64,000 nucleotides of DNA from Nereocystis luetkeana (lineage: Eukaryota > Sar > Phaeophyceae > Laminariales > Laminariaceae): the NCBI GenBank assembly GCA_031213475.1, contig JARUPZ010000009.1, forward strand, positions 7,907,601 through 7,971,600, written 5' to 3'. Positions 1 to 64,000 of this stretch are shown here, piece by piece. The translations under genes were made by a program, and so were the position numbers. Below the pieces are notes generated by a model that was not told where the DNA came from, made no database searches, and saw only the letters and a program-made list of their open reading frames with translations. How positions within the stretch are numbered: the stretch's first letter is position 1; each line of letters begins with the position of its first letter.

Positions 1-305
1 GCTGTACTCTACATCCACAAGCGGAGATTTTTTGTACAGTACGTTTGTTTGTATGATACGTATGTTAGGCATCACCTGGTGTTTTCCCATTTGGTACTTT
101 GACCCCGCAGTGGGCCCATCCCATTCGACACCCGGCTCCCACTTGGAGGTTCAGAAAAACATGTTGTACGAGTTTTTTTATGCTCCACGGCATACATTAA
201 AAAACCCAAACGGGCTGCATTTTTGAATTTTGAACTTTGATTTTTTTCACGTACGCACATCCTGGTACTCTCTCCGGCCACCCGCGGAGAAATGTACGTA
301 CGTTC

Positions 306-360
306 AAACTTGAAATTTGAGTGGTTTGTCCCCAAAACGGGACTGCGGTTCTAAAAGGGT
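306..360. repeat. MITE-P fragment (right half)
   Basis: Right arm of the piggyBac-like MITE-P family (see 30803-30901). It reads TTTGTCCCCAAAACGGGACT followed by a CTAAAAGGGT end. The left arm is not recognisable, so this is a truncated copy. A T-run follows directly. Confidence 0.6.
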
Positions 361-793
361 TTTTTTTTTTTTACAGCCGTAGGTTGGCACGTATATGTTA
401 CATTGTATTTTCCCATTTGGTCATTTGACCCATCCCATTTGGCACCCTACTCCCGCTTGGAGGCGCAGAAATATGATCAACCCTCCGCAGGAACCGCCGA
501 ACGCCCACCTGGCATCCTGGTCTCATTTGGTGCCATGTATATAATAGGCCATGCAGATCTACAACAACTCCAATGCTATCTGCTACACATACAGCCGTTT
601 TGAAGCTACGTGCACTGAAGAGCCTTGGACGTTCGTGGGATTTCTCTGTGTCTCAGTCCTACGGGTACTGCTGTGCTGTTGTACTGCTGGAGTTGTCTGG
701 TAGACGTCTGCCACGGATACTCTACTTTTCTGTCTCGCCCATTAAAGGTTTTTCAACTACAGCAGTTCAACCGCATAGCGCTACCCCTGTAGC

Positions 794-1078
794 GTGCAGT
801 TGGGGAGTGATTATCTGCAGGCGGCTTATCCCGATGGCCATGTCGGCGTCGAGAGTGACAAACACCTCATCGACGCAAACATATTCTTGTGGTTGTTTTG
901 CATCCTTCTTACGCTGAATGCTGTCCGTATTGTGTACCAGGTCTTTTTTTTGGTGTGGCAGATGCTGCGTCTGTTCGCTTTCAGGAAAGGCCGGCTTGCG
1001 TTCAACCTTCCAAACAGACGTGCAACCTACATCGGCGAAGAGGCGGACGCCGTGGCAACTTTCTGCCGCTGTCTCTGA
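794..1078 (+). CDS. Possible C-terminal exon of a membrane protein (unidentified)
   Basis: Open stretch of about 94 codons. A CTGCAG that could be a splice acceptor lies near 810, followed by a polar segment, a hydrophobic stretch (IFLWLFCILLTL then VYQVFFLVWQML) that could form one or two membrane helices, and a basic tail ending at TGA. I recognise no family. The opposite strand is open over the same bases, so the coding strand is unsure. It could be chance in low-gene DNA. Confidence 0.2.
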   Translation: MQLGSDYLQAAYPDGHVGVESDKHLIDANIFLWLFCILLTLNAVRIVYQVFFLVWQMLRLFAFRKGRLAFNLPNRRATYIGEEADAVATFCRCL

Positions 1079-3391
1079 CCTTATCTCCTCGGTGAGTGCA
1101 TGTCGCCACCGCTGCTGTACAAGCAGTTGACCACTGTTGGAGCTTGTTTTAGAAAGAGTTTTACCCAAAATCAGGTATACCTGGTCATTTTTAGGCCAAA
1201 ATCAATTATACCAGAAACAAGTGCAAAACACACGCCAGGAGCCCTGCTATTGGCCAGACTGACATCGTCACTGATTTTGGTTCGAATTGGTCAAGGGTTT
1301 ACCTGATTTATCTACAAGTACTCTGTCTATAGCTTTCAACGTTCAACTGATTTGGGCCTATTTTGAACCAATGGTAGGGGCCATACGTACACAGTTTTTT
1401 CTCCGCGTATGCGTGTGTGGTCCATCGGTTGCACAATTCTTGTGTAGAAACTCGTACCAGGTACGTAGGTACACATTCATGCGTACACTCGTACGCTCTG
1501 TGCTTGTACGTACCAGTAGTACTTACGTATTTATGCATACATGTCGCACGGTGATTCCATTTTTCCTTCTTTGGGGTGTACGGCAAGTATGTCAGGAGAC
1601 CGCATTTTCACCCCTTGACGGACAGCAACTTTGCCTCGACATGTCTCGACTGACACCAAACTACTGTGGTACAGTACCTGTTAGGTTTTAGTTTGGAACA
1701 TCGGCCCTACATCCTTGACAGCGCACGTTTTACTCCTGATATCTTCGGTGTACGATGTACTTCAGTTGTTATGATGTGTAATCTGTTGTTTTCTATGACC
1801 TATACCCTAAATAAAACAAAATAATTCAGATTTGGGAGGCCACACGATATATATGTTGAGGCGCAGGTTTTTTTATATAGATCTCCATGGACTAAACGCC
1901 GATTATGGCGCGCGTTTTGTACTTGGTTTTAGTATGTAACTGATTTTGGCCCAAAAATCGCCAGGTATACGTACCTGATTTTGGTCACAGCCCTTTTTGA
2001 AATATGTACCACGTAGATGAAGCTACGTAGCTAGAGGTCGGCCGCCATAGTTGGGATTTTCCGCATCCCATTTGAGAACTATACCGTGCCAGTTGTTGAA
2101 GTCGCGACGACCCAACTCAATTCCGTTGCATTCTCCCAAACGTCGACTATGTACTCTTGATTGCACTCGCACATATTCGGCCCGGCCCACGTACCATATT
2201 TCAGGTAGAACCGATGACGATGAGCCACAGCCATCAACCGATGGCGACGGCAGGTTAAAAACAAGAGCTCATAGAAGTCAGAGTGGCCCCGTCGACGACA
2301 CGGAGGAAATTCAGAGGAATCCACAGGCGGGAGGAGTAGCGATGGCGAGGGCTATAGCCAAGACAGCTGTTGCGATGACGATCACCGGGGCCTGGTCGAA
2401 GAAACCTCCACTCGCGGGGATAACTTGCCATGGACGAAGACTCTTCTTGTGTAGGTTACGGCCTTTCAGCCATAGACGACAAGGAGGGGGGAAGGGGGTG
2501 AGGCGGCTGGCGCCTGAACAGTCGTGGATGATTACTAGGATTCTGATTAGTCGGGGGGAGGGGGGGATCAGAGCATCAGGGCATGTCTGTTTTCTATCTA
2601 TTGGATTGCGTTCATATTCGTTGTTTCCCGTGCTCGATGGTGTGAGTAATTTTGTTGGGATGTCCCTGACCCATGTGTAGTGGCATCTCTGTTCCGTTGC
2701 AGTGCCCGCAGGGTGTGTTTTGTTCAAAGCGCGTGTTTAGCTCACACAGGTTGCCACAATGTGATGCCCCCTCTTGTGTTCGAATGATGATACCGTCTTC
2801 GTTTTTGTATTCTGGCCATCAGTTGATGCTGGGAATTTCAATATCCACATCTCTGTGTCTGGCTGCTGCCTATATTGTAATTGTTTGTCGGCGAAAGCTC
2901 AAGACAGGGGGGTTACTAATTTTTGAATTACGTATGATACTCGCTCAACCACGACATGTGGGGAGTTGTTATACTGTTGCCTCATCGTGGCGCATTGGTT
3001 TAGAACTCGTCAAAGAGAGGCACGGGCTTCCCCGAAGCATACGCACGTAGATGCATTGAGCAGGGAGGAGGCAGAAGGACACGCAAGGGGTAGGTTAGGC
3101 GGGTACCACGCCGCACGGTCGGCATACTGTACCCATTGTTGTACATTACATGCCCGCAACCGGTGTTTGTATGGCGTAGAATAGGTTCGAAAGGCGTGGC
3201 AGATATAGGACATCGTGTGTAAACAACTGTCCACACAGGGCCAGTTGGATTGAGCAAACATGTAGTAGATTCATAATATAAAGCAAAATATTTGATGCAA
3301 CAATGTGTACTGTTTCCGCATATATATCTATAAATACAGGGGGCGCGTATGACTGTCAGCGTCTTGTGGCGGTTCACCGTACAAACCCACT
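1079..3391. other. No recognisable gene
   Basis: Several overlapping open frames but no domain I recognise. An acidic, Ser-rich peptide frame at about 2300-2450 and an opposing frame at 2079-2240 are exon-like in composition but have no convincing splice borders. The stretch holds one TACCAGGTA site (1455-1463) and two related palindromic forms near 1171-1180 and 1970-1988. Confidence 0.4.
1455..1463. other. TACCWGGTA scar candidate
   Basis: Exact TACCAGGTA flanked by CTCG and CGTAGG. Removing CCAGGTA would leave a plain TA. One of 15 exact copies in the window. Confidence 0.5.
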
Positions 3392-3965
3392 AGATGTCGG
3401 TGTGGTGGGTGCGTTTTGGACTGCACTGTAGGGTCGCCCTTTTTTGGGCACCCTCCAGCGGGTACGGTCGCATACCCTCCAGAGGGTTTTGGGGGGTGGC
3501 GTCAGCCTCCACAGCGTGCGCGCCGGAAAACTCTGTACGTCGATGTGGTGGGTCTGAAAATTGCCGCGCGATAGTGTCACCCAATTTTGGGCACCCTCCA
3601 GAGGAAAAGATATTCTGCCCTCCAGAGGGTTTCTACTGTGACGCCGGCCTCCAGAGCGTGCGCGGCCGACCACTCTGTACGTCGGTGTGGTGGGTCTAAA
3701 ATTTACCGCACCATAGTATCGCCTAATTTTGGGCACCCTCCAGAGGGAAAGATATTCTGCCCGCCAGAGGGTTGTTGTTGTGACGTCGGCCTCCAGAGCG
3801 TGCGCGGCCGACCACTCTGTACGTCGGTGTGGTGGGCCTAAAATTTACCGCACGATAGTATAGCCCATTTTTGGGCACCCTCCAGAGGGTAATATATCTT
3901 GCCCTCCAGAGGGTGTTTGGTGGTAGCCGATTGGCCACGTGTGTAGGAGTAGGAGCATCTAAAAT
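3392..3965. repeat. 142-bp tandem repeat, four units
   Basis: The motif ACGTCGGTGTGGTGGG recurs at 3394, 3537, 3679 and 3821, a period of 142-143 bp. Each unit carries two copies of the near-palindrome CCCTCCAGAGGG about 30 bp apart. Units 2-4 are very similar and unit 1 is more diverged. Both strands have open frames because of the repeat structure; no coding function is evident. Confidence 0.85.
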
Positions 3966-4539
3966 TTACGAGGCTCTCGACGCGTGCTATATATGCGATC
4001 GGGGTAGTAACACGTTTTATGCCACAACTATTTCTGACAGATCGGTAGGATCGTTTGTGGTATACCTATTTTCTACGCATAGGGTTTTGGGGTGTTCATC
4101 GGGGTTTGACTTGTAGCCCCTTCTCACAATAATTGTTTGGGTGAGGCATATACCTCATCGAGGTCAAATAAAAGCCCCAAAATATACAGGTGCTGCACTA
4201 CCCCTATCGTAGAACGCCTCCTCCTCCGTTTAGAAACCCCGTCAGTCATACCAGTTAGTTGGTTTTGGCCGCAGTATGTTACGATCCCTATCGCAGCACC
4301 CGCCAGGAGCTGTACGCAAAGCCACCCCCTCCTTTCCCCCATGAAACTACGGCCATGAATGACCCGAGCACCCCTTCTCCCCCCCCGCTCCCTTTGCAAG
4401 ATGTGGTCGTCGGAAACACCCTTTCCTTTGTGGAAACGACATTGATTGGACAATGTAACAAACCCCACGAGGTGTCGACATTATCTCGATCGGGTACGCC
4501 TAATGATGCGTTAGTGCTGTATATTTTTCAACATATGCA

Positions 4540-4585
<46 letters not shown>

Positions 4586-5448
4586 CACATCATTGGACGG
4601 GGGGCGTGGGAGAGAGGGTGGTGGCGGTTACCTGCTGTGCTGCAGACATACGTGTGTCGTCGTAACGATCGCCCTGCCCCTTGTTTCTATGAACCGAAGG
4701 TTGGTGAGATCGCACTCATACGCTTGTCCTGGTAGAGCTGTCTACTGCTGCTGTTACATGGAGTCTCCTACACTATATATATAGACAAACGGTGTCTCGT
4801 ACTATTCATAGCCATCGTTACTGCGAGGAAACGCCGAGTCGAGCTCCTTACCCCTGGACCAGCTTTGGGTGTTTTGCTTCGTCGAGCTTCGTGCTATTAT
4901 TACCGCAGTAGATCAACCACCCCAAACAATACCCACGGCAGATTGCGACGTTCTAGCTTTCACGGCGCGAACGAAGTGAGGAGCTCTTTCGAGATGCCTG
5001 AAGCGACCGACCTACAGGGGCCCAAACCGCAAAGAGGGTGACGGCCGTTACTAACACCCTGAGCTGAGCGAGCGCCTACTGCTGTAGCCGGAGCAAACCC
5101 ATCCTCATCGTGAGCTCCCTCCCTCCTTCCTCCCCTTCTTCCCTTTCGTTTAATTATTTGTTTTCCTCTTTGTCTTCGGGGAAATGGAAGAGCAACTAAC
5201 TACCCTGGTATGAAATAGACCAGCCACTTGTGTCATGAGGCTTACTGTAGTTCGGGTAGGCGGGCAATCCCTACAACGCTTACCGTGTTTTTAAATACCA
5301 AGCCCTGTCAACAACGTCAATTATTAATAGAGTACGTACATAATATTTGAAACGAACACCTGACGATGTCGGCACCAACAACAGACGTTTCATGCCGTAG
5401 AATTCTTTGTCCCTCTCACCCCCATTCCACCACACCTTGCTTGCTCAG
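3966..5448. other. No recognisable gene; one AT microsatellite
   Basis: No domain recognised. A (TA)n run spans about 4542-4578. The TATCGTAGAACGCCTC motif seen at 34.98, 35.07 and 36.97 kb also occurs near 4205. Confidence 0.4.
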
Positions 5449-5639
5449 CTCCTCCGCTTTGTGTCGAATTGTCGCCGTCAATGTGCAGGCCACCATCGAT
5501 CTGGAGCAAATTGACGGAGTTTTCGCCGGCCCCGCGACAAAGATCGGGCGGGATTGGTCCCTGCCCCCGGTTGTTCGCATGTCTGAGGTCAAGACCCGCC
5601 AGTTTCTGCCCGCGTGCTCCCAGATTACGGACGTATTCT
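5449..5639 (+). CDS. Candidate internal exon, weakly like the start of a glycolipid-transfer-protein (GLTP) domain
   Basis: Acceptor-like tract CACCTTGCTTGCTCAG at 5433-5448, then an open frame to a donor T|GTGAGAAG at 5639/5640. The 191-bp exon has single-base phases at both ends. Its C-terminal part, SEVKTRQFLPACSQITDVF, resembles the first helix of GLTP domains (x-T-x-x-FL-x-AC...F). That is pattern memory, not an alignment, and I found no following exon with the expected D-V-x-G-N motif. The minus strand is an equally good exon: acceptor CTCTCTTCTCACAG| and donor GCAAG|GTGTGG, with an unbroken frame. Strand and identity are therefore unsettled. Confidence 0.3.
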
Positions 5640-5724
5640 GTGAGAAGAGAGGAGGGGAGGGATGAACGGGAGTTTCGCGCCCTGACAATGGTCGAGCGCT
5701 CAACGTGCATAAATATATACTAAC

Positions 5725-5753
5725 ACACATATATACATACATACATACATACA

Positions 5754-5787
<34 letters not shown>

Positions 5788-5806
5788 CATACATACATAC
5801 ATACAT
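5725..5806. repeat. (CATA)n microsatellite
   Basis: About 80 bp of CATA tetranucleotides, interrupted by two ATATA variants. It generates long Tyr/Met/Cys-rich frames on both strands that are not genes. Confidence 0.95.
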
Positions 5807-6082
5807 GATCTCTCCGTAGTGCTGATTGAGCATAGTGCGAGTTGCCCGCTTCGTATGGTACCTGCAGGATCGCGTGCTGCGGAACAGATGGGACTCGCAA
5901 GCGTCGTGGCAGCTGTGCGGACTAGGGCCGGTCGCCGCTAGACAAATCGCCGGTACTGTTGACTGGTGGCCCATATTAGCACTCCAGCGGCCACCGGCAC
6001 TACCATACCGCTGAAAGCAAGACATGCCCATGCCATGCCCATGCCAGGAGGGGTAGCCTATGGCATACGTACGAGTAGCACC

Positions 6083-6091
6083 TACCAGGTA
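6083..6091. other. TACCWGGTA scar candidate
   Basis: Exact TACCAGGTA followed by a T-run. It lies just left of the MITE-P copy at 6119. Confidence 0.5.
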
Positions 6092-6118
6092 TTTTTTCTG
6101 AGGGTCCTCACTTTTTTA

Positions 6119-6208
6119 CCCTTTTAGGACTGGGGTTACGTTTATGGGGGAAACTATTGAGAATTTGATTGGTCTGCCCCCGAAAAGGGGAAGCAGTCTA
6201 CGAGAGGG
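6119..6208. repeat. MITE-P copy (degenerate)
   Basis: Starts CCCTTTTAGGACTG and has the central GATTGGTCTGCCCCCGAAAA segment, but its right end is mutated. About 90 bp, the family length. Confidence 0.6.
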
Positions 6209-6224
6209 AGAATCTCTGTAATCT

Positions 6225-6425
6225 CCCCCCCCTCCATATAAAACGGTTTTTAGTAGGATGCAGCTCACCCTTCATGCGACTCGCAAGACACATCACGGCG
6301 CTTCGCGCTTGGTGCAAGCAACGTCTGCCTGGTCGGTGAAAACCCGACATGCTCCGTCCCGGTATTGTAGGTACGCGAGGGTCTATGGTCATACGACTAC
6401 GGCCATGCATGAGATCGAGTACATA
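6225..6425 (-). repeat. G-tract repeat family copy (reverse orientation)
   Basis: Contains GATGCAGCTCACCCTTCATG near 6257, GCGCTTCGCGCTTGGTGCAA near 6299 and ACTACGGCCATGCATGA near 6396, followed by TACAC and a C-run. These are reverse complements of the blocks at 32577-32850. About 200 bp, no coding frame of its own. Confidence 0.75.
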
Positions 6426-7371
6426 TCTTCTATACAGTACACCCCCCCCCGTCACCGAAACAAAATAAAAAGTGTTTTTCAGAACGAAACGGACACTCAA
6501 ACCACGGCCTACAGCGCGGCACATCAGGTGCTGTTAAACCACTTCTTCAATGATACTGTACTATTAACCTTGAAAATAAAGGATAGGATCAATACACGAT
6601 AAAATCGTTGGGTAACTGATCCCACCCCGTCAATCGGAACAGTTTTGACCATATCAATGCCGTACCCCATTCGCAGCGCTCGTCGACGGCAGGATTGAAT
6701 CACCCCCCTCCCCCCGCACGGAGCATGTGAGATAGCAGCAGTTTCCCCTCTCAAGCGTTACTGCGCGCCTTCTCTGCAGTATAGAAACGGCTCAGGTTCC
6801 GGTAGGTTTTTCAACGAACTGACTGCTGGTGGGCAGTAACGAGACGTTTTTGCGAGAATACGTATGTAACTGCTCAAACGTCCGGCAAAAATCGAACGAA
6901 ACAACTACTGGTGGGTCAGATCGAGTTCACTGCGATAAAAAGTAAAAACAAATGAACATCAACTTACGGCAAACCGGACAACTAGTTGCCGGTGGGCCAT
7001 GTACACGTGAAGTGCAAGATCGTGTGTTGGTTTGCAAAATAAATGCTAAAAACTGGCGATAAGGCGACCGCTGTTTTATTAATGATGCAACGGGTTCACT
7101 CGAATTTTTGTGGTCCAAGATTCTAAAGTATCGCTGCAATCCTAACGTGATCCGCTAGTTCTCCCGTTTTCGGTGGTTATACCACGTACTACTAGTAGAT
7201 CAAACTGTCCTGTGTATGTGACTGCAACCACCCGTACTGGTGTGCCGGACTGCTCTATACACGAGGCGCTCAGTTTACGTGTAAGTGTATATTTATGTTC
7301 TTGTGTTGACAATGGCAGAGACCAATATTCTACCGGCGGACCTCCTGCTGGGGCCTTGCTCACCTACGGTG

Positions 7372-7416
<45 letters not shown>

Positions 7417-7433
7417 TTCTCTCCCTCTCTCTC
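7372..7433. repeat. (CT)n microsatellite
   Basis: About 60 bp of CT dinucleotides with CCCT interruptions. The Leu/Ser and Arg/Glu frames through it are artefacts. Confidence 0.95.
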
Positions 7434-7954
7434 CGGTTCGAAATCGTCTTTTGAGCAGGTCCCGATCTGTCGGGGTGGTGCTGTTGTTCGAAGAAATAGG
7501 TTTGCCAGAACAAAAGAGAAACCACCATCGTGCAAGGGCCGCACGTGCACTCTCCGCACCGCGAACAAACAACGCCACCAGTTTAGCCGGGATTTCGAGT
7601 ATTGTTCAGCCAAACATCTGCCGGCTAGATTACACAGATCCCCAACTCGGTGATCTACACATTTTCCCGGGGCAGCTAAATAGGTGCGATCCATACGATC
7701 GACGCAAGCCCATGTTTCTTTTCCGGGTGAAGTCGTACCATCTTCATGGTCAGTGCTGTTTGTAGAACATGGCTCGAGGGTTGCAGAGGGTTACAAAGTT
7801 TGATCTTCATGTACGCGAAGATCCTGCACGCAACGGTTTGGTATCGGCAGGATATCAGGATCTATGTGATCTACCATAGTGCTGCGGAGTGTGATCTGCC
7901 CGATCCGTGGAAGGCTGTGAAACCTGGCCGCTCCTCGCGGCAAATAAATGCGGA

Positions 7955-8222
7955 TGAGGGCGGGGGGGGGCAGGGGGTGTATTCATGTAATCCAGGGCTG
8001 GGGTCGTATGACCTTAGACCCCCGCATGCCTGCAATATATGTGCGGAGCACGTCGGGTTCTCGCGGAACAGGCATGAGCATAGATTGCCCCAAGCGCGAA
8101 GTGTGAGGTGTGTTGGGCGAATCGCATGAAGGGTGAGCTGCATCTTAGCAAGAACAGCATGCAAGGCGGGCTTGCAAAAGGAGGACAGCTTCGAATGATT
8201 TGAGGGGGGGGCGGGGGGGGGG
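7955..8222 (+). repeat. G-tract repeat family copy
   Basis: A G-run near 7960, then TCGTATGACC, CCAAGCGCGAAG and GCATGAAGGGTGAGCTGCAT, and a second G-run at the far end (8203-8221). Order and orientation match 32577-32850. Confidence 0.75.
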
Positions 8223-8650
8223 ATGGCATACAGTAGGAAGCGCTGGAATGCTGCCGTATCAGTTCGCGTCGTTTCGTGTTCCGGTCTGCGCACAGTCGAC
8301 GACATATACGCAGGCTTATGGGCTACGGTAGTAGAACGATAGGTTCTTAAGACACGCGATACGTACGACAAAGGGATAGCACTTTGTTTTGGGCCAAATT
8401 CCTGTCTGTTGGAGGCTTTCTTGACTCAATAAATACCGCTCATCAATCCGCTTTAACAGCATCAGATATCTTTCGATGATGCAAACCTAGGGCATGGGGT
8501 TTTCTCACTGCGCTATGAGCGTACACTTGTTTCTTAAAATCCGGTCGTGGGGGGTATGAAACAGAGAGCTTTTCAAGTTTGGAGGATCCCCGAGAAAACT
8601 CTGTAGCATGGTGCTCCTCCCAATACATACCTTACCGCTAGATCCCTCGA

Positions 8651-8740
8651 CCCTTTTAGGACTGCAGTTCCGTTATGGAGACAAACCATTCACTTTTGAA
8701 GTAGTTTGTCTCCGAAACGGGAGTGCAGTCCTAAAAAGGG
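8651..8740. repeat. MITE-P copy
   Basis: 90-bp inverted-repeat element running CCCTTTTAGGACTGCAGTTC ... GAGTGCAGTCCTAAAAAGGG. Flanks TCGA/TCAA are consistent with a mutated TTAA duplication. Arms are about 38 bp with a short AT-rich centre. Confidence 0.85.
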
Positions 8741-8924
8741 TCAAAACACGTTTAGGCCAGAATGTTTCTGATCGACGGGGCACCTCCATCAACCGACGAA
8801 CTTTTTTCATGTAAAATAACCCACTTATTTGGGGAAGGGGGGGTGGGTGATATCAATATATTTAATTGATTATGCACGTACGATGCGAGCATTAGTGTTC
8901 CGGTATTTGATTGGATTCGGCGGG

Positions 8925-9020
8925 AACGGGGGGGGGGGGGGGGGTACTTATGTCATGAATGGGCATAGTCGTACGACCTAGATGATCCCCGCATCCCAAC
9001 TCTGGGCGAGGGGAAGAGCA
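8925..9020 (+). repeat. G-tract repeat family, partial
   Basis: A G-run at 8929-8944, then TATGTCATGAATGGGCATAGTCG. This is the left part of the family only; the right part is missing or diverged. Confidence 0.6.
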
Positions 9021-10048
9021 GTCCCTAGACCGTACAATAGTGCGTGAGCTGCGAGTAAAATGTGAATTAGTCATTTTTTTTTATTTTGTGTGTGTGTGTG
9101 TTTTTTTTTTTGGGGTAAACGCTATTATTGTTGCAAAACTCTTGTCTCCGTTTGTATCATGTGCTTTCATTATTCCTCGGCGGCCGTGACTGTAGTGTTC
9201 TTGCTCGCACCGGGTCGAGCCTAACATGTCTCCTCGAAAGTCAGTTTTTGAGCTAGGTATATACAGAGGAACCTCATGAAAACTACTGCTGGTGCTGCAT
9301 GCTAAACACGTACCGCAGCATGCGCCTGCGTATAGTGCGTATGCCAATGTTGCGTCGGTAGCGTATCTTGATGGATGCCAAAGGGTACCCCAGTAACGAA
9401 AACCGGTGGGGGCGAGGTATCATCTCCTCGCTTTTTTGTTTTTATCTTTCTTGTCGCCCCCCTCCCCCTCTGTGGTCGTTGGTGTGGCATTCTTCAGGCT
9501 TTCCACGTGTTGTAGTTTTACTTTTTGTCTTTCCTACAGTTTAGTAGTCGGAGTCCGCTGTGAGAATGCTACTACTGTACGACTGTAGCATTTTTGTTCT
9601 CTGCCCAATTGACGGCATGCCATACCTATGTCACCTTCCATGTTTTTAATTCTTCGGGTTCATAGTTTACCCTTTTACGTGTGGACGGTATCTCTTGGAA
9701 TAAGCGCTGTATGATATACACCGTTAGTTGTGGCAAATGGGATAGTTTGACTGTAGGGGAAGTAGGGGTATAGCATATTCATGACAAACCATGTCTGACC
9801 CATGTCGCTCCTTAAGGGCGCTGAATATGTGCCCGAAATCGTTGAATCATACTACCGTAGTGGGAGAGATATAAGGAGCGTTTCACAATTAGTACCAAGG
9901 AGGCGTTTCACTATAGAGGTACAGTATCACATTTATTTCAGGGGAAGAACACCTTCTGAGTCACGAAGAAGGCGTTCTTACCTGGCGGCAGTTAGTTGAA
10001 GGGGGTACAGTACCACAGCTCGTTGGGATATTATCTGTAATCGTTTAA
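9021..10048. other. No recognisable gene
   Basis: Short GT- and T-runs near 9070-9110 and short frames without domains. Nothing supportable. Confidence 0.4.
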
Positions 10049-10147
10049 CCCTTTTAGAACTCCAGTCCTGTTTTGGGTACAGACCAATCAAATTCCAAGT
10101 AATTTGTCCGTAATTGTCCCCAAAACGATACTGCAGTCCTAAAAGGG
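10049..10147. repeat. MITE-P copy
   Basis: CCCTTTTAGAACTCCAGTCC ... CTGCAGTCCTAAAAGGG flanked by TTAA on the left and TCAA on the right. 99 bp: like the copy at 30803 it carries an extra 9-10 bp in the centre. Confidence 0.85.
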
Positions 10148-10793
10148 TCAAGGTGCAAGCCCCTCTCACCCCAAGCATCAACCGTATCCGTACGGTTGGT
10201 CCCCGTTGAATTCCGCATGATGCGACATTGGGGGGGGAATAGAAACCTCAGGAAATTTAGGAACGCCTTCAAGCGGTCCTGATGTTTACGCCCCGCTACG
10301 TATTACTCGTTATGTTTTTCCCCCTTATAATTTTCACGGTATGCCTAGACCCACCGTCACGACGGGACTGCTCGTCGGCGTGTTTAATGGAAGATTTTAT
10401 TTGTGTTTGTCTCGGCACCATATTTTTGGGCGAGATACGCGTAATCTATCTATCGTTAATAATGCCTCCCTAAGGGAGGAGAGGCTCCTCAGAAAAAAAA
10501 GGGGCAACCCTAGCTCTCTCGCAGTGAAGCACGTAGCACGCGCCGTTTTGGCTTGCGTTGCTTGGTAGCCGGTTCCGCGTGCTAAGGTCTCTCCCGTCCG
10601 TCACCTGTCCCCTCGTTTTGCCTTCGCGGGTGGTCTGCTTGTTCGAGCGCGGTGGGTGGGGTTCGGGCGGGCACACGTGGGACCGGGCGGTGTTCGTTCC
10701 CCGATTTTGTTCGGCGGTAACACGTGAAGTGCTGCTACGCAGTAAGTAGAGCAGGAACATGAAACCTGTACGTGCAGTAGACTTCGAAACTAT

Positions 10794-11033
10794 TACGTGG
10801 GGGCCATAGTTAATAGGACCTATATATATGGTACAGGCAAAAAAACTATACCAGGTACCTGGTATACATTTTTTTCTATTTTTACTATTACGGGGGACCA
10901 AAGTTAATAGGACCTATGGTTTACATAGAAAACTATATATTTAACCATTTTTACTAACAATATTTGGTCCTATTAACTATGGTCCCCCGTAATAAACAGA
11001 TTAGGTCCTATTTACTATGTATGGTTTCCCGTA
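10794..11033. mobile_element. MITE-T with a second MITE-T inserted in it
   Basis: Outer element: left arm from 10794 (TACGTGGGGGCCATAGTTAA), right arm to 11033 (CTATGTATGGTTTCCCGTA). The inner element, 10889-10991, is a clean 103-bp copy running TACGGGGGACCAAAG ... CTATGGTCCCCCGTA. The TA at both edges fits a Tc1/mariner-type target duplication. Neither copy codes for protein; a transposase would have to act in trans. The outer left arm also carries a double TACCWGGTA scar. Confidence 0.85.
10849..10864. other. Double TACCWGGTA scar inside a MITE-T
   Basis: TACCAGGTACCTGGTA: two overlapping copies sharing a TA (10849-10857 and 10856-10864). The corresponding part of other MITE-T copies is a plain ACCTATATATTT segment without this sequence. 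Confidence 0.7.
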
Positions 11034-11139
11034 ATGATGAAATAGATGGAGAGGTGTTGCCCTTTCAACCCCCCCTTCAGACTGCCTTCCCGTTGTGCGC
11101 CCAGAACCTTCATGGGAATGGGGAATCATATTTAGTTAG

Positions 11140-11168
11140 GTTTTAAGCACATTGCAGTGCTAAAAGGG
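11140..11168. repeat. MITE-P end fragment
   Basis: Only the right end (TTGCAGTGCTAAAAGGGT) is recognisable. Confidence 0.4.
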
Positions 11169-12097
11169 TCTAGGTCCGACGTGCACTTCGTACTTCGTTT
11201 GTTTGCGGGCATGCACAACGAAATTTCGTTGGACGCTTCTTCTGTATGCCTGACCGAATTAGTGACAGTTTGCTGTTTTCGTGACATTGGTTGCATAGCA
11301 GTGATGATCCTGAATAGCTTTTAATCGGGGTATGCGGGTGCCCCGAGCACGTTTTAGGCATTGTTTTGGACGGTGCGAGATGTGACTGTGCCCCAAGCAC
11401 GTTTTAGACGTTTCTTTGAACAGTTCGAGGTACAACGAATTCTACTACTCGAATGCCGCGAGACCGCTCCCGCGATGAGTCATACCCCCCCCACTGTTGA
11501 TGTCCCCTCTTCCCCCTACCAACGCCCCTTGCAGTCCCAGTCCATGCATGTATTGGGTTTTTTCGTATGTGTTTCACATCGATCACTTGGAACACTGCTT
11601 CAACCCCCCCCCCCTCAGAGACCCCTGTCTGTGCGGACGCGGACGTCGGACGAACCCATGTGCTTCTGTTGCAGTTTTCTGAGAGACGAGAGAGAGCCAA
11701 GCTGTTGTCTACAGCCTGGAAACTCTGGACGTTTAGGACATGAAGAGGTCGTTCGATAATAACGGCTACCGGTACCAAGACTGTGGGCTTCGATATGACT
11801 CGCAGCAAGCACACTTTCACATACATAGCTATAGGTACAGCTAGCTGTAGACGGATCAGACCCGCCCTCATTTCGGCATGCATGGGTTTTGGCGTAGAGA
11901 GATTCCTGATTAATTAGTGCGATGTGCGATATCTTGGCGACGCTTTTGCCTCATAGAGCATGTGCGGCAAGTTCTGTTGCACACCCTATCATAACGGCAA
12001 AGGCAGGATGTGCTGTAGTAGTAGTGGCGGGGAATACACAGCAGATTCTCGATTTGTGACATATCTATCTGTTCGCGGTGTGCATGCACCGACAACA

Positions 12098-12435
12098 GAC
12101 GAGGCCTCGCATGCCAGGCTTGGCGACAGAGCTCAGAGTCTGAGGGGTATACGTCTATATCGACTCGATAGGTGTAGCAAGGGAGCTGCGAAGTCCGCGC
12201 CGGATTTAGCAGAGCTCTTGACACAAACGTTTACCATTACAGTAAGTAGGCGCCTTCGGACTTTGAGACTTACGAGAGAACCACCGCTCGCTGTTGGATA
12301 AATCCCTGAGCGGCCCGGGATGCCGGGTCTCGTACTTTTCTGCTTGGATCGTTTCGGCAGTCGCACGAACGCCTGCGGGCAAATTGCGTGCTGCGTGCAA
12401 CTCGCAGCTTGCAACCGCCGAAGTTAACGCAATAG
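12098..12435 (+). CDS. Candidate last two exons of an unidentified gene
   Basis: Exon 1 (about 12098-12241) ends at a consensus donor ACA|GTAAGTAGG, its frame finishing ...DLAELLTQTFTIT. Exon 2 starts at 12361 after a good acceptor (CTTGGATCGTTTCGGCAG) and continues in the same phase for 24 codons (SHERLRANCVLRATRSL...) to a TAG at 12433-12435. The left edge of exon 1 is uncertain; the AG before ACGAGG near 12097 is the best guess. No family recognised. Matching phase and good splice signals are the only support. Confidence 0.3.
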
Positions 12436-14587
12436 TGTACCAGGCGCATGCTATGGGGTGGGGTTACACTACGATGAGTGAGGGGTGGGTGGGTGGGTTC
12501 GGACTTCGATGCGATGTGTGCTTCTACGGCAAATCGGAGAGCATGCGAGTTGCATGCAAGATAGATGCAAGTTGCAGCATGCGAGGAGATGCAAGTTGCA
12601 TGCAAGCTTGCATGCAACTGCTTCAATGAACGAAATAGGGCGCAATCTACATGCTTTTTGGGTAGGGCTGCTGGGGGGTGAGGGACGTACTCGAACTCGG
12701 ATGCGATGTCTTCTACGGCATGGTGGCACCTCATTTATTTGTGGTCCCGACGCTCCTCGCTTGGGTAGTTACATGCACCTCACCCAAAAACAGATTTTTG
12801 ATGAAAAAAAATGAAGTTAGCCCGACGACCTATCCGGCGATCGACTGCTAAGTTTTCACAGGGGTTCGATCGTTATTCAGCAATTCGTTTCCTCCACAAG
12901 AGCTAAAAGGATGCCACATAACGCCGAACTATTTTGCGGAAGGCCTCTCGACCAGATATTTTCTCGAAAACACCTGGCTATGTTCGTCGTCTTGGCAACC
13001 TGCCCGTCCTGAAAACAAATGGTTCGAGCGCTGACTAAACCATTCCCCCCGTGGCTTCGAACTCGCCGCTCTCTGTAGCATGTATCATACCACTAACGAT
13101 CTACCAGGTACAATATAGCAAATCTTTTAAAACCACGTATACTTCGCGTTCCAATGGTATAGCACATGCCTCACTGGTGAAGCACAGATATTTCGGAACA
13201 AAACGCGCTGCGAGTATCACTATTGCAGCGCGCCTCACAATGCAAGGGTCCGTCGCAAAGGGTAGAATGGTCCTTTTCGACAAGCGAGCTGAATGGCGAT
13301 ACTTTGCCACCCGAACGGCTGCCTGGTTGCTCGTCTCCACTACGGCTGTGGAAGCCTCGATGCTCCCTTCCCCCTGTCGTCTTGTTATTTGGCGCCGTAT
13401 ACATGGGGTCACACACTGGTTCTGTATAGCGTGTTTTGACTTCACCGCACCTCAAGGTGTGTCCTATAAGACTTGTACGTGTTGACTTACAGCAGTGTAC
13501 CGAATTCCAGCATCGCTCTCTGCTTGCCCCCCCAGTGTGTAATGTATTTGGCGTGCCTTGTAGAATATCGTCCCCATCACCACCACCACCTCCTCCACCA
13601 TCAGCGCCACCACCACCAGCACCACCACCACAAGCACTAAGATTGCCCGGATCAACCGGCAGCCAACTAGTACACGCCACAAACACAGGAGGAAGAAGGG
13701 GTTATAAGGGTGGGGGGGGTCCGGGCGGGGGGCGTACTTGTTTGCTACTTGCCTGTAATCACTTGGCCATTGACCACGCACCCCTTCCGAAGCGGAGCAC
13801 CCTTCTTGCCCCTCCTAGAGAAACAGCATTTGAGCGCTCATTACCTTTTTTTCCAGGCATATATATATATGAGCTGGGAGAGACGGGGGGGTGTCAGACG
13901 TCACGTGCGTATTTACCAAATTCTGAGCTTTGTGGTACCTTCCGCTCGCTTCGAGAGCAATAGCTCGTCCCTCCTGACATTTTAATGGCGACGCGGTGCC
14001 GGAGTAGACGCACTTGAAGACCGTCGTCAGCCGCGCCCGACGACCTCGACGAGGCCATGTAACAGAGCGCAGCAGTGTCGATCAACAACATGCGGCACGA
14101 CGCATCACGGCGCTTTTTTCCAGTTGGCGTGGCCTTTGTTTGCTGAGGATTACTGGGGGTCGTAGTAACAGCCCGGAGCGGAACAAGGCGGGTTGGTTCG
14201 TAAAACGTCGCGTTCTGCCTTCCTCATCCGCCCACCAAACATAGCTCGCAACCAGAGGGTCGTGTGCAATCGCTTCTCCTGCGGTGTGGCTGTCTCTCCT
14301 CTGGCCTTCTGCGTGCGTTTGTACGTGAATATCGGCAGGCATATGGGCGACGCACGCTGAAATAGGGGTGCAACGGACTTTCCGAGGCTTCCACACTTGT
14401 GGAACTCCCTATCTCACGCGAGGTCTAACCAAACGTCAATCGAGACGTGGGCCAATGCCGACGCGAGTCGACGAGGCAATAAATTGTCGAGGTCGTTTCC
14501 CGAGAACAAGGAAAAGGCACGAACCGTACTGGTGGGGGGGTGGAGGAGAGCCCGCCATGTGACCCCGCGGGTCTGACTTACGACTGC
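12436..14587. other. No recognisable gene; low-complexity tracts
   Basis: Contains GCATGC-rich near-palindromes at 12541-12620, a CCA/CCT trinucleotide tract at 13572-13640 and one TACCAGGTA site at 13102-13110. Open frames overlap on both strands with no recognisable domain. Confidence 0.4.
13102..13110. other. TACCWGGTA scar candidate
   Basis: Exact TACCAGGTA between ACGATC and CAATATAGC. No paralogous empty site is visible in the window. Confidence 0.5.
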
Positions 14588-14700
14588 TACGGGGGACCAT
14601 AGTGTATAGGACCTACGTTAAAAACGCAAACCTATCTATTCACGTGTAAGTACTTGAAATGTTTAAATAGTTGGTCCTGTATTCACTGTGGTTCCCCGTA
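14588..14700. mobile_element. MITE-T copy
   Basis: TACGGGGGACCATAGTGTAT ... CACTGTGGTTCCCCGTA, TA at both ends. The central part is diverged from other copies. Non-coding. Confidence 0.8.
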
Positions 14701-14848
14701 AGAGAACAGCCGGACGAAGAAAATAAAAGGGGAACAGAAAAAACAAAAAACAAAAAAGGAAAGGAAATGCCATGGGAAAGGCATACATACAACGACTATT
14801 AATAGAAATATAGTAAAAATACAAATGGCTTTCCAACGATACTATTAT

Positions 14849-14958
14849 TTCGCGGGGCCATACCTGGTAGTAAATAGGGCCTACAGTACACACGAAAACC
14901 TATCTATTTCGCTATTTTTACTAGCAGTATTTGGTCCTATTTACTATGGTCCCCCGTA
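14849..14958. mobile_element. MITE-T copy carrying a 7-bp scar
   Basis: Left arm CGCGGGGCCATACCTGGTAG, right arm TTTACTATGGTCCCCCGTA. The right arm predicts CCATAGTAAATAGG for the left arm; the left arm instead has CCATA, then CCTGGTA, then GTAAATAGG. The copy is 110 bp where intact copies are 103 bp, so exactly 7 bp are extra. Confidence 0.85.
14861..14869. other. TACCTGGTA scar with internal control
   Basis: The element's own opposite arm shows the pre-insertion state. The extra bases are CCTGGTA following a TA. Confidence 0.8.
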
Positions 14959-15125
14959 ACAACAGCAATATCCTCGGCTCCTTGAAGGATCCCCCGCCAG
15001 TCAGAAATGGTTCGGCCAACAAAAGGCACAGTACCCCTCTATCGCAGCACCCGGGTGGCGCCTGCCGGGCGACAGTGGTGCTGCCTTCTCACGGTCGGCT
15101 GTGCTCCAGGCGACAAAGAGCAGCT

Positions 15126-15229
15126 CCTCCTCATGCGTGCCACATGCCGCTTAATTTAGCGGTACGTCTTGGCGGAACCTCCTCATGCGTGCCACATGCC
15201 GCTTAATTTAGCGGTACGTCTTGGCGGAA
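15126..15229. repeat. 52-bp perfect tandem duplication
   Basis: CCTCCTCATGCGTGCCACAT... is repeated head to tail at 15126 and 15178 with no difference, so the duplication is recent. Each unit contains the inverted pair CCGCTTAATTTAGCGG. Confidence 0.9.
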
Positions 15230-15546
15230 CCTCCGCAGTAGGGGTGTATGCGCGGCTCCTGAGTTGAGACCAGGCAGCCCGATGCAGAGGTGAGCACTGC
15301 AGCCGGTGTAGAACCGACTGGTTAGTGTTCAACATTCAGCTCTCATAAGAGTATATATACGAAAGAAAATGGCGTTCAGCCATGTGTTGAAAAATGGTCT
15401 TCTCGCGTAACTGGCCAGGGTTTGGAGGAAGAGGAGGAGCAAGAGAACAATATCAAAGACAGGCGGAGCAAAGTGAAGCGAAGTGATGAAGTGTGCGTGT
15501 GTAAAGGCCAATCAATCACGGAGCTCTCAAGTCTCAAGACCCTTAT

Positions 15547-15649
15547 TACGGGGGACCATAGTTAATAGGACCTATGGTATACATACAAACCTATATATTT
15601 CACCATTTTTACTAACAATATTTGGTCCTCTTAACTATGGTCCCCCGTA
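15547..15649. mobile_element. MITE-T, reference-quality copy
   Basis: 103 bp with TA flanks: TACGGGGGACCATAGTTAAT ... TTAACTATGGTCCCCCGTA. Terminal arms of about 27 bp are almost perfect inverted repeats. The internal motifs ACCTATATATTT and ACTAACAATATTTGGTCC are shared with the copies at 10889 and 32896. Confidence 0.9.
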
Positions 15650-15975
15650 ATAGCTTGCCTGTAAAAAAACTCGAACTACAACATCTAAGCTGAATTAGAA
15701 ACGATATTATTGCGGGTTTCTGTCGCATGTAAGCATGTCTAAACCTGAGATAACGGATCCAACGGAGTTCCAACGTGTACACACCTGACACTGCGGGGAT
15801 TCCGTCAAGAGGTGACGAGCCTTCGAGTTACGTAGGTACTGCGTAGTCGCGAGCCGCCAGCATTATTATCAAGAAACGACAACGACTGACGTCGGGCTGC
15901 TGCGACACTGAGCTTCCCCACACAGGGCTGCGGCGATCATAACCATCTCCCCAGCGGCTGCTGCAGTACGAAGAA

Positions 15976-16575
15976 CAATAAAACAGCGGGCTTTTGGTGG
16001 ATGCTTCTTCGGGAGTGCTTGGGGAGGAGGACTGGGCCCTTGGGGTCGGAGGTGGCAGGGTTAGGGGTACGAGAAGTAAGAGTAGTAAAAATGTGAGGGG
16101 GAAAGGGTTGGAGGAGGTAGAAAATCTACAGAGAGAGCGAGACGGCAGGGGCTCTCTCATAGGTACTACCGATAGCAGTGTAGACCAGCAACACCGCACG
16201 ACCTTCTGCGCGTTGAAACATGCGTGTAGCGGTAATAAACCAGCCATTTCGATGGATAGCGGGTGTTTGGTAGATGATTCTTCGGGGGTGCTTAGGAAGG
16301 AGGACTGGGCCCTTGCGGTCGGAGGTGGCAGGGTTAGGGGTACGAGAAGTAACTGCAGAGGTATGTGGGGGGAAGGGTTGGAGAATAAGGTGGAAGAGCC
16401 GCAGGAAGAGCGAGACGGCAGGGACTCTCTCATAGGCACTACCGATAGCAGTGTAGACCAGCAACACCGCACGACCTTATGCGCGTTGAAACATGCGTGT
16501 AGCAGTAATAAAACAGCCATTTTGATGGACAGCGGGTTTTTGGTAGATGCTTCTTCGGGGGTGCTTAAGGAGGGG
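15976..16575. repeat. 273-bp tandem repeat, just over two units
   Basis: The sequence around GGATGCTTCTTCGGG starts at 15998, 16271 and 16544, a period of exactly 273 bp (91 codons). Internal differences include length-neutral indels, so the frame survives. Confidence 0.9.
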
Positions 16576-16620
16576 AGTGGTCGTTTTTTGGTGGACGAGA
16601 TGGAGGGATGTTGGTTGTAG
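15994..16620 (+). CDS. Tandem-repeat open frame, uncertain coding status
   Basis: A 208-codon frame made of a repeated 91-residue unit, including DSSVDQQHRTT and ERDGRGSLIGTT. The minus strand is also open across both units (15828-16520), with hydrophobic Leu/Ser/Pro-rich content. Because the period is a multiple of three, one open unit keeps the others open, so length alone is not evidence. No family recognised; it may be plain satellite DNA. Confidence 0.2.
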   Translation: MVDASSGVLGEEDWALGVGGGRVRGTRSKSSKNVRGKGLEEVENLQRERDGRGSLIGTTDSSVDQQHRTTFCALKHACSGNKPAISMDSGCLVDDSSGVLRKEDWALAVGGGRVRGTRSNCRGMWGEGLENKVEEPQEERDGRDSLIGTTDSSVDQQHRTTLCALKHACSSNKTAILMDSGFLVDASSGVLKEGSGRFLVDEMEGCWL

Positions 16621-17224
16621 TAGTCTTCATGAGCGTCACATCAGTTCTGATTTGTCGTAGGATACTGCCGCGCTTTTGTTCTGGAGAGTTCTTCACTTTC
16701 TGTTATTATTATAGTCAGTTATTAGAACAACACTACACATTGTCGGATGGCAAGCATAATAATAATAATAAAACGAACGACAAGAAGAGACTCTACTGCC
16801 AGAGCTGCCACGATTATCGCTATCGAGAGCTGCTTTGCTGGTAGCAATAACTGCACACAGTTACCACGATCGTGAAGACCTGGAGCTATTGCTACGTACG
16901 AACCATAAGTATACTACTGCTGCGCACCAGGTCCTGGTGAACCCTGGATAGTAGTGGGTAAGAGTGTGCTGCTGCTGCCGCAAAAATATCGCAACTAACT
17001 GTCGAAACGGTCATTCGAAGTGAGTGGCGAGGCGACTACTTTTTCGAGTACGAGTGAGTGCATTGGGTCGCACGGGGACCCCGTTTCGGTACGTTATAAT
17101 CGAAGGCGCGCGTGAGTGCAGTTTGATGAAGCTCATCTATCTATCTATGGGCCGTAGTTAATTATCGAAGGACCCTTTTCCCTAACGTGCCTGAATTTTA
17201 TGTACTTTTTTTGTCATACCTACC
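16621..17224. other. No recognisable gene
   Basis: T-rich and AAT-repeat stretches (about 16758-16775). No coding signal seen. Confidence 0.4.
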
Positions 17225-17460
17225 GTGGATCATATAATGTAAGTATTGGATTGGATGAGGCCTCCTGCGCCGGGCAGGAGGTCTCGTCTGGTATTTCCTC
17301 CCGCGCTGAGTAAAGTGGCGAATCACAAACTCTGCGCGGGGTTGGTACCCTCCCGGAAATTATCTGGGTATACAAGCCCAAGAATACTGTAGTATTCTTG
17401 CCGTGGAGCATTTAATGTAAGTAAAGTACTGGATTGGATGAGGCCTCCTGCGCCGGCGTG
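17225..17460. repeat. Direct repeat pair around TGGATGAGGCCTCCTGCGCC
   Basis: About 45 bp (TAATGTAAGTA ... GGATTGGATGAGGCCTCC) occurs at 17235-17270 and again at 17411-17454, about 180 bp apart. It sits just beyond the 3' end of the tyrosine-recombinase relic, so the pair may be that element's terminal or subterminal repeats. That link is inference. Confidence 0.5.
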
Positions 17461-17552
17461 TGGTCCCACCCATACTTCGTTACGCCTCCATTTAGATTGC
17501 CTTTCTTTGTAGTTGGCCGCTGGCCCGGGGCAGAGTTGTCTCGCTCAAACTT

Positions 17553-18140
17553 CTAGAACATGAACTCAGTCCTTACCCGCACACGCCGCAAAGCCCTTAA
17601 CTTTCTGAACTCCGGCGACAATGGCAGTTCGCTATCGTCCGCGTAGCTCTGGCCGCGTTTCTTCTTGCTACCCCGCGCTTGGTCCTCTCGAGGTAGCCTC
17701 GATGTAGTACTTAGCAACTGACTCTGTCGTCCTGCCACCAATTTTCATGATCTCGTCCACAGTCGTCCCGGCCAGGGATTTGCTGAGCGAGCCTCCCACT
17801 CGAAAGGAGTGCATCGTGAGGTGGTTCGGCAGGTCTGCCATTCACACATATATAGCTTTGCAGGTTCACCGTCATACGGGTCGCGGAGAGAGAGAAACGG
17901 CCCCGGCCACCTTCTGCCGTAGCAACGGGGAAGAGGTGCCCAGTGGTTAAGTCCCACCCAATCCGCTGTGCGGCAGAGATGTACCCCGTGCCCTAACATT
18001 CCTGATTTTTTCCTGGAGGTATCGTTCGGGCAGCTCTTGGGCAGCAGCTTTATTCTTCAGGTCCTCCTGCTTTGTTTTCCAACTGCTGTATATGTGACAA
18101 TGCTGAGCGTTCCAGATACCCTTGGTTCTTTCGCAAATTG
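17553..18140 (-). pseudogene. Decayed tyrosine-recombinase transposon gene (Crypton/DIRS/Ngaro type)
   Basis: Read on the minus strand across frame breaks, four blocks line up in order. Block 1 (about 18137-17990): WKTKQEDLKNKAAAQELPER. Block 2 (about 17986-17837): YISAAQRIGWDLTTGHLFPV followed by an SLSATRMTVNLQ helix. Block 3 (17836-17668): LTMHSFRVGGSLSKSLAGT, then DEIMKIGGRTTESVAKYYI. Block 4 (17675-17560): GSKKKRGQSYADDSELPLSP. HSFR (17811-17800) is the HxxR box and a Tyr of AKYYI (17709-17704) the likely nucleophile of tyrosine recombinases. Block 3 ends at a TAG, and at least three frame changes separate the blocks, so the gene is dead. Whether it was a DNA transposon (Crypton) or a YR retrotransposon cannot be told without its other domains. 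Confidence 0.75.
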
Positions 18141-18682
18141 GGACAGAGAGCCTCCGACTTTGTCACGAAATTCACGAATCGCAATATTCTGGAAAGTCTG
18201 GAAAGGAAGGTTTTCCGATATTATTGACGGCCCTAAGACTTGACGCGTGCTGATATAGGGGCAGCAACTAACGAATAATAAATAGTCCGAGGGTCTCCTT
18301 TTTCTTCGGACGTCCACGCATATCACCATATAATAAAGACATTCCAGTATTTGTTTTGTTTTTGGACAAGAAGAGGTGTAATAAGGCCCGACCCAACACA
18401 CATTCCCAAGGGCTTGTCACGTATACGTACACAACGGATCAGTACGTTGAAAACGCCAGTCCACCCCCATCGGGTGTGGCTCGACTTCATCAGCCTGCGA
18501 CAAGGGAAGGGGTGCACCTGCAACGTGTGTGAGGCTCCTTCCTCACTTAAGGAAGTCCATGTACATATGTCACGATGTACGTACATATGCCACCCCACAA
18601 AACGGATATTATAGTACGAAAAGCGTTAGGCTTGCCACTAACAAACACTCCTGGGACCTCAGAGGAGGGGCATTTACGCCAG

Positions 18683-18773
18683 CCCTTTTAGAACCGCGGT
18701 CCCCCGCTTAGGGGACAACGCCAGTCAAATTATAAGCAGTTTGTCCTGAAGACGGGGCTGCAGTCCTGAAGGG
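18683..18773. repeat. MITE-P copy
   Basis: CCCTTTTAGAACCGCGGTCC ... CTGCAGTCCTGAAGGG, 91 bp. Ends slightly mutated. Confidence 0.8.
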
Positions 18774-19841
18774 ATTTACACAAAAAGCGACGATTACACA
18801 GCAGCACCGGTCCGTGCGTGACTGTGGGGATGATATTCTGCAACGCGACGGTGTCCGAGTCGCAACGCAAGCATCCCCACGACACATGGGCGCGACATGA
18901 TCCTACCCTTGCCGGATTTTGCCGTCACGCTGCTCGTATTGTAGGCGGCTGACAACACCAAAACCCTTATCAACCATGGTTTTGGTCGCTATGCAGGGGT
19001 CCCCAACGGGCTACCAGCTAACAACCTGGTGGGCAGGCACCCCCGTGGCCCGATGTTGATGATCTCACACTTTTAATAGTTAACTTCTCTGAAATAAATC
19101 CTGTCTGTGGCCACAAAAACAGGCTGTAGCAAAGAACATGCATCTCGACGGGAGAAAACAAACGGGTACGAAATAGTGCGCACGGCAGTGCCTCACCAGT
19201 CCGTGAGGGAAATGGGCCTATACGCGTAAGTCTAAATCAAAGCTACTGCATGCAGTAAGCTACTGCATGCAGTACCACTGTGCAAGGAGAATGTTGGGGT
19301 AGTTATCTTGTTCGAGAAGCCCCATCTCGATCCTAAACATTTCGGCCGTGAAACGGTGCTACTACCCTTCCTATATCCTAATAGCACGCGTCTTTGTTCG
19401 GACGAGAGAGGCCCCTGCCAGGGTCAGAAACAAAAAAAAGAATGAACATGCAGTAGTAAATGTTGCTCCTGTCGTAGGGTAGACCGATGTAATAACTGGT
19501 ATTTAATTCTTAGGTGAATTGAAGCAGGGTGTACCGCCAAAAGATGATAAGGTATGATATGATTCTACAAGTACGTAATAATTTGGATTAATTATTTGTC
19601 GCGAGGCATAACGACCGCCGCCCGCATGCATCAGGCAAACTAACCAAAGAATGTATGTATGTGCTCCGTGCACAGGTAATCATTGCATTTTTTATTACTG
19701 ATAAGTGACTTCGCGTACTGCTGTATATACATTCACACCCCCGGTAATCCACCAATCCACCGCCATGGGTAAGACCCCTACAAGAAAAAAATAACTCAAG
19801 GCCTGCTCACGAGTCTGAGTAAAAAAACCTCGCGGGTCAGA
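18774..19841. other. No recognisable gene; one tandem palindrome
   Basis: TACTGCATGCAGTA, a perfect 14-bp palindrome, occurs twice at 19246-19259 and 19263-19276. Otherwise no domain or splice-supported exon seen. Confidence 0.4.
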
Positions 19842-19980
19842 TCAGTCGGGTCGAGTAGTAACTCTCGACCCGACCCGACTCGACCCTACCCGACCCGACC
19901 CGACCCTACCCGACCCGACTCCACCCGACCCGACTCGACTCGACTCGACCCCCGCGGACCCTATCTGACCCGTTCGATTC
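19842..19980. repeat. (CGACC)n degenerate pentanucleotide array
   Basis: ACCCGACCCGACTCGACCCT-type repeats over about 100 bp. Low complexity. Confidence 0.85.
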
Positions 19981-21599
19981 AAAACATTTCGTGGCCCACC
20001 CGCGGGGAGGGCCATAACCCGTGTAAAAGAACCCTGAAAACAATAAGCGGTAGTAAGTGCACCTCACCGACAGCTATCAAAACTATCAATACGTGACTAA
20101 GAAGGAAGAGGCTCTGCTGCTGCCCGTGTGCCCGTGAGGTTTCCGCAGGCCACTGAGAACGTCATTTGAAGGGGCGCTATAAAAAACACGCTCCTCTGTG
20201 CGTTCACATCCGGTCCTCGAGGACTACTACGAGCGGCAGGACAGAAGGCACGCGGCTGCCTGTGTATCCTCCAGATTCTCGCTGGCTACCTGCCGAGCAC
20301 CTTCTCTGCACGAGGACCACTACGTACGCGCGGTAGGACACGCATAGGTTGGTCATCCACTGAAAGTATACCGCCTGAGCTCCGCGTCGGTCATCACCGT
20401 CCGCCCTCGCACGGCGGCCGCGGCAAGCAAGAGAGCGCGGCTTCCCTCGTCTGCGGTCGAGATCAACACCCTGACGTTTTTGGTTCGGCTGCCCTCAACG
20501 AAATAACCGCGTCGCCGCCTCCCTCCTCGCGCTGGAACCGACCATCACAGGGAGGTCGTGACACGGATGCGCGCACAGAGGTGACAGCCCAGCCCACAGA
20601 GCAAGGGCGCTTGCGTTTTTGTGTGCTCGCCTCTGATGTGCGGTTGCGAGCGTGTTTACATGTGCGTCCCCGTGTACGTACGTACGTACGTACGTACGTA
20701 CGTGCGTAGGTATGTAAAGAGGAAGGAGCCCACATCGGCACGAATTCCAGGTACGGCTACTACGGCTGTACGGCCCTGCGCGCGAGCAACAGTGCCCTCT
20801 ATTTTCGAAGCGAGCGGCTACGGAGAGAACGGGTGCCCGCATTTTTTGTACTTCCACGTACATGCACACATACGGCTGGATAAGAAAGAAAGGTGTTTGG
20901 GTCGCCCATTTTAGGCGCGGCTACCAAAGAAGGGGAGGGGCTGTTCATGCCCGCCTACACCAACGTACACCTAAATAGTGCTAGAAACGTTCCCACTCCT
21001 ATTTCCACTTGCGGCAACAACAACAACAACAACAACAAAATGGGTGTGCTCGACTCCGTCACGTATATATATATGCGTAATACTCTCCCCGTATGCGGAC
21101 TAGACATCGTTTGAGATGGAAAGACTTCCCCGAGCCCCCCGAAGCAAAACCCAGATCGCCTCCCCCCCTCTACCTACTACACACCACTCCTGGCCTACCG
21201 CATACTTTTCTCGCCGGCGAACTACAGTAAGGCGCTGCCCGCAGGAGGGTGCTGCCACCAAGCCACGGACTACCAAGTAGTACCAAACCAAATCTGGGAC
21301 ATTTTACCGCACATAGTGAGGTGTGCACACCGTGTAACACGAGGGATAGCGCACTCTTTCTGATGAATTTCCGAGAAATTTCGGGAACGTTCCTGAACAT
21401 ACTCCGGGGCGATTTTCTGCCAGAGCAACGGGGGCGTGCACAGACGACGATAAGCAGCAGATTATAGGTTTGGAAAACAACCCGACATTCGATATATTTG
21501 CAAACACAATGCAACGCTCCCGAGGCATCCTGCCATCTCACTTCACCGTTGCGGGGGAAAAATCGGCTTCGAATACGATCGTCCCAGCGGATGCGTTAC
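19981..21599. other. No recognisable gene; (CGTA)n tract
   Basis: (CGTA)n at about 20674-20706 and a CAA run at 21015-21037. Open frames without recognisable domains. Confidence 0.4.
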
Positions 21600-22100
21600 C
21601 TTCTGCGTGTTACAGCCGGGTACCATTCCTGGTTATGCTCGGTGAAACGCGTGATGGATACCCGGGTGGATACCCCGGTATGTCGTAAGTGCCCTACCTG
21701 ATTATGTTCAGTCATAAGCGGGCAGATACACGGGTGGATGCCCAGGTACATCAAGAGCACCATACCCGGTTACCTTCGGTCCTACGAGGGCATACAACCG
21801 GGTGGATACCCACGTACCAGGTACATCGAGAGCGCGGTACCCGGTTATGTTCGGCCATACGCGGGTAGATACCCGGATGGATACCCAAGTATATCGAGAG
21901 CATCCTACCTCATTATGTTCCGTCATACGAGGGTAGATACTCGGGTGGATACCCAGCTACATCAAGAGCACCACACCCGGTTATCTTCGGTCCTATGTGG
22001 GTATACAAGCCGGTGGATACCCAGGTACATCGAGAGTACCGTACCTGGTTCTGTTCGGTCACGCGCGGCTAGATATTCGGGGGAGTACCTAAGGTTTATC
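21600..22100. repeat. 68-bp minisatellite, about seven units
   Basis: Corresponding points in GGTGGATACCCAGGTACATC lie at 21672, 21740, 21808, 21883, 21951 and 22019, giving spacings of 68, 68, 75, 68 and 68. The single 75-bp unit contains TACCAGGTA at 21815-21823, so its extra 7 bp are the inserted CCAGGTA. Confidence 0.9.
21815..21823. other. TACCAGGTA scar in one minisatellite unit
   Basis: Neighbouring units read ACCCARGTACATCGAG; this one reads ACCCACGTA, CCAGGTA, CATCGAG. A clean 7-bp insertion after TA, verified by unit length. Confidence 0.8.
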
Positions 22101-22256
22101 GAGAGTATATGCTGTACTAAACACAATCCTCCCTACCTCCAGGCCAGGCCTTGGTTTACTGCGTCTACATTTTCCCGGAAGAATACAACAAACGCTACAG
22201 ATTGCCCGCGAGTATGTGCCCGGGTACACCGAGAGCCTATACCCGGATACGTCTAG

Positions 22257-22876
22257 AGTAACCCCCCCCCCAAAATAAAAAGTGCTGCACGCTTCCCCCC
22301 CCCCGTTCCTTCCCTCCTCGCCGCCCAAACGCCTGACTCGCGGGCACAAGCGGCTGATCTATTATTTGTCGCCTACCAATATCACGATGCTTCGTACTTC
22401 TTGTCTCGTATCGATCTGCGCGCCAGGAGGATAAGGACCGCGCCTATCACACGCACAAAAAAGCGTAGGAGAGCATGTGAGAAGGACGGCGCGGGGTATA
22501 GGGGGGGGGGAGGGGGGGTGGTGAACGGGGCGAACGACAAAACATTCAAGAAAAATAGGCGAAAGTGAAAAAAGATGTCACAATTTACACACCACCAGTA
22601 AGCTGATTGCTCCCGTCGAGTTTTGCTACTTGCTGTTGTACGAGTACGCACCGCATGCCGCCTTATCCTGTACAGGGGCGACGCCACCGTCTTCGAAGAA
22701 GCTCCTCAATTGAGGAGCTCCGTCAAAACATCACACACGCCAAAAAAAGAAGAAAAAAAAAAAAACGAATTGGACCCTTTCTAGTACCGCACCTCCGTTT
22801 GGCAAGAAGCTCCTCAATTGCTCCGCGAAACATCACCCACGAAAGCAAAACCCCGACGGACTTTGACCCTTTCTAT
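22257..22876. other. No recognisable gene; homopolymer tracts
   Basis: C- and G-runs near 22260-22310 and 22500-22520, and an A-run near 22752. AAGAAGCTCCTCAATTG occurs twice (22698 and 22806). Nothing coding recognised. Confidence 0.4.
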
Positions 22877-22981
22877 TACGGGGGACCATAGTAAATAGGA
22901 CAAAAATATTGTTCGTAAAAAAAAGCGAAATATATCGTTTTTAGTCTGTACCGTAGGTCCTATTTAATATGGCCCCCCGTA
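22877..22981. mobile_element. MITE-T copy (reverse orientation)
   Basis: TACGGGGGACCATAGTAAAT ... TTTAATATGGCCCCCCGTA with TA at both ends. The interior is the reverse complement of the 15547 copy (AGCGAAATATATCG). 105 bp. Confidence 0.9.
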
Positions 22982-23078
22982 TGATTAACAGCACTGCAAA
23001 TATACATGTGCCTACATTTCGACTCTACTCGTAATGATTTCAAGTGGTTAGTTAGTCCCCACAACGGGAGAGGGCCAC

Positions 23079-23171
23079 CCCTTCTAGGACCGCAGTCCCG
23101 TTGTGCGGACAAACCCCTTACATTTTGTGAGTACTTTGTCCCCCAAAACGGGACAGCGGCCCTGAAAAGGG
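23079..23171. repeat. MITE-P copy
   Basis: CCCTTCTAGGACCGCAGTCC ... GACAGCGGCCCTGAAAAGGG, about 93 bp. Confidence 0.8.
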
Positions 23172-23384
23172 TGAATCATTCCTTTTTTTTTAGATGGGAA
23201 CCAGACCCCTCAGGGCATACAAGCAAACCGGGTAGGTCTCGAAAAACCAAGCTCGCCGCAGTGTCAAAATCACAACGAGCGTATCCAGCCAGGCGATTGG
23301 CGAGGCGTGCAGCCGTGTGGAAGGCTCGAACGCCGCCACGAGAGCAGCAACTCCGCGCGATGGAGCGGGGGGCGCCGAAAGCGG

Positions 23385-23575
23385 TGTCTTCGTCGATGCC
23401 GCTCTACAGTTTACGGTACCTACCGCACGAGGCCCGTCTGATAGGCCGGTGATTTTCGTCGAGCAGCGCTACAGGTTCAGGGTACCTACCACGCGAGGCC
23501 CGTTTCGTAGCCGGTGTCTAGGTCGAGCTTTACAATACAATTTCGGGTCCCGCGCGAGGTACGTTTGATAGCCGG
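23385..23575. repeat. Three-unit degenerate tandem repeat (~68 bp)
   Basis: GGTACCTACCRCRCGAGGCC segments followed by GATAGCCGGT recur at about 23418, 23478 and 23548. Low copy, diverged. Confidence 0.6.
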
Positions 23576-23903
23576 TACTGCGCCCGAAAACGCCCATATC
23601 ATATCCCATAACAATCAGACGTATTTTGGCCAAAATGCGCCACGACCCCTATCATGGCAACGCTACTGTGAAAGCCACGGGGGGGCGTTGGGGCGGGAGG
23701 CACACCTCTCCCTCTACCCCCTTTGGAATGACACGCGGCACCAAAGCAAGACGAGGACACCCGTTGCGTGATCCCAGCCGTCTGCCAGCAGCAGCGTCAA
23801 CGCCCAGCCGGAGCGCGGGGGGGCAATCGAAACGCTGCGCCCATCATCGTGCCGTATGAGTGGCGTTGCAACTCGGACACCAAAATTTGCAGCATCCCCT
23901 CTT

Positions 23904-24007
23904 TACGGGGGACCATACCAAATAGGACCAAATATTGTCGGTGAAAAATAGCGAAATATATAGGTTCTTGTGCGTACCGTAGGTCCTATTTAATATGGTC
24001 CCCCGTA
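23904..24007. mobile_element. MITE-T copy (reverse orientation)
   Basis: TACGGGGGACCATACCAAAT ... TTTAATATGGTCCCCCGTA, TA at both ends, 104 bp. Closely matches the 22877 copy inside. Confidence 0.9.
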
Positions 24008-24369
24008 TTAGCGACACAGACAGAAAGACAGCAGCCGTTGCTGTAATCGTCCATCCGTACGGTCGATTTTGCTAAGCAAACACGAGAAAGAACGTTCACG
24101 TCCCACATACTTGCATGGTATACAGCCTACGGGGCGAGCTGAAAAGAAGACTTCCTTCGCACACGAAGGGGGGCGGCACGGCACAGTACACTCCTAAAAA
24201 AAAAGGGCCCACAAGACGCGTTTACCCCGCGAAAAAACTGCCCGCGATGTGCGTCGGGTTATGAAAACAGTAGATACACGCCGCAACAGCACAAGAGGAT
24301 ACCTGCGAAAACGCCCCCGAAGTGCGCGGCATGGTCCGTGCCTCTCATCCCGCCAGCAGCCACCATTCT

Positions 24370-25090
24370 CATCTCCGACATGACGCTTCGCGGGTCAAAG
24401 AAGAGAACATTACAAAGCAAACGGCATCACGCTTGCGGGTCAAAGCCCAGAACATAGACGCAACCGAAATCACGCCTGCGAGTCAAGGAAAATGCCGAAT
24501 ACAAGGAATGTATACAGCACATTTCTCGCTTTTGCGGGTGAAAGGAGGCGAACAAAGTATATAACCGATATCTGACGCTCGCGGGTAAACTATTGATACT
24601 AAATATGCAGAACAAAATGAAACCGACATCGAGTTTTGCGGGTGAAAAGCCGAGAAAGGGAAAGGTAACCGACGTGACGCTTGCGGGTCAATCAGGAAAA
24701 CAAAAATACACTATCCGGAATCCCGCTAACGGGCCAGCATACGACAAATATATGATGTGACCGACGAATGACACTGACGGGTCTGAGAAAGTGAACCGAA
24801 CGGGACGGGTTTTCACAAACTGCGGGCCAAAGAGAATGAACAGAATGAAGGGAACGAGTACCACGCAGTCTATAAGACATAAGAAATGGCAGAATGGTAC
24901 CTCCCTTGCGGGCCAAAAATAGACTCCGAATAAAACCGACACTGTGCTTGATATTTGTTAGGGAAGAGGAAGAGGAGGACAAAGAGTACCACACCCGTAT
25001 CACGCTTAAGGGCCCAACGAATAAGCATAAAAAAAAAAAAAACGTGACCGATATCACGCTTGCGGGTCACCAAGGACATAATCAAAGGCG
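24370..25090. repeat. Diverged minisatellite with core ACGCTTGCGGGTCAA
   Basis: About thirteen occurrences of a CGCTTGCGGGTCAA-like core at irregular 45-60-bp spacing, each followed by A-rich sequence and often ACCGAYAT. It lies downstream of the last rhomboid exon found, so it may be intronic. Core variants include ACTGACGGGTCTGA and CGCTAACGGGCCAG. Confidence 0.75.
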
Positions 25091-25353
25091 TGACCCGACA
25101 TCCCTCTTCCAGGTCGAACGATCGAGTAGGGGGAGGGGGGGGATCAAAATGACATGATATCAAAATGACATGATACACATACAAGGCACAAAACACCAGC
25201 CAATTAACTAGACAAATGAATAATAGTAATAGCAACACGAGCGATCGCAGAATCACACACAGCTTTGCGGAGCTGAATGTCGACGAAACGCTCGATCTCA
25301 CTCACAGCTGCCGCCGATGTTTTCTTTTCACATACATTAATACAAAAACATAC

Positions 25354-25442
25354 CTTTCCACCACGAACCACCCGAAGACAGCCGCTTCAATCAGCTTGCG
25401 AAGCCTGCCGTCGGCAGAGCTCCTCCGACCCACATTGAACAT
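25354..25442 (-). CDS. Rhomboid exon 4
   Basis: 89 bp, phase 0 in, phase 2 out. Acceptor TTGTCGAGGCAG|ATGTTC, donor GGAAAG|GTATGT. Encodes MFNVGRRSSADGRLRKLIEA and AVFGWFVVE, matching the loop and fifth helix after GASG. The next exon must begin with one base completing AGN; none with the expected His motif was found. Confidence 0.8.
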
Positions 25443-28400
25443 CTGCCTCGACAATAATACAGGCGAGAAGGGAGGGGAGGGGGGAGGAGTGGCAAAAGAG
25501 GCGATGGGAGGGGAGGGGAGGGTGGGCACTCGGTGTCATGCATGGCCGTAGTCGTATGACCATAGACCCGTCGCACCCCGAAATTTGACTGGCAGGCAGG
25601 CCCTTGCAACGAGCGCGAGTCGCCGTGCCGGGCTCTTGGGCGAGTCGCGAGAAGGGTCAGGCCGCATCCTACGACTTTCAAGAATCACTTGGGAGACGGA
25701 CTTGGGCACCACTGGGATGCGTACTTTCACGTACGTGGATGGCAGCATCGAATGACTTGAATGGTTTCCGCGGTAGTGAGGGGGGGTTGTTAATGCCATG
25801 CATGACCGTAGTCGTATGATCATATGCGAGGAGTGGGGGGCGGGGGGGGGGGGGCGGGGGTGTACTCGATATCATGTATGGCCGTAGTCGCATAACAAGC
25901 GTGTGGGGGGGGGGGGGGGGGGGTCGGGGAAATAAACCAACAATACCACCCTTACATAATCGTAAGTTTGCTACAAGAATGCGACGGAGGGGGGGGGGGG
26001 GGGGGGGGGGGTAACCCTCATCACAAATGCCCGCCTGCATCGTTAACCGGGGGTGTAAAAAAAAAAAAAAAAAGCACAGCAAAAAAAAAAAAAAAAAAAA
26101 CTACGCTATAGGGGTGCCAAAGTTACCAGAAAAGAAAAAGAGAAGGATTTTGAAGAAAAAACTACTGGAACAAAAGAAAAAAAAAAAATCCGCTCGGCCC
26201 CCGTCTGCAGCGGGACAGTCGCGCTCTCTTCCTACAACAGAACACGACAAGGACGTGAAGACTCTCCCCCGTCTTGTTCTGCGCTGCTCTGCCCGGCCCC
26301 GACCTGCCTTGACCCGGCCTGCCCTACCCTTTCCTTCTCTGGCCTGCTCTGGGCGGCTGTTCTCCGCAGGATTCCCTACGGTGCGTATTATGGATAGCTC
26401 GACACGATCGCGGAAGAGGCTGAGCCGAAGAGCAATGGTAAAATAAGCATACCCCTGCCTTGCCCTGTCTAACCTTACCTTGGCTTACCTTGGATTGATC
26501 TGCTCTGCCCCGTGGCGTACACCGCGATAAAACCAAGTCCCCCCGAGGAAGGTCTATGGAACGTATGAACATACCCCCCCCCCCCCCATCCCCACCTTCC
26601 GACGAGCTCCGTCCCGGCGTTCTAGGGGTGCGAGGGTCTATGGTAATATAACTACGGCCATGCATGAAAAAGAGCACACACACACCTCCCTGCCCTCCTC
26701 CTCCTGCCCCCCCTTCCGGCCGGTTCCCACCCCCTACCCGAGACACATAAGCCAACCATATACCCATCCACGTACCCCACCCACCCACCACCCCCACCAT
26801 GGACCGAACAACACACCTTCCCCAGGACGCAGACGCTGTAGAGGCCGAAGATGGCACCGCTCGCGCCGCAGCTGGAGATGCTCCGAGGCATCATGACCAG
26901 GCTCACGACGCTCGACACCACGCCGCAAGCGACGAAGGACACCAGCATTCCTGCGACGGCGGTTGACCCCGCGACGCGACGGGAGGCGATAGGGCGTCGG
27001 CGTTCGAGGGAGGCGATCGCGGCGGGGGGGGGGGGGGGGGGGGGGGGGGGACGGTGGTTGACCCCGCGACGCGACGGGAGGCGATAGGGCGTCGGCATTC
27101 GATGGAGGCGATCGCGGCGGGGGGGGGGGGGGGGGGGTGGGGGGGGGGCGGTGTGCGTAGAAGCGTACGGGTAAATAGAAAGGTTCATAATATGTACTCC
27201 TCTCGTGCCACGAAGAGTGATAAAATACCGCGATGGCTGCTCAGCTTGTGTGATTGGGGCATGCTACCAAATATGTGTTCGAGCTTAGATGGAAGGAGTC
27301 GCACGGCACGGAGGCGTGCTTCCCGTACCTCTGGGTACGTGGCGCTGTTTGTTAGAACCCATTGTGCGGTAATATATACCGGGTAACAGTTAACCGTAAC
27401 AATACAACAGACGCTTTGGTTCTGTGTTGTCGCAGGAGCTCTTTCGTGTGGGTCGAGGGACAGGGGAAGAAAAGGCGAGGCACGGCAAGGGAAAGGCAAT
27501 ACCGAGGCCAGGTTCAAGTAGAGAGAGAGAAAGATGAGCTCTGTAAAAACAAACAGGCGTCCAGAGAGAGAGAGGGGGAGAGATACATATACAGCCAAAC
27601 CGGGGTACAGAGAGAGGGGGCGAGAGATAGGAGATACCCGGTAGGTAGGCAGAGAGAAAGACGATGACAGCGATAAGCATGCCCTGCATGCCTGACGGAC
27701 AGAAGGAAACCGGGACACTTCACAGCAGACAACACCTACCCGGGAACGTTACATGTACGCAGCCACATCCGACACTCAAACGCGAAAAAAAAACAAGGAA
27801 AAAAACGCGTACTGTATATCGCCACACGCTAAACGACCCTGAAGCATGCGCCCCGAAATGCGCCACCGCCACCAGCCGAGCGAGCCATCATCTCCTGAAA
27901 ACGACGATTGGACAAGTTCGGAGGCTTACATCGTGTTAGCATCCGGCCGAAGTCAACATTTCCAACATCAGAACGCCTCTTCCCCCTCCGTCTACTACAC
28001 GACGTCGCTGAAATACAGTTAAAACAGGCTGAATAACCCCCCCCCTCCCACGAAATCAGTGTTCCAAACGCCTGCGTCCCACCTAGAGAGCCCATGTCTT
28101 CCTCCGCCATCTTTCCGAAGATGACGAGGTTGAACATATTCCCCATCAGATGGTGTTGGTCGCCATGGAGAAGCCTGGTGAAGGTTTGGAGTTCTGTGTC
28201 AGACGGCGGATGCGACTATTTTACGAACACTTGCGACCGCGGCTTATGTCCAGAACGCCGGTTATAGGTTAGAACCTGCTGTAACCAAACATTCTGCAAC
28301 ATGAGCTACAGTAGAAAACGAAAGTAACAAATAAGCATTACGTCAGTGCGTACTCCTAAGAGCATATGCTACGATTTCACAGAGACAGAATCTTAACAGG

Positions 28401-29311
28401 ATGACGATCGGGCAAAAAGCGCTCTCCTAGGCGTAGACAGGTCGTGTTTGGAGGGTGGCGGATATTGCCACGTTAGAGCAGGTTCGACGGTTGATAACCC
28501 GCCCGCCAGGGCAATGGCGTGGGGCGCGTGTCGTGCCGGTACCACGGATGCAGAACGTAACCCTTTTATGGCTGCAGTCCTATTCTGGGGACAAAACCAC
28601 TCGAATTCTAATACCTGGTAGGTTTATCCCAAAAACGGGGCTGCAATCCTGAAAGGGTGAAACTGTACCAGTCTGGCCAGAAGAAAATAAAACAAAAAGG
28701 TGGCCTATTCCGACATTTTTTTTTTTGTTGCACCATCTAAACGTTCCTTTTATTAACGGCTAGACCAAGCAAAGCACAACGCAGGTTTGCTTCCGTAGTA
28801 GATAAGTGGTGACCCGGAGAACTGAGAAGCACAAGCGATGTCGAAAATAAAATCGCCTGCACTAACCCCACGACACCAACACCAAAACCAAAACATCAAC
28901 CAAGAATTGGCCGGAAGGACGACGACAACGTCAGCAAACGATAAAAACGGCACATGAACGTCAAGGACACCACCACCACCACCACAAACACCACCGCCAC
29001 CACCACCACCACCGACATCACCACCACCACCACCACCACCACCACCACCACCACCACCACCACTACCACCACCACTATCGCACGTCAGCTTGCAGAGAAG
29101 TAACCGCTCGCCACCAGAAACCACCACCGCACCCCAACTCACAGAGAAGTGACCGCTTGCCACCATCTCGGGCGGTGGTGGTCCAGGCTCAGCCCGAACA
29201 TGCGGTCCACCCCGAAGAGCGTGTTCAGCGAGAACAGGCCGAAGCACGACAGCACCAAGTAGTGGACGGCCATTAGCCCCCTCCCCTTCGCTCCCGCGGG
29301 CGGAGGAGACC
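25354..29311 (-). CDS. Rhomboid-family intramembrane serine protease (four exons, partial)
   Basis: Rhomboids cut membrane proteins within the bilayer using a Ser/His pair in a six-helix core. Four minus-strand exons join in phase: 29311-29143, 28174-28083, 26950-26817 and 25442-25354. In order they give a first helix (LMAVHYLVLSCFGLFSLNTL), the pre-helix motif PRWWQAVTSLLLHGDQHH, the HLMGNMFNLVIFGK helix-2 motif, an EED loop, the SLGMLVSFVACGVVSSVV helix, and GASGAIFGL holding the GxSG active-site serine (exon 3), then RLRKLIEAAVFGWFVVE (helix 5). All three introns have GT...AG ends with phases 2, 1 and 0. The 5' exons (signal or transit region) and the final exon with the catalytic His of helix 6 were not located; the gene may continue left of 25354 or be truncated. 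Introns hold G-tract repeats and homopolymers. Confidence 0.85.
25527..25770 (+). repeat. G-tract repeat family copy (diverged)
   Basis: Starts with GTCATGCATGGCCGTAGTCG after a GGGAGGGGAGGGG stretch and ends with GGCAGCATCGAATGACTTGA. Intronic to the rhomboid gene if that gene is intact. Confidence 0.7.
25793..25895 (+). repeat. Two partial G-tract repeat copies
   Basis: CATGCATGACCGTAGTCGTA at 25797 and ATCATGTATGGCCGTAGTCG at 25870, separated and followed by G-runs of 10-20 bases. Only the G-proximal ~30 bp of the family is present in each. Confidence 0.65.
25900..26100. repeat. Cluster of G- and A-homopolymers
   Basis: G-runs near 25902 and 25988 and A-runs near 26057 and 26080, each about 15-24 bases. 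These frameshift any reading through the region and are prone to assembly error. Confidence 0.9.
26572..26672 (-). repeat. G-tract repeat family copy (reverse, partial)
   Basis: A C-run, then GGCGTTCTAGGGGTGCGAGG and ACTACGGCCATGCATGA. Within the third rhomboid intron (25443-26816). Confidence 0.65.
26817..26950 (-). CDS. Rhomboid exon 3 with catalytic serine
   Basis: 134 bp. Acceptor CCGTCGCAG|GAATG, donor GGGAAG|GTGTGT. Encodes the helix leading to SSCGASGAIFGLYSV; Ser in GASG is the nucleophile by family knowledge. A 95-bp duplication of the adjoining intron (26961 and 27056) begins just upstream of the acceptor. Confidence 0.9.
26952..27140. repeat. 95-bp tandem duplication ending in G-runs
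   Basis: GGTTGACCCCGCGACGCGAC starts at 26961 and again at 27056; each unit ends GCGATCGCGGC followed by a long G-run (about 24 and 18). The second unit has a few substitutions. Confidence 0.85.
28083..28174 (-). CDS. Rhomboid exon 2
   Basis: 92 bp. Acceptor CCTTCACCAG|GCTTC, donor CTCTAG|GTGGGA. Encodes LLHGDQHHLMGNMFNLVIFG and the EEDMGSLG turn. The first base completes the Leu codon of exon 1. Confidence 0.85.
28561..28657. repeat. MITE-P copy carrying a 7-bp scar
   Basis: CCCTTTTATGGCTGCAGTCC ... GGGCTGCAATCCTGAAAGGG. Length 97 bp, against 90 bp for the copies at 8651 and 34217. The centre contains TACCTGGTA (28612-28620) where siblings have a plain AAGTAGTTTGTCC-type junction. Confidence 0.85.
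28612..28620. other. TACCTGGTA scar in MITE-P
   Basis: Extra CCTGGTA after TA, matching the 7-bp length excess of this copy. Confidence 0.75.
28975..29070. repeat. (CCA)n trinucleotide tract
   Basis: Pro/His/Thr- or Gly-coding on either strand. It lies in the first rhomboid intron and is not evidence of a glycine-rich gene. Confidence 0.9.
29143..29311 (-). CDS. Rhomboid exon 1 (first one found)
   Basis: Acceptor TTTTTCAACCGGCAG| precedes 29311; donor TCTCT|GTGAGTTGGG at 29143/29142. Carries helix 1 and the RPRWWQAVTSL motif; ends two bases into a Leu codon. The 5' edge is inferred; an in-frame ATG at 29273 is an alternative start. Confidence 0.75.
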
Positions 29312-29439
29312 CTGCCGGTTGAAAAAGGGTCGAAGGCCCAACAGACAAGGAGACGCGGGAGAAATGTGAGATGACACCGAGCCGGATCGGGCGGAGCGGA
29401 ACGGAACAGAACGGAACGGACCCGAGCCGAATTGAACCG

Positions 29440-29640
29440 AGTCGAGCCAAACCAACCCCAGCGGAAGTTAATCTGGTAGAACCGAACCGAACCGAACCGA
29501 ACCGAACCGAACCGAACCGAACCGAACCGAACCGAACCGAACCGAACCGAACCGAACCGAACCACACTGAACCGAACCGGACCGAACCGAACCGAACCGA
29601 ACCGAACCAAAGCAAACCGAACCGAATCTAATAGAACACA
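29440..29640. repeat. (CCGAA)n pentanucleotide array
   Basis: Long run of CCGAA units with decayed flanks. Being a 5-mer it stays open in all frames (VRFGS repeats on the minus strand). No gene. Confidence 0.95.
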
Positions 29641-30690
29641 TCCAGACCGAACCGAACCAAACTCAACCGACGCGATTCACCTTCTCCGTCGCCTCCCCTG
29701 CCCGAAGACTCCCCGCTTGGCCAGAACGGGTCGGACCTGAGAGTTCCACCAAGCATCCGAAAAGGTCGTTTTTATCTCTGTAAATCCAACTATAGCTGCA
29801 CTCACTCTTATTCCACCAAACGTAGTAACACACGTCTCAGAAGAGGTGATATCAAGGGTTTGCTCGAAGCCGGCATTAACTTTCGCGAGCTGCTCGAAGT
29901 GAGATCAAGGGTTTCGCCAGAACTCATTTCTGCAAAAGCTGCTGACGACGCTTCGATCGCGTGTACGAGGGGTTCTGTGCTAGACAACGCACCCCCCACT
30001 GACGGAGCGAAAAAAAAAAAACTTACAGCCGTTGAAACCCAGGTGGTGTGGATACTTATCACCCTAGCGTGATAAAGATAACAAACACCCGCCGACGATT
30101 TTCATAGGTGGGTTCTCCGACAGCGGGGAGGGTGTACTGAATACGACGAGCGATGCGTCCCCACACCCTTTTCGACGAAAAACTTCCAAAGCAGTCACCA
30201 TTTTCGTTTTGTGCCCCCCTTGGGCATGTATTGGAGGACACCGGATTTGACATTTGTTCAGGGGATGTATTATCTTGCTTATTTCACGGTACCAAGATAC
30301 TAAGACCATACATCTGTCGTGTTTAGTTCTTAGAATACACCAGGAATATGTTTAAAAAAAAAAAAGATAAAAACAAAACGCCAACTCTGTGAGATCGAGA
30401 ACTTCGTCAAGACTGATCATTTGCCAGCCTGCGTGTATACTTCAGGTAGTACGAGCCTTCGATCGTGGGTACTTACTGCGTAGGGGTTTCCACGCGACCC
30501 ATCGAGGGCAGTAAAAAAGATGACAGGCTGTGTCGGGACTTAGGGGGTTGTGTCGAAACATGTTTTCTACAACGTGTACTACCCACCTAGAGGATGCTGT
30601 ATGAAATGAGCGGGAAAACTGTTCTACTGATACGTGCAACCTGAGGCCGGCGTCCGATATAGAGGCGGTGAAGTTCCTCGGCAAATATGG
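29641..30690. other. No recognisable gene
   Basis: The region where 5' exons of the rhomboid gene would be expected. Open frames on both strands at 29808-30072 and 30064-30309 show no transit-peptide or rhomboid signature I can support. Confidence 0.35.
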
Positions 30691-30800
30691 CACCGGAAAA
30701 CACTTTCGAGAACCGAAGTCTCGTTTCGGGGACAAACCAGTCAAATCCCACAATTCCAAGCAGCTTGCCCATCAAAACGAAACTGCTGTTCTGGAAGGTT
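30691..30800. repeat. Degenerate MITE-P copy next to an intact one
   Basis: GAACCGAAGTCTCGTTTCGG and GACAAACCAGTCAAATCCCA match the left arm; the right arm is eroded (ACGAAACTGCTGTTCTGGAA). Confidence 0.5.
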
Positions 30801-30802
30801 AA

Positions 30803-30901
30803 CCCTTTTAGAACTCCAGTCCCGTTTTGGGGACACGCCAGTCAAATTCCAAGTAGTTTGTCCCAAATTGCCCCCAAAACGAGACTGCAGTCCTAAAAGG
30901 G
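30803..30901. repeat. MITE-P, reference-quality copy with TTAA flanks
   Basis: TTAA|CCCTTTTAGAACTCCAGT ... ACTGCAGTCCTAAAAGGG|TTAA. Both TTAA tetranucleotides are intact, and the ends start CCC: the hallmarks of piggyBac-superfamily elements. Non-coding, 99 bp. Confidence 0.9.
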
Positions 30902-31371
30902 TTAAGCAGGGCGGCAGTGAGCGGAATACTGCCGGTGCCCGCTACAAGTATCGGTGTATTTACGGCCCTCGAAGGCAAAAAAAAAACACCGGCTAAATAG
31001 AGGGACCACGACTGTATTCGAAGGACAGAGAAGACGACCCCCCCCCCCCCCCCCCCCCCCGAAATTCTTCCCGGGCTAGGGACGAGAAACAGACCAAGAT
31101 GGTGACATTTTCGGGACGAATTGAAAAAAAACCAACAAAGCCAATTTTGTTCCGAACTACGGCATATTTAAAGGTTTCTGTTTAGCACACTCTCCCCCGC
31201 GCTGAGCTGTCCGAGGCTCCGAAATTAAACGAAACGTGGCGTGCCGTTTTTTAGTTTTCCATCCGGCACTAGGGGGTTGGGGGACAAAATAGATAGAAAT
31301 GAAGACTGACGCTTATCGTGAGGGAGAAACGACTACTATTAATAGAGGGAAGCTGTGCCATTTGTGTTTTT

Positions 31372-31520
31372 TCTGGGGGGGGGAGGGGCGGGGGGGGGAT
31401 GTACTCGATAGGAGAGATGTACTCGATCTCATGCATGGCCGTAGTCGTATGACCATAGACCCTCGCATCCCTACAATGCCGGGACGGAGCATGTCGGGGG
31501 GGAGGGGGGGGGGGTATATA
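31372..31520 (+). repeat. G-tract repeat family copy
   Basis: G-run, TGTACTCGATAGGAGAGATG, TCATGCATGGCCGTAGTCGT, then CCTACAATGCCGGGACGGAG and another G-run that truncates the copy. Confidence 0.8.
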
Positions 31521-31629
31521 ATAGCATCCTAAAACTTGGTCGAGGCGGAGGGGAGGGTTAACTCGTTCACATGACGCTCCGATACACCTGGTATAGGACC
31601 ACGCCAAGCGTCGAAACCAGGAAGAGGGG

Positions 31630-31895
31630 GAGGGGGGGCGGGCGGGTGTCCATGTAGTGGACGCCGGTAGTCGTATGACCATGGACCCTCACACTCCTAC
31701 CAAGCCGGGACGGGGCACGACGGGTAGGTAGTTCACCGACCAGGTGGATACTGATTGCACTACGAGCGAAAAGCGCCAAGAGGTTTTCGGCGAGTCGCGT
31801 GAAAGGTAAGCCGCATCTTTCTAGAGGCGGAGTTTGAGGGGGGCGGGGGGGGGGGATGTGCTCATGTCATGCATGGCCGTAGTCGTATGACCATG
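31630..31895 (+). repeat. G-tract repeat family copies (one long, one short)
   Basis: First copy from the G-run at 31630 through GACGCCGGTAGTCGTATGAC to GGCGAGTCGCGTGAAAGGTAAG. Second, short copy from the G-run at 31843 through ATGCATGGCCGTAGTCGTAT. Confidence 0.75.
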
Positions 31896-31944
31896 GGGTG
31901 ACCCGAGAAAAAAGCGGCGCAACAGGCTCACATCGAAGACGATA

Positions 31945-31953
31945 TACCTGGTA
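31945..31953. other. TACCWGGTA scar candidate
   Basis: Exact TACCTGGTA between GATA and CAGCACTC, about 50 bp right of a G-tract repeat copy. No empty-site comparison available. Confidence 0.5.
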
Positions 31954-32086
31954 CAGCACTCTGATCTCAAAAAGGTAGACCGCATTCTTCTGCGGCTTGT
32001 CCAAAAATCTCCGATGTTAAACCAATCATCAGACCGGTATACCAGAGGGTACACATATACGTGTACAGTGTTGTTTTTTTTCAAGC

Positions 32087-32617
32087 TTACCGGCCCCCTC
32101 CCACCGCAGAACCAGCATCATACCGACCCTGCTGCTGTTGCTGCGAAGAAAACACACCCGCCCTCCCCCCCCTCCTGCCGCCTCCACCCGCCTGAACTCC
32201 GGCGTCGGGGGGACCCGAAGTCTTCACCCTATCCCTGCCGCGTGAACTCCCACCGACGTAACCGCCCCCCCCCGCCCCGCCACCCCCGTAAGGGTTTCCA
32301 TCATCATTGGCGCTTGCTGAACGGGCACCGGGGGCGGTGGGAGGAGGCCGCGCGTTCAGGTCCGGGGGGCCGCGCGTGTCCACGCGGTCCTTGTCCTTCC
32401 CATTCCCGTTGTTGTTGTTGTTGGATTGGTCGCCTCCGCCCCCCCACGATGTGCCGAACAGCCCCGAGGCGCCGCGGCGGCCCGATCCGGCTGACACAGC
32501 GGGCTGCTGCTGGTGCCGGAGTGGGAACGTGGGACGATGAAGAAAGACGGTCGTCAATAACATGGTGCAGGGTGAGGGCGGGGGGGGGGGGGGGGGTGCT
32601 CGATAGGAGACATACAC
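32087..32617 (-). CDS. Low-complexity candidate exon (Gly/Asn/Pro/Gln-rich)
   Basis: On the minus strand a 176-codon frame has GASGLFGTSWGGGGDQ, an Asn run, DRVDTRGPPDLNARPPPTAP, Gly-rich linkers and a Gln run. This composition is typical of disordered protein rather than of the neighbouring repeats. The opposite strand is also open (His/Arg/Pro-rich). No domain and no clear splice borders. The plus end runs into a G-tract repeat at 32577. Confidence 0.3.
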   Translation of the reverse strand: MYVSYRAPPPPPPPSPCTMLLTTVFLHRPTFPLRHQQQPAVSAGSGRRGASGLFGTSWGGGGDQSNNNNNGNGKDKDRVDTRGPPDLNARPPPTAPGARSASANDDGNPYGGGGAGGGGYVGGSSRGRDRVKTSGPPDAGVQAGGGGRRGGRAGVFSSQQQQQGRYDAGSAVGGGR

Positions 32618-32850
32618 TCATTGTCATGCATGGCCGTAGTCTTATGACCATAGACCCTCGCATACCTACAATGCCGGGGCGGAGCATGTGGCGTTTTCAC
32701 CGACCAGACAGACATGGCTTGCACCAAGCGCGAAGCGCCGTGAGGTGTCTGGCGAGCCGCATGAAGAGTGAGCTGCATCCTACTAAGAACCACTTTTGAG
32801 GCGGGCTTGCACATGGATGCCAGCTTCAATGAGTGGGTCGTGAAATGACA
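32577..32850 (+). repeat. G-tract repeat, most complete copy
   Basis: Order of blocks: G-run (32580-32596), TGCTCGATAGGAGACATACA, GTCATGCATGGCCGTAGTCT, CCTACAATGCCGGGGCGGAG, GTTTTCACCGACCAGACAGA, TTGCACCAAGCGCGAAGCGC, GAGCCGCATGAAGAGTGAGC, TGCATCCTACTAAGAACCAC, GCGGGCTTGCACATGGATGC. About 270 bp, no terminal inverted repeats seen, one G-rich end. Looks like a non-autonomous retro-derived or other short interspersed repeat; class unresolved. Confidence 0.85.
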
Positions 32851-32895
32851 AGAAAACGCTCTGACCTTCCTTGGACCTGTTTATATAAACACTCT

Positions 32896-32998
32896 TACGG
32901 GGGACCATAGTTAATAGGACCTATGGTATACATAAAAACCTATATATTTAACCCTTTTTACCAACAATATTTGGTCCTATTAACTATGGTGCCCCGTA
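32896..32998. mobile_element. MITE-T copy
   Basis: 103 bp with TA flanks: TACGGGGGACCATAGTTAAT ... TTAACTATGGTGCCCCGTA. Nearly identical to 15547-15649. Confidence 0.9.
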
Positions 32999-33346
32999 AA
33001 TACAACGTATACTGAGCACCGTCGACACAACAACGCCCTCTTTTTCGCAACTCCTTCTGGCCTGGTGGGAACCGACACCACAAAACAAAACGAGCACGTC
33101 CGCTTCCGCCCTCACCTCTTGATCGCCCCAGCCGAAACCGCCTCCCCTGAGACACGATAACGCCTTCTTCGCTTCAAATCCTTCAGGTCTGGTGGCAAAA
33201 GGCAATCCCAAGCAAGAGGGAGACAGACGGAAGCTGTTGATAGCATATATCAAGTCAGGGCTGCGAGTCGAAGGAGCCTATTTGCCCGACTCGATCGACA
33301 CCGTAGTGCAGCAGTGCTGGATATCAACATCGGACTAAAAATACGA

Positions 33347-33366
33347 TACCTGGTATGTACCAGGTA
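33347..33366. other. Pair of TACCWGGTA scars
   Basis: TACCTGGTA at 33347-33355 and TACCAGGTA at 33358-33366, two bases apart, together forming a 20-bp inverted repeat. Confidence 0.6.
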
Positions 33367-33669
33367 TCAAACTGTTCGATAACAGATTTGTCGAAATGTT
33401 GGTGTATCGTTTCGAAACGTATTTTGTTCTCAATCTCGTGTGGCATCCCCGTGTGACTTCGAAATGCATATACTGAACGAAACGCCTCCCTCCATCCCCT
33501 GAAACTCCCCACGTTCGTTTTTATGTAGCCACTGAACGAAAGCCCCCCCCTCCACCACCTTTAAAATCCGCACGTTTTTCACATAGGTACCAAGGAGCGA
33601 AAACGTCTATGTAGTATACATTATTTCGCTTATCGCATCGTATCGTATCGGAATAGTACCCGCTGCTTC

Positions 33670-34055
33670 GTTTATCGAGATCGTACCGAAATTGATTTTT
33701 TTTTTTATCGGAATCGTACTGAAGTTGAATATTTCGTTCATCGGTATCGTACCGAAGTTGATTGTTTCGTTTATCGGTATCGTACGGAAGTTGATTGTTT
33801 CGTTTATCGGTATCGTACCGAAGTGGGTTATTTGGTTTATCGGTACCGTATCGAAGTTGATTGTTTTGTTTATCGGCATCGTACCGAAGTCGGATATTTT
33901 GTTAATCGGTATCGTATCGAAGTTGATTATATCGCTCATCGGTATCGTACCGAAGACGATTGTTTAGTTTATCGGTATCGTACCGGAGTTGATTGCTTTA
34001 TTTATCAGTATCGTATCGAAGTTGGTTGTTCGGTTAGTTCATCGGTATCGTACGT
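33670..34055. repeat. 33-bp minisatellite (11 codons), about 12 units
   Basis: TTCATCGGTATCGTACCGAA-type units; the TCGGTATCGTAC core falls at 33741, 33774 and 33807. Because 33 is divisible by three, both strands show 11-residue periodic peptides (FIGIVPKLIVS and the reverse TIPINETINFG). No start, domain or splice context supports coding. Confidence 0.9.
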
Positions 34056-34216
34056 ACGCAACTCGATCGACATCGGAGCCGAACAAAAAAAAAGGTGACA
34101 ATGTTTGGCGACTTGTTCACAACGTCTTCCATCAGCAGAGGAGATCGTCCGGGAGAGGGGCTCGCTTTGTTCGATCGGCTTGCGGTGTTATACTTCGATC
34201 TTGACTGGGCTCTCGA

Positions 34217-34306
34217 CCCTTTCAGGGCCGCAGTCCCGTCTTGGGGACGAACCAGTCAAATTCTAAGTGATTTGTCCCCAGAAACGGGACTGCGGGCCTA
34301 AAACGG
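34217..34306. repeat. MITE-P copy
   Basis: CCCTTTCAGGGCCGCAGTCC ... GGACTGCGGGCCTAAAACGG, 90 bp, right flank TTAA. Confidence 0.85.
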
Positions 34307-34584
34307 TTAAGCGCGAGGGTGCACTACGACAGATCAAGCCGAGTTCGACACAAACCACACTGGCCGAGCTTTAAGCTACGAGTAGAACTCTCAGACCCGG
34401 TACCGGGTACGCACGAGAACAACAGGAAATCGGCAAAAACGAATATTAGGCGCAGACAAGAGTGTTTCGTGTGTGAGCGATACCACCTCGCAGAAGCGCA
34501 TGCACGATTCCAGCTCAACTCGTATGAGGTCTCACCCTCAGCGATTTTCTGGGCAAACCGTGGTCACAGCTGTCGTCCCTTCTT

Positions 34585-34815
34585 CCCCCCGGTATATACG
34601 TGCCTTCATTTTTATCGCGCACAGGGTTCAGCATTCCCACTGCTCGTCGTTTTTCCTCGAATGTTGCTGTTAATAACTCACGCTCTCGCGGTTTCCGCCA
34701 CTATTTTTTTTGTAATGTAAAAAAAACAATTCCCTAAAAGTACGCACTCGGTGAGACTCGAACCCTCGAAATTGGTCTCCACAGGCACGCGGACTACCTA
34801 CCAAGCCACCGGGGA
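34585..34815 (-). repeat. tRNA-headed SINE copy 1
   Basis: Minus strand: a tRNA-like head near 34815-34745 with A-box-like TGGCTTGGTAGG and B-box GGTTCGAGTCTC, then an A/T-rich spacer and a body containing the reverse complement of CGTGCCTTCATTTTTATCGC. Acceptor halves do not pair, so it is not a functional tRNA gene. Shares head and body order with the copies at 35830 and 38355. Confidence 0.6.
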
Positions 34816-34960
34816 CACGCCGGCCGTATGAACACGACTGATGCCGCACGCATCTCGTACGTGTACGTAGGCATTACGCCCCTATTGGGTAGAGCACGAG
34901 CTCCTTCACCTGCCGCTTAATCAGGGCGGGGTAGTGGTTCAGAAAAAAAAAAAAAAAATC

Positions 34961-35127
34961 CCCCCAATGTTACACCTCTATTATCGTAGAACGCCTCAAA
35001 TGTCTGCAGCATGTACCCAAGACCACGAACATGAACCCCCCCCCCCCCCCCCCAATGTTAAACCTCTATTATCGTAGAACGCCTCAAAATGTCTGCAGCA
35101 TGCACCCCAAGTCCACGCACATGAAAA
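34961..35127. repeat. 88-bp tandem repeat, two units
   Basis: AATGTTAMACCTCTATTATC and GTAGAACGCCTCAAA recur at 34966 and 35054, each preceded by a C-run, with the second followed by an A-run. The TATCGTAGAACGCCTC core also occurs near 4205 and 36970. Confidence 0.85.
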
Positions 35128-35264
35128 AAAAAAAAAAAACGTGAACACACAACCGGCAGACATTTCTTACGCAAACAACCCCCCCCTATGCTCCGTCTCG
35201 AAAGGGATGCGTGGTCAATGGTCAAATGACTAAGGCAAGTAATAAATGAGTACGCCCCCTGCCT

Positions 35265-35830
35265 TTGACAGCAGGCGGACATCGTCGTCGTCATCGTTCA
35301 TCGTCACCTGAAGGTATTGCTGCTGCTGCTGCTCCTGCCGCCACCCAGGAAGCGATGGCCGCTGCCCGGTGGGGAGGAAAACCTGACGCCGCGGGGGCCC
35401 CTGAGCACGGCAGCATCAGGAGCGGTCGGAAGTGCCTGTCGACACCAACATCAGCAGTCACATGTGCGTTGCACGAAGAGGAGAGAGGATGCACGCTAAT
35501 ATTGGTGGAGGCATTATGACAGAACGGGGGTGAGGGTGAAGGATAGCGTGGGGGATAAACTGCGGCGGCAGGCTCAGAAGAGTTCTGTTTTTGATATAAC
35601 AGGCCCCCGGTCATGCCGAGGCATCGGGGGCGCCTGGAAGTGCCTCGCCATGCCACGAGCGAGAGTTGGACAGGGGGGTGAGTACGTTTTCGCACCTTTC
35701 GGCAGATCACGATCTAGATGATCTGTCTTCCGCTCCACGATCTCCCCACACCAGAAAGCGAAGCGACTCTCTCATTCGACGCGTTCATCCCAAACAGCAA
35801 GAAAGCCCGCCTCATGAAACCATTTACTTC
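35265..35830 (+). CDS. Candidate exons, unidentified
   Basis: Two plus-strand frames have exon-like composition: SSPEGIAAAAAPAATQEAMA and onwards (to about 35519), and, after an acceptor CACCTTTCGGCAG| at 35704, DDLSSAPRSPHTRKRSDSLI. The second region is also open in an alternative frame (LPTPESEATLSFDAFIPNSK). No family recognised. The minus strand is open too at 35291-35710. Confidence 0.2.
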
Positions 35831-36205
35831 TATTTTATTTTCTCTCACCTGTCTTCCCATTCATCGTCTCTCGTCCTTCTTTTTTCTCTCTCTCCCCCCT
35901 CCCCTCCTACTTCACGTCTAGGGTAACATAGCCAACAGAGAAGACTCTACCCCCCCCCCCCCCCCCGCCCCCCGCTTCCCAGTACAATTCGTGCCTTCAT
36001 TTGTATCGCGAGAATAACTTCAACCATCTCTACCCTCGTCCGCTAGCGTCGAATCGCGCCTACCACACCCACGCTACGCGCGCGCTCTCACCCACTGATT
36101 CCTCCTTTTATTTTGAGCGAAAAAAATAGTAACTATATATACGTCACCGACGGTGGGATTTGAACTCATTGAATCAACCTCCAGGGGCATTCGAGGGTTA
36201 TGATA
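35830..36205 (-). repeat. tRNA-headed SINE copy 2
   Basis: Same body (TTCGTGCCTTCATTTGTATCG at 35987 in plus sense) and a decayed head whose B-box reads GAGTTCAAATCCCAC on the minus strand near 36147-36161. Contains a long C-run near 35951. Confidence 0.55.
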
Positions 36206-36212
36206 TCACTAC

Positions 36213-36543
36213 TACGGGGGACCATAGGAAATAGCATCTACGGTGCACACAAAAACCTACATACTTACCCATTTTCACTGTAACGGGGGGCCATCGTTAA
36301 TAGGACCAAACATAGTTATTCCGAGGGACCATAGTTAACAGGACCAAATATTGTTAGCAAAAATGCTCAAATATATAGGTTTTTATTTATACCATAGGTC
36401 CTATTAACTATGGTCCCCCCTTATAGTAAAAATGGTAAAATATATACCTCGTAGGCTTTTATGTATACCATAGATTCTACCAGGTATTAACTATGGCCCC
36501 CCGTAATAGCATTATTCGGTCCTGTTTGCTAGGGTCCCCCGTG
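36213..36543. mobile_element. Three MITE-T elements nested in one another
   Basis: Outer element 36213-36543 (TACGGGGGACCATAGGAAAT ... GCTAGGGTCCCCCGTG). Inside it a second from about 36281 (AACGGGGGGCCATCGTTAAT) to 36505 (CTATGGCCCCCCGTA). Inside that a third, about 36319-36422 (CCGAGGGACCATAGTTAACA ... CTATGGTCCCCCCTTA). Divergence differs between levels, implying repeated rounds of transposition into the same family. The middle element also carries two scars, TACCTCGTA (36445-36453, one base off) and TACCAGGTA (36478-36486). Confidence 0.8.
36478..36486. other. TACCAGGTA scar in a nested MITE-T
   Basis: Consensus arm is GGTCCTATTAACTATGG; here GATTCTA, CCAGGTA, TTAACTATGG. A 7-bp insertion after TA. 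Confidence 0.8.
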
Positions 36544-36552
36544 ATAGTACAG

Positions 36553-36740
36553 TACGATGCAGCTCGCCCTTTGTGCGACTCGCCGAAAACAGGTCGCGGC
36601 GCTTCACGCTTAGCGCAAGCAGTGTTTTACCTAGCCTGGTCGGTGAAGGAGACCCAACGTGCTCCTCCCTCCCGGCATTGCAGGGGCGCGGGGGCCTAAT
36701 ACCTACGATTGTATCACCACGGCCACGCATGGCATCCAAG
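36553..36740 (-). repeat. G-tract repeat family copy (reverse)
   Basis: ACGATGCAGCTCGCCCTTTG, GGCGCTTCACGCTTAGCGCA, CCCGGCATTGCAGGGGCGCG and CACCACGGCCACGCATGGCA, in reverse-complement order. More diverged than the 32577 copy. Confidence 0.65.
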
Positions 36741-36968
36741 AGGCGTTCTGCGATAGAGGTTCCTCTCACGTCCCACAACGGGGACGGGCACAAAAAAATA
36801 TGAAGCACGACTGGTGCTACGGTGCACGCATCTCGTACGTGCACGAACGCACTATGCCCCAACAATGCCCAGCACGGGTTACATGCTGTAGTCGTCCTTC
36901 GATTGCCGTCCGGCAAGGACGCCGTCGTGGCTCAAAAACGCCCCCCCCCCCATCCAGAATGTGATTGA

Positions 36969-37045
36969 TACCTCTACGTATCGTAGAACGCCTCATTAGC
37001 CGCCCCCCCCCCCCCCCCCCCCATCCCCAGCCCAACCCCCCCCCC
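36969..37045. repeat. GTAGAACGCCTC motif plus C-runs
   Basis: TATCGTAGAACGCCTCATTA followed by an interrupted C-rich tract. Confidence 0.6.
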
Positions 37046-37285
37046 CATCTTACGCTGACCTCCGAACTCGATGACGAAATAACCGCTCCGGCAGCGGCAA
37101 CCGATGCGAGGATGCGAACGCCTGCGAGGTTCGTTGAGAAACCCATCGCCGAGAGAGAAAAGGAGATAGGGGGGGGGGGGGTATATCATCAGCAGACGCA
37201 ATCTCATCCGCGCCTAACGGATGGACGGTGCACCAGTACCAGACAACAGCAGTAAGCACGGTCTGGCCACCAAATATATAGCTAC

Positions 37286-37435
37286 CTGTTTGAAATCTGC
37301 TTTGGATATCAAACAGAGCTCATATTCCCGGACAAAGTAGTTGCGACCATACGCCATGCCGGAGGTACTGCTGCCCTTCTCTCTCCTGGAACCCACCGTT
37401 GTGCTTCCGATCGTAAAGTCTTCAACTGCGACCAA
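37286..37435 (-). CDS. Candidate internal exon, unidentified protein
   Basis: 150 bp, phase 0 at both ends. Acceptor CCACTGCTGTAG|TTGG, donor AAACAG|GTAGCT. Encodes FTIGSTTVGSRREKGSSTSG, MAYGRNYFVREYELCLISK and ends in DFKQ. A following exon could start at GAACCTCGCAG| near 37119 and end at GTCAGC|GTAAGA (37054), and a preceding one could lie near 37500-37580 (LLAHAAVDEIGERSEVG). Another frame across the same bases is also open, so the reading is tentative. No family recognised. Confidence 0.35.
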
Positions 37436-37847
37436 CTACAGCAGTGGTGGTCAGCTTCCAACACAGCGAAACCGTGCGACGTATTATATACACGCGCTCC
37501 GCCTTCCAACCTCCGATCTTTCACCGATCTCGTCTACCGCCGCATGCGCGAGTAAATTGCTGAGCGACCTACCTGCCTACATACCCTGAACGAGCGCATC
37601 GGTAACAGGTCAGAAGCCTCGTCCCGCTCGAACGTCGATGCGCCTGCCACGCGTCCGAGCTCCTCGATTACTCCAACTACGGGAAACAAGAGCAACAAGA
37701 GCAACGCAGCACGCAGAAAACGCCGGGTGTTGCGGGGACCCGCGAGCGCAGCAACCCCTCTGCAAGCTATGCCGTACTACTGCCGCTGGTTTCCCCCCTC
37801 ACCCCTCCCGCCCCCCACCCGGCTTGTACCACAAGCAACCCCCCCCC

Positions 37848-37905
37848 CCCCTCTCCCTATTCTACGGTCATACGACTACGGCCATGCATGATATCGACTT
37901 TATCT
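37848..37905 (-). repeat. G-tract repeat family, G-proximal part (reverse)
   Basis: GTCATACGACTACGGCCATG followed by CATGATATCGA, with C-runs close by. Confidence 0.6.
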
Positions 37906-38354
37906 CTCCTATCGAGAACCCTTCCTCCCCCCCGCCCATTCGGTCGTGGTGGGCAGGATCGCGTACCCGTTGGACTCCTTCAGCAGCGCAAGAGGCTGCT
38001 GGACGGGTCCGGTCAAACATGGGCGTGGTTCTACCCCCCACGGCCGAATTGAGGGGGGGGAGGGGGGGTTGCTAGTGAAGTTATTCCAGCATTTCAACCG
38101 GATGCAAACCCCCTGAAACCCAGGGATGTATATACGTTACCGGCCACGGAAACACGCATGAAACTGAACTGGGCGGTGGGCGAACCGTTTCTTTCGGCGG
38201 GCACATACCAGAACTTGCCGGAGCGTCCCCGATAAGGAAACGCCTACATACCGGTCTCTCTTTGGCACCTAACCTGATAATATTATCGGTCCTCATCACT
38301 GGTGGAAAAGCTTTTTCTTTTTTGAGGTAGCAACAGATTGTATATATATATATT

Positions 38355-38690
38355 TATTTTTTTTCTCATCCCATTCATTATCTTCGCACATCTTCTTCTT
38401 TCTCTCCTTCCAACTCGTAACTCAGATCCGGGGTCACATAGCAGGCTCTTCTCCCCCCTTCCCGCTACGGTACGTGCCTTCATTTTTATCGCGAGAAGAT
38501 TTCAGCCTTTTCTTCCCTCGTCGACTCGCATCGAATTGTGCCTACCCACGCTGCAAGGCGCTCTCAACAATGGAATCCTTTTTTTTTTTTGCAAATAAAG
38601 TCAAAGTCCGACCCAGCTGGGGCTCGAACCCAGGACCCAAACAAGTAGAATTCGAGGTTAACCACTTGAACCGCCGGGGCGACCGGCATA
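38355..38690 (-). repeat. tRNA-headed SINE copy 3 (best head)
   Basis: Minus-strand head 38690-38611: A-box-like GGTTCAAGTGGTTAA, B-box GGTTCGAGCCCC, and a perfect 5-bp T-stem (CTGGG/CCCAG). It is followed by an A-run and the shared body (CGTGCCTTCATTTTTATCGC at 38473 in plus sense). The acceptor stem does not close, so it is read as a tRNA-derived SINE, not a tRNA gene. Confidence 0.65.
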
Positions 38691-38699
38691 TATAGCAAC

Positions 38700-39763
38700 A
38701 CAACCAAAATGTGTGATTTCCGTTTGTCACCAGTATACGTATATCCCTGCTAAAAACTAAAATAATAGATTGGAATGGAACGAACGACCACGGCCAAAGC
38801 CGAACAGTCTCGTCCGAATCCACTCAGTCAAACCGATCAAGTGAAGTTGAGACACACCCTCGCCGTTATGCCGTTATCCGCAAAAGCCTGCTACACCATG
38901 ATGAACGAACTGCATTTGTACCTATAATTGCACCAGTATGAAATACGAACCAGGCAACACAAGCAGTACTGCTGTACTGCTGTACGACTACTCACACTGC
39001 TGTAGGTTGTCCTGTGTGCAAACAAGTGGACGTACTTGGAAAAAAACACCACCTCCCCCCCCCCCCCGTCGTGTTTCCGTCATCTCCAATAGCTGCCTTC
39101 CCCACGCCCCCGCCGGGGAAGCAAACAGAAGGACACCTTGTAGGCTACACACCTCTCGCGAAGGCTCCCTTGTTGCAGCGCCGCTGCCCCCGATAGCCGC
39201 GAGGAGATCCAGGACCGCCGTGACTCGCAGCCATTGCTCCTTTTGCACTTGTGGCCCCCTCTGTCCCCGTCTCACTGCCGATCGATCTGTCTGCTCTCGT
39301 CTGTTTCCGTTCAAAATCACGGAATATGTTGCTGTAGTTGCACTTCCACCTGCCGCACGAGGCAACAGGTATCACACCAACTGCTAATGCCGTCTCCACT
39401 GCTGCTGCTGTGTTTGTTAGTTCAACCAGACGATGAAAATCGTTCCTCTCGAGAGTTTGCTTGCTTCGCCGCCGTGTTGGAATGCCACCCGACGTTTCAC
39501 AGGGTGCGGGAGAGACAACCCCGGATTTTCAGGTGCAAAGGCTAAGCACAGACCCTACTAGTGAGCGGTCGGCGGTGGGTGATGGCTCGGATTTCGACTT
39601 TAGCTCGCAAGTAGGCACCATCTGCCTTCTTTTTCGGAGGCGATTAGGGAGTTCGCCGTTATGTGGAGGCGTTGCTAATGCGGGGTTTTGGCTCTTTGCG
39701 TCTGCGGTAGGTGGGCACGTGACCCCGGAACAAAACATGACATGAGAAGAGTACCCCGAGCAT
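38700..39763. other. No recognisable gene
   Basis: Several overlapping open frames on both strands at 38938-39745 without a domain I can name. Some may belong to the truncated LINE that starts at 39764. Confidence 0.35.
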
Positions 39764-40486
39764 TTGCCGCTCCTAGTGATTGAGACCCTGCTGTACGGGT
39801 GTGTGACGTGGACCCTCAGAGCGGAACACTTTGCCAAGCTTCGAACGGCTCACCACCAAGTCCTGTTGCGAGTCATTGGCTTCCAGCGCCGACTTCGTAC
39901 TGACCATGCCACCCTCTCGTACGCGAAGGCCCTCAAGATGACACGTTGCGAGAGCATCGAAACGACCATTCGCAAACGGCGGCTCTTCTTTGCGGGGGGC
40001 GTGGCACGGCAAAGCAAGGAGCGATTACCCAATCGGGTAATGCTCGGGACGATAGCTGGTGGGGAGAACCCGAGACCAGGCGGACAGTGTAAGACTTGGC
40101 ATAGATGCATAGTCGAAGACCTTAGGGAGTTCCGAGCCACCGAAGGGTCAACGGAAGTTGCCCCCTTGGTGTTTGGAGTTGAGACCGCGTTGTGGTCCAC
40201 TGCAGCCAAAAAGGTGGGGAAGTGGTACCGGGGGATCCTTGAAGCAGCCGAACGGTTCATGGTGAGGTGGCACGAGGCTGAGGCTGAGATGAGTAGACAG
40301 CGCCGCGCATCCGCCGTGGATGGTGCCCAAAGGAACGGGGGGGGAGGGGGCAACAGGAGAAGTGGCATAAAGCCCGACCGAGTGAATGCGGAGAGGGGGG
40401 GGAACAGGAGGGGTAGAAGGGAAACGGCGGTAGACGAAAGTAGGAAGGAGATGGCAGACAGGGTAGCAAGGCACCAAGTCGACTAG
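39764..40486 (+). pseudogene. 5'-truncated LINE reverse transcriptase, C-terminal part
   Basis: The frame begins inside the domain (no proper ATG): ETLLYGCVTWTL, then LRTAHHQVLLRVIGF, CESIETTIRKRRLFFAGGVA and RLPNRVMLG. This order is typical of the C-terminal end of non-LTR retrotransposon reverse transcriptases, after the catalytic palm, which is absent here. It ends in a Gly/Arg-rich tail and a TAG. 5' truncation is the usual fate of LINE insertions. The catalytic YADD region is missing, so the piece cannot be active. Confidence 0.75.
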
Positions 40487-40573
40487 GAAGTAGAATATGA
40501 CCATACTACTAGTGCTACCAACTGGTGCAGCTGGCTCGAACGTGGTCTTCCCTTGTCTTCTCTTTTAGTTTCG

Positions 40574-40607
40574 TTTTTGTTTTTTTTTTTTTTTTTTTTT
40601 TTTTTTT
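40574..40607. repeat. Long T-run
   Basis: About 30 T residues between the first LINE tail and a second related tail. Confidence 0.95.
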
Positions 40608-40679
40608 CTTTCTTGCGCTGACTCTCCGTGATTTTCATTTCATTTTTTCTCTTCCTCTTCCTTTTCTGATTGATAAGCC

Positions 40680-40890
40680 GTACTCAAGGAGCCGTGTGGC
40701 GTGGTTGGAAGACGAACCTGCTCTGCTCGGCTCGTATTGTCTGACGCCAAGGGGCTGGGCATAGTTGACGAACGCAGGGCGGAGACGGCAGTCTGGGTAG
40801 CAAGGTACCAGGCGGATTAGCAGGGAGAACCTGGCTATACTACTCGTACCACAAGCTGCTGCCGCCACCTAGAAGGTGCTTTGGGCTTTG
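40680..40890 (+). repeat. Second, diverged copy of the LINE 3' tail
   Basis: GGGTAGCAAGGTACCAGGCG (40794) aligns with CAGGGTAGCAAGGCACCAAG (40458), and TATACTACTCGTACCACAAG (40834) with CATACTACTAGTGCTACCAA (40502). Two related 3' ends in tandem suggest either two insertions at one place or a duplication. Confidence 0.6.
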
Positions 40891-41669
40891 GTCTGCCTGT
40901 TATTTCCCCTTTGTTATTTTTCCTTGTTACTTTCTCCTTGGTTCTTTGTCTTACTCTGTTCACAAGCAGTGGTGTCTTTTGTTATTTCTTCTTTTTCCAG
41001 CTCGTTCTTTTTCAAGTGTAGGCCACCTCGCCTGCGGGGGGGGGGGCACGACAGATTGTTTCTCTTAGATTTTGCTTTCATTTTTCTTCTTTTTCTTTTT
41101 CGACTTGTCTACCTTGTTTTTGTTTTCTCTTTGATTGTTTCTTTTCGTTTCACTATTTCATAGATTGCGTATGTCGTGCCTGTCGTATCTAGTATGATGA
41201 CATGGCTTTGCATTGCCCACTGCAGTTCACACTGCACACGTGGCAACGTAGTATCTCTGTGGCGTAGCTTTGTGACCACAGAACTTGTATCTCTTCTAGG
41301 ATGGAAGAATCGGCACGGACACTGGTTGTGCTGGATGTCGACGGGTAGAAAGAACGGTTTAATGTGAAGAACACACACACACATACATTCCGGAACTCCC
41401 TGATTGTGTAAACTGGGTCATTCCCATTGACACCAAATCTGAAATGGGAACTCGGGAATGATCATTCCTATTGATGCGACCAGAGTACAGCTGTGGCCCG
41501 TCTGATCTTCGTATCTGTATCAAGGGACGACACTGGTCTAGGTGAGTTGTTAAGGTCGGTAGTACCTATTAGTAGTATACGATACTCGGACGGATAGGTT
41601 AATGTTTTCTGATGCCCGCGTCTCGACTGAGGCAACACTCCAAAGTGTAGATTCACGCGGCTATACGAG

Positions 41670-41689
41670 TACCTGGTATATACCAAGTA
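41670..41689. other. TACCTGGTA scar followed by a one-base variant
   Basis: TACCTGGTA (41670-41678), TA, then TACCAAGTA (41681-41689). Confidence 0.55.
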
Positions 41690-42699
41690 TACGATTAGGC
41701 TGCTTCGTGCGTGTGTGTTGTAATGTATTCACTCAAGCCTCCAGGGGTCTGCCATCGAGCCCACCGGAAGCTCGATACGCCGCTTTTCGGATACAACTGT
41801 ACCCTCTGGAGTCGTCGTCGTGGACATTTAGCTGGCAGCCACACAGAAGTATACCGGCGTTGTGGTCCCGCTGGCATCGTACACCCGGGTGTCTCCCATG
41901 ATGAAAATATATGTGGAAACACCCACAGCAACAACGAGTGAGTATAAAACTACCTACGAACAGGCATCTCACTCTCTGAGCGTGCTCGGTTGGTACATCC
42001 CTGGCCTTTCAGGGCTCTCACTTGGGAATCGCCTCCTTTTATTACTTGCCGGAACTTTCCAGCGGCTCTTTGTGTACTCCCTTTCTCTTTGCACTTTCAG
42101 TCCCTTTTCCCTTTTTTCTTCTTTCGTTTCATGTGCTTGCGTATACTCCGAGCACGGCACCGCGCGCGTGCGCGGCACCGTCGCGGGTCAGCGGATGGTG
42201 GCGGGTACGGGGGGGTTGCAAGGAGCGCGGTCACCGTTTTCGTGGCTAAACGTCGCATGTGCCTCGAGACACGAGGGATGCATGAAGGGGCTCTGTCTTT
42301 TTCGTGGCTAAGCGTCGCATGTGCCTCGAGACACGAGGGAAGCATGAAGGGGCTCTGTCTTGGCCTCCTGGTGTGGTGCCGGTTATACTATGCACGAGTA
42401 AATAAGGGTCGGTTTGATATGCAAAATGTATCTCAAAGCGGTACTTGTTTTTGCGAAGAAATGAAAAATCACAGAGAGCGAGGCAGTTTGAGCACCAACT
42501 TTGTCGAGCTGGCCAACGAGGGCCACTGTGAGCACCGAGCTCCACGCGGAGGCGGGCGACGGGGCTCAGTGTGGCAGAGATAGAGGAAAGCTTTGCCCGG
42601 ACCGAATCGGTTGCGAGATGGTTGCGAGAGAGGCGGGCGGCGTACTAGGCTGAGCGAGAAGCTTCGCTGCTTGTGTGTGTGTGTTTGTTTTTGGATCGG

Positions 42700-42777
42700 T
42701 GTGGTGGTTAGCGAGTTTAGAAGCCTTGAATTCGAGTAGCGTTTGTTACGTAACATTTTTAGTCTACATTCCCTACA
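42700..42777 (+). repeat. TRIM left LTR
   Basis: Begins TG, ends CA. Contains the palindrome TTACGTAA. Confidence 0.9.
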
Positions 42778-42829
42778 ATGGCGTCGACGGTAGGACGTGA
42801 GATTCTGAAGGGCGAGGTCCGTGGTTCGA

Positions 42830-42841
42830 TCCTCGCCTTCA
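42830..42841 (+). promoter_or_regulatory. Pol III B-box-like sequence inside the TRIM
   Basis: GTGGTTCGATCC matches the tRNA B-box (GGTTCGANNCC). It lies about 47 bp after the A-box-like TGGCGTCGACGG. The surrounding stems do not fold as a tRNA. It may be an internal Pol III promoter or the remains of a tRNA-derived sequence. Confidence 0.4.
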
Positions 42842-43063
42842 TCCCCCGAAAAAAAGGGGAAAAAAAGGGGAATATATCATATTCAAGAACCTGTAAAACT
42901 CACTCACTTAGAAAACACCCAGGAAGGAACGATGAGAGCAATGCGATCATTGCATACTGAGTCCGGTACCGAAAAGTCGGAGGTAAAACTTGGAGACTCA
43001 GAGTCACATCGGGGTTCCTGACTTACTCGCAAGGAGAGATATGTCAGGTTTAGTGAGGGAGAA

Positions 43064-43142
43064 TGTGGTGGAAAGCGAGTTTAGAAGCCTTAAAATTCGA
43101 GTAGCGTTTGTTACGTAACATTTTTAGTCTACATTCCCTACA
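43064..43142 (+). repeat. TRIM right LTR
   Basis: Differs from the left LTR by TT to AA at positions 9-10 and by a G-to-A change plus one inserted A near position 31. Confidence 0.9.
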
Positions 43143-44162
43143 TCGGGTGCAAAGTTTTCCTATCAGACAGGGCATTATTCCACAAGAGGGGACGGGGAGT
43201 ATTTTTTCCTGTCCAATATTTTCGGTTTAATTGCCATTGTTTTTGCTGTTCTGCTGTGCCGTGCTGTGCAGTCTCTTTCGTACATAGGAGTACAGACATA
43301 CAGCATATCAAAAGAAGAAAATAAGTGCACTACCCGGGGTATGTACGTATGTACGACTTTGAGCGAGTGGAGCGGGCGGAAGCGCTCGCGACGCGAAACG
43401 TATGCCGCGTCCGAGCTGTTTTCTCCTGGAGCATGGCGGCGGGACGCTTGACATTACCAAGTCGGCCGTTTGCAACAACTACAAGTATGAACACAATCGT
43501 AAAGAACTACATTGAAAAACGGACCTCTGTCCGCTTTGCATGGTTTGATGTATTTTTCGTTCCTGAGCAAACGTAGCGGGCGGCGTAGGCCGCCCGCGGA
43601 GCGAAGCGCGGTCGCATGTGCCTCGAGGCACGAGGGAAGTATGAATGGGCTCTGTCTGTCTGGCCTCCTGGCGTGGTCGCCGTTACACCTCTATGTACGA
43701 GTAAATTATGTATTTTTGGTTTGCAAAATAGGATGAAAGCGGTGCTAATTTTGCGACGAAATTAAAAATCAAGGAGAGAGCGACGCATTCTGAGCACTAA
43801 CTTTGCCGAGCTGGCAAACGAGGGCCACGGTGAGCACCGGGCTTAACGTGAGGCGGTCGACGGGGCTGACTGTGGCCGAGAGGGAGGATAGCTTCACCTG
43901 GACCGAATCGGTTGCGAGATGGTCGCGAGTGGGGCGGGCGGAATACCAGGCTGAGAGAGAAGCTCTTCTGTTCGATTATTTTTTTTTCTTCTTCTTTACC
44001 GGGTGTAAGGTGTTCCAATCAGGCAGAAAATTACGAAACGAGAGGAGACGGGGATTTTTTTTTTTCTTTCCGGATTTTTCGGGGGTTTTTCATTTTTTTT
44101 TGCTGTCCTGCTGTGCCTTGCTGTGCTTTCTCTTTCGTACATACGAGTACAGATATAGAGCA

Positions 44163-44171
44163 TACCAGGTA
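44163..44171. other. TACCAGGTA scar in one copy of the 1.08-kb array
   Basis: Sister copy near 43300 reads ACAGCATATCAAAAGAAG; this copy reads AGAGCATA, CCAGGTA, TCAAAATGAG. A 7-bp insertion after TA, about 25 bp before the junction with the inverted unit. Confidence 0.8.
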
Positions 44172-47100
44172 TCAAAATGAGGAAATACAAGGTTCTTCGC
44201 TCCGCGGGCGGCCTACGCCGTCCGCTACGCTCACTCAGGAAGGAAAAGTACATCTAATTATGCGATGTGGGCAGAGGTCCATGATTGAATATGTTTTTTT
44301 TTTTTTTATGATTGTAGTTGCAAACTGACGACTTGGCAATGCCAAGAGTACCGCCGCCATCCTTCACAAAACAACAGCTTGGACGCCACATGCGCTTCGC
44401 ACCCCGGGCGGTACCGCGCTTACTACGCTCGCTCACATGCCGTACGTACGTACATACCCCAGGTAGGGTATTCATTTTCTTGTTTGTAAATGCTTGTTGT
44501 ATGTACGAAAGAAAAATCACAGCACGGCATAGCAGCACCGCAAAAAACAATGAAAATATAACCGCAGATTTTGGGGAGAAAAAAAACACCCTGTCCCCTT
44601 ATGTACTATTTGATAAGTTTCTGCCTGGTTGGAACACGTTGCACCGATAAAAAAAGAAGGAAACCATACAGTAGAGCTCTTTCAGCCTCGTACGCCGCCC
44701 GCCCCTCTCGCGACCACCTCGTCACCAATTCGGTCCGGGTAAAGCTTTCCTTACTCTTTGTCACAGTGAGCTCCGTCGTCCGCCTCGCGTGAAGCCCGGT
44801 GCTCATCGTGGCCGCCGTTCGCCTGCTCGACAATATTGGTGCTCAGACTGAGTAGCTCTCTCTTCTAATTTCAGCCTGGTCGCGAAAATATGTACCGCTT
44901 GAATCCTGTCTTGCAATCCCGAAAGACCCTCATACCTCGTACATACTCTATCAAAAACCACAAATGGAGGACAGACAGAGCCGATTCATACATCCCTCGT
45001 GTCTCGAGGCACACGCAACGCCTAGCCACGAAAACGGCGACCACGCTCCTTGCAACCCCTCCTCCACCCGCCAGCACCCGCTGACACCCACGACGGCGAT
45101 GGGCTCGCCCACAGTACCGTGCTCGGAGTACACGCACGCACACGATTGAAATAAAGAAAAAAGAAGAATAATCGAGAGTGCCAAGAGAAAAATAGAGGAA
45201 ACACCAAACCTCTGGAAAGGTCCGACAAGTAATAAAATGGGCGATTTCCAAGTGGGAGCTCTGAGGGGCCAGGGGTGTACCAGCCGAGCACGCTCAGAGA
45301 GTGACATATCTGTAAGTAGTTCTATATACTGTACCCTACCTGATGTATGTACATACGTACGACATCCGCGACGCGAAGCGTATGGGGTGTCCGAGCAGTT
45401 TTTCCCGAGGCATGGCGGCGGGAGTCTTGGCATTATCAAGTCGCTAGTTCGCAACTACAATCATAAAAAAAATAGAATCAATCATGGACCTCGGTCCTCT
45501 TCGCGTAATTTGATTAATTTTTCCTTCCCGAACGAGCGTAGCGGGCGGGGTAGGTCGCCCACGGAGCGAAGGGTCGTGCAGAAATACTTACAGATCTCTG
45601 ACCTTCTGAGCGTGCTCCATTGGTACATCCCTTGCCACTTAGAGCTCCCACTTGGAAAATCGCCTCCTTTTATTACTTGCCTGAACTTTCCAGCAGGAGT
45701 TAGGTTTCTCCGTTTTTCTTGGCACTTTCGTTTTTGTTTTTTTGTTTTTTTTGTTTCTTCTTTCGTTTCGTGTGTGTGTGTACTGGGAACACGGTCCCGC
45801 GGACGAGCCCATCCCTGTTGCGGGTGTCAGCGGGTACTGGCCGGTAGAGGGGAGGTCGAAAGGAGCGCGGTCGCCTCTTTCGTGCCTAGGCGTCGCGTGT
45901 GCCTCGAGACACGAGATAAGCATGAATGGGCTCTGTTTGGCCTCCATTTGCATGATTATATCGAGTCTGTACGAGTATATATGAGTATTTCGCGATTGCA
46001 AGGTAATCGTCAAGTGGTGCTTATTTTTGCGATCGCGCTTGAAATCACATAGGGATCTACCCAGTCTGAGCAAAAATATTGTCGAGGTGGCGAACGGCGG
46101 TCGCGGTGTGCACCGGGCTTGACGCGAGTCGGGCGACGGGGCTCACTGCAGCAGATAGCAAGGGAAGCTTTACCCAAACCGAATCGGTGGCGAGGTTGTC
46201 GCGAGAGGGGCGGGCGGCGTACGAGGCTGAGAAAGAAGCTCTGCTGTTGTTGTTTTTTTTACCAGCAAGGTGTTCCAATGATGCAGGAAATTATTACCGT
46301 GGTACATGAGAAGGATGAGGATTTTGTTGTCTTTCCAAAAATTTCCGTTTCATTGGCATTGTTTTTCGAAGATGCTGTGACGTGCTGTGCCTTCTCTATT
46401 TTCGTACATACAGCATATTCGAAGAATTAAATAATTAATCTAGGTGGGTTAAGTACGTAAGAACGGCAACCGCCCGCGTTGCGAAGCGTATGTGGCGTGC
46501 GAGCTGTTTTTTCATGGAGCATGATGGTGGGACTCTTGCCATTATCAAGGAGGCAGTTTACGACTACGATTATAGATAATATTGTTACAAACATGGACTT
46601 CTGTCCGCTTCGCACATTAATATAATGTACTTTTCCTTCCTGAACGAACGTAGCGGGCGGCGTAGGTGGTATCTCACGATCGGAACGTGCTCGGTTGGTA
46701 CATCCCTGGCCACTTAGAGCCCCCACTTGGAAATCGTCTCCTTTCATCACTTGCCGGACCTTTCCAGGAGTTCTCTGTTTTCTGTATTTTTCTTGGCCCT
46801 TTCGGTTCTTTTTTCCTCTCTACCTTCTTTCGTTTCCTGTCCGTGCGTGTACAAGGAGCACGGCACCGCGGGCAAACCCAGCGCCGTCGCAAGTATCAGC
46901 GGGTGCTGGCGCGTAGAGGGGGGGTTGAAAGCAGCGCGGTCGCTGCTTTCGTTACTAGGCGTTTCGTGTGCCTCGGGACTCGAGAGAAGCATGAATGGCC
47001 TCTGTCTGGCCTCCACCTTCTGCATATTTCGATTAGGTGTGTACGAGTATATAAGGGCCGTTCGGGATTGCAAGGTAACTTTCAAGCGGTGCTTATTTTT

Positions 47101-48139
47101 GCGACCGGGTCGAAGTTCACAGAGGGAGCTACCGAGTCTAAGCAACAACATTGTCGACCTGACGAACGACGGCCACGGTGAGCACCGGTCTTAACGTGAG
47201 GCGGGCGACGGGGCTCACTGTGGCCCAGAGTGAGGAAAGCTTTAACCGGACTGAATCGGTGGCGGGGTGGTCGCGAGACGGTCGGGCGTACGAGGCTGAG
47301 AGAGAAGCTCTGCTGTTCGACTTTTTCCTTCCTTGACCGGTATGAGGTGTTCCAATCAGGCAGAAAAGTGTTACATGAGAGGGACGGGGATTTCTTTTTC
47401 TCTCCGAAAATTTCGGCTGCCTTTGCATTGTTTTTGCAGTGCTGCTGTGCCGTGCTGTGTTTTCTCTTTCTTATATACATCTTATCTAAAGAAGAAAATA
47501 AGTACCTAACATGGGATATGTACGTGCGTACCGCATGTGAGCGAGTGTGAACTGCCCGCGTTGCGAAGGGTATGTGGCCTCCGAGCTGTAGTAGTAGTTA
47601 CGTATTTGGTATGCCTTCATTAAAATAAGACATGGTAAAAGCATAGTGAGCATATAGTGATAGTACAGGAGTGTTCCCTCAGGAATGCCGGTATCTACCA
47701 GCCCGAAATGCTGGCCCTACTGCCGCAACAACCTCTACTCGTACACTTATTTACATTTTTATATGTCTCATAAGGTAGGGCAACACAAATTGTACGGGCC
47801 CTTAACCGTGTCCAATCTGTTTTCCGATTTGTTGTTGAAATCTTCGGTGTCTTTTTAGTAAAAAACATGTTAGTTTTTTAGCTGGCGCTTGAACCATGCG
47901 GCCGAACGGCTGAAAAGCAATCAGTCGGCCCCAAAACGGTCGTATTTCCCGGAGGCGTGGTGGCGGGACTCTCGCCATTATCAAGTCGCCAGTTTGCAAC
48001 CACCTTCGATCATCATAAAAAAACTATACTTCGTATTCAATCATGGACCTCGGTCCGCTTCGCAAAGTAATTTGATGCACTTTTCCTTCCTGGGCGAGCG
48101 CTGCGGGTGGCGCAGGCCGCCCACGGAGCACAGCGCCTT

Positions 48140-49429
48140 GTAGATATCTATACGAAGTATATATGTATTATTTATATATATACAATCCTTCGCGGCTGAG
48201 AGCGGAGCATTCGCTTCCGATTCTCAACGTTTCGGGTTGAAAATAGGCGGGATTACAGACTCCTTAGCTTTCCCTGGCTTCTCGCTTGCTTTTCCGGCCG
48301 CTTTCCTCGAGGATCGTGCTCGTCGGGTTCCGACGGGTGTTCTCCCGTGCGGGCATATCGGGGCGCCACCGACGAGTGCGGCGACCCCGAACTCGAAGGA
48401 TCTTGACTGGGGCGAGGAGACACGGAGGTTCTATTTTCTTTGGTCCTGGAGATTTGTTTCGCTGTTGTTGCTCCGCGAAGAGCTTATTGTGCAGGCTCTA
48501 TCTTTGCTTTTTTTCTCTCCAAGATTCTGTCTCTAGGCCTTGCTGATGCTGCCGCTCTCTCCGGACTCCCTTGCTTTGCCAGCCGCCATCGACCTCTTCG
48601 ACCCTCTCGGTCTTGCCTTACTCCGTGGCTGCCTTCCCTTGCCCCTCTCGCTTTCTGAGCCGTCTACACGCCTCTTCTCGGGATATCGCGCCGTTCTTGG
48701 TACCAGATCGTTGGATATCCCGGTGATTTGGTGTTTTTTAATTCGGCGCTCCGTTTGTTTTCACCGGTGGAATGGAATGAACGTTTTTGGAGAGTATGGA
48801 TTTGACGGGGTGTTGTGAGGTCGAAAAGAAAAAACATGATAAATCACATCCGAAGATATCATACAGATGGTCGTACGCTCCTGGACTGTCTACTACTGCT
48901 GCAAGTCTGATCGCTGCAGGCGCTTCATTATACTCGTACTACATAACCAGCAGTACAGTACTTCGGAGGCGTTCTACTTCGAATACATACGTAGAAGGCT
49001 TTGTTTTCGCCGGTCGGATTGAATGAAGGTTGTCGGAAAATAGCATTAACTCGGCGAGTCCGATAAGAAGAACCAATTAATCGCATCGGAGGATATCATA
49101 CATGGTCGTATTTGCTCGGGCTGTCTACTGCTGCAAGGCCTTATCTATGGGGGCGCGGTGGATACTGCGCTGCGTGTGCTTCACGTATATTCAACATATT
49201 TTGGGGTTCACACTGAGAATTGTCCCGATGCTCGTAGTGCACTTCAAGGTTTTCAGGTTGTTCTGTATTGCCGATCGATATCAGGTATCAGGTGTTCGAT
49301 ACTGCTCATACTCTCAGCATCTCGGACATATACTGCGATTTCTGCCTGTAGTCATGGTTGTGTTCTTTCTATAGATTATGCGCGTATACAGATACATACA
49401 GTACGCGTACCGCGTCCTGTACTCGCAGT
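48140..49429. other. No recognisable gene
   Basis: An AT-rich stretch near 48150-48185, then open frames (for example 48237-48536) without recognisable domains. ATCGGAGGATATCATACATGGTCGT near 49085 repeats ATCCGAAGATATCATACAGATGGTCGT near 48848, a diverged ~200-bp direct repeat. Confidence 0.35.
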
Positions 49430-49620
49430 AATTCTCGCATCCCTACAATGCCGCGACGAAGCTTGTCGGGTTTTCACCGACGAGGCAGACATTACTTGCA
49501 CCAAGCACGAAGCGCCGTGAGGTGTTCGTCCAGTCGCATGAAGGGTGAGCTGTATCCTACGATAAGAACCGCTTCTGAGGCGGACTTGCAAATGGATGAC
49601 AGCTTCTATGAGCTAATTTA
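49430..49620 (+). repeat. G-tract repeat family copy lacking its G-end
   Basis: CGCATCCCTACAATGCCGCG through GGGTTTTCACCGACGAGGCA, GCACCAAGCACGAAGCGCCG and GCATGAAGGGTGAGCTGTAT to GGATGACAGCTTCTATGAGC. The left ~60 bp with ATGCATGGCCGTAGTCG is missing. Confidence 0.8.
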
Positions 49621-50399
49621 ATTTCCGGTGAGCCACTTCCAGAGACAGCAATGGGAGTCCTGTGTAACTGCCTTACCATGACCACTACGTGATACGACGA
49701 ATTCCCTTGTGCGGATTGAAGGTTCTTCACCTCGCACAAATGGTCTAACTCGACGACCAGCTTCGGCGACCGCAAAAACAAAACAACCATAAACGGTACC
49801 CTGGTTGTCTAGTTCACGTAGTGAGCGGCATGTTTTACAGTGCTGTTGTCACCCGACGCCAACCCAACCTGTATCAAATAGAAGGGGTAATCGACGGAGG
49901 AGGAGGGGGGGAGCAGCCGTCCCTGCAGTGTGGGCGAAGAAATCGATGAGGAACCTTTTTTTACGCTAACGCGCTGAACAAAAACATGTGACGGTGAAAA
50001 GGTGTAGAATCCAAGAAATACATGCATCCCAGTAGACATTGAATATAATACCTGTATTAATAGTGAAAAGCGATGAGGTGCCACTTTGCGGCGTTGAGAC
50101 CGACTACTGCCTGCGACAAAGCCTGGTCTTTCTGGTAACTTCGACTAATGCCCGGGTTCTTGTGCCGTTCTGGTTGAAAGTGCCCATTCTACTGGGGGGA
50201 TCATTCGATTCGCGATATTCCGTTAGGTTCGCTGTGTTAGGGCGAAATAAACTCATGCAAGCGCTTGGTGTGTAGCCATGTGACTTATCTCCTATACTTC
50301 GGAAGTAAATGAGTTGACTACTTGTTTACCATTTCTCCCCTCAAACACTTCTCCGTGTGAAACTATTTTTCGGCAAGAGTAGGCTCATTTTATGGTTTC

Positions 50400-50700
50400 G
50401 GTAATCTGGTCTCGTCTCCGTTTTTCTACCCTGGACAGCACAGTCGAAATGTTCAACAGCTCCCACGCTCAGGACGGAACACGTTTCTCACTTCCCTGTT
50501 TAATACCCTGGTACATCTCTTCCGCACTGATCTGGTCTTGTCCAATTTTTTTTATCCAGGACGTCACAGTCGATACTTCCAACATGTTTCTGGCTTCCCT
50601 ATTATATACCCTGGTACGTCCATATAGCATTGACCTGGCCTCGTCCCAATTTTATATCCAGGGCGGCACAGTCCATGTTTTCTACAGCTTTTCTAAACCG
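50400..50700. repeat. ~130-bp tandem repeat, three units
   Basis: Units start near CTGATCTGGTCTTGTCC and contain a CACAGTCGAAATGTTCAACA-like segment and ATACCCTGGTAC near the end. Diverged. Confidence 0.75.
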
Positions 50701-50948
50701 AATGTCTGAGCAAGAGCATCGCATTCATACTCGGGTGTGTGTATGCTGATATTGTACCTCAAGATTAACCTGCTCAATGTCGGCACCATGACCTCGAAAA
50801 GGAGGATTCCTAGCACCAGCTTCTGCATAAAGTTGCTACTAGTTGTAGTACAAAACGACGTTGTCGCCTATAGCAGTATATGTGAAACACGCTTTACGCG
50901 CAACGTGATACGTTCTGAGCGAAGAGATCGACGGACGCCCTTAGTGTA

Positions 50949-50957
50949 TACCTGGTA
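50949..50957. other. TACCWGGTA scar candidate
   Basis: Exact TACCTGGTA within GTGTATACCTGGTATGAAG. Confidence 0.5.
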
Positions 50958-53495
50958 TGAAGAACAGTGCTCTTCCTTGATGCCAGTTTAGAACATAAAC
51001 CTACAGAGCAGTTCATCGTACTCCATGTTGTACCAACATCCGTTCAAGCGTTTGCTCTACTTTCAGGTCGTTCCGCTAACCCCAACCCTACTACTGTTCG
51101 TGCAGTGTCAGTGTCGTGCTACACACGGAGTGTTTTTGATGTAATTCTAGGTCAATATTGTGAGTGGTTGGCCATACCATCGATGTTTCGTTTTAATTTT
51201 TATCAGTTCCGCGAGAAACGTGTTTTCCCCCTCGAATAACCCTATGAATGGGTAGGACTCTTTCGGATTTCGTTAGTGCCTGGGGCCTGTTGACATTCGC
51301 AAACTGCGTCGGAGTGATTAGCAGGCAGGCTGTGTTAACATCGGGAAACATGCAGCTGTTTTCAACTGGTGCTCGCCGAAGGTCCTATATAGCCCCCGCT
51401 TGTTTGGCAAAGCGGGTTGAAAAAACGGGAAAGTACGCTTGTGGCGAGTGCCCCCGCACACGATAACCTTCCTCTGATCCAATTTTCGCTTGGTCGTGAG
51501 ACACCCGCAACCCACGTATTGGTGTTTGTTTTGAGGGTCGTTATTAACGCCCACGGGCACGGGGATCCCCTCATTGGGATGGGGTATTTCTCTGCAATTC
51601 TACTGTACCCGATGTGTATTAATAGTATGTCCTTTAGTTTAGGCTCTACTCTGATTCGACTGAAAACTTACCCCCTTTTAATCCGCTCTTGGCAGCCTGG
51701 TTCCACCATAACGTGTGCCGGACAGACCCACTGCGGCATGTTCCTAGATGTTCCGCCGTACATCTGTTCCGGGGTCTTCTGAAATCCGAAGAAATTGGGA
51801 TATATATATATTTTAAACGGTCAAGCTTGGTAAAAAGGGGTCGTTGATGTTGACATGGGGGGGCGTCCTATGATAATCAAGAGAGGGTAGTATGTAGAGT
51901 AGGTTTCGCAATCTGGGAGAAGAGATCTTTGGGGATGTTTTTGACTTGAAAAATGCATAGCGCCGTTTGCACTTCGACATCGTCGTCCGCAAGTGAGCAA
52001 TTTTCTGGGTTGATGCAAACGCGGCGCAGCCGCGTTTATGGCGAGTTTTGGTCCGTTTTTGCTTCGGTTTGGGGTCAGGGTTAGGGTTAGAGGTTAGAGT
52101 CAGGGGTTGGGTCGGGTCTTCGCCCGTACCTTGATCCCAACAGGAACTAAAACACCTGAACAGCCTACCAACCTAAGGATCCCTTCTCTCAGATTGTGAA
52201 AGGTCCTCAGTATGTAGGTATAGTTGAATGGTGGGAGCATACCCCTCCCCGATATTTGATGAAAACGAGCGATCCTTGTACGAGCACCTGCGCCACGGGT
52301 GTCGTTGGCGCCGAAAATGTACCGTGACCGGCATTGTCTGCCGGTGACTCGGGCGCCCGTCGTATTTGGATTTTGAGACAGACTGGAGTGAACCCGCGTC
52401 TAGCTGAACATGCGCGGGGCATACCTCGTTTTCGCCGCTGCCTTTCTTCAAATATCTCTAGTAGTGTCGGGCATCGAGATTTGGGTCCAGTGACGAATGT
52501 TCTCGTCAGTAACGTGCGTTGATATGAGAACTACCAACTACCCGGTAGTGTTCTAAAAAATCGTAGGTCCTGATGGGGAGATACGTATTGCAGATCATGG
52601 TACGTCGTACAAATACGCAACTGCACTTGTATGGGGTAAGTGCTGGTACACGAAAGTTGGGCTCTACTCCGTGCTCGTATTGTACGATGGGTTTTGCACG
52701 GTATACTAATGGCCCAGTCCGCCCAGTCAGGAAGGATTACCCATTTATCAGCTAAGACACGTTCCCCAACTCTTGTGCAAGGTCCCGGGTCAGGTGTATT
52801 TGCGCATGAAGATTTTGTGTACTGTTGTTGATGCTTGAGATTGTCAAGGGGAAATCATATCCACCTGCCACTGCTGTGCGTTATCTTGCTGAAGAGCGCC
52901 TGCTGTTCGCTGTCGTGCATCGACGGAACCAATGCAGCTACCATAACTCTGTGAGCAGTGGCTTTCTTCCCCGCACCCAAGCTCTTCATGCAGAGGCTTA
53001 ATCTTTTCTCAGCGTTTTGTGCCCAAACGTTCCAACTGACCGAGAGCTGCATTTTACCTCTGGATCCGACAAGTTGTTTGCGGTACTGTTCGTCAGGTAC
53101 CCTGTATAGGCCATGGGTTTGGGTCTAGGGTTTATGTAGCTCACATACTGTTGTGAACCTTCGGTCATCGGGTGAGATACGATTTTTATTTTCAAGAGCA
53201 TAACAAAAAAGGCATACGTGTTATCCCTACCTTAGTAGTGCCTTTCATAATGTTCTGGGTCAGATGCTCACCCCGGGCTCTTGGCCGATTGAAGACCCCT
53301 GCAATTTCTCCCTCCCGATGTCGCTTTATCCTACCGTCTCTTATCGAATCCTGTACCAGACCCGTGTCTTACTTTGTTTGTCTTTTTTTCTTAAAGGCTA
53401 TTCTGCACCAGGTCTTATTGGTGATGGCGATAACCCTCTCTCCCCACCCCGTTCTGTTTCTGCCAGGTACTTGGCTGCTCTACTGTGGATCGAGC

Positions 53496-54989
53496 ATGAT
53501 TTGTTCGAAAGACTCCTGCACGTTGAGAGCGACGCATGGTGTCTTTAGCAGTACAGCACCAACGTACTGTAAGAACCATGCGAAGGATGGCATGGTCAAC
53601 GTTTTTATGAAGCGCTGTTCACATGCCACCTGCACAACTTGGCCTTTCTTCAATTTCGACGGCAGCAAAACAGCGTCAAGGTGCAAGAGGCATGCGGAAG
53701 ACGGCATGGTTAACGTCCGCGACAAGCGCTGTTTACATACCACGTGCACGAGACGGCCGACCTATAATGTTGAGGGCAGCGAAACATCGTTGTACTGCGA
53801 GGATCATGCGGAGGACGGCATGGTTGCTGTCCTCGGCAGGCTTTGTTTGCATGCCACGTGCACGACAACTTGTAGTTTCAATGTTAAGGGCAGCAAAACG
53901 CCTCTGTACTGCAAGAAGCATGCGGAGGCCGGCATGGTTAACGTTCGCGCCCAGCTTTGCATACATGCCACCTGCACAACTTGGCCTTGCTTCAATTTTG
54001 AGGGCAGCAAACCGGCATTGTACTGCCGGAAGCATGCGAAGGATGGCATGGTTAACGTCCGCGGGAAGCGCTGTTCACATTCCACGTGTATGACAAAGCC
54101 GTCTTTCAATGTTGAGGGCAGCGAAATAGCGTTGTACTGCCTTAAGCATGCGGAGGAGGGCATGGTCAATGTCGGCGGCAGGCGTTGTTTGCATGCCACC
54201 TGCACGACCGCCCCTTGTTTCAATGCTGAGGGCAGCAAAAGGGCTCTGTACTGCAGGAAGCATGCGAAGGACGGCATGGTTAATGTCAACGGCAAGCGTT
54301 GTTTGCATGCCACCTGCACGACAGCCCCTTATTTTAATGTTGAGGGCAGCAAAGCGGGTCTGTACTGCAAGAAGCATAAGGAGGACGGCATGGTTAACGT
54401 TCAAGACAAGCACTGTATACATGCGACGTGCACGAAAATTGCTTCTTTCAATGTTGAGGGAAGCAAGACGCCTCTGTACTGTCGGAAGCATGCGGGGGAT
54501 AGCATGATGATAGTGCGCCGCAGGCGTAGTTTATTGGCGACCTGCACGAGGGCTCGTTTTTTCAATGCAGAGGGCAGCAATACAGCCCCCCACTGCCAGC
54601 ATCATGCTGATAGCAACCTGATTCGGATCCCCAGGAAGCACGAGCCACAAGATATCTGCAGCTCGTGCTCATATGACGATTGCACGAGAAGACCGTCCGG
54701 GGCAAAACTCGCCAGCGGTGCGGCTACTGCATGCGCTTACCATACGAGCGACATGATGGATGGTGAGGTGATCAAATGCGAAGAACAGGGCAAAATGTCG
54801 GGATGTCATATCCTTCCGACCTGGGGCCTCATTACCGAGCAACCTTCCATCTGCAAGAATCACGGCCCTCTGGATGAAGGCCTTACGCCCACCGTAGGAC
54901 ACAAACGCAGGAGATGCGTTGCTCATCGGTCACCGTACGGTGCAGTAAGGGACCCATCGTGCTTTGTCAAGGCTGAGGGATGTTTGTGA
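53496..54989 (+). CDS. EsV-1-7 repeat protein (12 tandem Cys/His repeats)
   Basis: 497 residues. From residue 3 on, the protein is a head-to-tail array of a 38-residue unit C-x4-C-x16-C-x2-H-x12, exactly the EsV-1-7 motif. Units 1-9 are canonical. Unit 10 lacks the first Cys (SLLATC), unit 11 is canonical (CSYDDC...CAYH), and unit 12 is degenerate with the spacing broken. A typical unit is CLHATCTTAPCFN, EGSK, LYCRKHAKDGMVNV. The Cys3His set suggests zinc binding. The best-known family member, IMMEDIATE UPRIGHT of Ectocarpus, acts in early developmental patterning; biochemistry is unknown. The start at 53496 is chosen because a pyrimidine-rich tract ending CTGCCAG (53466) looks like a splice acceptor for a 5' intron and the first repeat begins two codons after this ATG. 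The frame is open back to 53172, where residues are hydrophobic and repeat-free. Ends TGA; basic, Arg-rich C-terminus. Confidence 0.85.
   Translation: MICSKDSCTLRATHGVFSSTAPTYCKNHAKDGMVNVFMKRCSHATCTTWPFFNFDGSKTASRCKRHAEDGMVNVRDKRCLHTTCTRRPTYNVEGSETSLYCEDHAEDGMVAVLGRLCLHATCTTTCSFNVKGSKTPLYCKKHAEAGMVNVRAQLCIHATCTTWPCFNFEGSKPALYCRKHAKDGMVNVRGKRCSHSTCMTKPSFNVEGSEIALYCLKHAEEGMVNVGGRRCLHATCTTAPCFNAEGSKRALYCRKHAKDGMVNVNGKRCLHATCTTAPYFNVEGSKAGLYCKKHKEDGMVNVQDKHCIHATCTKIASFNVEGSKTPLYCRKHAGDSMMIVRRRRSLLATCTRARFFNAEGSNTAPHCQHHADSNLIRIPRKHEPQDICSSCSYDDCTRRPSGAKLASGAATACAYHTSDMMDGEVIKCEEQGKMSGCHILPTWGLITEQPSICKNHGPLDEGLTPTVGHKRRRCVAHRSPYGAVRDPSCFVKAEGCL
53502..54527 (+). repeat. 114-bp coding tandem repeat (nine regular units)
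   Basis: Each EsV-1-7 unit is 114 bp with strong nucleotide similarity (for example GCATGCCACCTGCACGAC, GTACTGCAGGAAGCATGCG). The similarity also keeps other frames open; those are shadows. Confidence 0.9.
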
Positions 54990-57227
54990 AGTAAAAATGG
55001 GGTGCTGGACGTTGCAGTCGTCTTCCGTCGTCAGCGGCGGGTGCGCATAAAATTGTGCAATACCTGCACGTCGACGATCCTCACGGATGGTTTAAGGCCA
55101 CGCTGTCAGCCAAGCGTCTCCTGATCCCCGGGTTTCCGGTCACTCTAACCTTCAGATATTTTATCGGAACAGAACAAAACATCGCTCTCTTAACACGCTA
55201 CGTGTAGAACTTCGGCTGGTCGGTGCTTGCCTGAGTGCGACGTTGGCTTGTTAGAGTTTCATCACAGCAGCTTGTGTTTCTCAGGAGGTTGATCACTCGC
55301 GGGTTCTCAACCGAGGCCTACACCTCGACTAAGAGGTGCTCCGTTGGTCGAAATTGATCGAAATTTGGGGTCCACAAAATGAGACAAAAAAACAACTCCC
55401 CAACTGAAAGTTAGCACTTCACTTGCGGACAGCTACAGCTCCCCACAGGAAACTATTAGACGGGAAGTTGAGGGACGCTCATGACCGGGTTCGTGGGAGC
55501 GTCCGGTGCGCCCGACGGCAGTCGCAGGCTGCGAGAAACGACTCACGGGGTTCTTGTTTTCGAGGTACGAGAGAGTATCACAAAAAGCTCACCAAACGTT
55601 TTTTCTTTTGCATTTCGCGGAAGGGAGCATAGCACGATAACTACACCACTGATGGAGGAAAGGTCTTCATTGGAAGATTGCTGTCCGGGCGGAAGGTACA
55701 TCTCTTATCGAGTCGTCGTCGAAGGTGATGCTAGGCGCAAACCTATGTTCACATACGGGTAGCGAGTTATTGGGCCCACGAAAGGGTAGGTTTGTTTTGA
55801 GACAAAGTAACGGTCTCCGCAAGCAGCGTACTAAACAAAACAGGGTTGATTGGGAGAGAGAATGAGGCGTGTCTGAATCGTGGACTGGGGTAAAGTATTT
55901 GTGATATGACGGCCCTGCAAGCATTCCTTTCGAGAAGGCAATGCGTGCGGGCCAGAAGTTTCACGTCGGGCACGAGCAGGCACGAGGTATTGCCGCGAGT
56001 GCCAGCAGACGTGTGAGGTAGTCGCTGGATTGCCCATCTACGCCTGATTTTTGTGCCTTCTTGTGCCACACAACCCTCCCACTTTTCTTTCGAAGGGGAG
56101 GGGGGGGCTCGTTTTTGGTCTGCTTGAGTTAGGTGGGAGGAGTCGAATGGTATGGTACCAATCGGAAGCTTGGTCATCTGAGACAACTGTAAGCTGTTGT
56201 AGTTAGGAACCCGGCTGGTATCAGAGGGAGAGCGAGACGGTAGAATGGGGTGGTCGAGATACTCAGGGGATTACAGGAAGCTGCGATACAGGTATCTGAC
56301 CGAGGTAAGGAATCAATCTCTCTCGCACGACTCAGAAAACGATAAGGACAACGCAATTCGAAAAAATATGCAATAAGGTGCAAAAATGATCTCAAAAGCT
56401 CAAGATTATCATATATTTGCGTCAACCATTCTGCGAACACGAAATACGGATCTTGGTTGCAAATCCCTCACGTTACTTCCAAGTCTTAAGTAAGTGTCGC
56501 CGAAGCGCCAACGTGCGGGCACTTGACGCATTCCTGAACGTGCTAGCGTCCCCTTAAAGGCGTCCCCTCGTCAAATGGACTGTGCTGGCGAGAGGGAGGC
56601 ACCCAACGCATTCAGCTTTGAGAAATTTAGTGGCACTCGGTCTTCTGGTATGGATTATTTGTTCGTCCTACTGATACCCCCCCCCCCTTTTACGTACCGA
56701 GATCGCTGGGGTGGTAGGGCAACTCAGACTGAAAAATACATAGTTCCACCAAGATTGATGAGTCACTCTCGATACATGGCTTCTTTCGATTTTTTTCTGT
56801 TACCTTTCCTGCCCTGCCGCCCATCCCCCCCTCTGCCTTTTCTATTCGCCGTCTACTCCAGGTTGCTCGTTTAGCACCTGGTTGTCCTGAGTTCGTGCCC
56901 CCTTGTGGTAATGATGCTGACCAATTGTAGCAGGACTCGATGAACATATTGTGTTTTTATAGACATCGAGTTTGGTCGTGTGTCCACCCCTCGGTGTCTC
57001 GACCCGGAAGAGACGCACGCGGCGCGCATATCCTTCAGCCAGCACCACGTTTCCCGACCCTTTACGCGACGCTTTCCTCGCGCCTTTGTCGCGAGAGGTA
57101 TCTATCCACCGCGCCCATCCGTGATACTCTATAAATTCACCACGTATACGTTAGCTGACGGGTACGTGCCAACTCACTCGTCGTCGTGCAACTGTGCGAC
57201 CGTCTCTTGGAAAGGATACATCAGGAG
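54990..57227. other. No recognisable gene
   Basis: 3' flank of the EsV-1-7 gene. Short frames (for example 55423-55762 and minus 55767-56186) show no domain or good splice sites. Confidence 0.4.
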
Positions 57228-57677
57228 TGTTATGGAAATGTTAGCACATGACCATGTATGAGTCAATGTTCAGTAGCACTGCACTGTATCGTAGATCGTA
57301 GTCTATGTACCGTTTCGGCATGTAACGTATATTATGCGGAGGAATAGCATTCGTATTATATCTGCTGGTAGGACCGAGCTGGTAGGACCGAGTACCTCAC
57401 TCTCTCGTGTTGATCTCGACGAATCGTGATGGTAACCTAGCTGCCTGTTCATCTCTGGAAGCTGCCGTCATCTGGACTCCTGCATTCTCTGTGGAATTCA
57501 TCTGTGTGTGTTGGCCAACTAAGCACCAGTGTTTACGTGTTATCACGTCTTTTTCTCACTACCACACCGGAGTATCGCACTCCTGGTCACTGCGTAACCG
57601 GTGTCATCACTCGGCTTACGCTGAGGACACAGCCTTCGCCTACATTGCCAGGGTATAGCCACACAATACCAATAACA
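57228..57677 (+). repeat. Copia 5' LTR (450 bp)
   Basis: Starts TGTTATGG and ends CCAATAACA; the 6-bp ends TGTTAT/ATAACA are perfect inverted repeats. The tandem pair CTGGTAGGACCGAG lies near 57366-57392. Confidence 0.95.
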
Positions 57678-57701
57678 GGTTATGAGCCTCGTGAGCGTGG
57701 C
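57678..57701 (+). other. Primer-binding site matching a tRNA-Met anticodon region
   Basis: GGTTATGAGCCTCGTGAGCG starts immediately after the LTR. Its reverse complement contains CTCATAACC, a CAU anticodon loop, not a tRNA 3' CCA end. This is the half-tRNA-Met priming arrangement known from Drosophila copia. Confidence 0.75.
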
Positions 57702-58563
57702 GAGTAGTGTGCATACACATTTGTTTCGCGAAGGTCTCTTCTGCTGGAGTCTGCTTCCTGTTGGAGGTCTACACTGAGTCAACCCGGCTGCTGTTTGGAT
57801 CCGGATTGATCACCTGGGTTCTCGGCTGCACATTCGGTACGATACTGCTGTGTGTAAAGCATTCGGGAGCATAACATCTAGGCGTTGATTCCGGTCGGCG
57901 AATAGAGTTGTGCAGGGTTGTTGGTTTGCGCGTGCAGAGCACCGCTCTGGTGTTCCGCGTATGTTCAAATCGATTTCCCTAAATCGCCTGCACGTGTCGT
58001 ATCGCGAGGCGTAGTCTGTCCAAGACACCTTCCACCTGCTGAGTGCCGACTTGGTAGCGTGTGTTAAGGGTGAGGATCTGACTGGGCTGTTTGCATCCGG
58101 TGCGGCAGTCCCATACAACGTGAATCGCATCACGTTACCTGCGCGTGCGGCGTCACGCGAGGTGCTGTCTACATCCAAGACTATTTTTCTCGTACCGGTT
58201 CATGGTGCGTGTGTAAGATTGAGGATTCGACAAGTCTGAGCAGTGCATCTGACCCGTGTGCCTGCAGGACGTGGCCGGAGTTTACGCCTCCGACGCCACA
58301 CACCGCAGCTTAGTCAACTGTGGTAGGTTGTACCTGTGTCTCGCGGAGCACAGAAGTCTGGGCGGATACTGGAGAGTGTCCGGAAGACGTGGATTGTGAG
58401 CTTCAGGGCTGCAATCCTGCAAAGCCTACATCCGTGTAGCAAATTAACACCCTGCACTATCCCTTGCGCGTCGAGCTCACTCCGGTACTCGGGGCGTTAT
58501 ACGTGTGGGTAAAGCCTGCGCGCCTTGCGCGTAGCCCCGGTCCCTGGTTAGGGTCGGGAAACG
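57702..58563 (+). other. Copia 5' leader
   Basis: About 860 bp between primer site and gag. No long frame; it presumably holds packaging and translation signals. Context of the chosen start is GGGAAACGATGG. Confidence 0.6.
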
Positions 58564-60633
58564 ATGGCGGAATCGTCGTTCAACGCGTTAAAACGCACCC
58601 TTGAATCCGTGGGCCTTTGCAAAGAGCAACGGGATTACAGGGAATGGCAGGCGAAGTTTCGCCAGGCAGTGGGGTTCCATTCACAGGAACTTCTCAAGAT
58701 CCTCGACGGGGAGCCGTGCCCCGTGGGTACGGACACTGATGCTGTTGCAGCAACGGCGACATGGAAAGCCCGCAACAACCAGCTATATTCGCTGGTTTAC
58801 TTCTCCACTACCGGGTCGGCAAACATCACCACCAGGCCTTTCCAAGCGAAGTCTGGGGGTGAGATGGGTGACGGGGCAGCGGCGTGGGCGGCCCTCAAGG
58901 AGCGTTTCGACGGCAACACAAAGGAATCCCGTCGGGTCTGCAAGACACAGCTCCACGCCGCGAAGCTCCGGCCTGGCCAGAACGTCATCGACTTCCTGGC
59001 TAACATGGACGACCTCAAGCTTCGCCTCGACGACATGGGGGAGCCCACCACCGATGAATCTTACGAGGATTTGGTGCTTAGTGCACTTACGCACTCCTCG
59101 GAGTACCGATTCCTCCAGGACATGCACTACCGGAGCCCGTTTCCGGACGTGGAGGCGTTGAAGAAGACGGCTACAAACTACTTCATCGACGCGCAGTCGA
59201 GGAAATCGTCGGGTCCTGCGGTGGTCGGCCGCGGAGCGGCGATGGCTGCAACAAGTACGGATCAGTGCCACAACTGCAAGGCTTACGGTCACTTCCAGCG
59301 AGACTGCCCTGCCCCGGCCAAGAAAATTAGGCCGAAGACAGGAAAGTCGTCGTGGAAAAAGAAGGGCAAGAAGGGTAGCGGCAGCGACCCTTCTCCAAAA
59401 TGGTGCTCCTACCACAAGACCGTCACGCACAGCGACAACGAGTGCAAGGCGCAAAAGGAGATCCAGTCGCTATCTGCGCGCCTGGCGCTTCTGCAGACAC
59501 CGGGCCATGGTGGTTTCGCACCCGTCGGGAGCGCACACCTGGCTGCAGCCCCTCAACAACCGGTGAGCGACGCTAGCTTCGCTCACGTCGGGAGCGCCCA
59601 CATGGCCCCACTTTCTTCTCCGGCACAGAACACTTTCGGGTACTCGTTCCACGCGGTGTCAGCGGCGGCCGCGCCGCCCCCCTGTACTGGAGTGATCACC
59701 GCGGGGCTCGCCGTCGCGCCGGCGGCGCCTGCGTCTGCTCCGGCGGAGTCACCGACCAACCACCGTCTGTCGGAAGGGATCTTCCGAGCGCTCATGGCGA
59801 CCACTCCCGACCTGTATGGTGGGGGTGGGCTTCTCACCGATGGTTCCGTCATCCGTATGCTGGTGGACAGCGGAGCGTCCTACAACTTCGTAGACCCGGA
59901 GCTTACTCCAGGACTGCTTGCCTTGATGCGAGACTACGAATCTCTTCAGGTTCCCCACGAAATCGTCGCGGCTGGCCAGCACATCCTGCACGGGGTAGCT
60001 GCCGGCACTATCAACGGCGCCATTGCTGATGACGGTGGGAACAAGCGGGATTTCTCCTTCCGAGCAATCGTCGTGCCTGGGCTGGGGACGAACCTCTTCT
60101 CCGTCTCTCAGGCAATGCTGGGAGGAATGGCTTCGCTGTTCTACCCGGACAACCCGCGGTTGGAGAAAGACGACCTTATCCTGCCGATGAAGAACCTGGG
60201 TGTTGACGAAGCGACCAGGAAGACCATGTGCTCCATCGAAGTTGAGCTGGAGGGCCGTGCAGGGGTCTCCGTGAAGCCTAACGGCGGTGCTTCCTTGAAG
60301 GTGGTATCGGCCGACCTGTGGCACCGTCGCATGGGGCATGTCAATCGCAACAGCATGAATGTTCTGCGGCAGACGCCGTGCAGCGGCGTTGACTACAAAG
60401 GTGACCTGACGCCGTGCGACGTCTGCCCCTTCGGCAAAAGTGAGCAACAACCCCACCCGAAGCGAGCATTATATGACGTGGAGCGACCTTTTGAGCCTGT
60501 CACCGTAGACACCATGGGGCCTATCAGCCCTCTAGCACTGGGCGGTTACGCTTTCGTCACCAAGTTTGTTGACCAACTGACGAAGTGGAAGGAGATATTC
60601 CTCATCAAGAGCTGTTCAACAAGGCCGTTGTGA
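58564..60633 (+). CDS. Copia gag-protease-integrase N-part (first frame of broken gag-pol)
   Basis: 689 codons. Gag (residues about 1-230) forms the particle. Zinc knuckle CHNCKAYGHFQRDC (Cys235 onward) binds RNA. A Pro/Ala-rich linker follows. The protease motif MLVDSGASYNFV has its catalytic Asp at about 435. The integrase zinc finger is LWHRRMGH (His587, H-x4-H) ... CDVCPFGK. The first catalytic Asp of integrase lies in VTVDTMGP (about 649). The frame then leaves homology after KWKEIFLIKS and stops at 60631-60633, because roughly 7-10 codons are missing and the phase changes near 60607-60613. Comparison with the normal spacing between the first two catalytic Asp residues is the basis for the deletion size. 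Confidence 0.9.
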   Translation: MAESSFNALKRTLESVGLCKEQRDYREWQAKFRQAVGFHSQELLKILDGEPCPVGTDTDAVAATATWKARNNQLYSLVYFSTTGSANITTRPFQAKSGGEMGDGAAAWAALKERFDGNTKESRRVCKTQLHAAKLRPGQNVIDFLANMDDLKLRLDDMGEPTTDESYEDLVLSALTHSSEYRFLQDMHYRSPFPDVEALKKTATNYFIDAQSRKSSGPAVVGRGAAMAATSTDQCHNCKAYGHFQRDCPAPAKKIRPKTGKSSWKKKGKKGSGSDPSPKWCSYHKTVTHSDNECKAQKEIQSLSARLALLQTPGHGGFAPVGSAHLAAAPQQPVSDASFAHVGSAHMAPLSSPAQNTFGYSFHAVSAAAAPPPCTGVITAGLAVAPAAPASAPAESPTNHRLSEGIFRALMATTPDLYGGGGLLTDGSVIRMLVDSGASYNFVDPELTPGLLALMRDYESLQVPHEIVAAGQHILHGVAAGTINGAIADDGGNKRDFSFRAIVVPGLGTNLFSVSQAMLGGMASLFYPDNPRLEKDDLILPMKNLGVDEATRKTMCSIEVELEGRAGVSVKPNGGASLKVVSADLWHRRMGHVNRNSMNVLRQTPCSGVDYKGDLTPCDVCPFGKSEQQPHPKRALYDVERPFEPVTVDTMGPISPLALGGYAFVTKFVDQLTKWKEIFLIKSCSTRPL

Positions 60634-61385
60634 TTCCGTCCAAAGAGCGCTTGGTCCGGCTGAAGGGGGACAAAGGTACAGAGTTTACGAGTTCGGAGTT
60701 CCGCCAGTACTGTCTGGACATTGGAATCCAGTTGGAGTTTGCGTCTACCAACACCCCACAGCAGATCGGCGCGAACGAGCGGGCAGGTCGGACGCTTGCT
60801 GGCATCGTGCGCTGTCTACTTACTGATTCGGGTCTCCCGAGTTTTCTCTGGGGGGAGTTGATGCAGGCGGCAGTCTACCTAAGCAACCGGGTCCCACATG
60901 CGGCGTTGAGCAACGGTACGCCCTACAAGGCACTCTACGGCAAGGATGCTTACCTCGGGAACCTTCGGGTGATCGGGGCTAGGTCGTTTGTGCATGTAGA
61001 AACCCACACCAAGAAATTGGAGTCGCGTGCTTGGGAAGGACGCCTGGTTGGGTACAGCACGGACAGCAAGTCTTACCGGATCTACAACCCGGCGACGAAG
61101 CGTGTGAGGGAGAGTCGAAACGTCGTCTTCATTGAGACGCCCTCAGCACTGCCTCGCCTGGAGGTCGGTGGCTTTGACGACGGAGAGTTTACGTATGACG
61201 AAGGAGACGACCTGGTAAGGGATGTGCGCGACCACACGTCTAACATAGACATCCATGGGCCTTCTCCTAACATAGACGCTGCAGATCCGTTAGTAACTAC
61301 ACTTATAGGGCAAATCCATGATGTCACCAACCGCGACATTGGCATTGATACTGCAGCCACTACTCCATCTATTCCGCCTGGGTGA
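60614..61385 (+). CDS. Copia integrase C-part (second frame)
   Basis: The frame can be read from 60585, but homology starts about 60614 with LFNKAVVIPSKERLVRLKGD. It holds the second catalytic Asp (DKGTEF, 60669) and the catalytic Glu (ANERAGRT, 60777), a D-35-E spacing. The GKDAYLGNLRVIGARSFVHV region and C-terminal domain follow. Ends at an in-frame TGA (61383-61385). Integrase inserts cDNA into the genome; here it is split across two frames, so this copy cannot make it without recoding. Confidence 0.9.
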
Positions 61386-63293
61386 GTAAGCCCTGCCGAG
61401 CAGGGTCCTCCGCCATCCGGTGCTTGGCCATCCGGTGCTTCGCCATCCGGTGTTTCGCCATCGGGTGCTTCGCCATCGGGTGCTTCGCCATCGGGATCTT
61501 TGCTTTCCGGATCTGCTTCGCGTGGTGGTTCTTCGCGAGGTGAGTCTGCGTCGCGCGGAAGCCGCGCGATTACACCGGCTGTTACCAGAGCTACTGCTTG
61601 TACACCTAACGCCAGGACTGTCAGCGAACTCCGACGCCTAAATTTCGCATACTCCACGATGGGGGAGTATCAGGACGTCGCCCACAAGGACGACATGCCT
61701 CGGTTCGCAGAGTACGCATATGCTGTGCAGACTATGCAGCCGGGAATCCCTAAATCGTTCTACGACGCCATGAAAACACCGGAAGCTTCATTTTGGCGCG
61801 CTGCTGCGGATAACGAGATGGACAGCCTGCATGAACTCAAGGTCTACAAGCTCGTTCCGCGCTCTACTGTTCCTCCGGGACAGAAGATCATCAACTCAAA
61901 GTGGGTTCTGAAGCGTAAGGCCGATAATTCCTACAAGGCGCGGGTGGTCGCGCAAGGCTGGAACCAAGTACATGGGCTAGACTGCGACAACACGTTCGCT
62001 CCGGTTTGCAGGCTGCAGAGTGTTCGGATGGTGCTTGCTATAGCTGTGGAAATGGACTGGGAAGTCATTCAGCTTGATGTCAAGACAGCTTTCCTGTATG
62101 CGGACATTGAAGAGGAAGTGTTCGTCGCGCAACCCCCTGGATATGAGACCAAGGACAAGGATGGAGGTCCTCTAGTCATGAGGCTGGAGAAAAGCCTCTA
62201 CGGGCTAGCACAAAGCCCCGGGAACTGGTTTCACACCATTGACCCCGTCCTCAAGATCATCGGTTTCGTCCCGCTGAAATCTGACACGTGCGTATACATT
62301 TACAAGCACAACGGTGTCACCATCATCCTCACACTTTACGTGGACGATCTACTCGTGATTGGTGGTAACATCGAAGCGATCGAGAAGATCAAGACACAAC
62401 TAATGGACCGGTTCAAGATGACCGACATGAGCGATGTGTCGCGTGTACTTGGGCTACAGGTCACCCGGAACCGGGCGGAGAAGACACTCACAATAGACCA
62501 GGAGGAATACACCAAGTCCGCCTTGGAGCGGTTCGGCTTCGCGAACTGCAAGCCAACGCTGACCCCTGGTTACGGACCCGAGCTCTCCACTAAGCAGCCG
62601 GAGGAGACACTGCTCAACGCCGAGGAGACGCAACGGTACCAAGCGATCGCCGGCACGGTCATGTACCTGTCTTCTGTCCTCAGGTATGACATAATGTACA
62701 GCTCGAGCCAGCTCTCTCGTGCTATGTCAAAACCGTCGAAGGTGCACATGGTCGCGGTCAAGCACATTCTGAGGTACCTGGCGGGGTCCACCAGCTTCAC
62801 CATAGTGTACAAGAAGGGAGGTTTTAAGCTCACAGCCTTTTCGGACGCTAACTGGGCTAACAACCCGGACAACGGCAAGTCGACGTCGTGTTACATCATG
62901 ATGTTGGCCAGAGCACCAATTAGCTTCAAGTCGGGCCTTCAAAGCCTGACTGCCATGTCCACCATGGAGGCTGAGCTGGTTGCATCGGCACTCGCGATGA
63001 AAGAAGCCGTGTTCTGCATGAACATGATGACGGAGCTTGGGTTTGGGGAGCAGTTCGTTCAAGTGCCATATCACTGCGACAACACTGCAACTCTGCATGC
63101 GCTCGGGAACCGATCGTTCAGCTCTCGCACCAAGCACATTGCTCTCCGCTACTTCTACATCCGCGAGCTGGTCACCGAGGGGAAGATTTCGACGCACTAC
63201 ATCCCCACCAACGACAACCCCGCCGACATAGGGACCAAGCATTTTGCCAAGCCGCGTTTCCAGCAGCTACTGGACATCATCCGCAACTTCTGA
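61386..63293 (+). CDS. Copia reverse transcriptase and RNase H (same frame, after TGA)
   Basis: Same phase as the integrase C-part; only the TGA separates them. It begins with a Pro-Ser-Gly-Ala-Ser linker encoded by a 15-bp tandem repeat (61407-61500). Reverse transcriptase: AADNEMDSLHELKVYKLVPR, INSKWVLKRKADNSYKARVV, LDVKTAFLYADIEEEVFVAQ (first Asp) and YVDDLLVIGG (62337). RNase H: LTAFSDANWANN, TMEAELVASALA, HCDNTATLHALGNRSF and NPADIGTKHF give the D-E-D-D set. Ends TGA at 63291. Internally intact over about 600 codons. Copies RNA to cDNA and degrades the RNA strand. Confidence 0.9.
   Translation, partial: VSPAEQGPPPSGAWPSGASPSGVSPSGASPSGASPSGSLLSGSASRGGSSRGESASRGSRAITPAVTRATACTPNARTVSELRRLNFAYSTMGEYQDVAHKDDMPRFAEYAYAVQTMQPGIPKSFYDAMKTPEASFWRAAADNEMDSLHELKVYKLVPRSTVPPGQKIINSKWVLKRKADNSYKARVVAQGWNQVHGLDCDNTFAPVCRLQSVRMVLAIAVEMDWEVIQLDVKTAFLYADIEEEVFVAQPPGYETKDKDGGPLVMRLEKSLYGLAQSPGNWFHTIDPVLKIIGFVPLKSDTCVYIYKHNGVTIILTLYVDDLLVIGGNIEAIEKIKTQLMDRFKMTDMSDVSRVLGLQVTRNRAEKTLTIDQEEYTKSALERFGFANCKPTLTPGYGPELSTKQPEETLLNAEETQRYQAIAGTVMYLSSVLRYDIMYSSSQLSRAMSKPSKVHMVAVKHILRYLAGSTSFTIVYKKGGFKLTAFSDANWANNPDNGKSTSCYIMMLARAPISFKSGLQSLTAMSTMEAELVASALAMKEAVFCMNMMTELGFGEQFVQVPYHCDNTATLHALGNRSFSSRTKHIALRYFYIRELVTEGKISTHYIPTNDNPADIGTKHFAKPRFQQLLDIIRNF
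61407..61500 (+). repeat. 15-bp minisatellite in the integrase-RT linker
   Basis: About six units of GGTGCTTCGCCATCC (GCW TSG CCA TCN GGT), encoding PSGAS. Unit number is likely to vary between element copies. Confidence 0.85.
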
Positions 63294-63741
63294 TGTAAAA
63301 GTCGTTGTCAACATCGTGTGTTATATGTTTGTGTCATCAACATCTGTGTTTTGTGTTTGTGTGGTTGTTTTGTGAAACTGTTATTTGTGTGAATCAGTTT
63401 GCTATTTCAATAGTCAACATTCGGCCTCGCACCATCACTGGTTGAACGAGCCATGTAGGATTCAAGGCTATGGTAAATTTGGTTTGTGCAAGATACAATA
63501 GCAGTACTTTTGCAAGCACATAAATGTATGCACATAGGGCACGAAACATCGTTACAATTTCTACTGGTTAAAGCATCGAATGAACTGCTCAATTGCATCG
63601 AATGGAGTGGTCTCTTGAACTACTTCTATTATCACCGACTTGATTGTTTTCTGGACTTTATTGTTTCAACATCGAATTGGATTCGTTTTCTAGGTTTGTT
63701 TGTCAAAATTATAGTTTGATACAATTCAGGGCAATTTTCAT
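63294..63741 (+). other. Copia 3' untranslated region
   Basis: About 450 bp, TG- and T-rich, no coding frame of note, leading to the polypurine tract. Confidence 0.6.
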
Positions 63742-63751
63742 TGAAGGGGAG
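63742..63751 (+). other. Polypurine tract of the copia element
   Basis: GAAGGGGAG directly abuts the 3' LTR; primes plus-strand DNA synthesis. Confidence 0.85.
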
Positions 63752-64000
63752 TGTTATGGAAATGTTAGCACATGACCATGTATGAGTCAATGTTCAGTAG
63801 CACTGCACTATATCGTAGATCGTAGTCTATGTACCGTTTCGTCATGTAACGTATATTATGCGGAGGAATAGCATTCGTATTATATCTGCTGGTAGGACCG
63901 AGCTGGTAGGACCGAGTACCTCACTCTCTCGTGTTGATCTCGACGAATCGTGATGGTAACCTAGCTGCCTGTTCATCTCTGGAAGCTGCCGTCATCTGGA
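63752..64000 (+). repeat. Copia 3' LTR (first 249 bp)
   Basis: Matches 57228-57476 except for G/A in GCACTRTATCG and G/T in TTTCGKCATG. Cut by the window edge. Confidence 0.95.

Follow-up and report, generated by a model that had tools for sequence, protein, structure and literature searches.

How the nine-nucleotide word TACCWGGTA came to be scattered through the DNA of Nereocystis luetkeana is the question raised by this locus. In the window, by which we mean the whole 64-kb stretch analyzed, a eukaryotic setting with brown-algal markers, the word occurs exactly 15 times, and dinucleotide shuffles contain it 0.44 times on average and twice at most. An earlier note had listed the 15 positions and put the chance level near 0.5 per window; every coordinate was correct on recount, and the shuffles bear out the estimate. 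Moreover, the next 200 kb yielded 40 copies (1.1 to 1.7 expected), and a sample of 50 kb drawn from five other contigs yielded 9 (0.3 expected; 3, 1, 2, 3, and 0 per contig), such that the word was present on five of the six contigs sampled. The density is 64 identical scars in 314 kb, or one per ~4.9 kb. The CCWGG core is special solely when flanked by TA. When all 16 dinucleotide flanks were compared with reverse complements pooled, TA flanked 15 cores in the window and the runner-up 2, and over 314 kb TA flanked 64 and the next best flank 5. The control TACCSGGTA occurred four times in the window (0.56 expected), once in the next 200 kb, and not at all in the 50 kb elsewhere. An excess over controls, which the earlier note proposed as a check, was indeed observed in the window and in the sample of five further contigs.

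In a scan of 9-mers with at least seven copies, from which low-complexity and periodic words were dropped, TACCAGGTA topped the list of independent contexts, with 12 clusters for 15 copies. The words TACCAGGTA and TACCTGGTA are reverse complements and make up one double-stranded sequence. The earlier suggestion that both forms reflect a mismatch resolved as either A or T is therefore empty, and the two forms are no evidence on mismatch repair.

Seven base pairs at TA

Deletion scoring upheld a claimed 7-bp insertion at TA for the scars at 14861, 36478, and 44163 (Table 1). There, as at 10849+10856, removal of the scar was unbeaten by any deletion of the same length; the latter is a 14-bp double scar in a MITE-T arm and had not been listed as such. 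For the insertions claimed at 21815 and 28612, the register is ambiguous, as alternatives scored better (4 of 76 alternative deletions at 21815). The scar at 50949 is an insertion too, with a relative that lacks exactly the 7 bp. Even with the scar at 41670 removed, a 17-bp gap persisted in the relative at joined coordinates 109460-109544, and that relative therefore lacks more than a single scar-like unit. Among scars with a spanning relative, a paralogue in each comparison, 14 of 25 fit the empty site better and 11 of 25 fit the scarred form better, and the scar at 44163 is common to a paralogue at joined coordinate 98329. A 13.7-kb tandem duplication, 98.3% identical, carries three shared scars and one private scar for which the other copy is empty. 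Some scar events are younger than this 98%-identical duplication.

Table 1. Scars and variant insertions in the window
Feature	Position	Context
Scar TACCAGGTA	1455..1463	within inverted-repeat element 1147-2002; no spanning relative listed
Scar TACCAGGTA	6083..6091	TACGAGTA begins 13 bp upstream
Double scar TACCAGGTACCTGGTA, first	10849..10857	MITE-T arm; 14-bp deletion best of 84 of same length
Double scar, second, inverted	10856..10864	MITE-T arm
Scar TACCAGGTA	13102..13110	no spanning relative listed
Scar TACCTGGTA	14861..14869	MITE-T copy; siblings bare TA; best of 121 deletions
Scar TACCAGGTA	21815..21823	75-bp minisatellite unit; two following units 68 bp
Scar TACCTGGTA	28612..28620	MITE-P copy; register ambiguous, 2 of 104 alternative deletions better
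Scar TACCTGGTA	31945..31953	no spanning relative listed
Scar TACCTGGTA	33347..33355	inverted pair with 33358
Scar TACCAGGTA	33358..33366	inverted pair with 33347
Scar TACCAGGTA	36478..36486	MITE-T arm; best of 92 deletions
Scar TACCTGGTA	41670..41678	inside stack TACGAGTACCTGGTATATACCAAGTA; compared with relative at joined coordinates 109460-109544
Scar TACCAGGTA	44163..44171	array copy; sibling near 43310 bare TA
Scar TACCTGGTA	50949..50957	relative empty, 99% identical over 100 bp
Variant 7-bp insertion TACCTCGTA	36445..36453	MITE-T arm
Variant 7-bp insertion TACTTCGTA	48027..48035	repeat-copy indel
Variant 7-bp insertion TACCCGGTA	52539..52547	repeat-copy indel

Indels were also collected without regard to motif. 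In alignments spanning 50 bp or more at 70% identity or above, repeat copies differed by 35 clean 7-bp indels, 17 of which were TA...TA insertions, against a background of 2% at random positions, and 9 of the 17 were CCWGG; the low-complexity filter in this set removed all 3- and 4-bp events. In the window alone, five of eight 7-bp indels were TA...TA versus 3 of 54 at other lengths. TA...TA insertions of other lengths also exceeded background, mostly those of 6 bp (10 of 26), a point against the excision reading proposed below. Thus, 7 bp is the commonest class of TA...TA insertion, and others exist. In a small high-identity set (alignments spanning 150 bp or more at 88% identity or above, microsatellite-like indels dropped), the TA...TA share was 2/3 at 7 bp, 3/4 at 6 bp, 2/3 at 8 bp, 1/12 at 4 bp, 0/2 at 5 bp, and 0/4 at 10 to 12 bp. 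The scar class is somewhat wider than CCWGG because TACCTCGTA, TACTTCGTA, and TACCCGGTA are also 7-bp TA...TA insertions, and TACCTCGTA at 36445 lies at roughly the same spot as the double scar of the 10849 MITE-T copy. A further TACCTCGTA, at 44933, was rejected as an insertion and left out of the count, as its array siblings read TACGAGTA.

Target preference at the scar sites

On both sides of the scar, T is favored at +6 and A or T at +7 from the TA (p 2e-7 in the window and, independently, 7e-9 outside it). Paralogous sites were excluded from these analyses, which kept 57 of 64 sites (60 of 67 with L011 included). Among the 106 half-sites left after those adjoining another scar were dropped, 56 had T at +6 (26.9 expected) and 89 had A or T at +7 (56.1 expected). 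When whole sites adjoining another scar were dropped instead, 49 isolated sites remained, of which 12 had T at +6 on both sides (3.2 expected) and 11 on neither (27.3 expected). Oriented on CCAGG, T at +6 was found upstream in 29 of 49 and downstream in 21 of 49. A two-sided preference is the mark of a dimeric integrating enzyme and fits an excision footprint, and the signature gives new support to a transposase-like origin. In the portions available of the literature on such footprints, no description of a +6/+7 signature was found. Finally, four scar doublets lie within 25 bp, and every one is inverted.

Eleven control words were tested. TACATA/TATGTA leaned mildly in the same direction, with T at +6 in 130 (107.3 expected) and A or T at +7 in 252 (224.1 expected), and TACCGTA leaned mildly at +6 (28 versus 22.3 expected). 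In small control sets, T at +6 was seen 9 times for TACCTGATA (4.1 expected), 5 for TACCSGGTA (2.5), 5 for TACGAGGTA (3.0), and 11 for TACAAGTA (7.6), and A or T at +7 was seen 16 times for TACGAAGTA (10.6). The signature was absent from TACGAGTA, TACAGTA, and TACCATA. Two of these were enriched in the window, TACGAGTA with 12 copies (1.3 expected), clustered with CCWGG scars, and TACAGTA with 23 (5.6 expected), but both were rejected as scar classes for want of the signature; one TACAGTA in a MITE-T copy arose by substitution, not insertion. The word TACGACTA was rejected as mostly a repeat family. Possible aberrant repair products were in mild excess over 314 kb, with 10 copies of TACCGGTA (3.9 expected) and 18 of TACCAGTA (11.4 expected), and TACCTA, another such candidate, occurred 110 times (95.6 expected).

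Search for a source element

The earlier note placed the host element outside the window, and indeed no credible source element was found there. In 264 kb carrying 55 scars, a search for inverted TACCWGG tips up to 12 kb apart, with at least 11 of the next 20 nucleotides agreeing, returned only the pair 1178/1967, and a wider inverted-repeat scan to 3.5 kb found no source element; tip scans would miss diverged tips or longer elements. No other inverted pair bounded by TACCWGG was found in the window or the 264 kb. The pair 1178/1967 was rejected as the host element, as its arms match well beyond TACCTGG and as outer sequence of a similar kind recurs in relatives at joined coordinates 177929, 178595, and 240688. 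Three motifs detected no Tc1/mariner signature in the 322 kb scanned, and a Pfam search of 20 window open reading frames returned no Tc1/mariner family. In viral contigs, the MITE-T and MITE-P patterns had no match, and a 17-mer gave 10 matches, about chance by a rough estimate, with TACCWGGTA at none of the 10 loci. Another brown alga, Ectocarpus, has 17 Tc1/mariner families in 11,912 copies (PMC12477816). No source element was found in the 264 kb with their 55 scars, and excision itself is therefore something that we infer.

Origin of the scars

We think it probable that TACCWGGTA is a footprint left by repair after the excision of a TA-duplicating cut-and-paste transposon, likely similar to Tc1/mariner, with CCWGG tips and a 5-nt stagger. 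The element would insert at TA and duplicate it. Its tips would read CCWGG...CCWGG, near-palindromic, and the transposase would cut at the tip on one strand and 5 nt into the element on the other, such that each flank might be left with TA and a 3' overhang of 5 nt, CCWGG. These overhangs could then pair with one another at four or five of five bases, and end joining would seal TA-CCWGG-TA, so that the net insertion would uniformly be 7 bp. What was observed is a short insertion of constant form that sibling copies lack, and the target duplicated with it is TA, as in Tc1/mariner elements. The TA duplication and a footprint of the overhang type make Tc1/mariner (IS630-type) the likely superfamily.

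The earlier note had likewise proposed Tc1/mariner-type excision, and its claim is partly supported, in that a constant 7-bp insertion at TA recurs in unrelated repeats. Its model of CC(W)...(W)GG tips that leave 3-nt overhangs is less likely, as the predicted products are in no clear overall excess: TACCATA was seen 14 times in the window (8.7 expected), 20 times in the next 200 kb (23.9 expected), and 6 times in the 50 kb elsewhere (5.7 expected), and TACCATGGTA once (0.4 expected). Taken alone, the window is mildly high in TACCATA. A 3-nt model is still compatible, however, because a mosaic of 3 + 2 nt of the tips would also read CCWGG.

The layout of the scar appears akin to documented transposon footprints. 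The Tc1/mariner element Minos leaves 4 nt between TAs and has a stagger longer than that of Tc1 or Sleeping Beauty. The scar would resemble Minos in its proposed longer stagger and differs in length and sequence; TACGAGTA is also enriched in the alga but lacks the +6/+7 signature. Sleeping Beauty and Frog Prince add C(A/T)GTA at TA (PMC3878927); as in the alga, a near-palindrome of odd length with A/T in its center lies between duplicated TAs, and the net insertion is put down to repair of short 3' overhangs. Their footprints keep 3 nt between TAs and the algal scar 5 nt, and the algal scar is dense across the sampled genome while its element was not found in 264 kb. Osmar5, Ppmar2, and Stowaway MITEs leave TA, tip nucleotides, and TA, with 1 to 4 nt per end, some Stowaway mosaics, such as TACTC...AGTA, reach 5 to 6 nt between TAs, and plant mariner-like and Stowaway elements are on record as inserting anew into an old footprint (PMC1925063; PMC9632168). 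The 5 nt of the scar fits the range of Stowaway mosaics (PMC1925063) but exceeds the 2 to 4 bp quoted for the Tc1/mariner superfamily in the excerpts at hand. The plant footprints vary between events, whereas one 5-nt sequence dominates in the alga. A potato TIR element, its superfamily not named in the part available, left a 7-bp footprint in StMSH4 (PMC10763545). Paramecium IESs are bounded by TA. Like the scars, they are very numerous (PMC3464196), but they are removed by a programmed process in a ciliate, and nothing in the alga points to such a process. The published footprints, as excerpted, are shorter or mixed and the algal scar is uniform and dense, and this unusual uniformity counts against excision. 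As whole words, TACCAGGTA and TACCTGGTA were absent from the open-licence literature searched, and its accessible portions held no description of this footprint or of a 5-nt stagger. One of two shorter words turns up in one unrelated paper.

Perhaps no element was ever present. A transposase activity that is domesticated, truncated, or from elsewhere might add CCWGGTA at preferred TAs, making tens of thousands of 7-bp insertions whose new, 7-bp-spaced TA targets attract more. The 55 scars without a credible source element, their uniform sequence, the strong target signature, and the inverted doublets would all suit such an enzyme. We nonetheless consider it unlikely, as no enzyme is known to us to insert an unvarying 7 bp at TA without an element, and as element-derived footprints of like layout are documented (PMC3878927). 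Alternatively, the footprint might belong to a TA-duplicating element outside Tc1/mariner, in another DDE superfamily or an undescribed one. The TA duplication and 7-bp product are observations and the superfamily a likelihood, and the +6/+7 signature has no match in the footprint literature as excerpted, but a duplicated TA target usually marks Tc1/mariner, and we give this alternative slightly less credence again. A rice table makes the same assignment (PMC4423477).

Two further readings would do without transposition. An over-represented near-palindrome in many independent contexts might be a binding motif under selection, but the 7 bp are inserted in single MITE, minisatellite, and array copies whose siblings have bare TA, and one scar occurs in just one of the two copies of a recent duplication. 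Selection is thus strongly contradicted and very improbable. The paralogue-shared scars would be expected if a few scars had been copied with their carrier repeats or by local slippage. However, 57 of 64 sites are independent once paralogous flanks are removed, and slippage would not yield an identical 7 bp in unrelated contexts, and we find this account the hardest of all to credit.

What is new here is the two-sided +6/+7 target preference at the scar sites. If the excision footprint is the right reading, past excisions can be read and counted in this genome, and an even spread over the 465-Mb assembly would give roughly 95,000 scars, as extrapolated from 314 kb. If true, a stagger of 5 nt at self-complementary tips would extend the range known for such cleavage and would account for the uniform repair. 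Copy number hides cut-and-paste mobility, and scars would let its rate, age, and target choice be measured directly.

Abundance and insertion of the scar

TACCWGGTA is a single sequence, as its two spellings are reverse complements, and all 15 copies listed in an earlier note are present in the window, where 0.44 are expected and no single one of 100 shuffles gave more than 2. The word ranks first among 32 classes of TA-flanked odd palindromes, followed by TAGGWCCTA (n = 9), which lies in MITE-T-like sequence, and TA alone among 16 dinucleotide flanks is enriched around CCWGG. Moreover, a motif-agnostic scan, restricted to 9-mers with seven or more copies after removal of low-complexity and periodic ones, placed it at the top of all listed 9-mers, with 12 independent contexts. 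The excess over controls that the earlier note anticipated was upheld in the window, the next 200 kb (40 copies versus 1.1-1.7 expected), and five 10-kb stretches from other contigs (3, 1, 2, 3 and 0; 0.3 expected altogether), placing the scar on five of six sampled contigs. Over these 314 kb, CCWGG has TA flanks 64 times and the runner-up flank 5 times. For TACCSGGTA, with 4 copies in the window, the rest of the sample gives no excess: one copy in the next 200 kb and none in the 50 kb from other contigs.

We note that contig JALZWD010000061.1, catalogued in a bacterial MAG, bears relatives of MITE-T and MITE-P, two repeat families of the window, and for that reason is probably algal contamination. 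Three scars lie in the 8 kb examined, one of them a 7-bp insertion within a MITE-T copy. The whole MAG has no excess of the motif (5 matches versus 8 for a reversed-pattern control), and three of the five matches are on this contig.

The scar had been read as a 7-bp insertion at TA, and scarred copies of MITE-T, MITE-P, a minisatellite and an array are 7 bp longer than siblings with a bare TA. Deletion of the scar scored top among deletions of the same length (ties allowed) at 14861, 36478 and 44163, where the reading stands, and the register is ambiguous at 28612 and 21815. For the double scar at 10849 and 10856, the 14-bp deletion scored no lower than any other of its length. With no motif named, TA...TA accounted for 5 of 8 clean 7-bp indels among window repeat copies versus 3 of 54 of other lengths. 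Of these five, the one at 36476 is the 36478 scar in a shifted register, and 44612 is not scar-like. Across 264 kb (the window and the adjoining 200 kb), the share was 17 of 35 against a random-position background of 2%, and 9 of the 17 were CCWGG. TA...TA was also in excess among 6-bp indels (10 of 26, with other words, e.g., TATTAATA and TACAAGTA), made up 4 of 31 5-bp indels, and, in a small set of high-identity pairs, accounted for 2 of 3 7-bp, 3 of 4 6-bp and 2 of 3 8-bp events, a few of these events being simple repeats. The 6-bp and high-identity shares suggest that there may be further TA footprints besides the 7-bp class, which is the largest TA...TA class and stands alone in having a single predominant word.

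Target choice and source of the scars

Scars lie in a preferred sequence context. Counting outward from TA on each flank (106 half-sites, excluding those adjoining another scar), T was found at +6 in 56 (26.9 expected; p 1.5e-9), A/T at +7 in 89 (56.1 expected; p 2e-11), and A at +1 in only 7 (20.6 expected). The signature was first noticed in the window (14/26 at +6, 22/26 at +7) and recurs in the rest of the sample (42/80, p 2e-7; 67/80, p 7e-9). Among 49 sites without a neighboring scar, T at +6 occurred on both sides at 12, one side at 26 and neither at 11, versus 3.2, 18.6 and 27.3 expected, and the signature is thus two-sided. From this two-sided preference, the favored target is roughly WA-N5-TA-N5-TW. 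Four scar doublets, all of them inverted, lie at most 25 bp apart, and may have arisen because the scar itself supplies a TA at 7-bp spacing. The signature is absent at TACGAGTA, TACAGTA and TACCATA sites; TACATA leans mildly towards it.

The scars are best explained by a TA-specific cut-and-paste element, as the insertion between duplicated TAs is constant and the target signature two-sided. Such an element would insert and later excise, and 5-nt 3' overhangs, CCWGG, would pair with each other to give uniform repair. The 3-nt overhang proposed earlier is less likely, as the further products it predicts, TACCATA (40 across the 314 kb; 38.3 expected) and TACCATGGTA (1; 0.4 expected), are without clear excess. 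The scar could possibly be a mosaic of 3+2 tip nucleotides. No element with the expected tips was found in the window, as the earlier note had said, or across the 264 kb, apart from an inverted pair at 1178/1967 that was rejected as the source. A scar-only process with no element behind it seems to us improbable beside insertion and excision of an element, which we infer together with its tips, stagger and superfamily.

As far as the available portions of the literature go, Tc1/mariner footprints are put at 2-4 bp (PMC7913693), Osmar5 and Ppmar2 at 1-4 staggered nucleotides (PMC9632168), and those of Stowaway are described as patchworks of pieces of the element's tips, in some cases leaving 5-6 nt between TAs, with re-insertion into an old footprint at one site (PMC1925063). 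Given the Stowaway lengths, length alone is not new; the novelty is in uniformity, density and target signature. TACCAGGTA and TACCTGGTA do not occur in the open-licence literature searched, and "footprint" and "excision" are absent from the accessible main text of an Ectocarpus transposable element paper (PMC12477816).

Genomic setting

The window covers positions 7907601-7971600 of its contig, in an assembly of 465 Mb. It is eukaryotic, as Pfam found an EsV-1-7 motif ORF and Copia-type domains. No transposase domain was seen in that ORF; a Tc1/mariner transposase with an EsV-1-7-type domain is reported from Ectocarpus (PMC12477816, in part). LTR identity indicates that the Copia-type element is young. 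No tRNA genes, and no RNA families at gathering score, were found in the window, and an exact search found 50958-64000 free of scars.

Other words recur in the window. TACGAGTA is found 12 times (1.3 expected), and 4 of these 12 copies have a TACCNGGTA site no more than 30 bp away. TACAGTA (23 versus 5.6 expected) is laid out like the Sleeping Beauty footprint, given as C(A/T)GTA (PMC3878927), and lacks the +6/+7 signature. By its sequence, MITE-P may be a piggyBac-type MITE; the copy at 30799 has TTAA-like flanks. A decamer occurs in 7 copies and 6 contexts, several preceded by ATCGT, and the arms of a long-inverted-arm family contain the near-palindrome TACCTGG...CCAAAATCAG.

Features of the window and adjoining sequence (joined coordinates run through both)
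Feature	Position	Basis or detail
ORF, 605 aa, repeated EsV-1-7 cysteine motifs	53172-54989	Pfam
Copia-type gag, integrase, reverse-transcriptase domains	ORFs between 58564 and 63293	Pfam
Copia-type retrotransposon	window 57224 to joined coordinate 64203	LTRs 99.1% identical over 456 bp
TACGAGTA sites	6070, 22639, 23026, 34377, 40841, 41664, 43696, 44142, 45970, 47042, 47736, 48931	
MITE-P	8650, 10045, 23079, 28558, 30799, 34216	CCCTTTTAG tips
Decamer AGAACGCCTC / GAGGCGTTCT	4211, 27970, 34988, 35076, 36740, 36985, 48966	
Long-inverted-arm family	window 1147-2002; joined coordinates 177929, 178595, 240688	

Age of the scars

Relatives spanning the site exist for 25 of the 55 scars in the 264 kb, with the empty form fitting better at 14 and the scarred form at 11. 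For the scar at 50949, a relative with 99% identity across 100 bp carries the empty form. Downstream of the window on the same contig, a 13.7-kb tandem duplication (98.27% identical; L022-L024, joined coordinates 126291-153693) is of use in dating small indels. Seven indels of at least 4 bp separate its copies: one is an exact 7-bp TACCTGG insertion at TA, with joined flanks 100% identical over 102 bp, and the other 7-bp indel is a TA microsatellite. A 6-bp TACAAGTA insertion near 144533 is another difference. Both copies share three further scars. Judging from the shared scars, together with the private scar in the duplication and the near-identical empty relative, scar-making is long-running and was active until recently.
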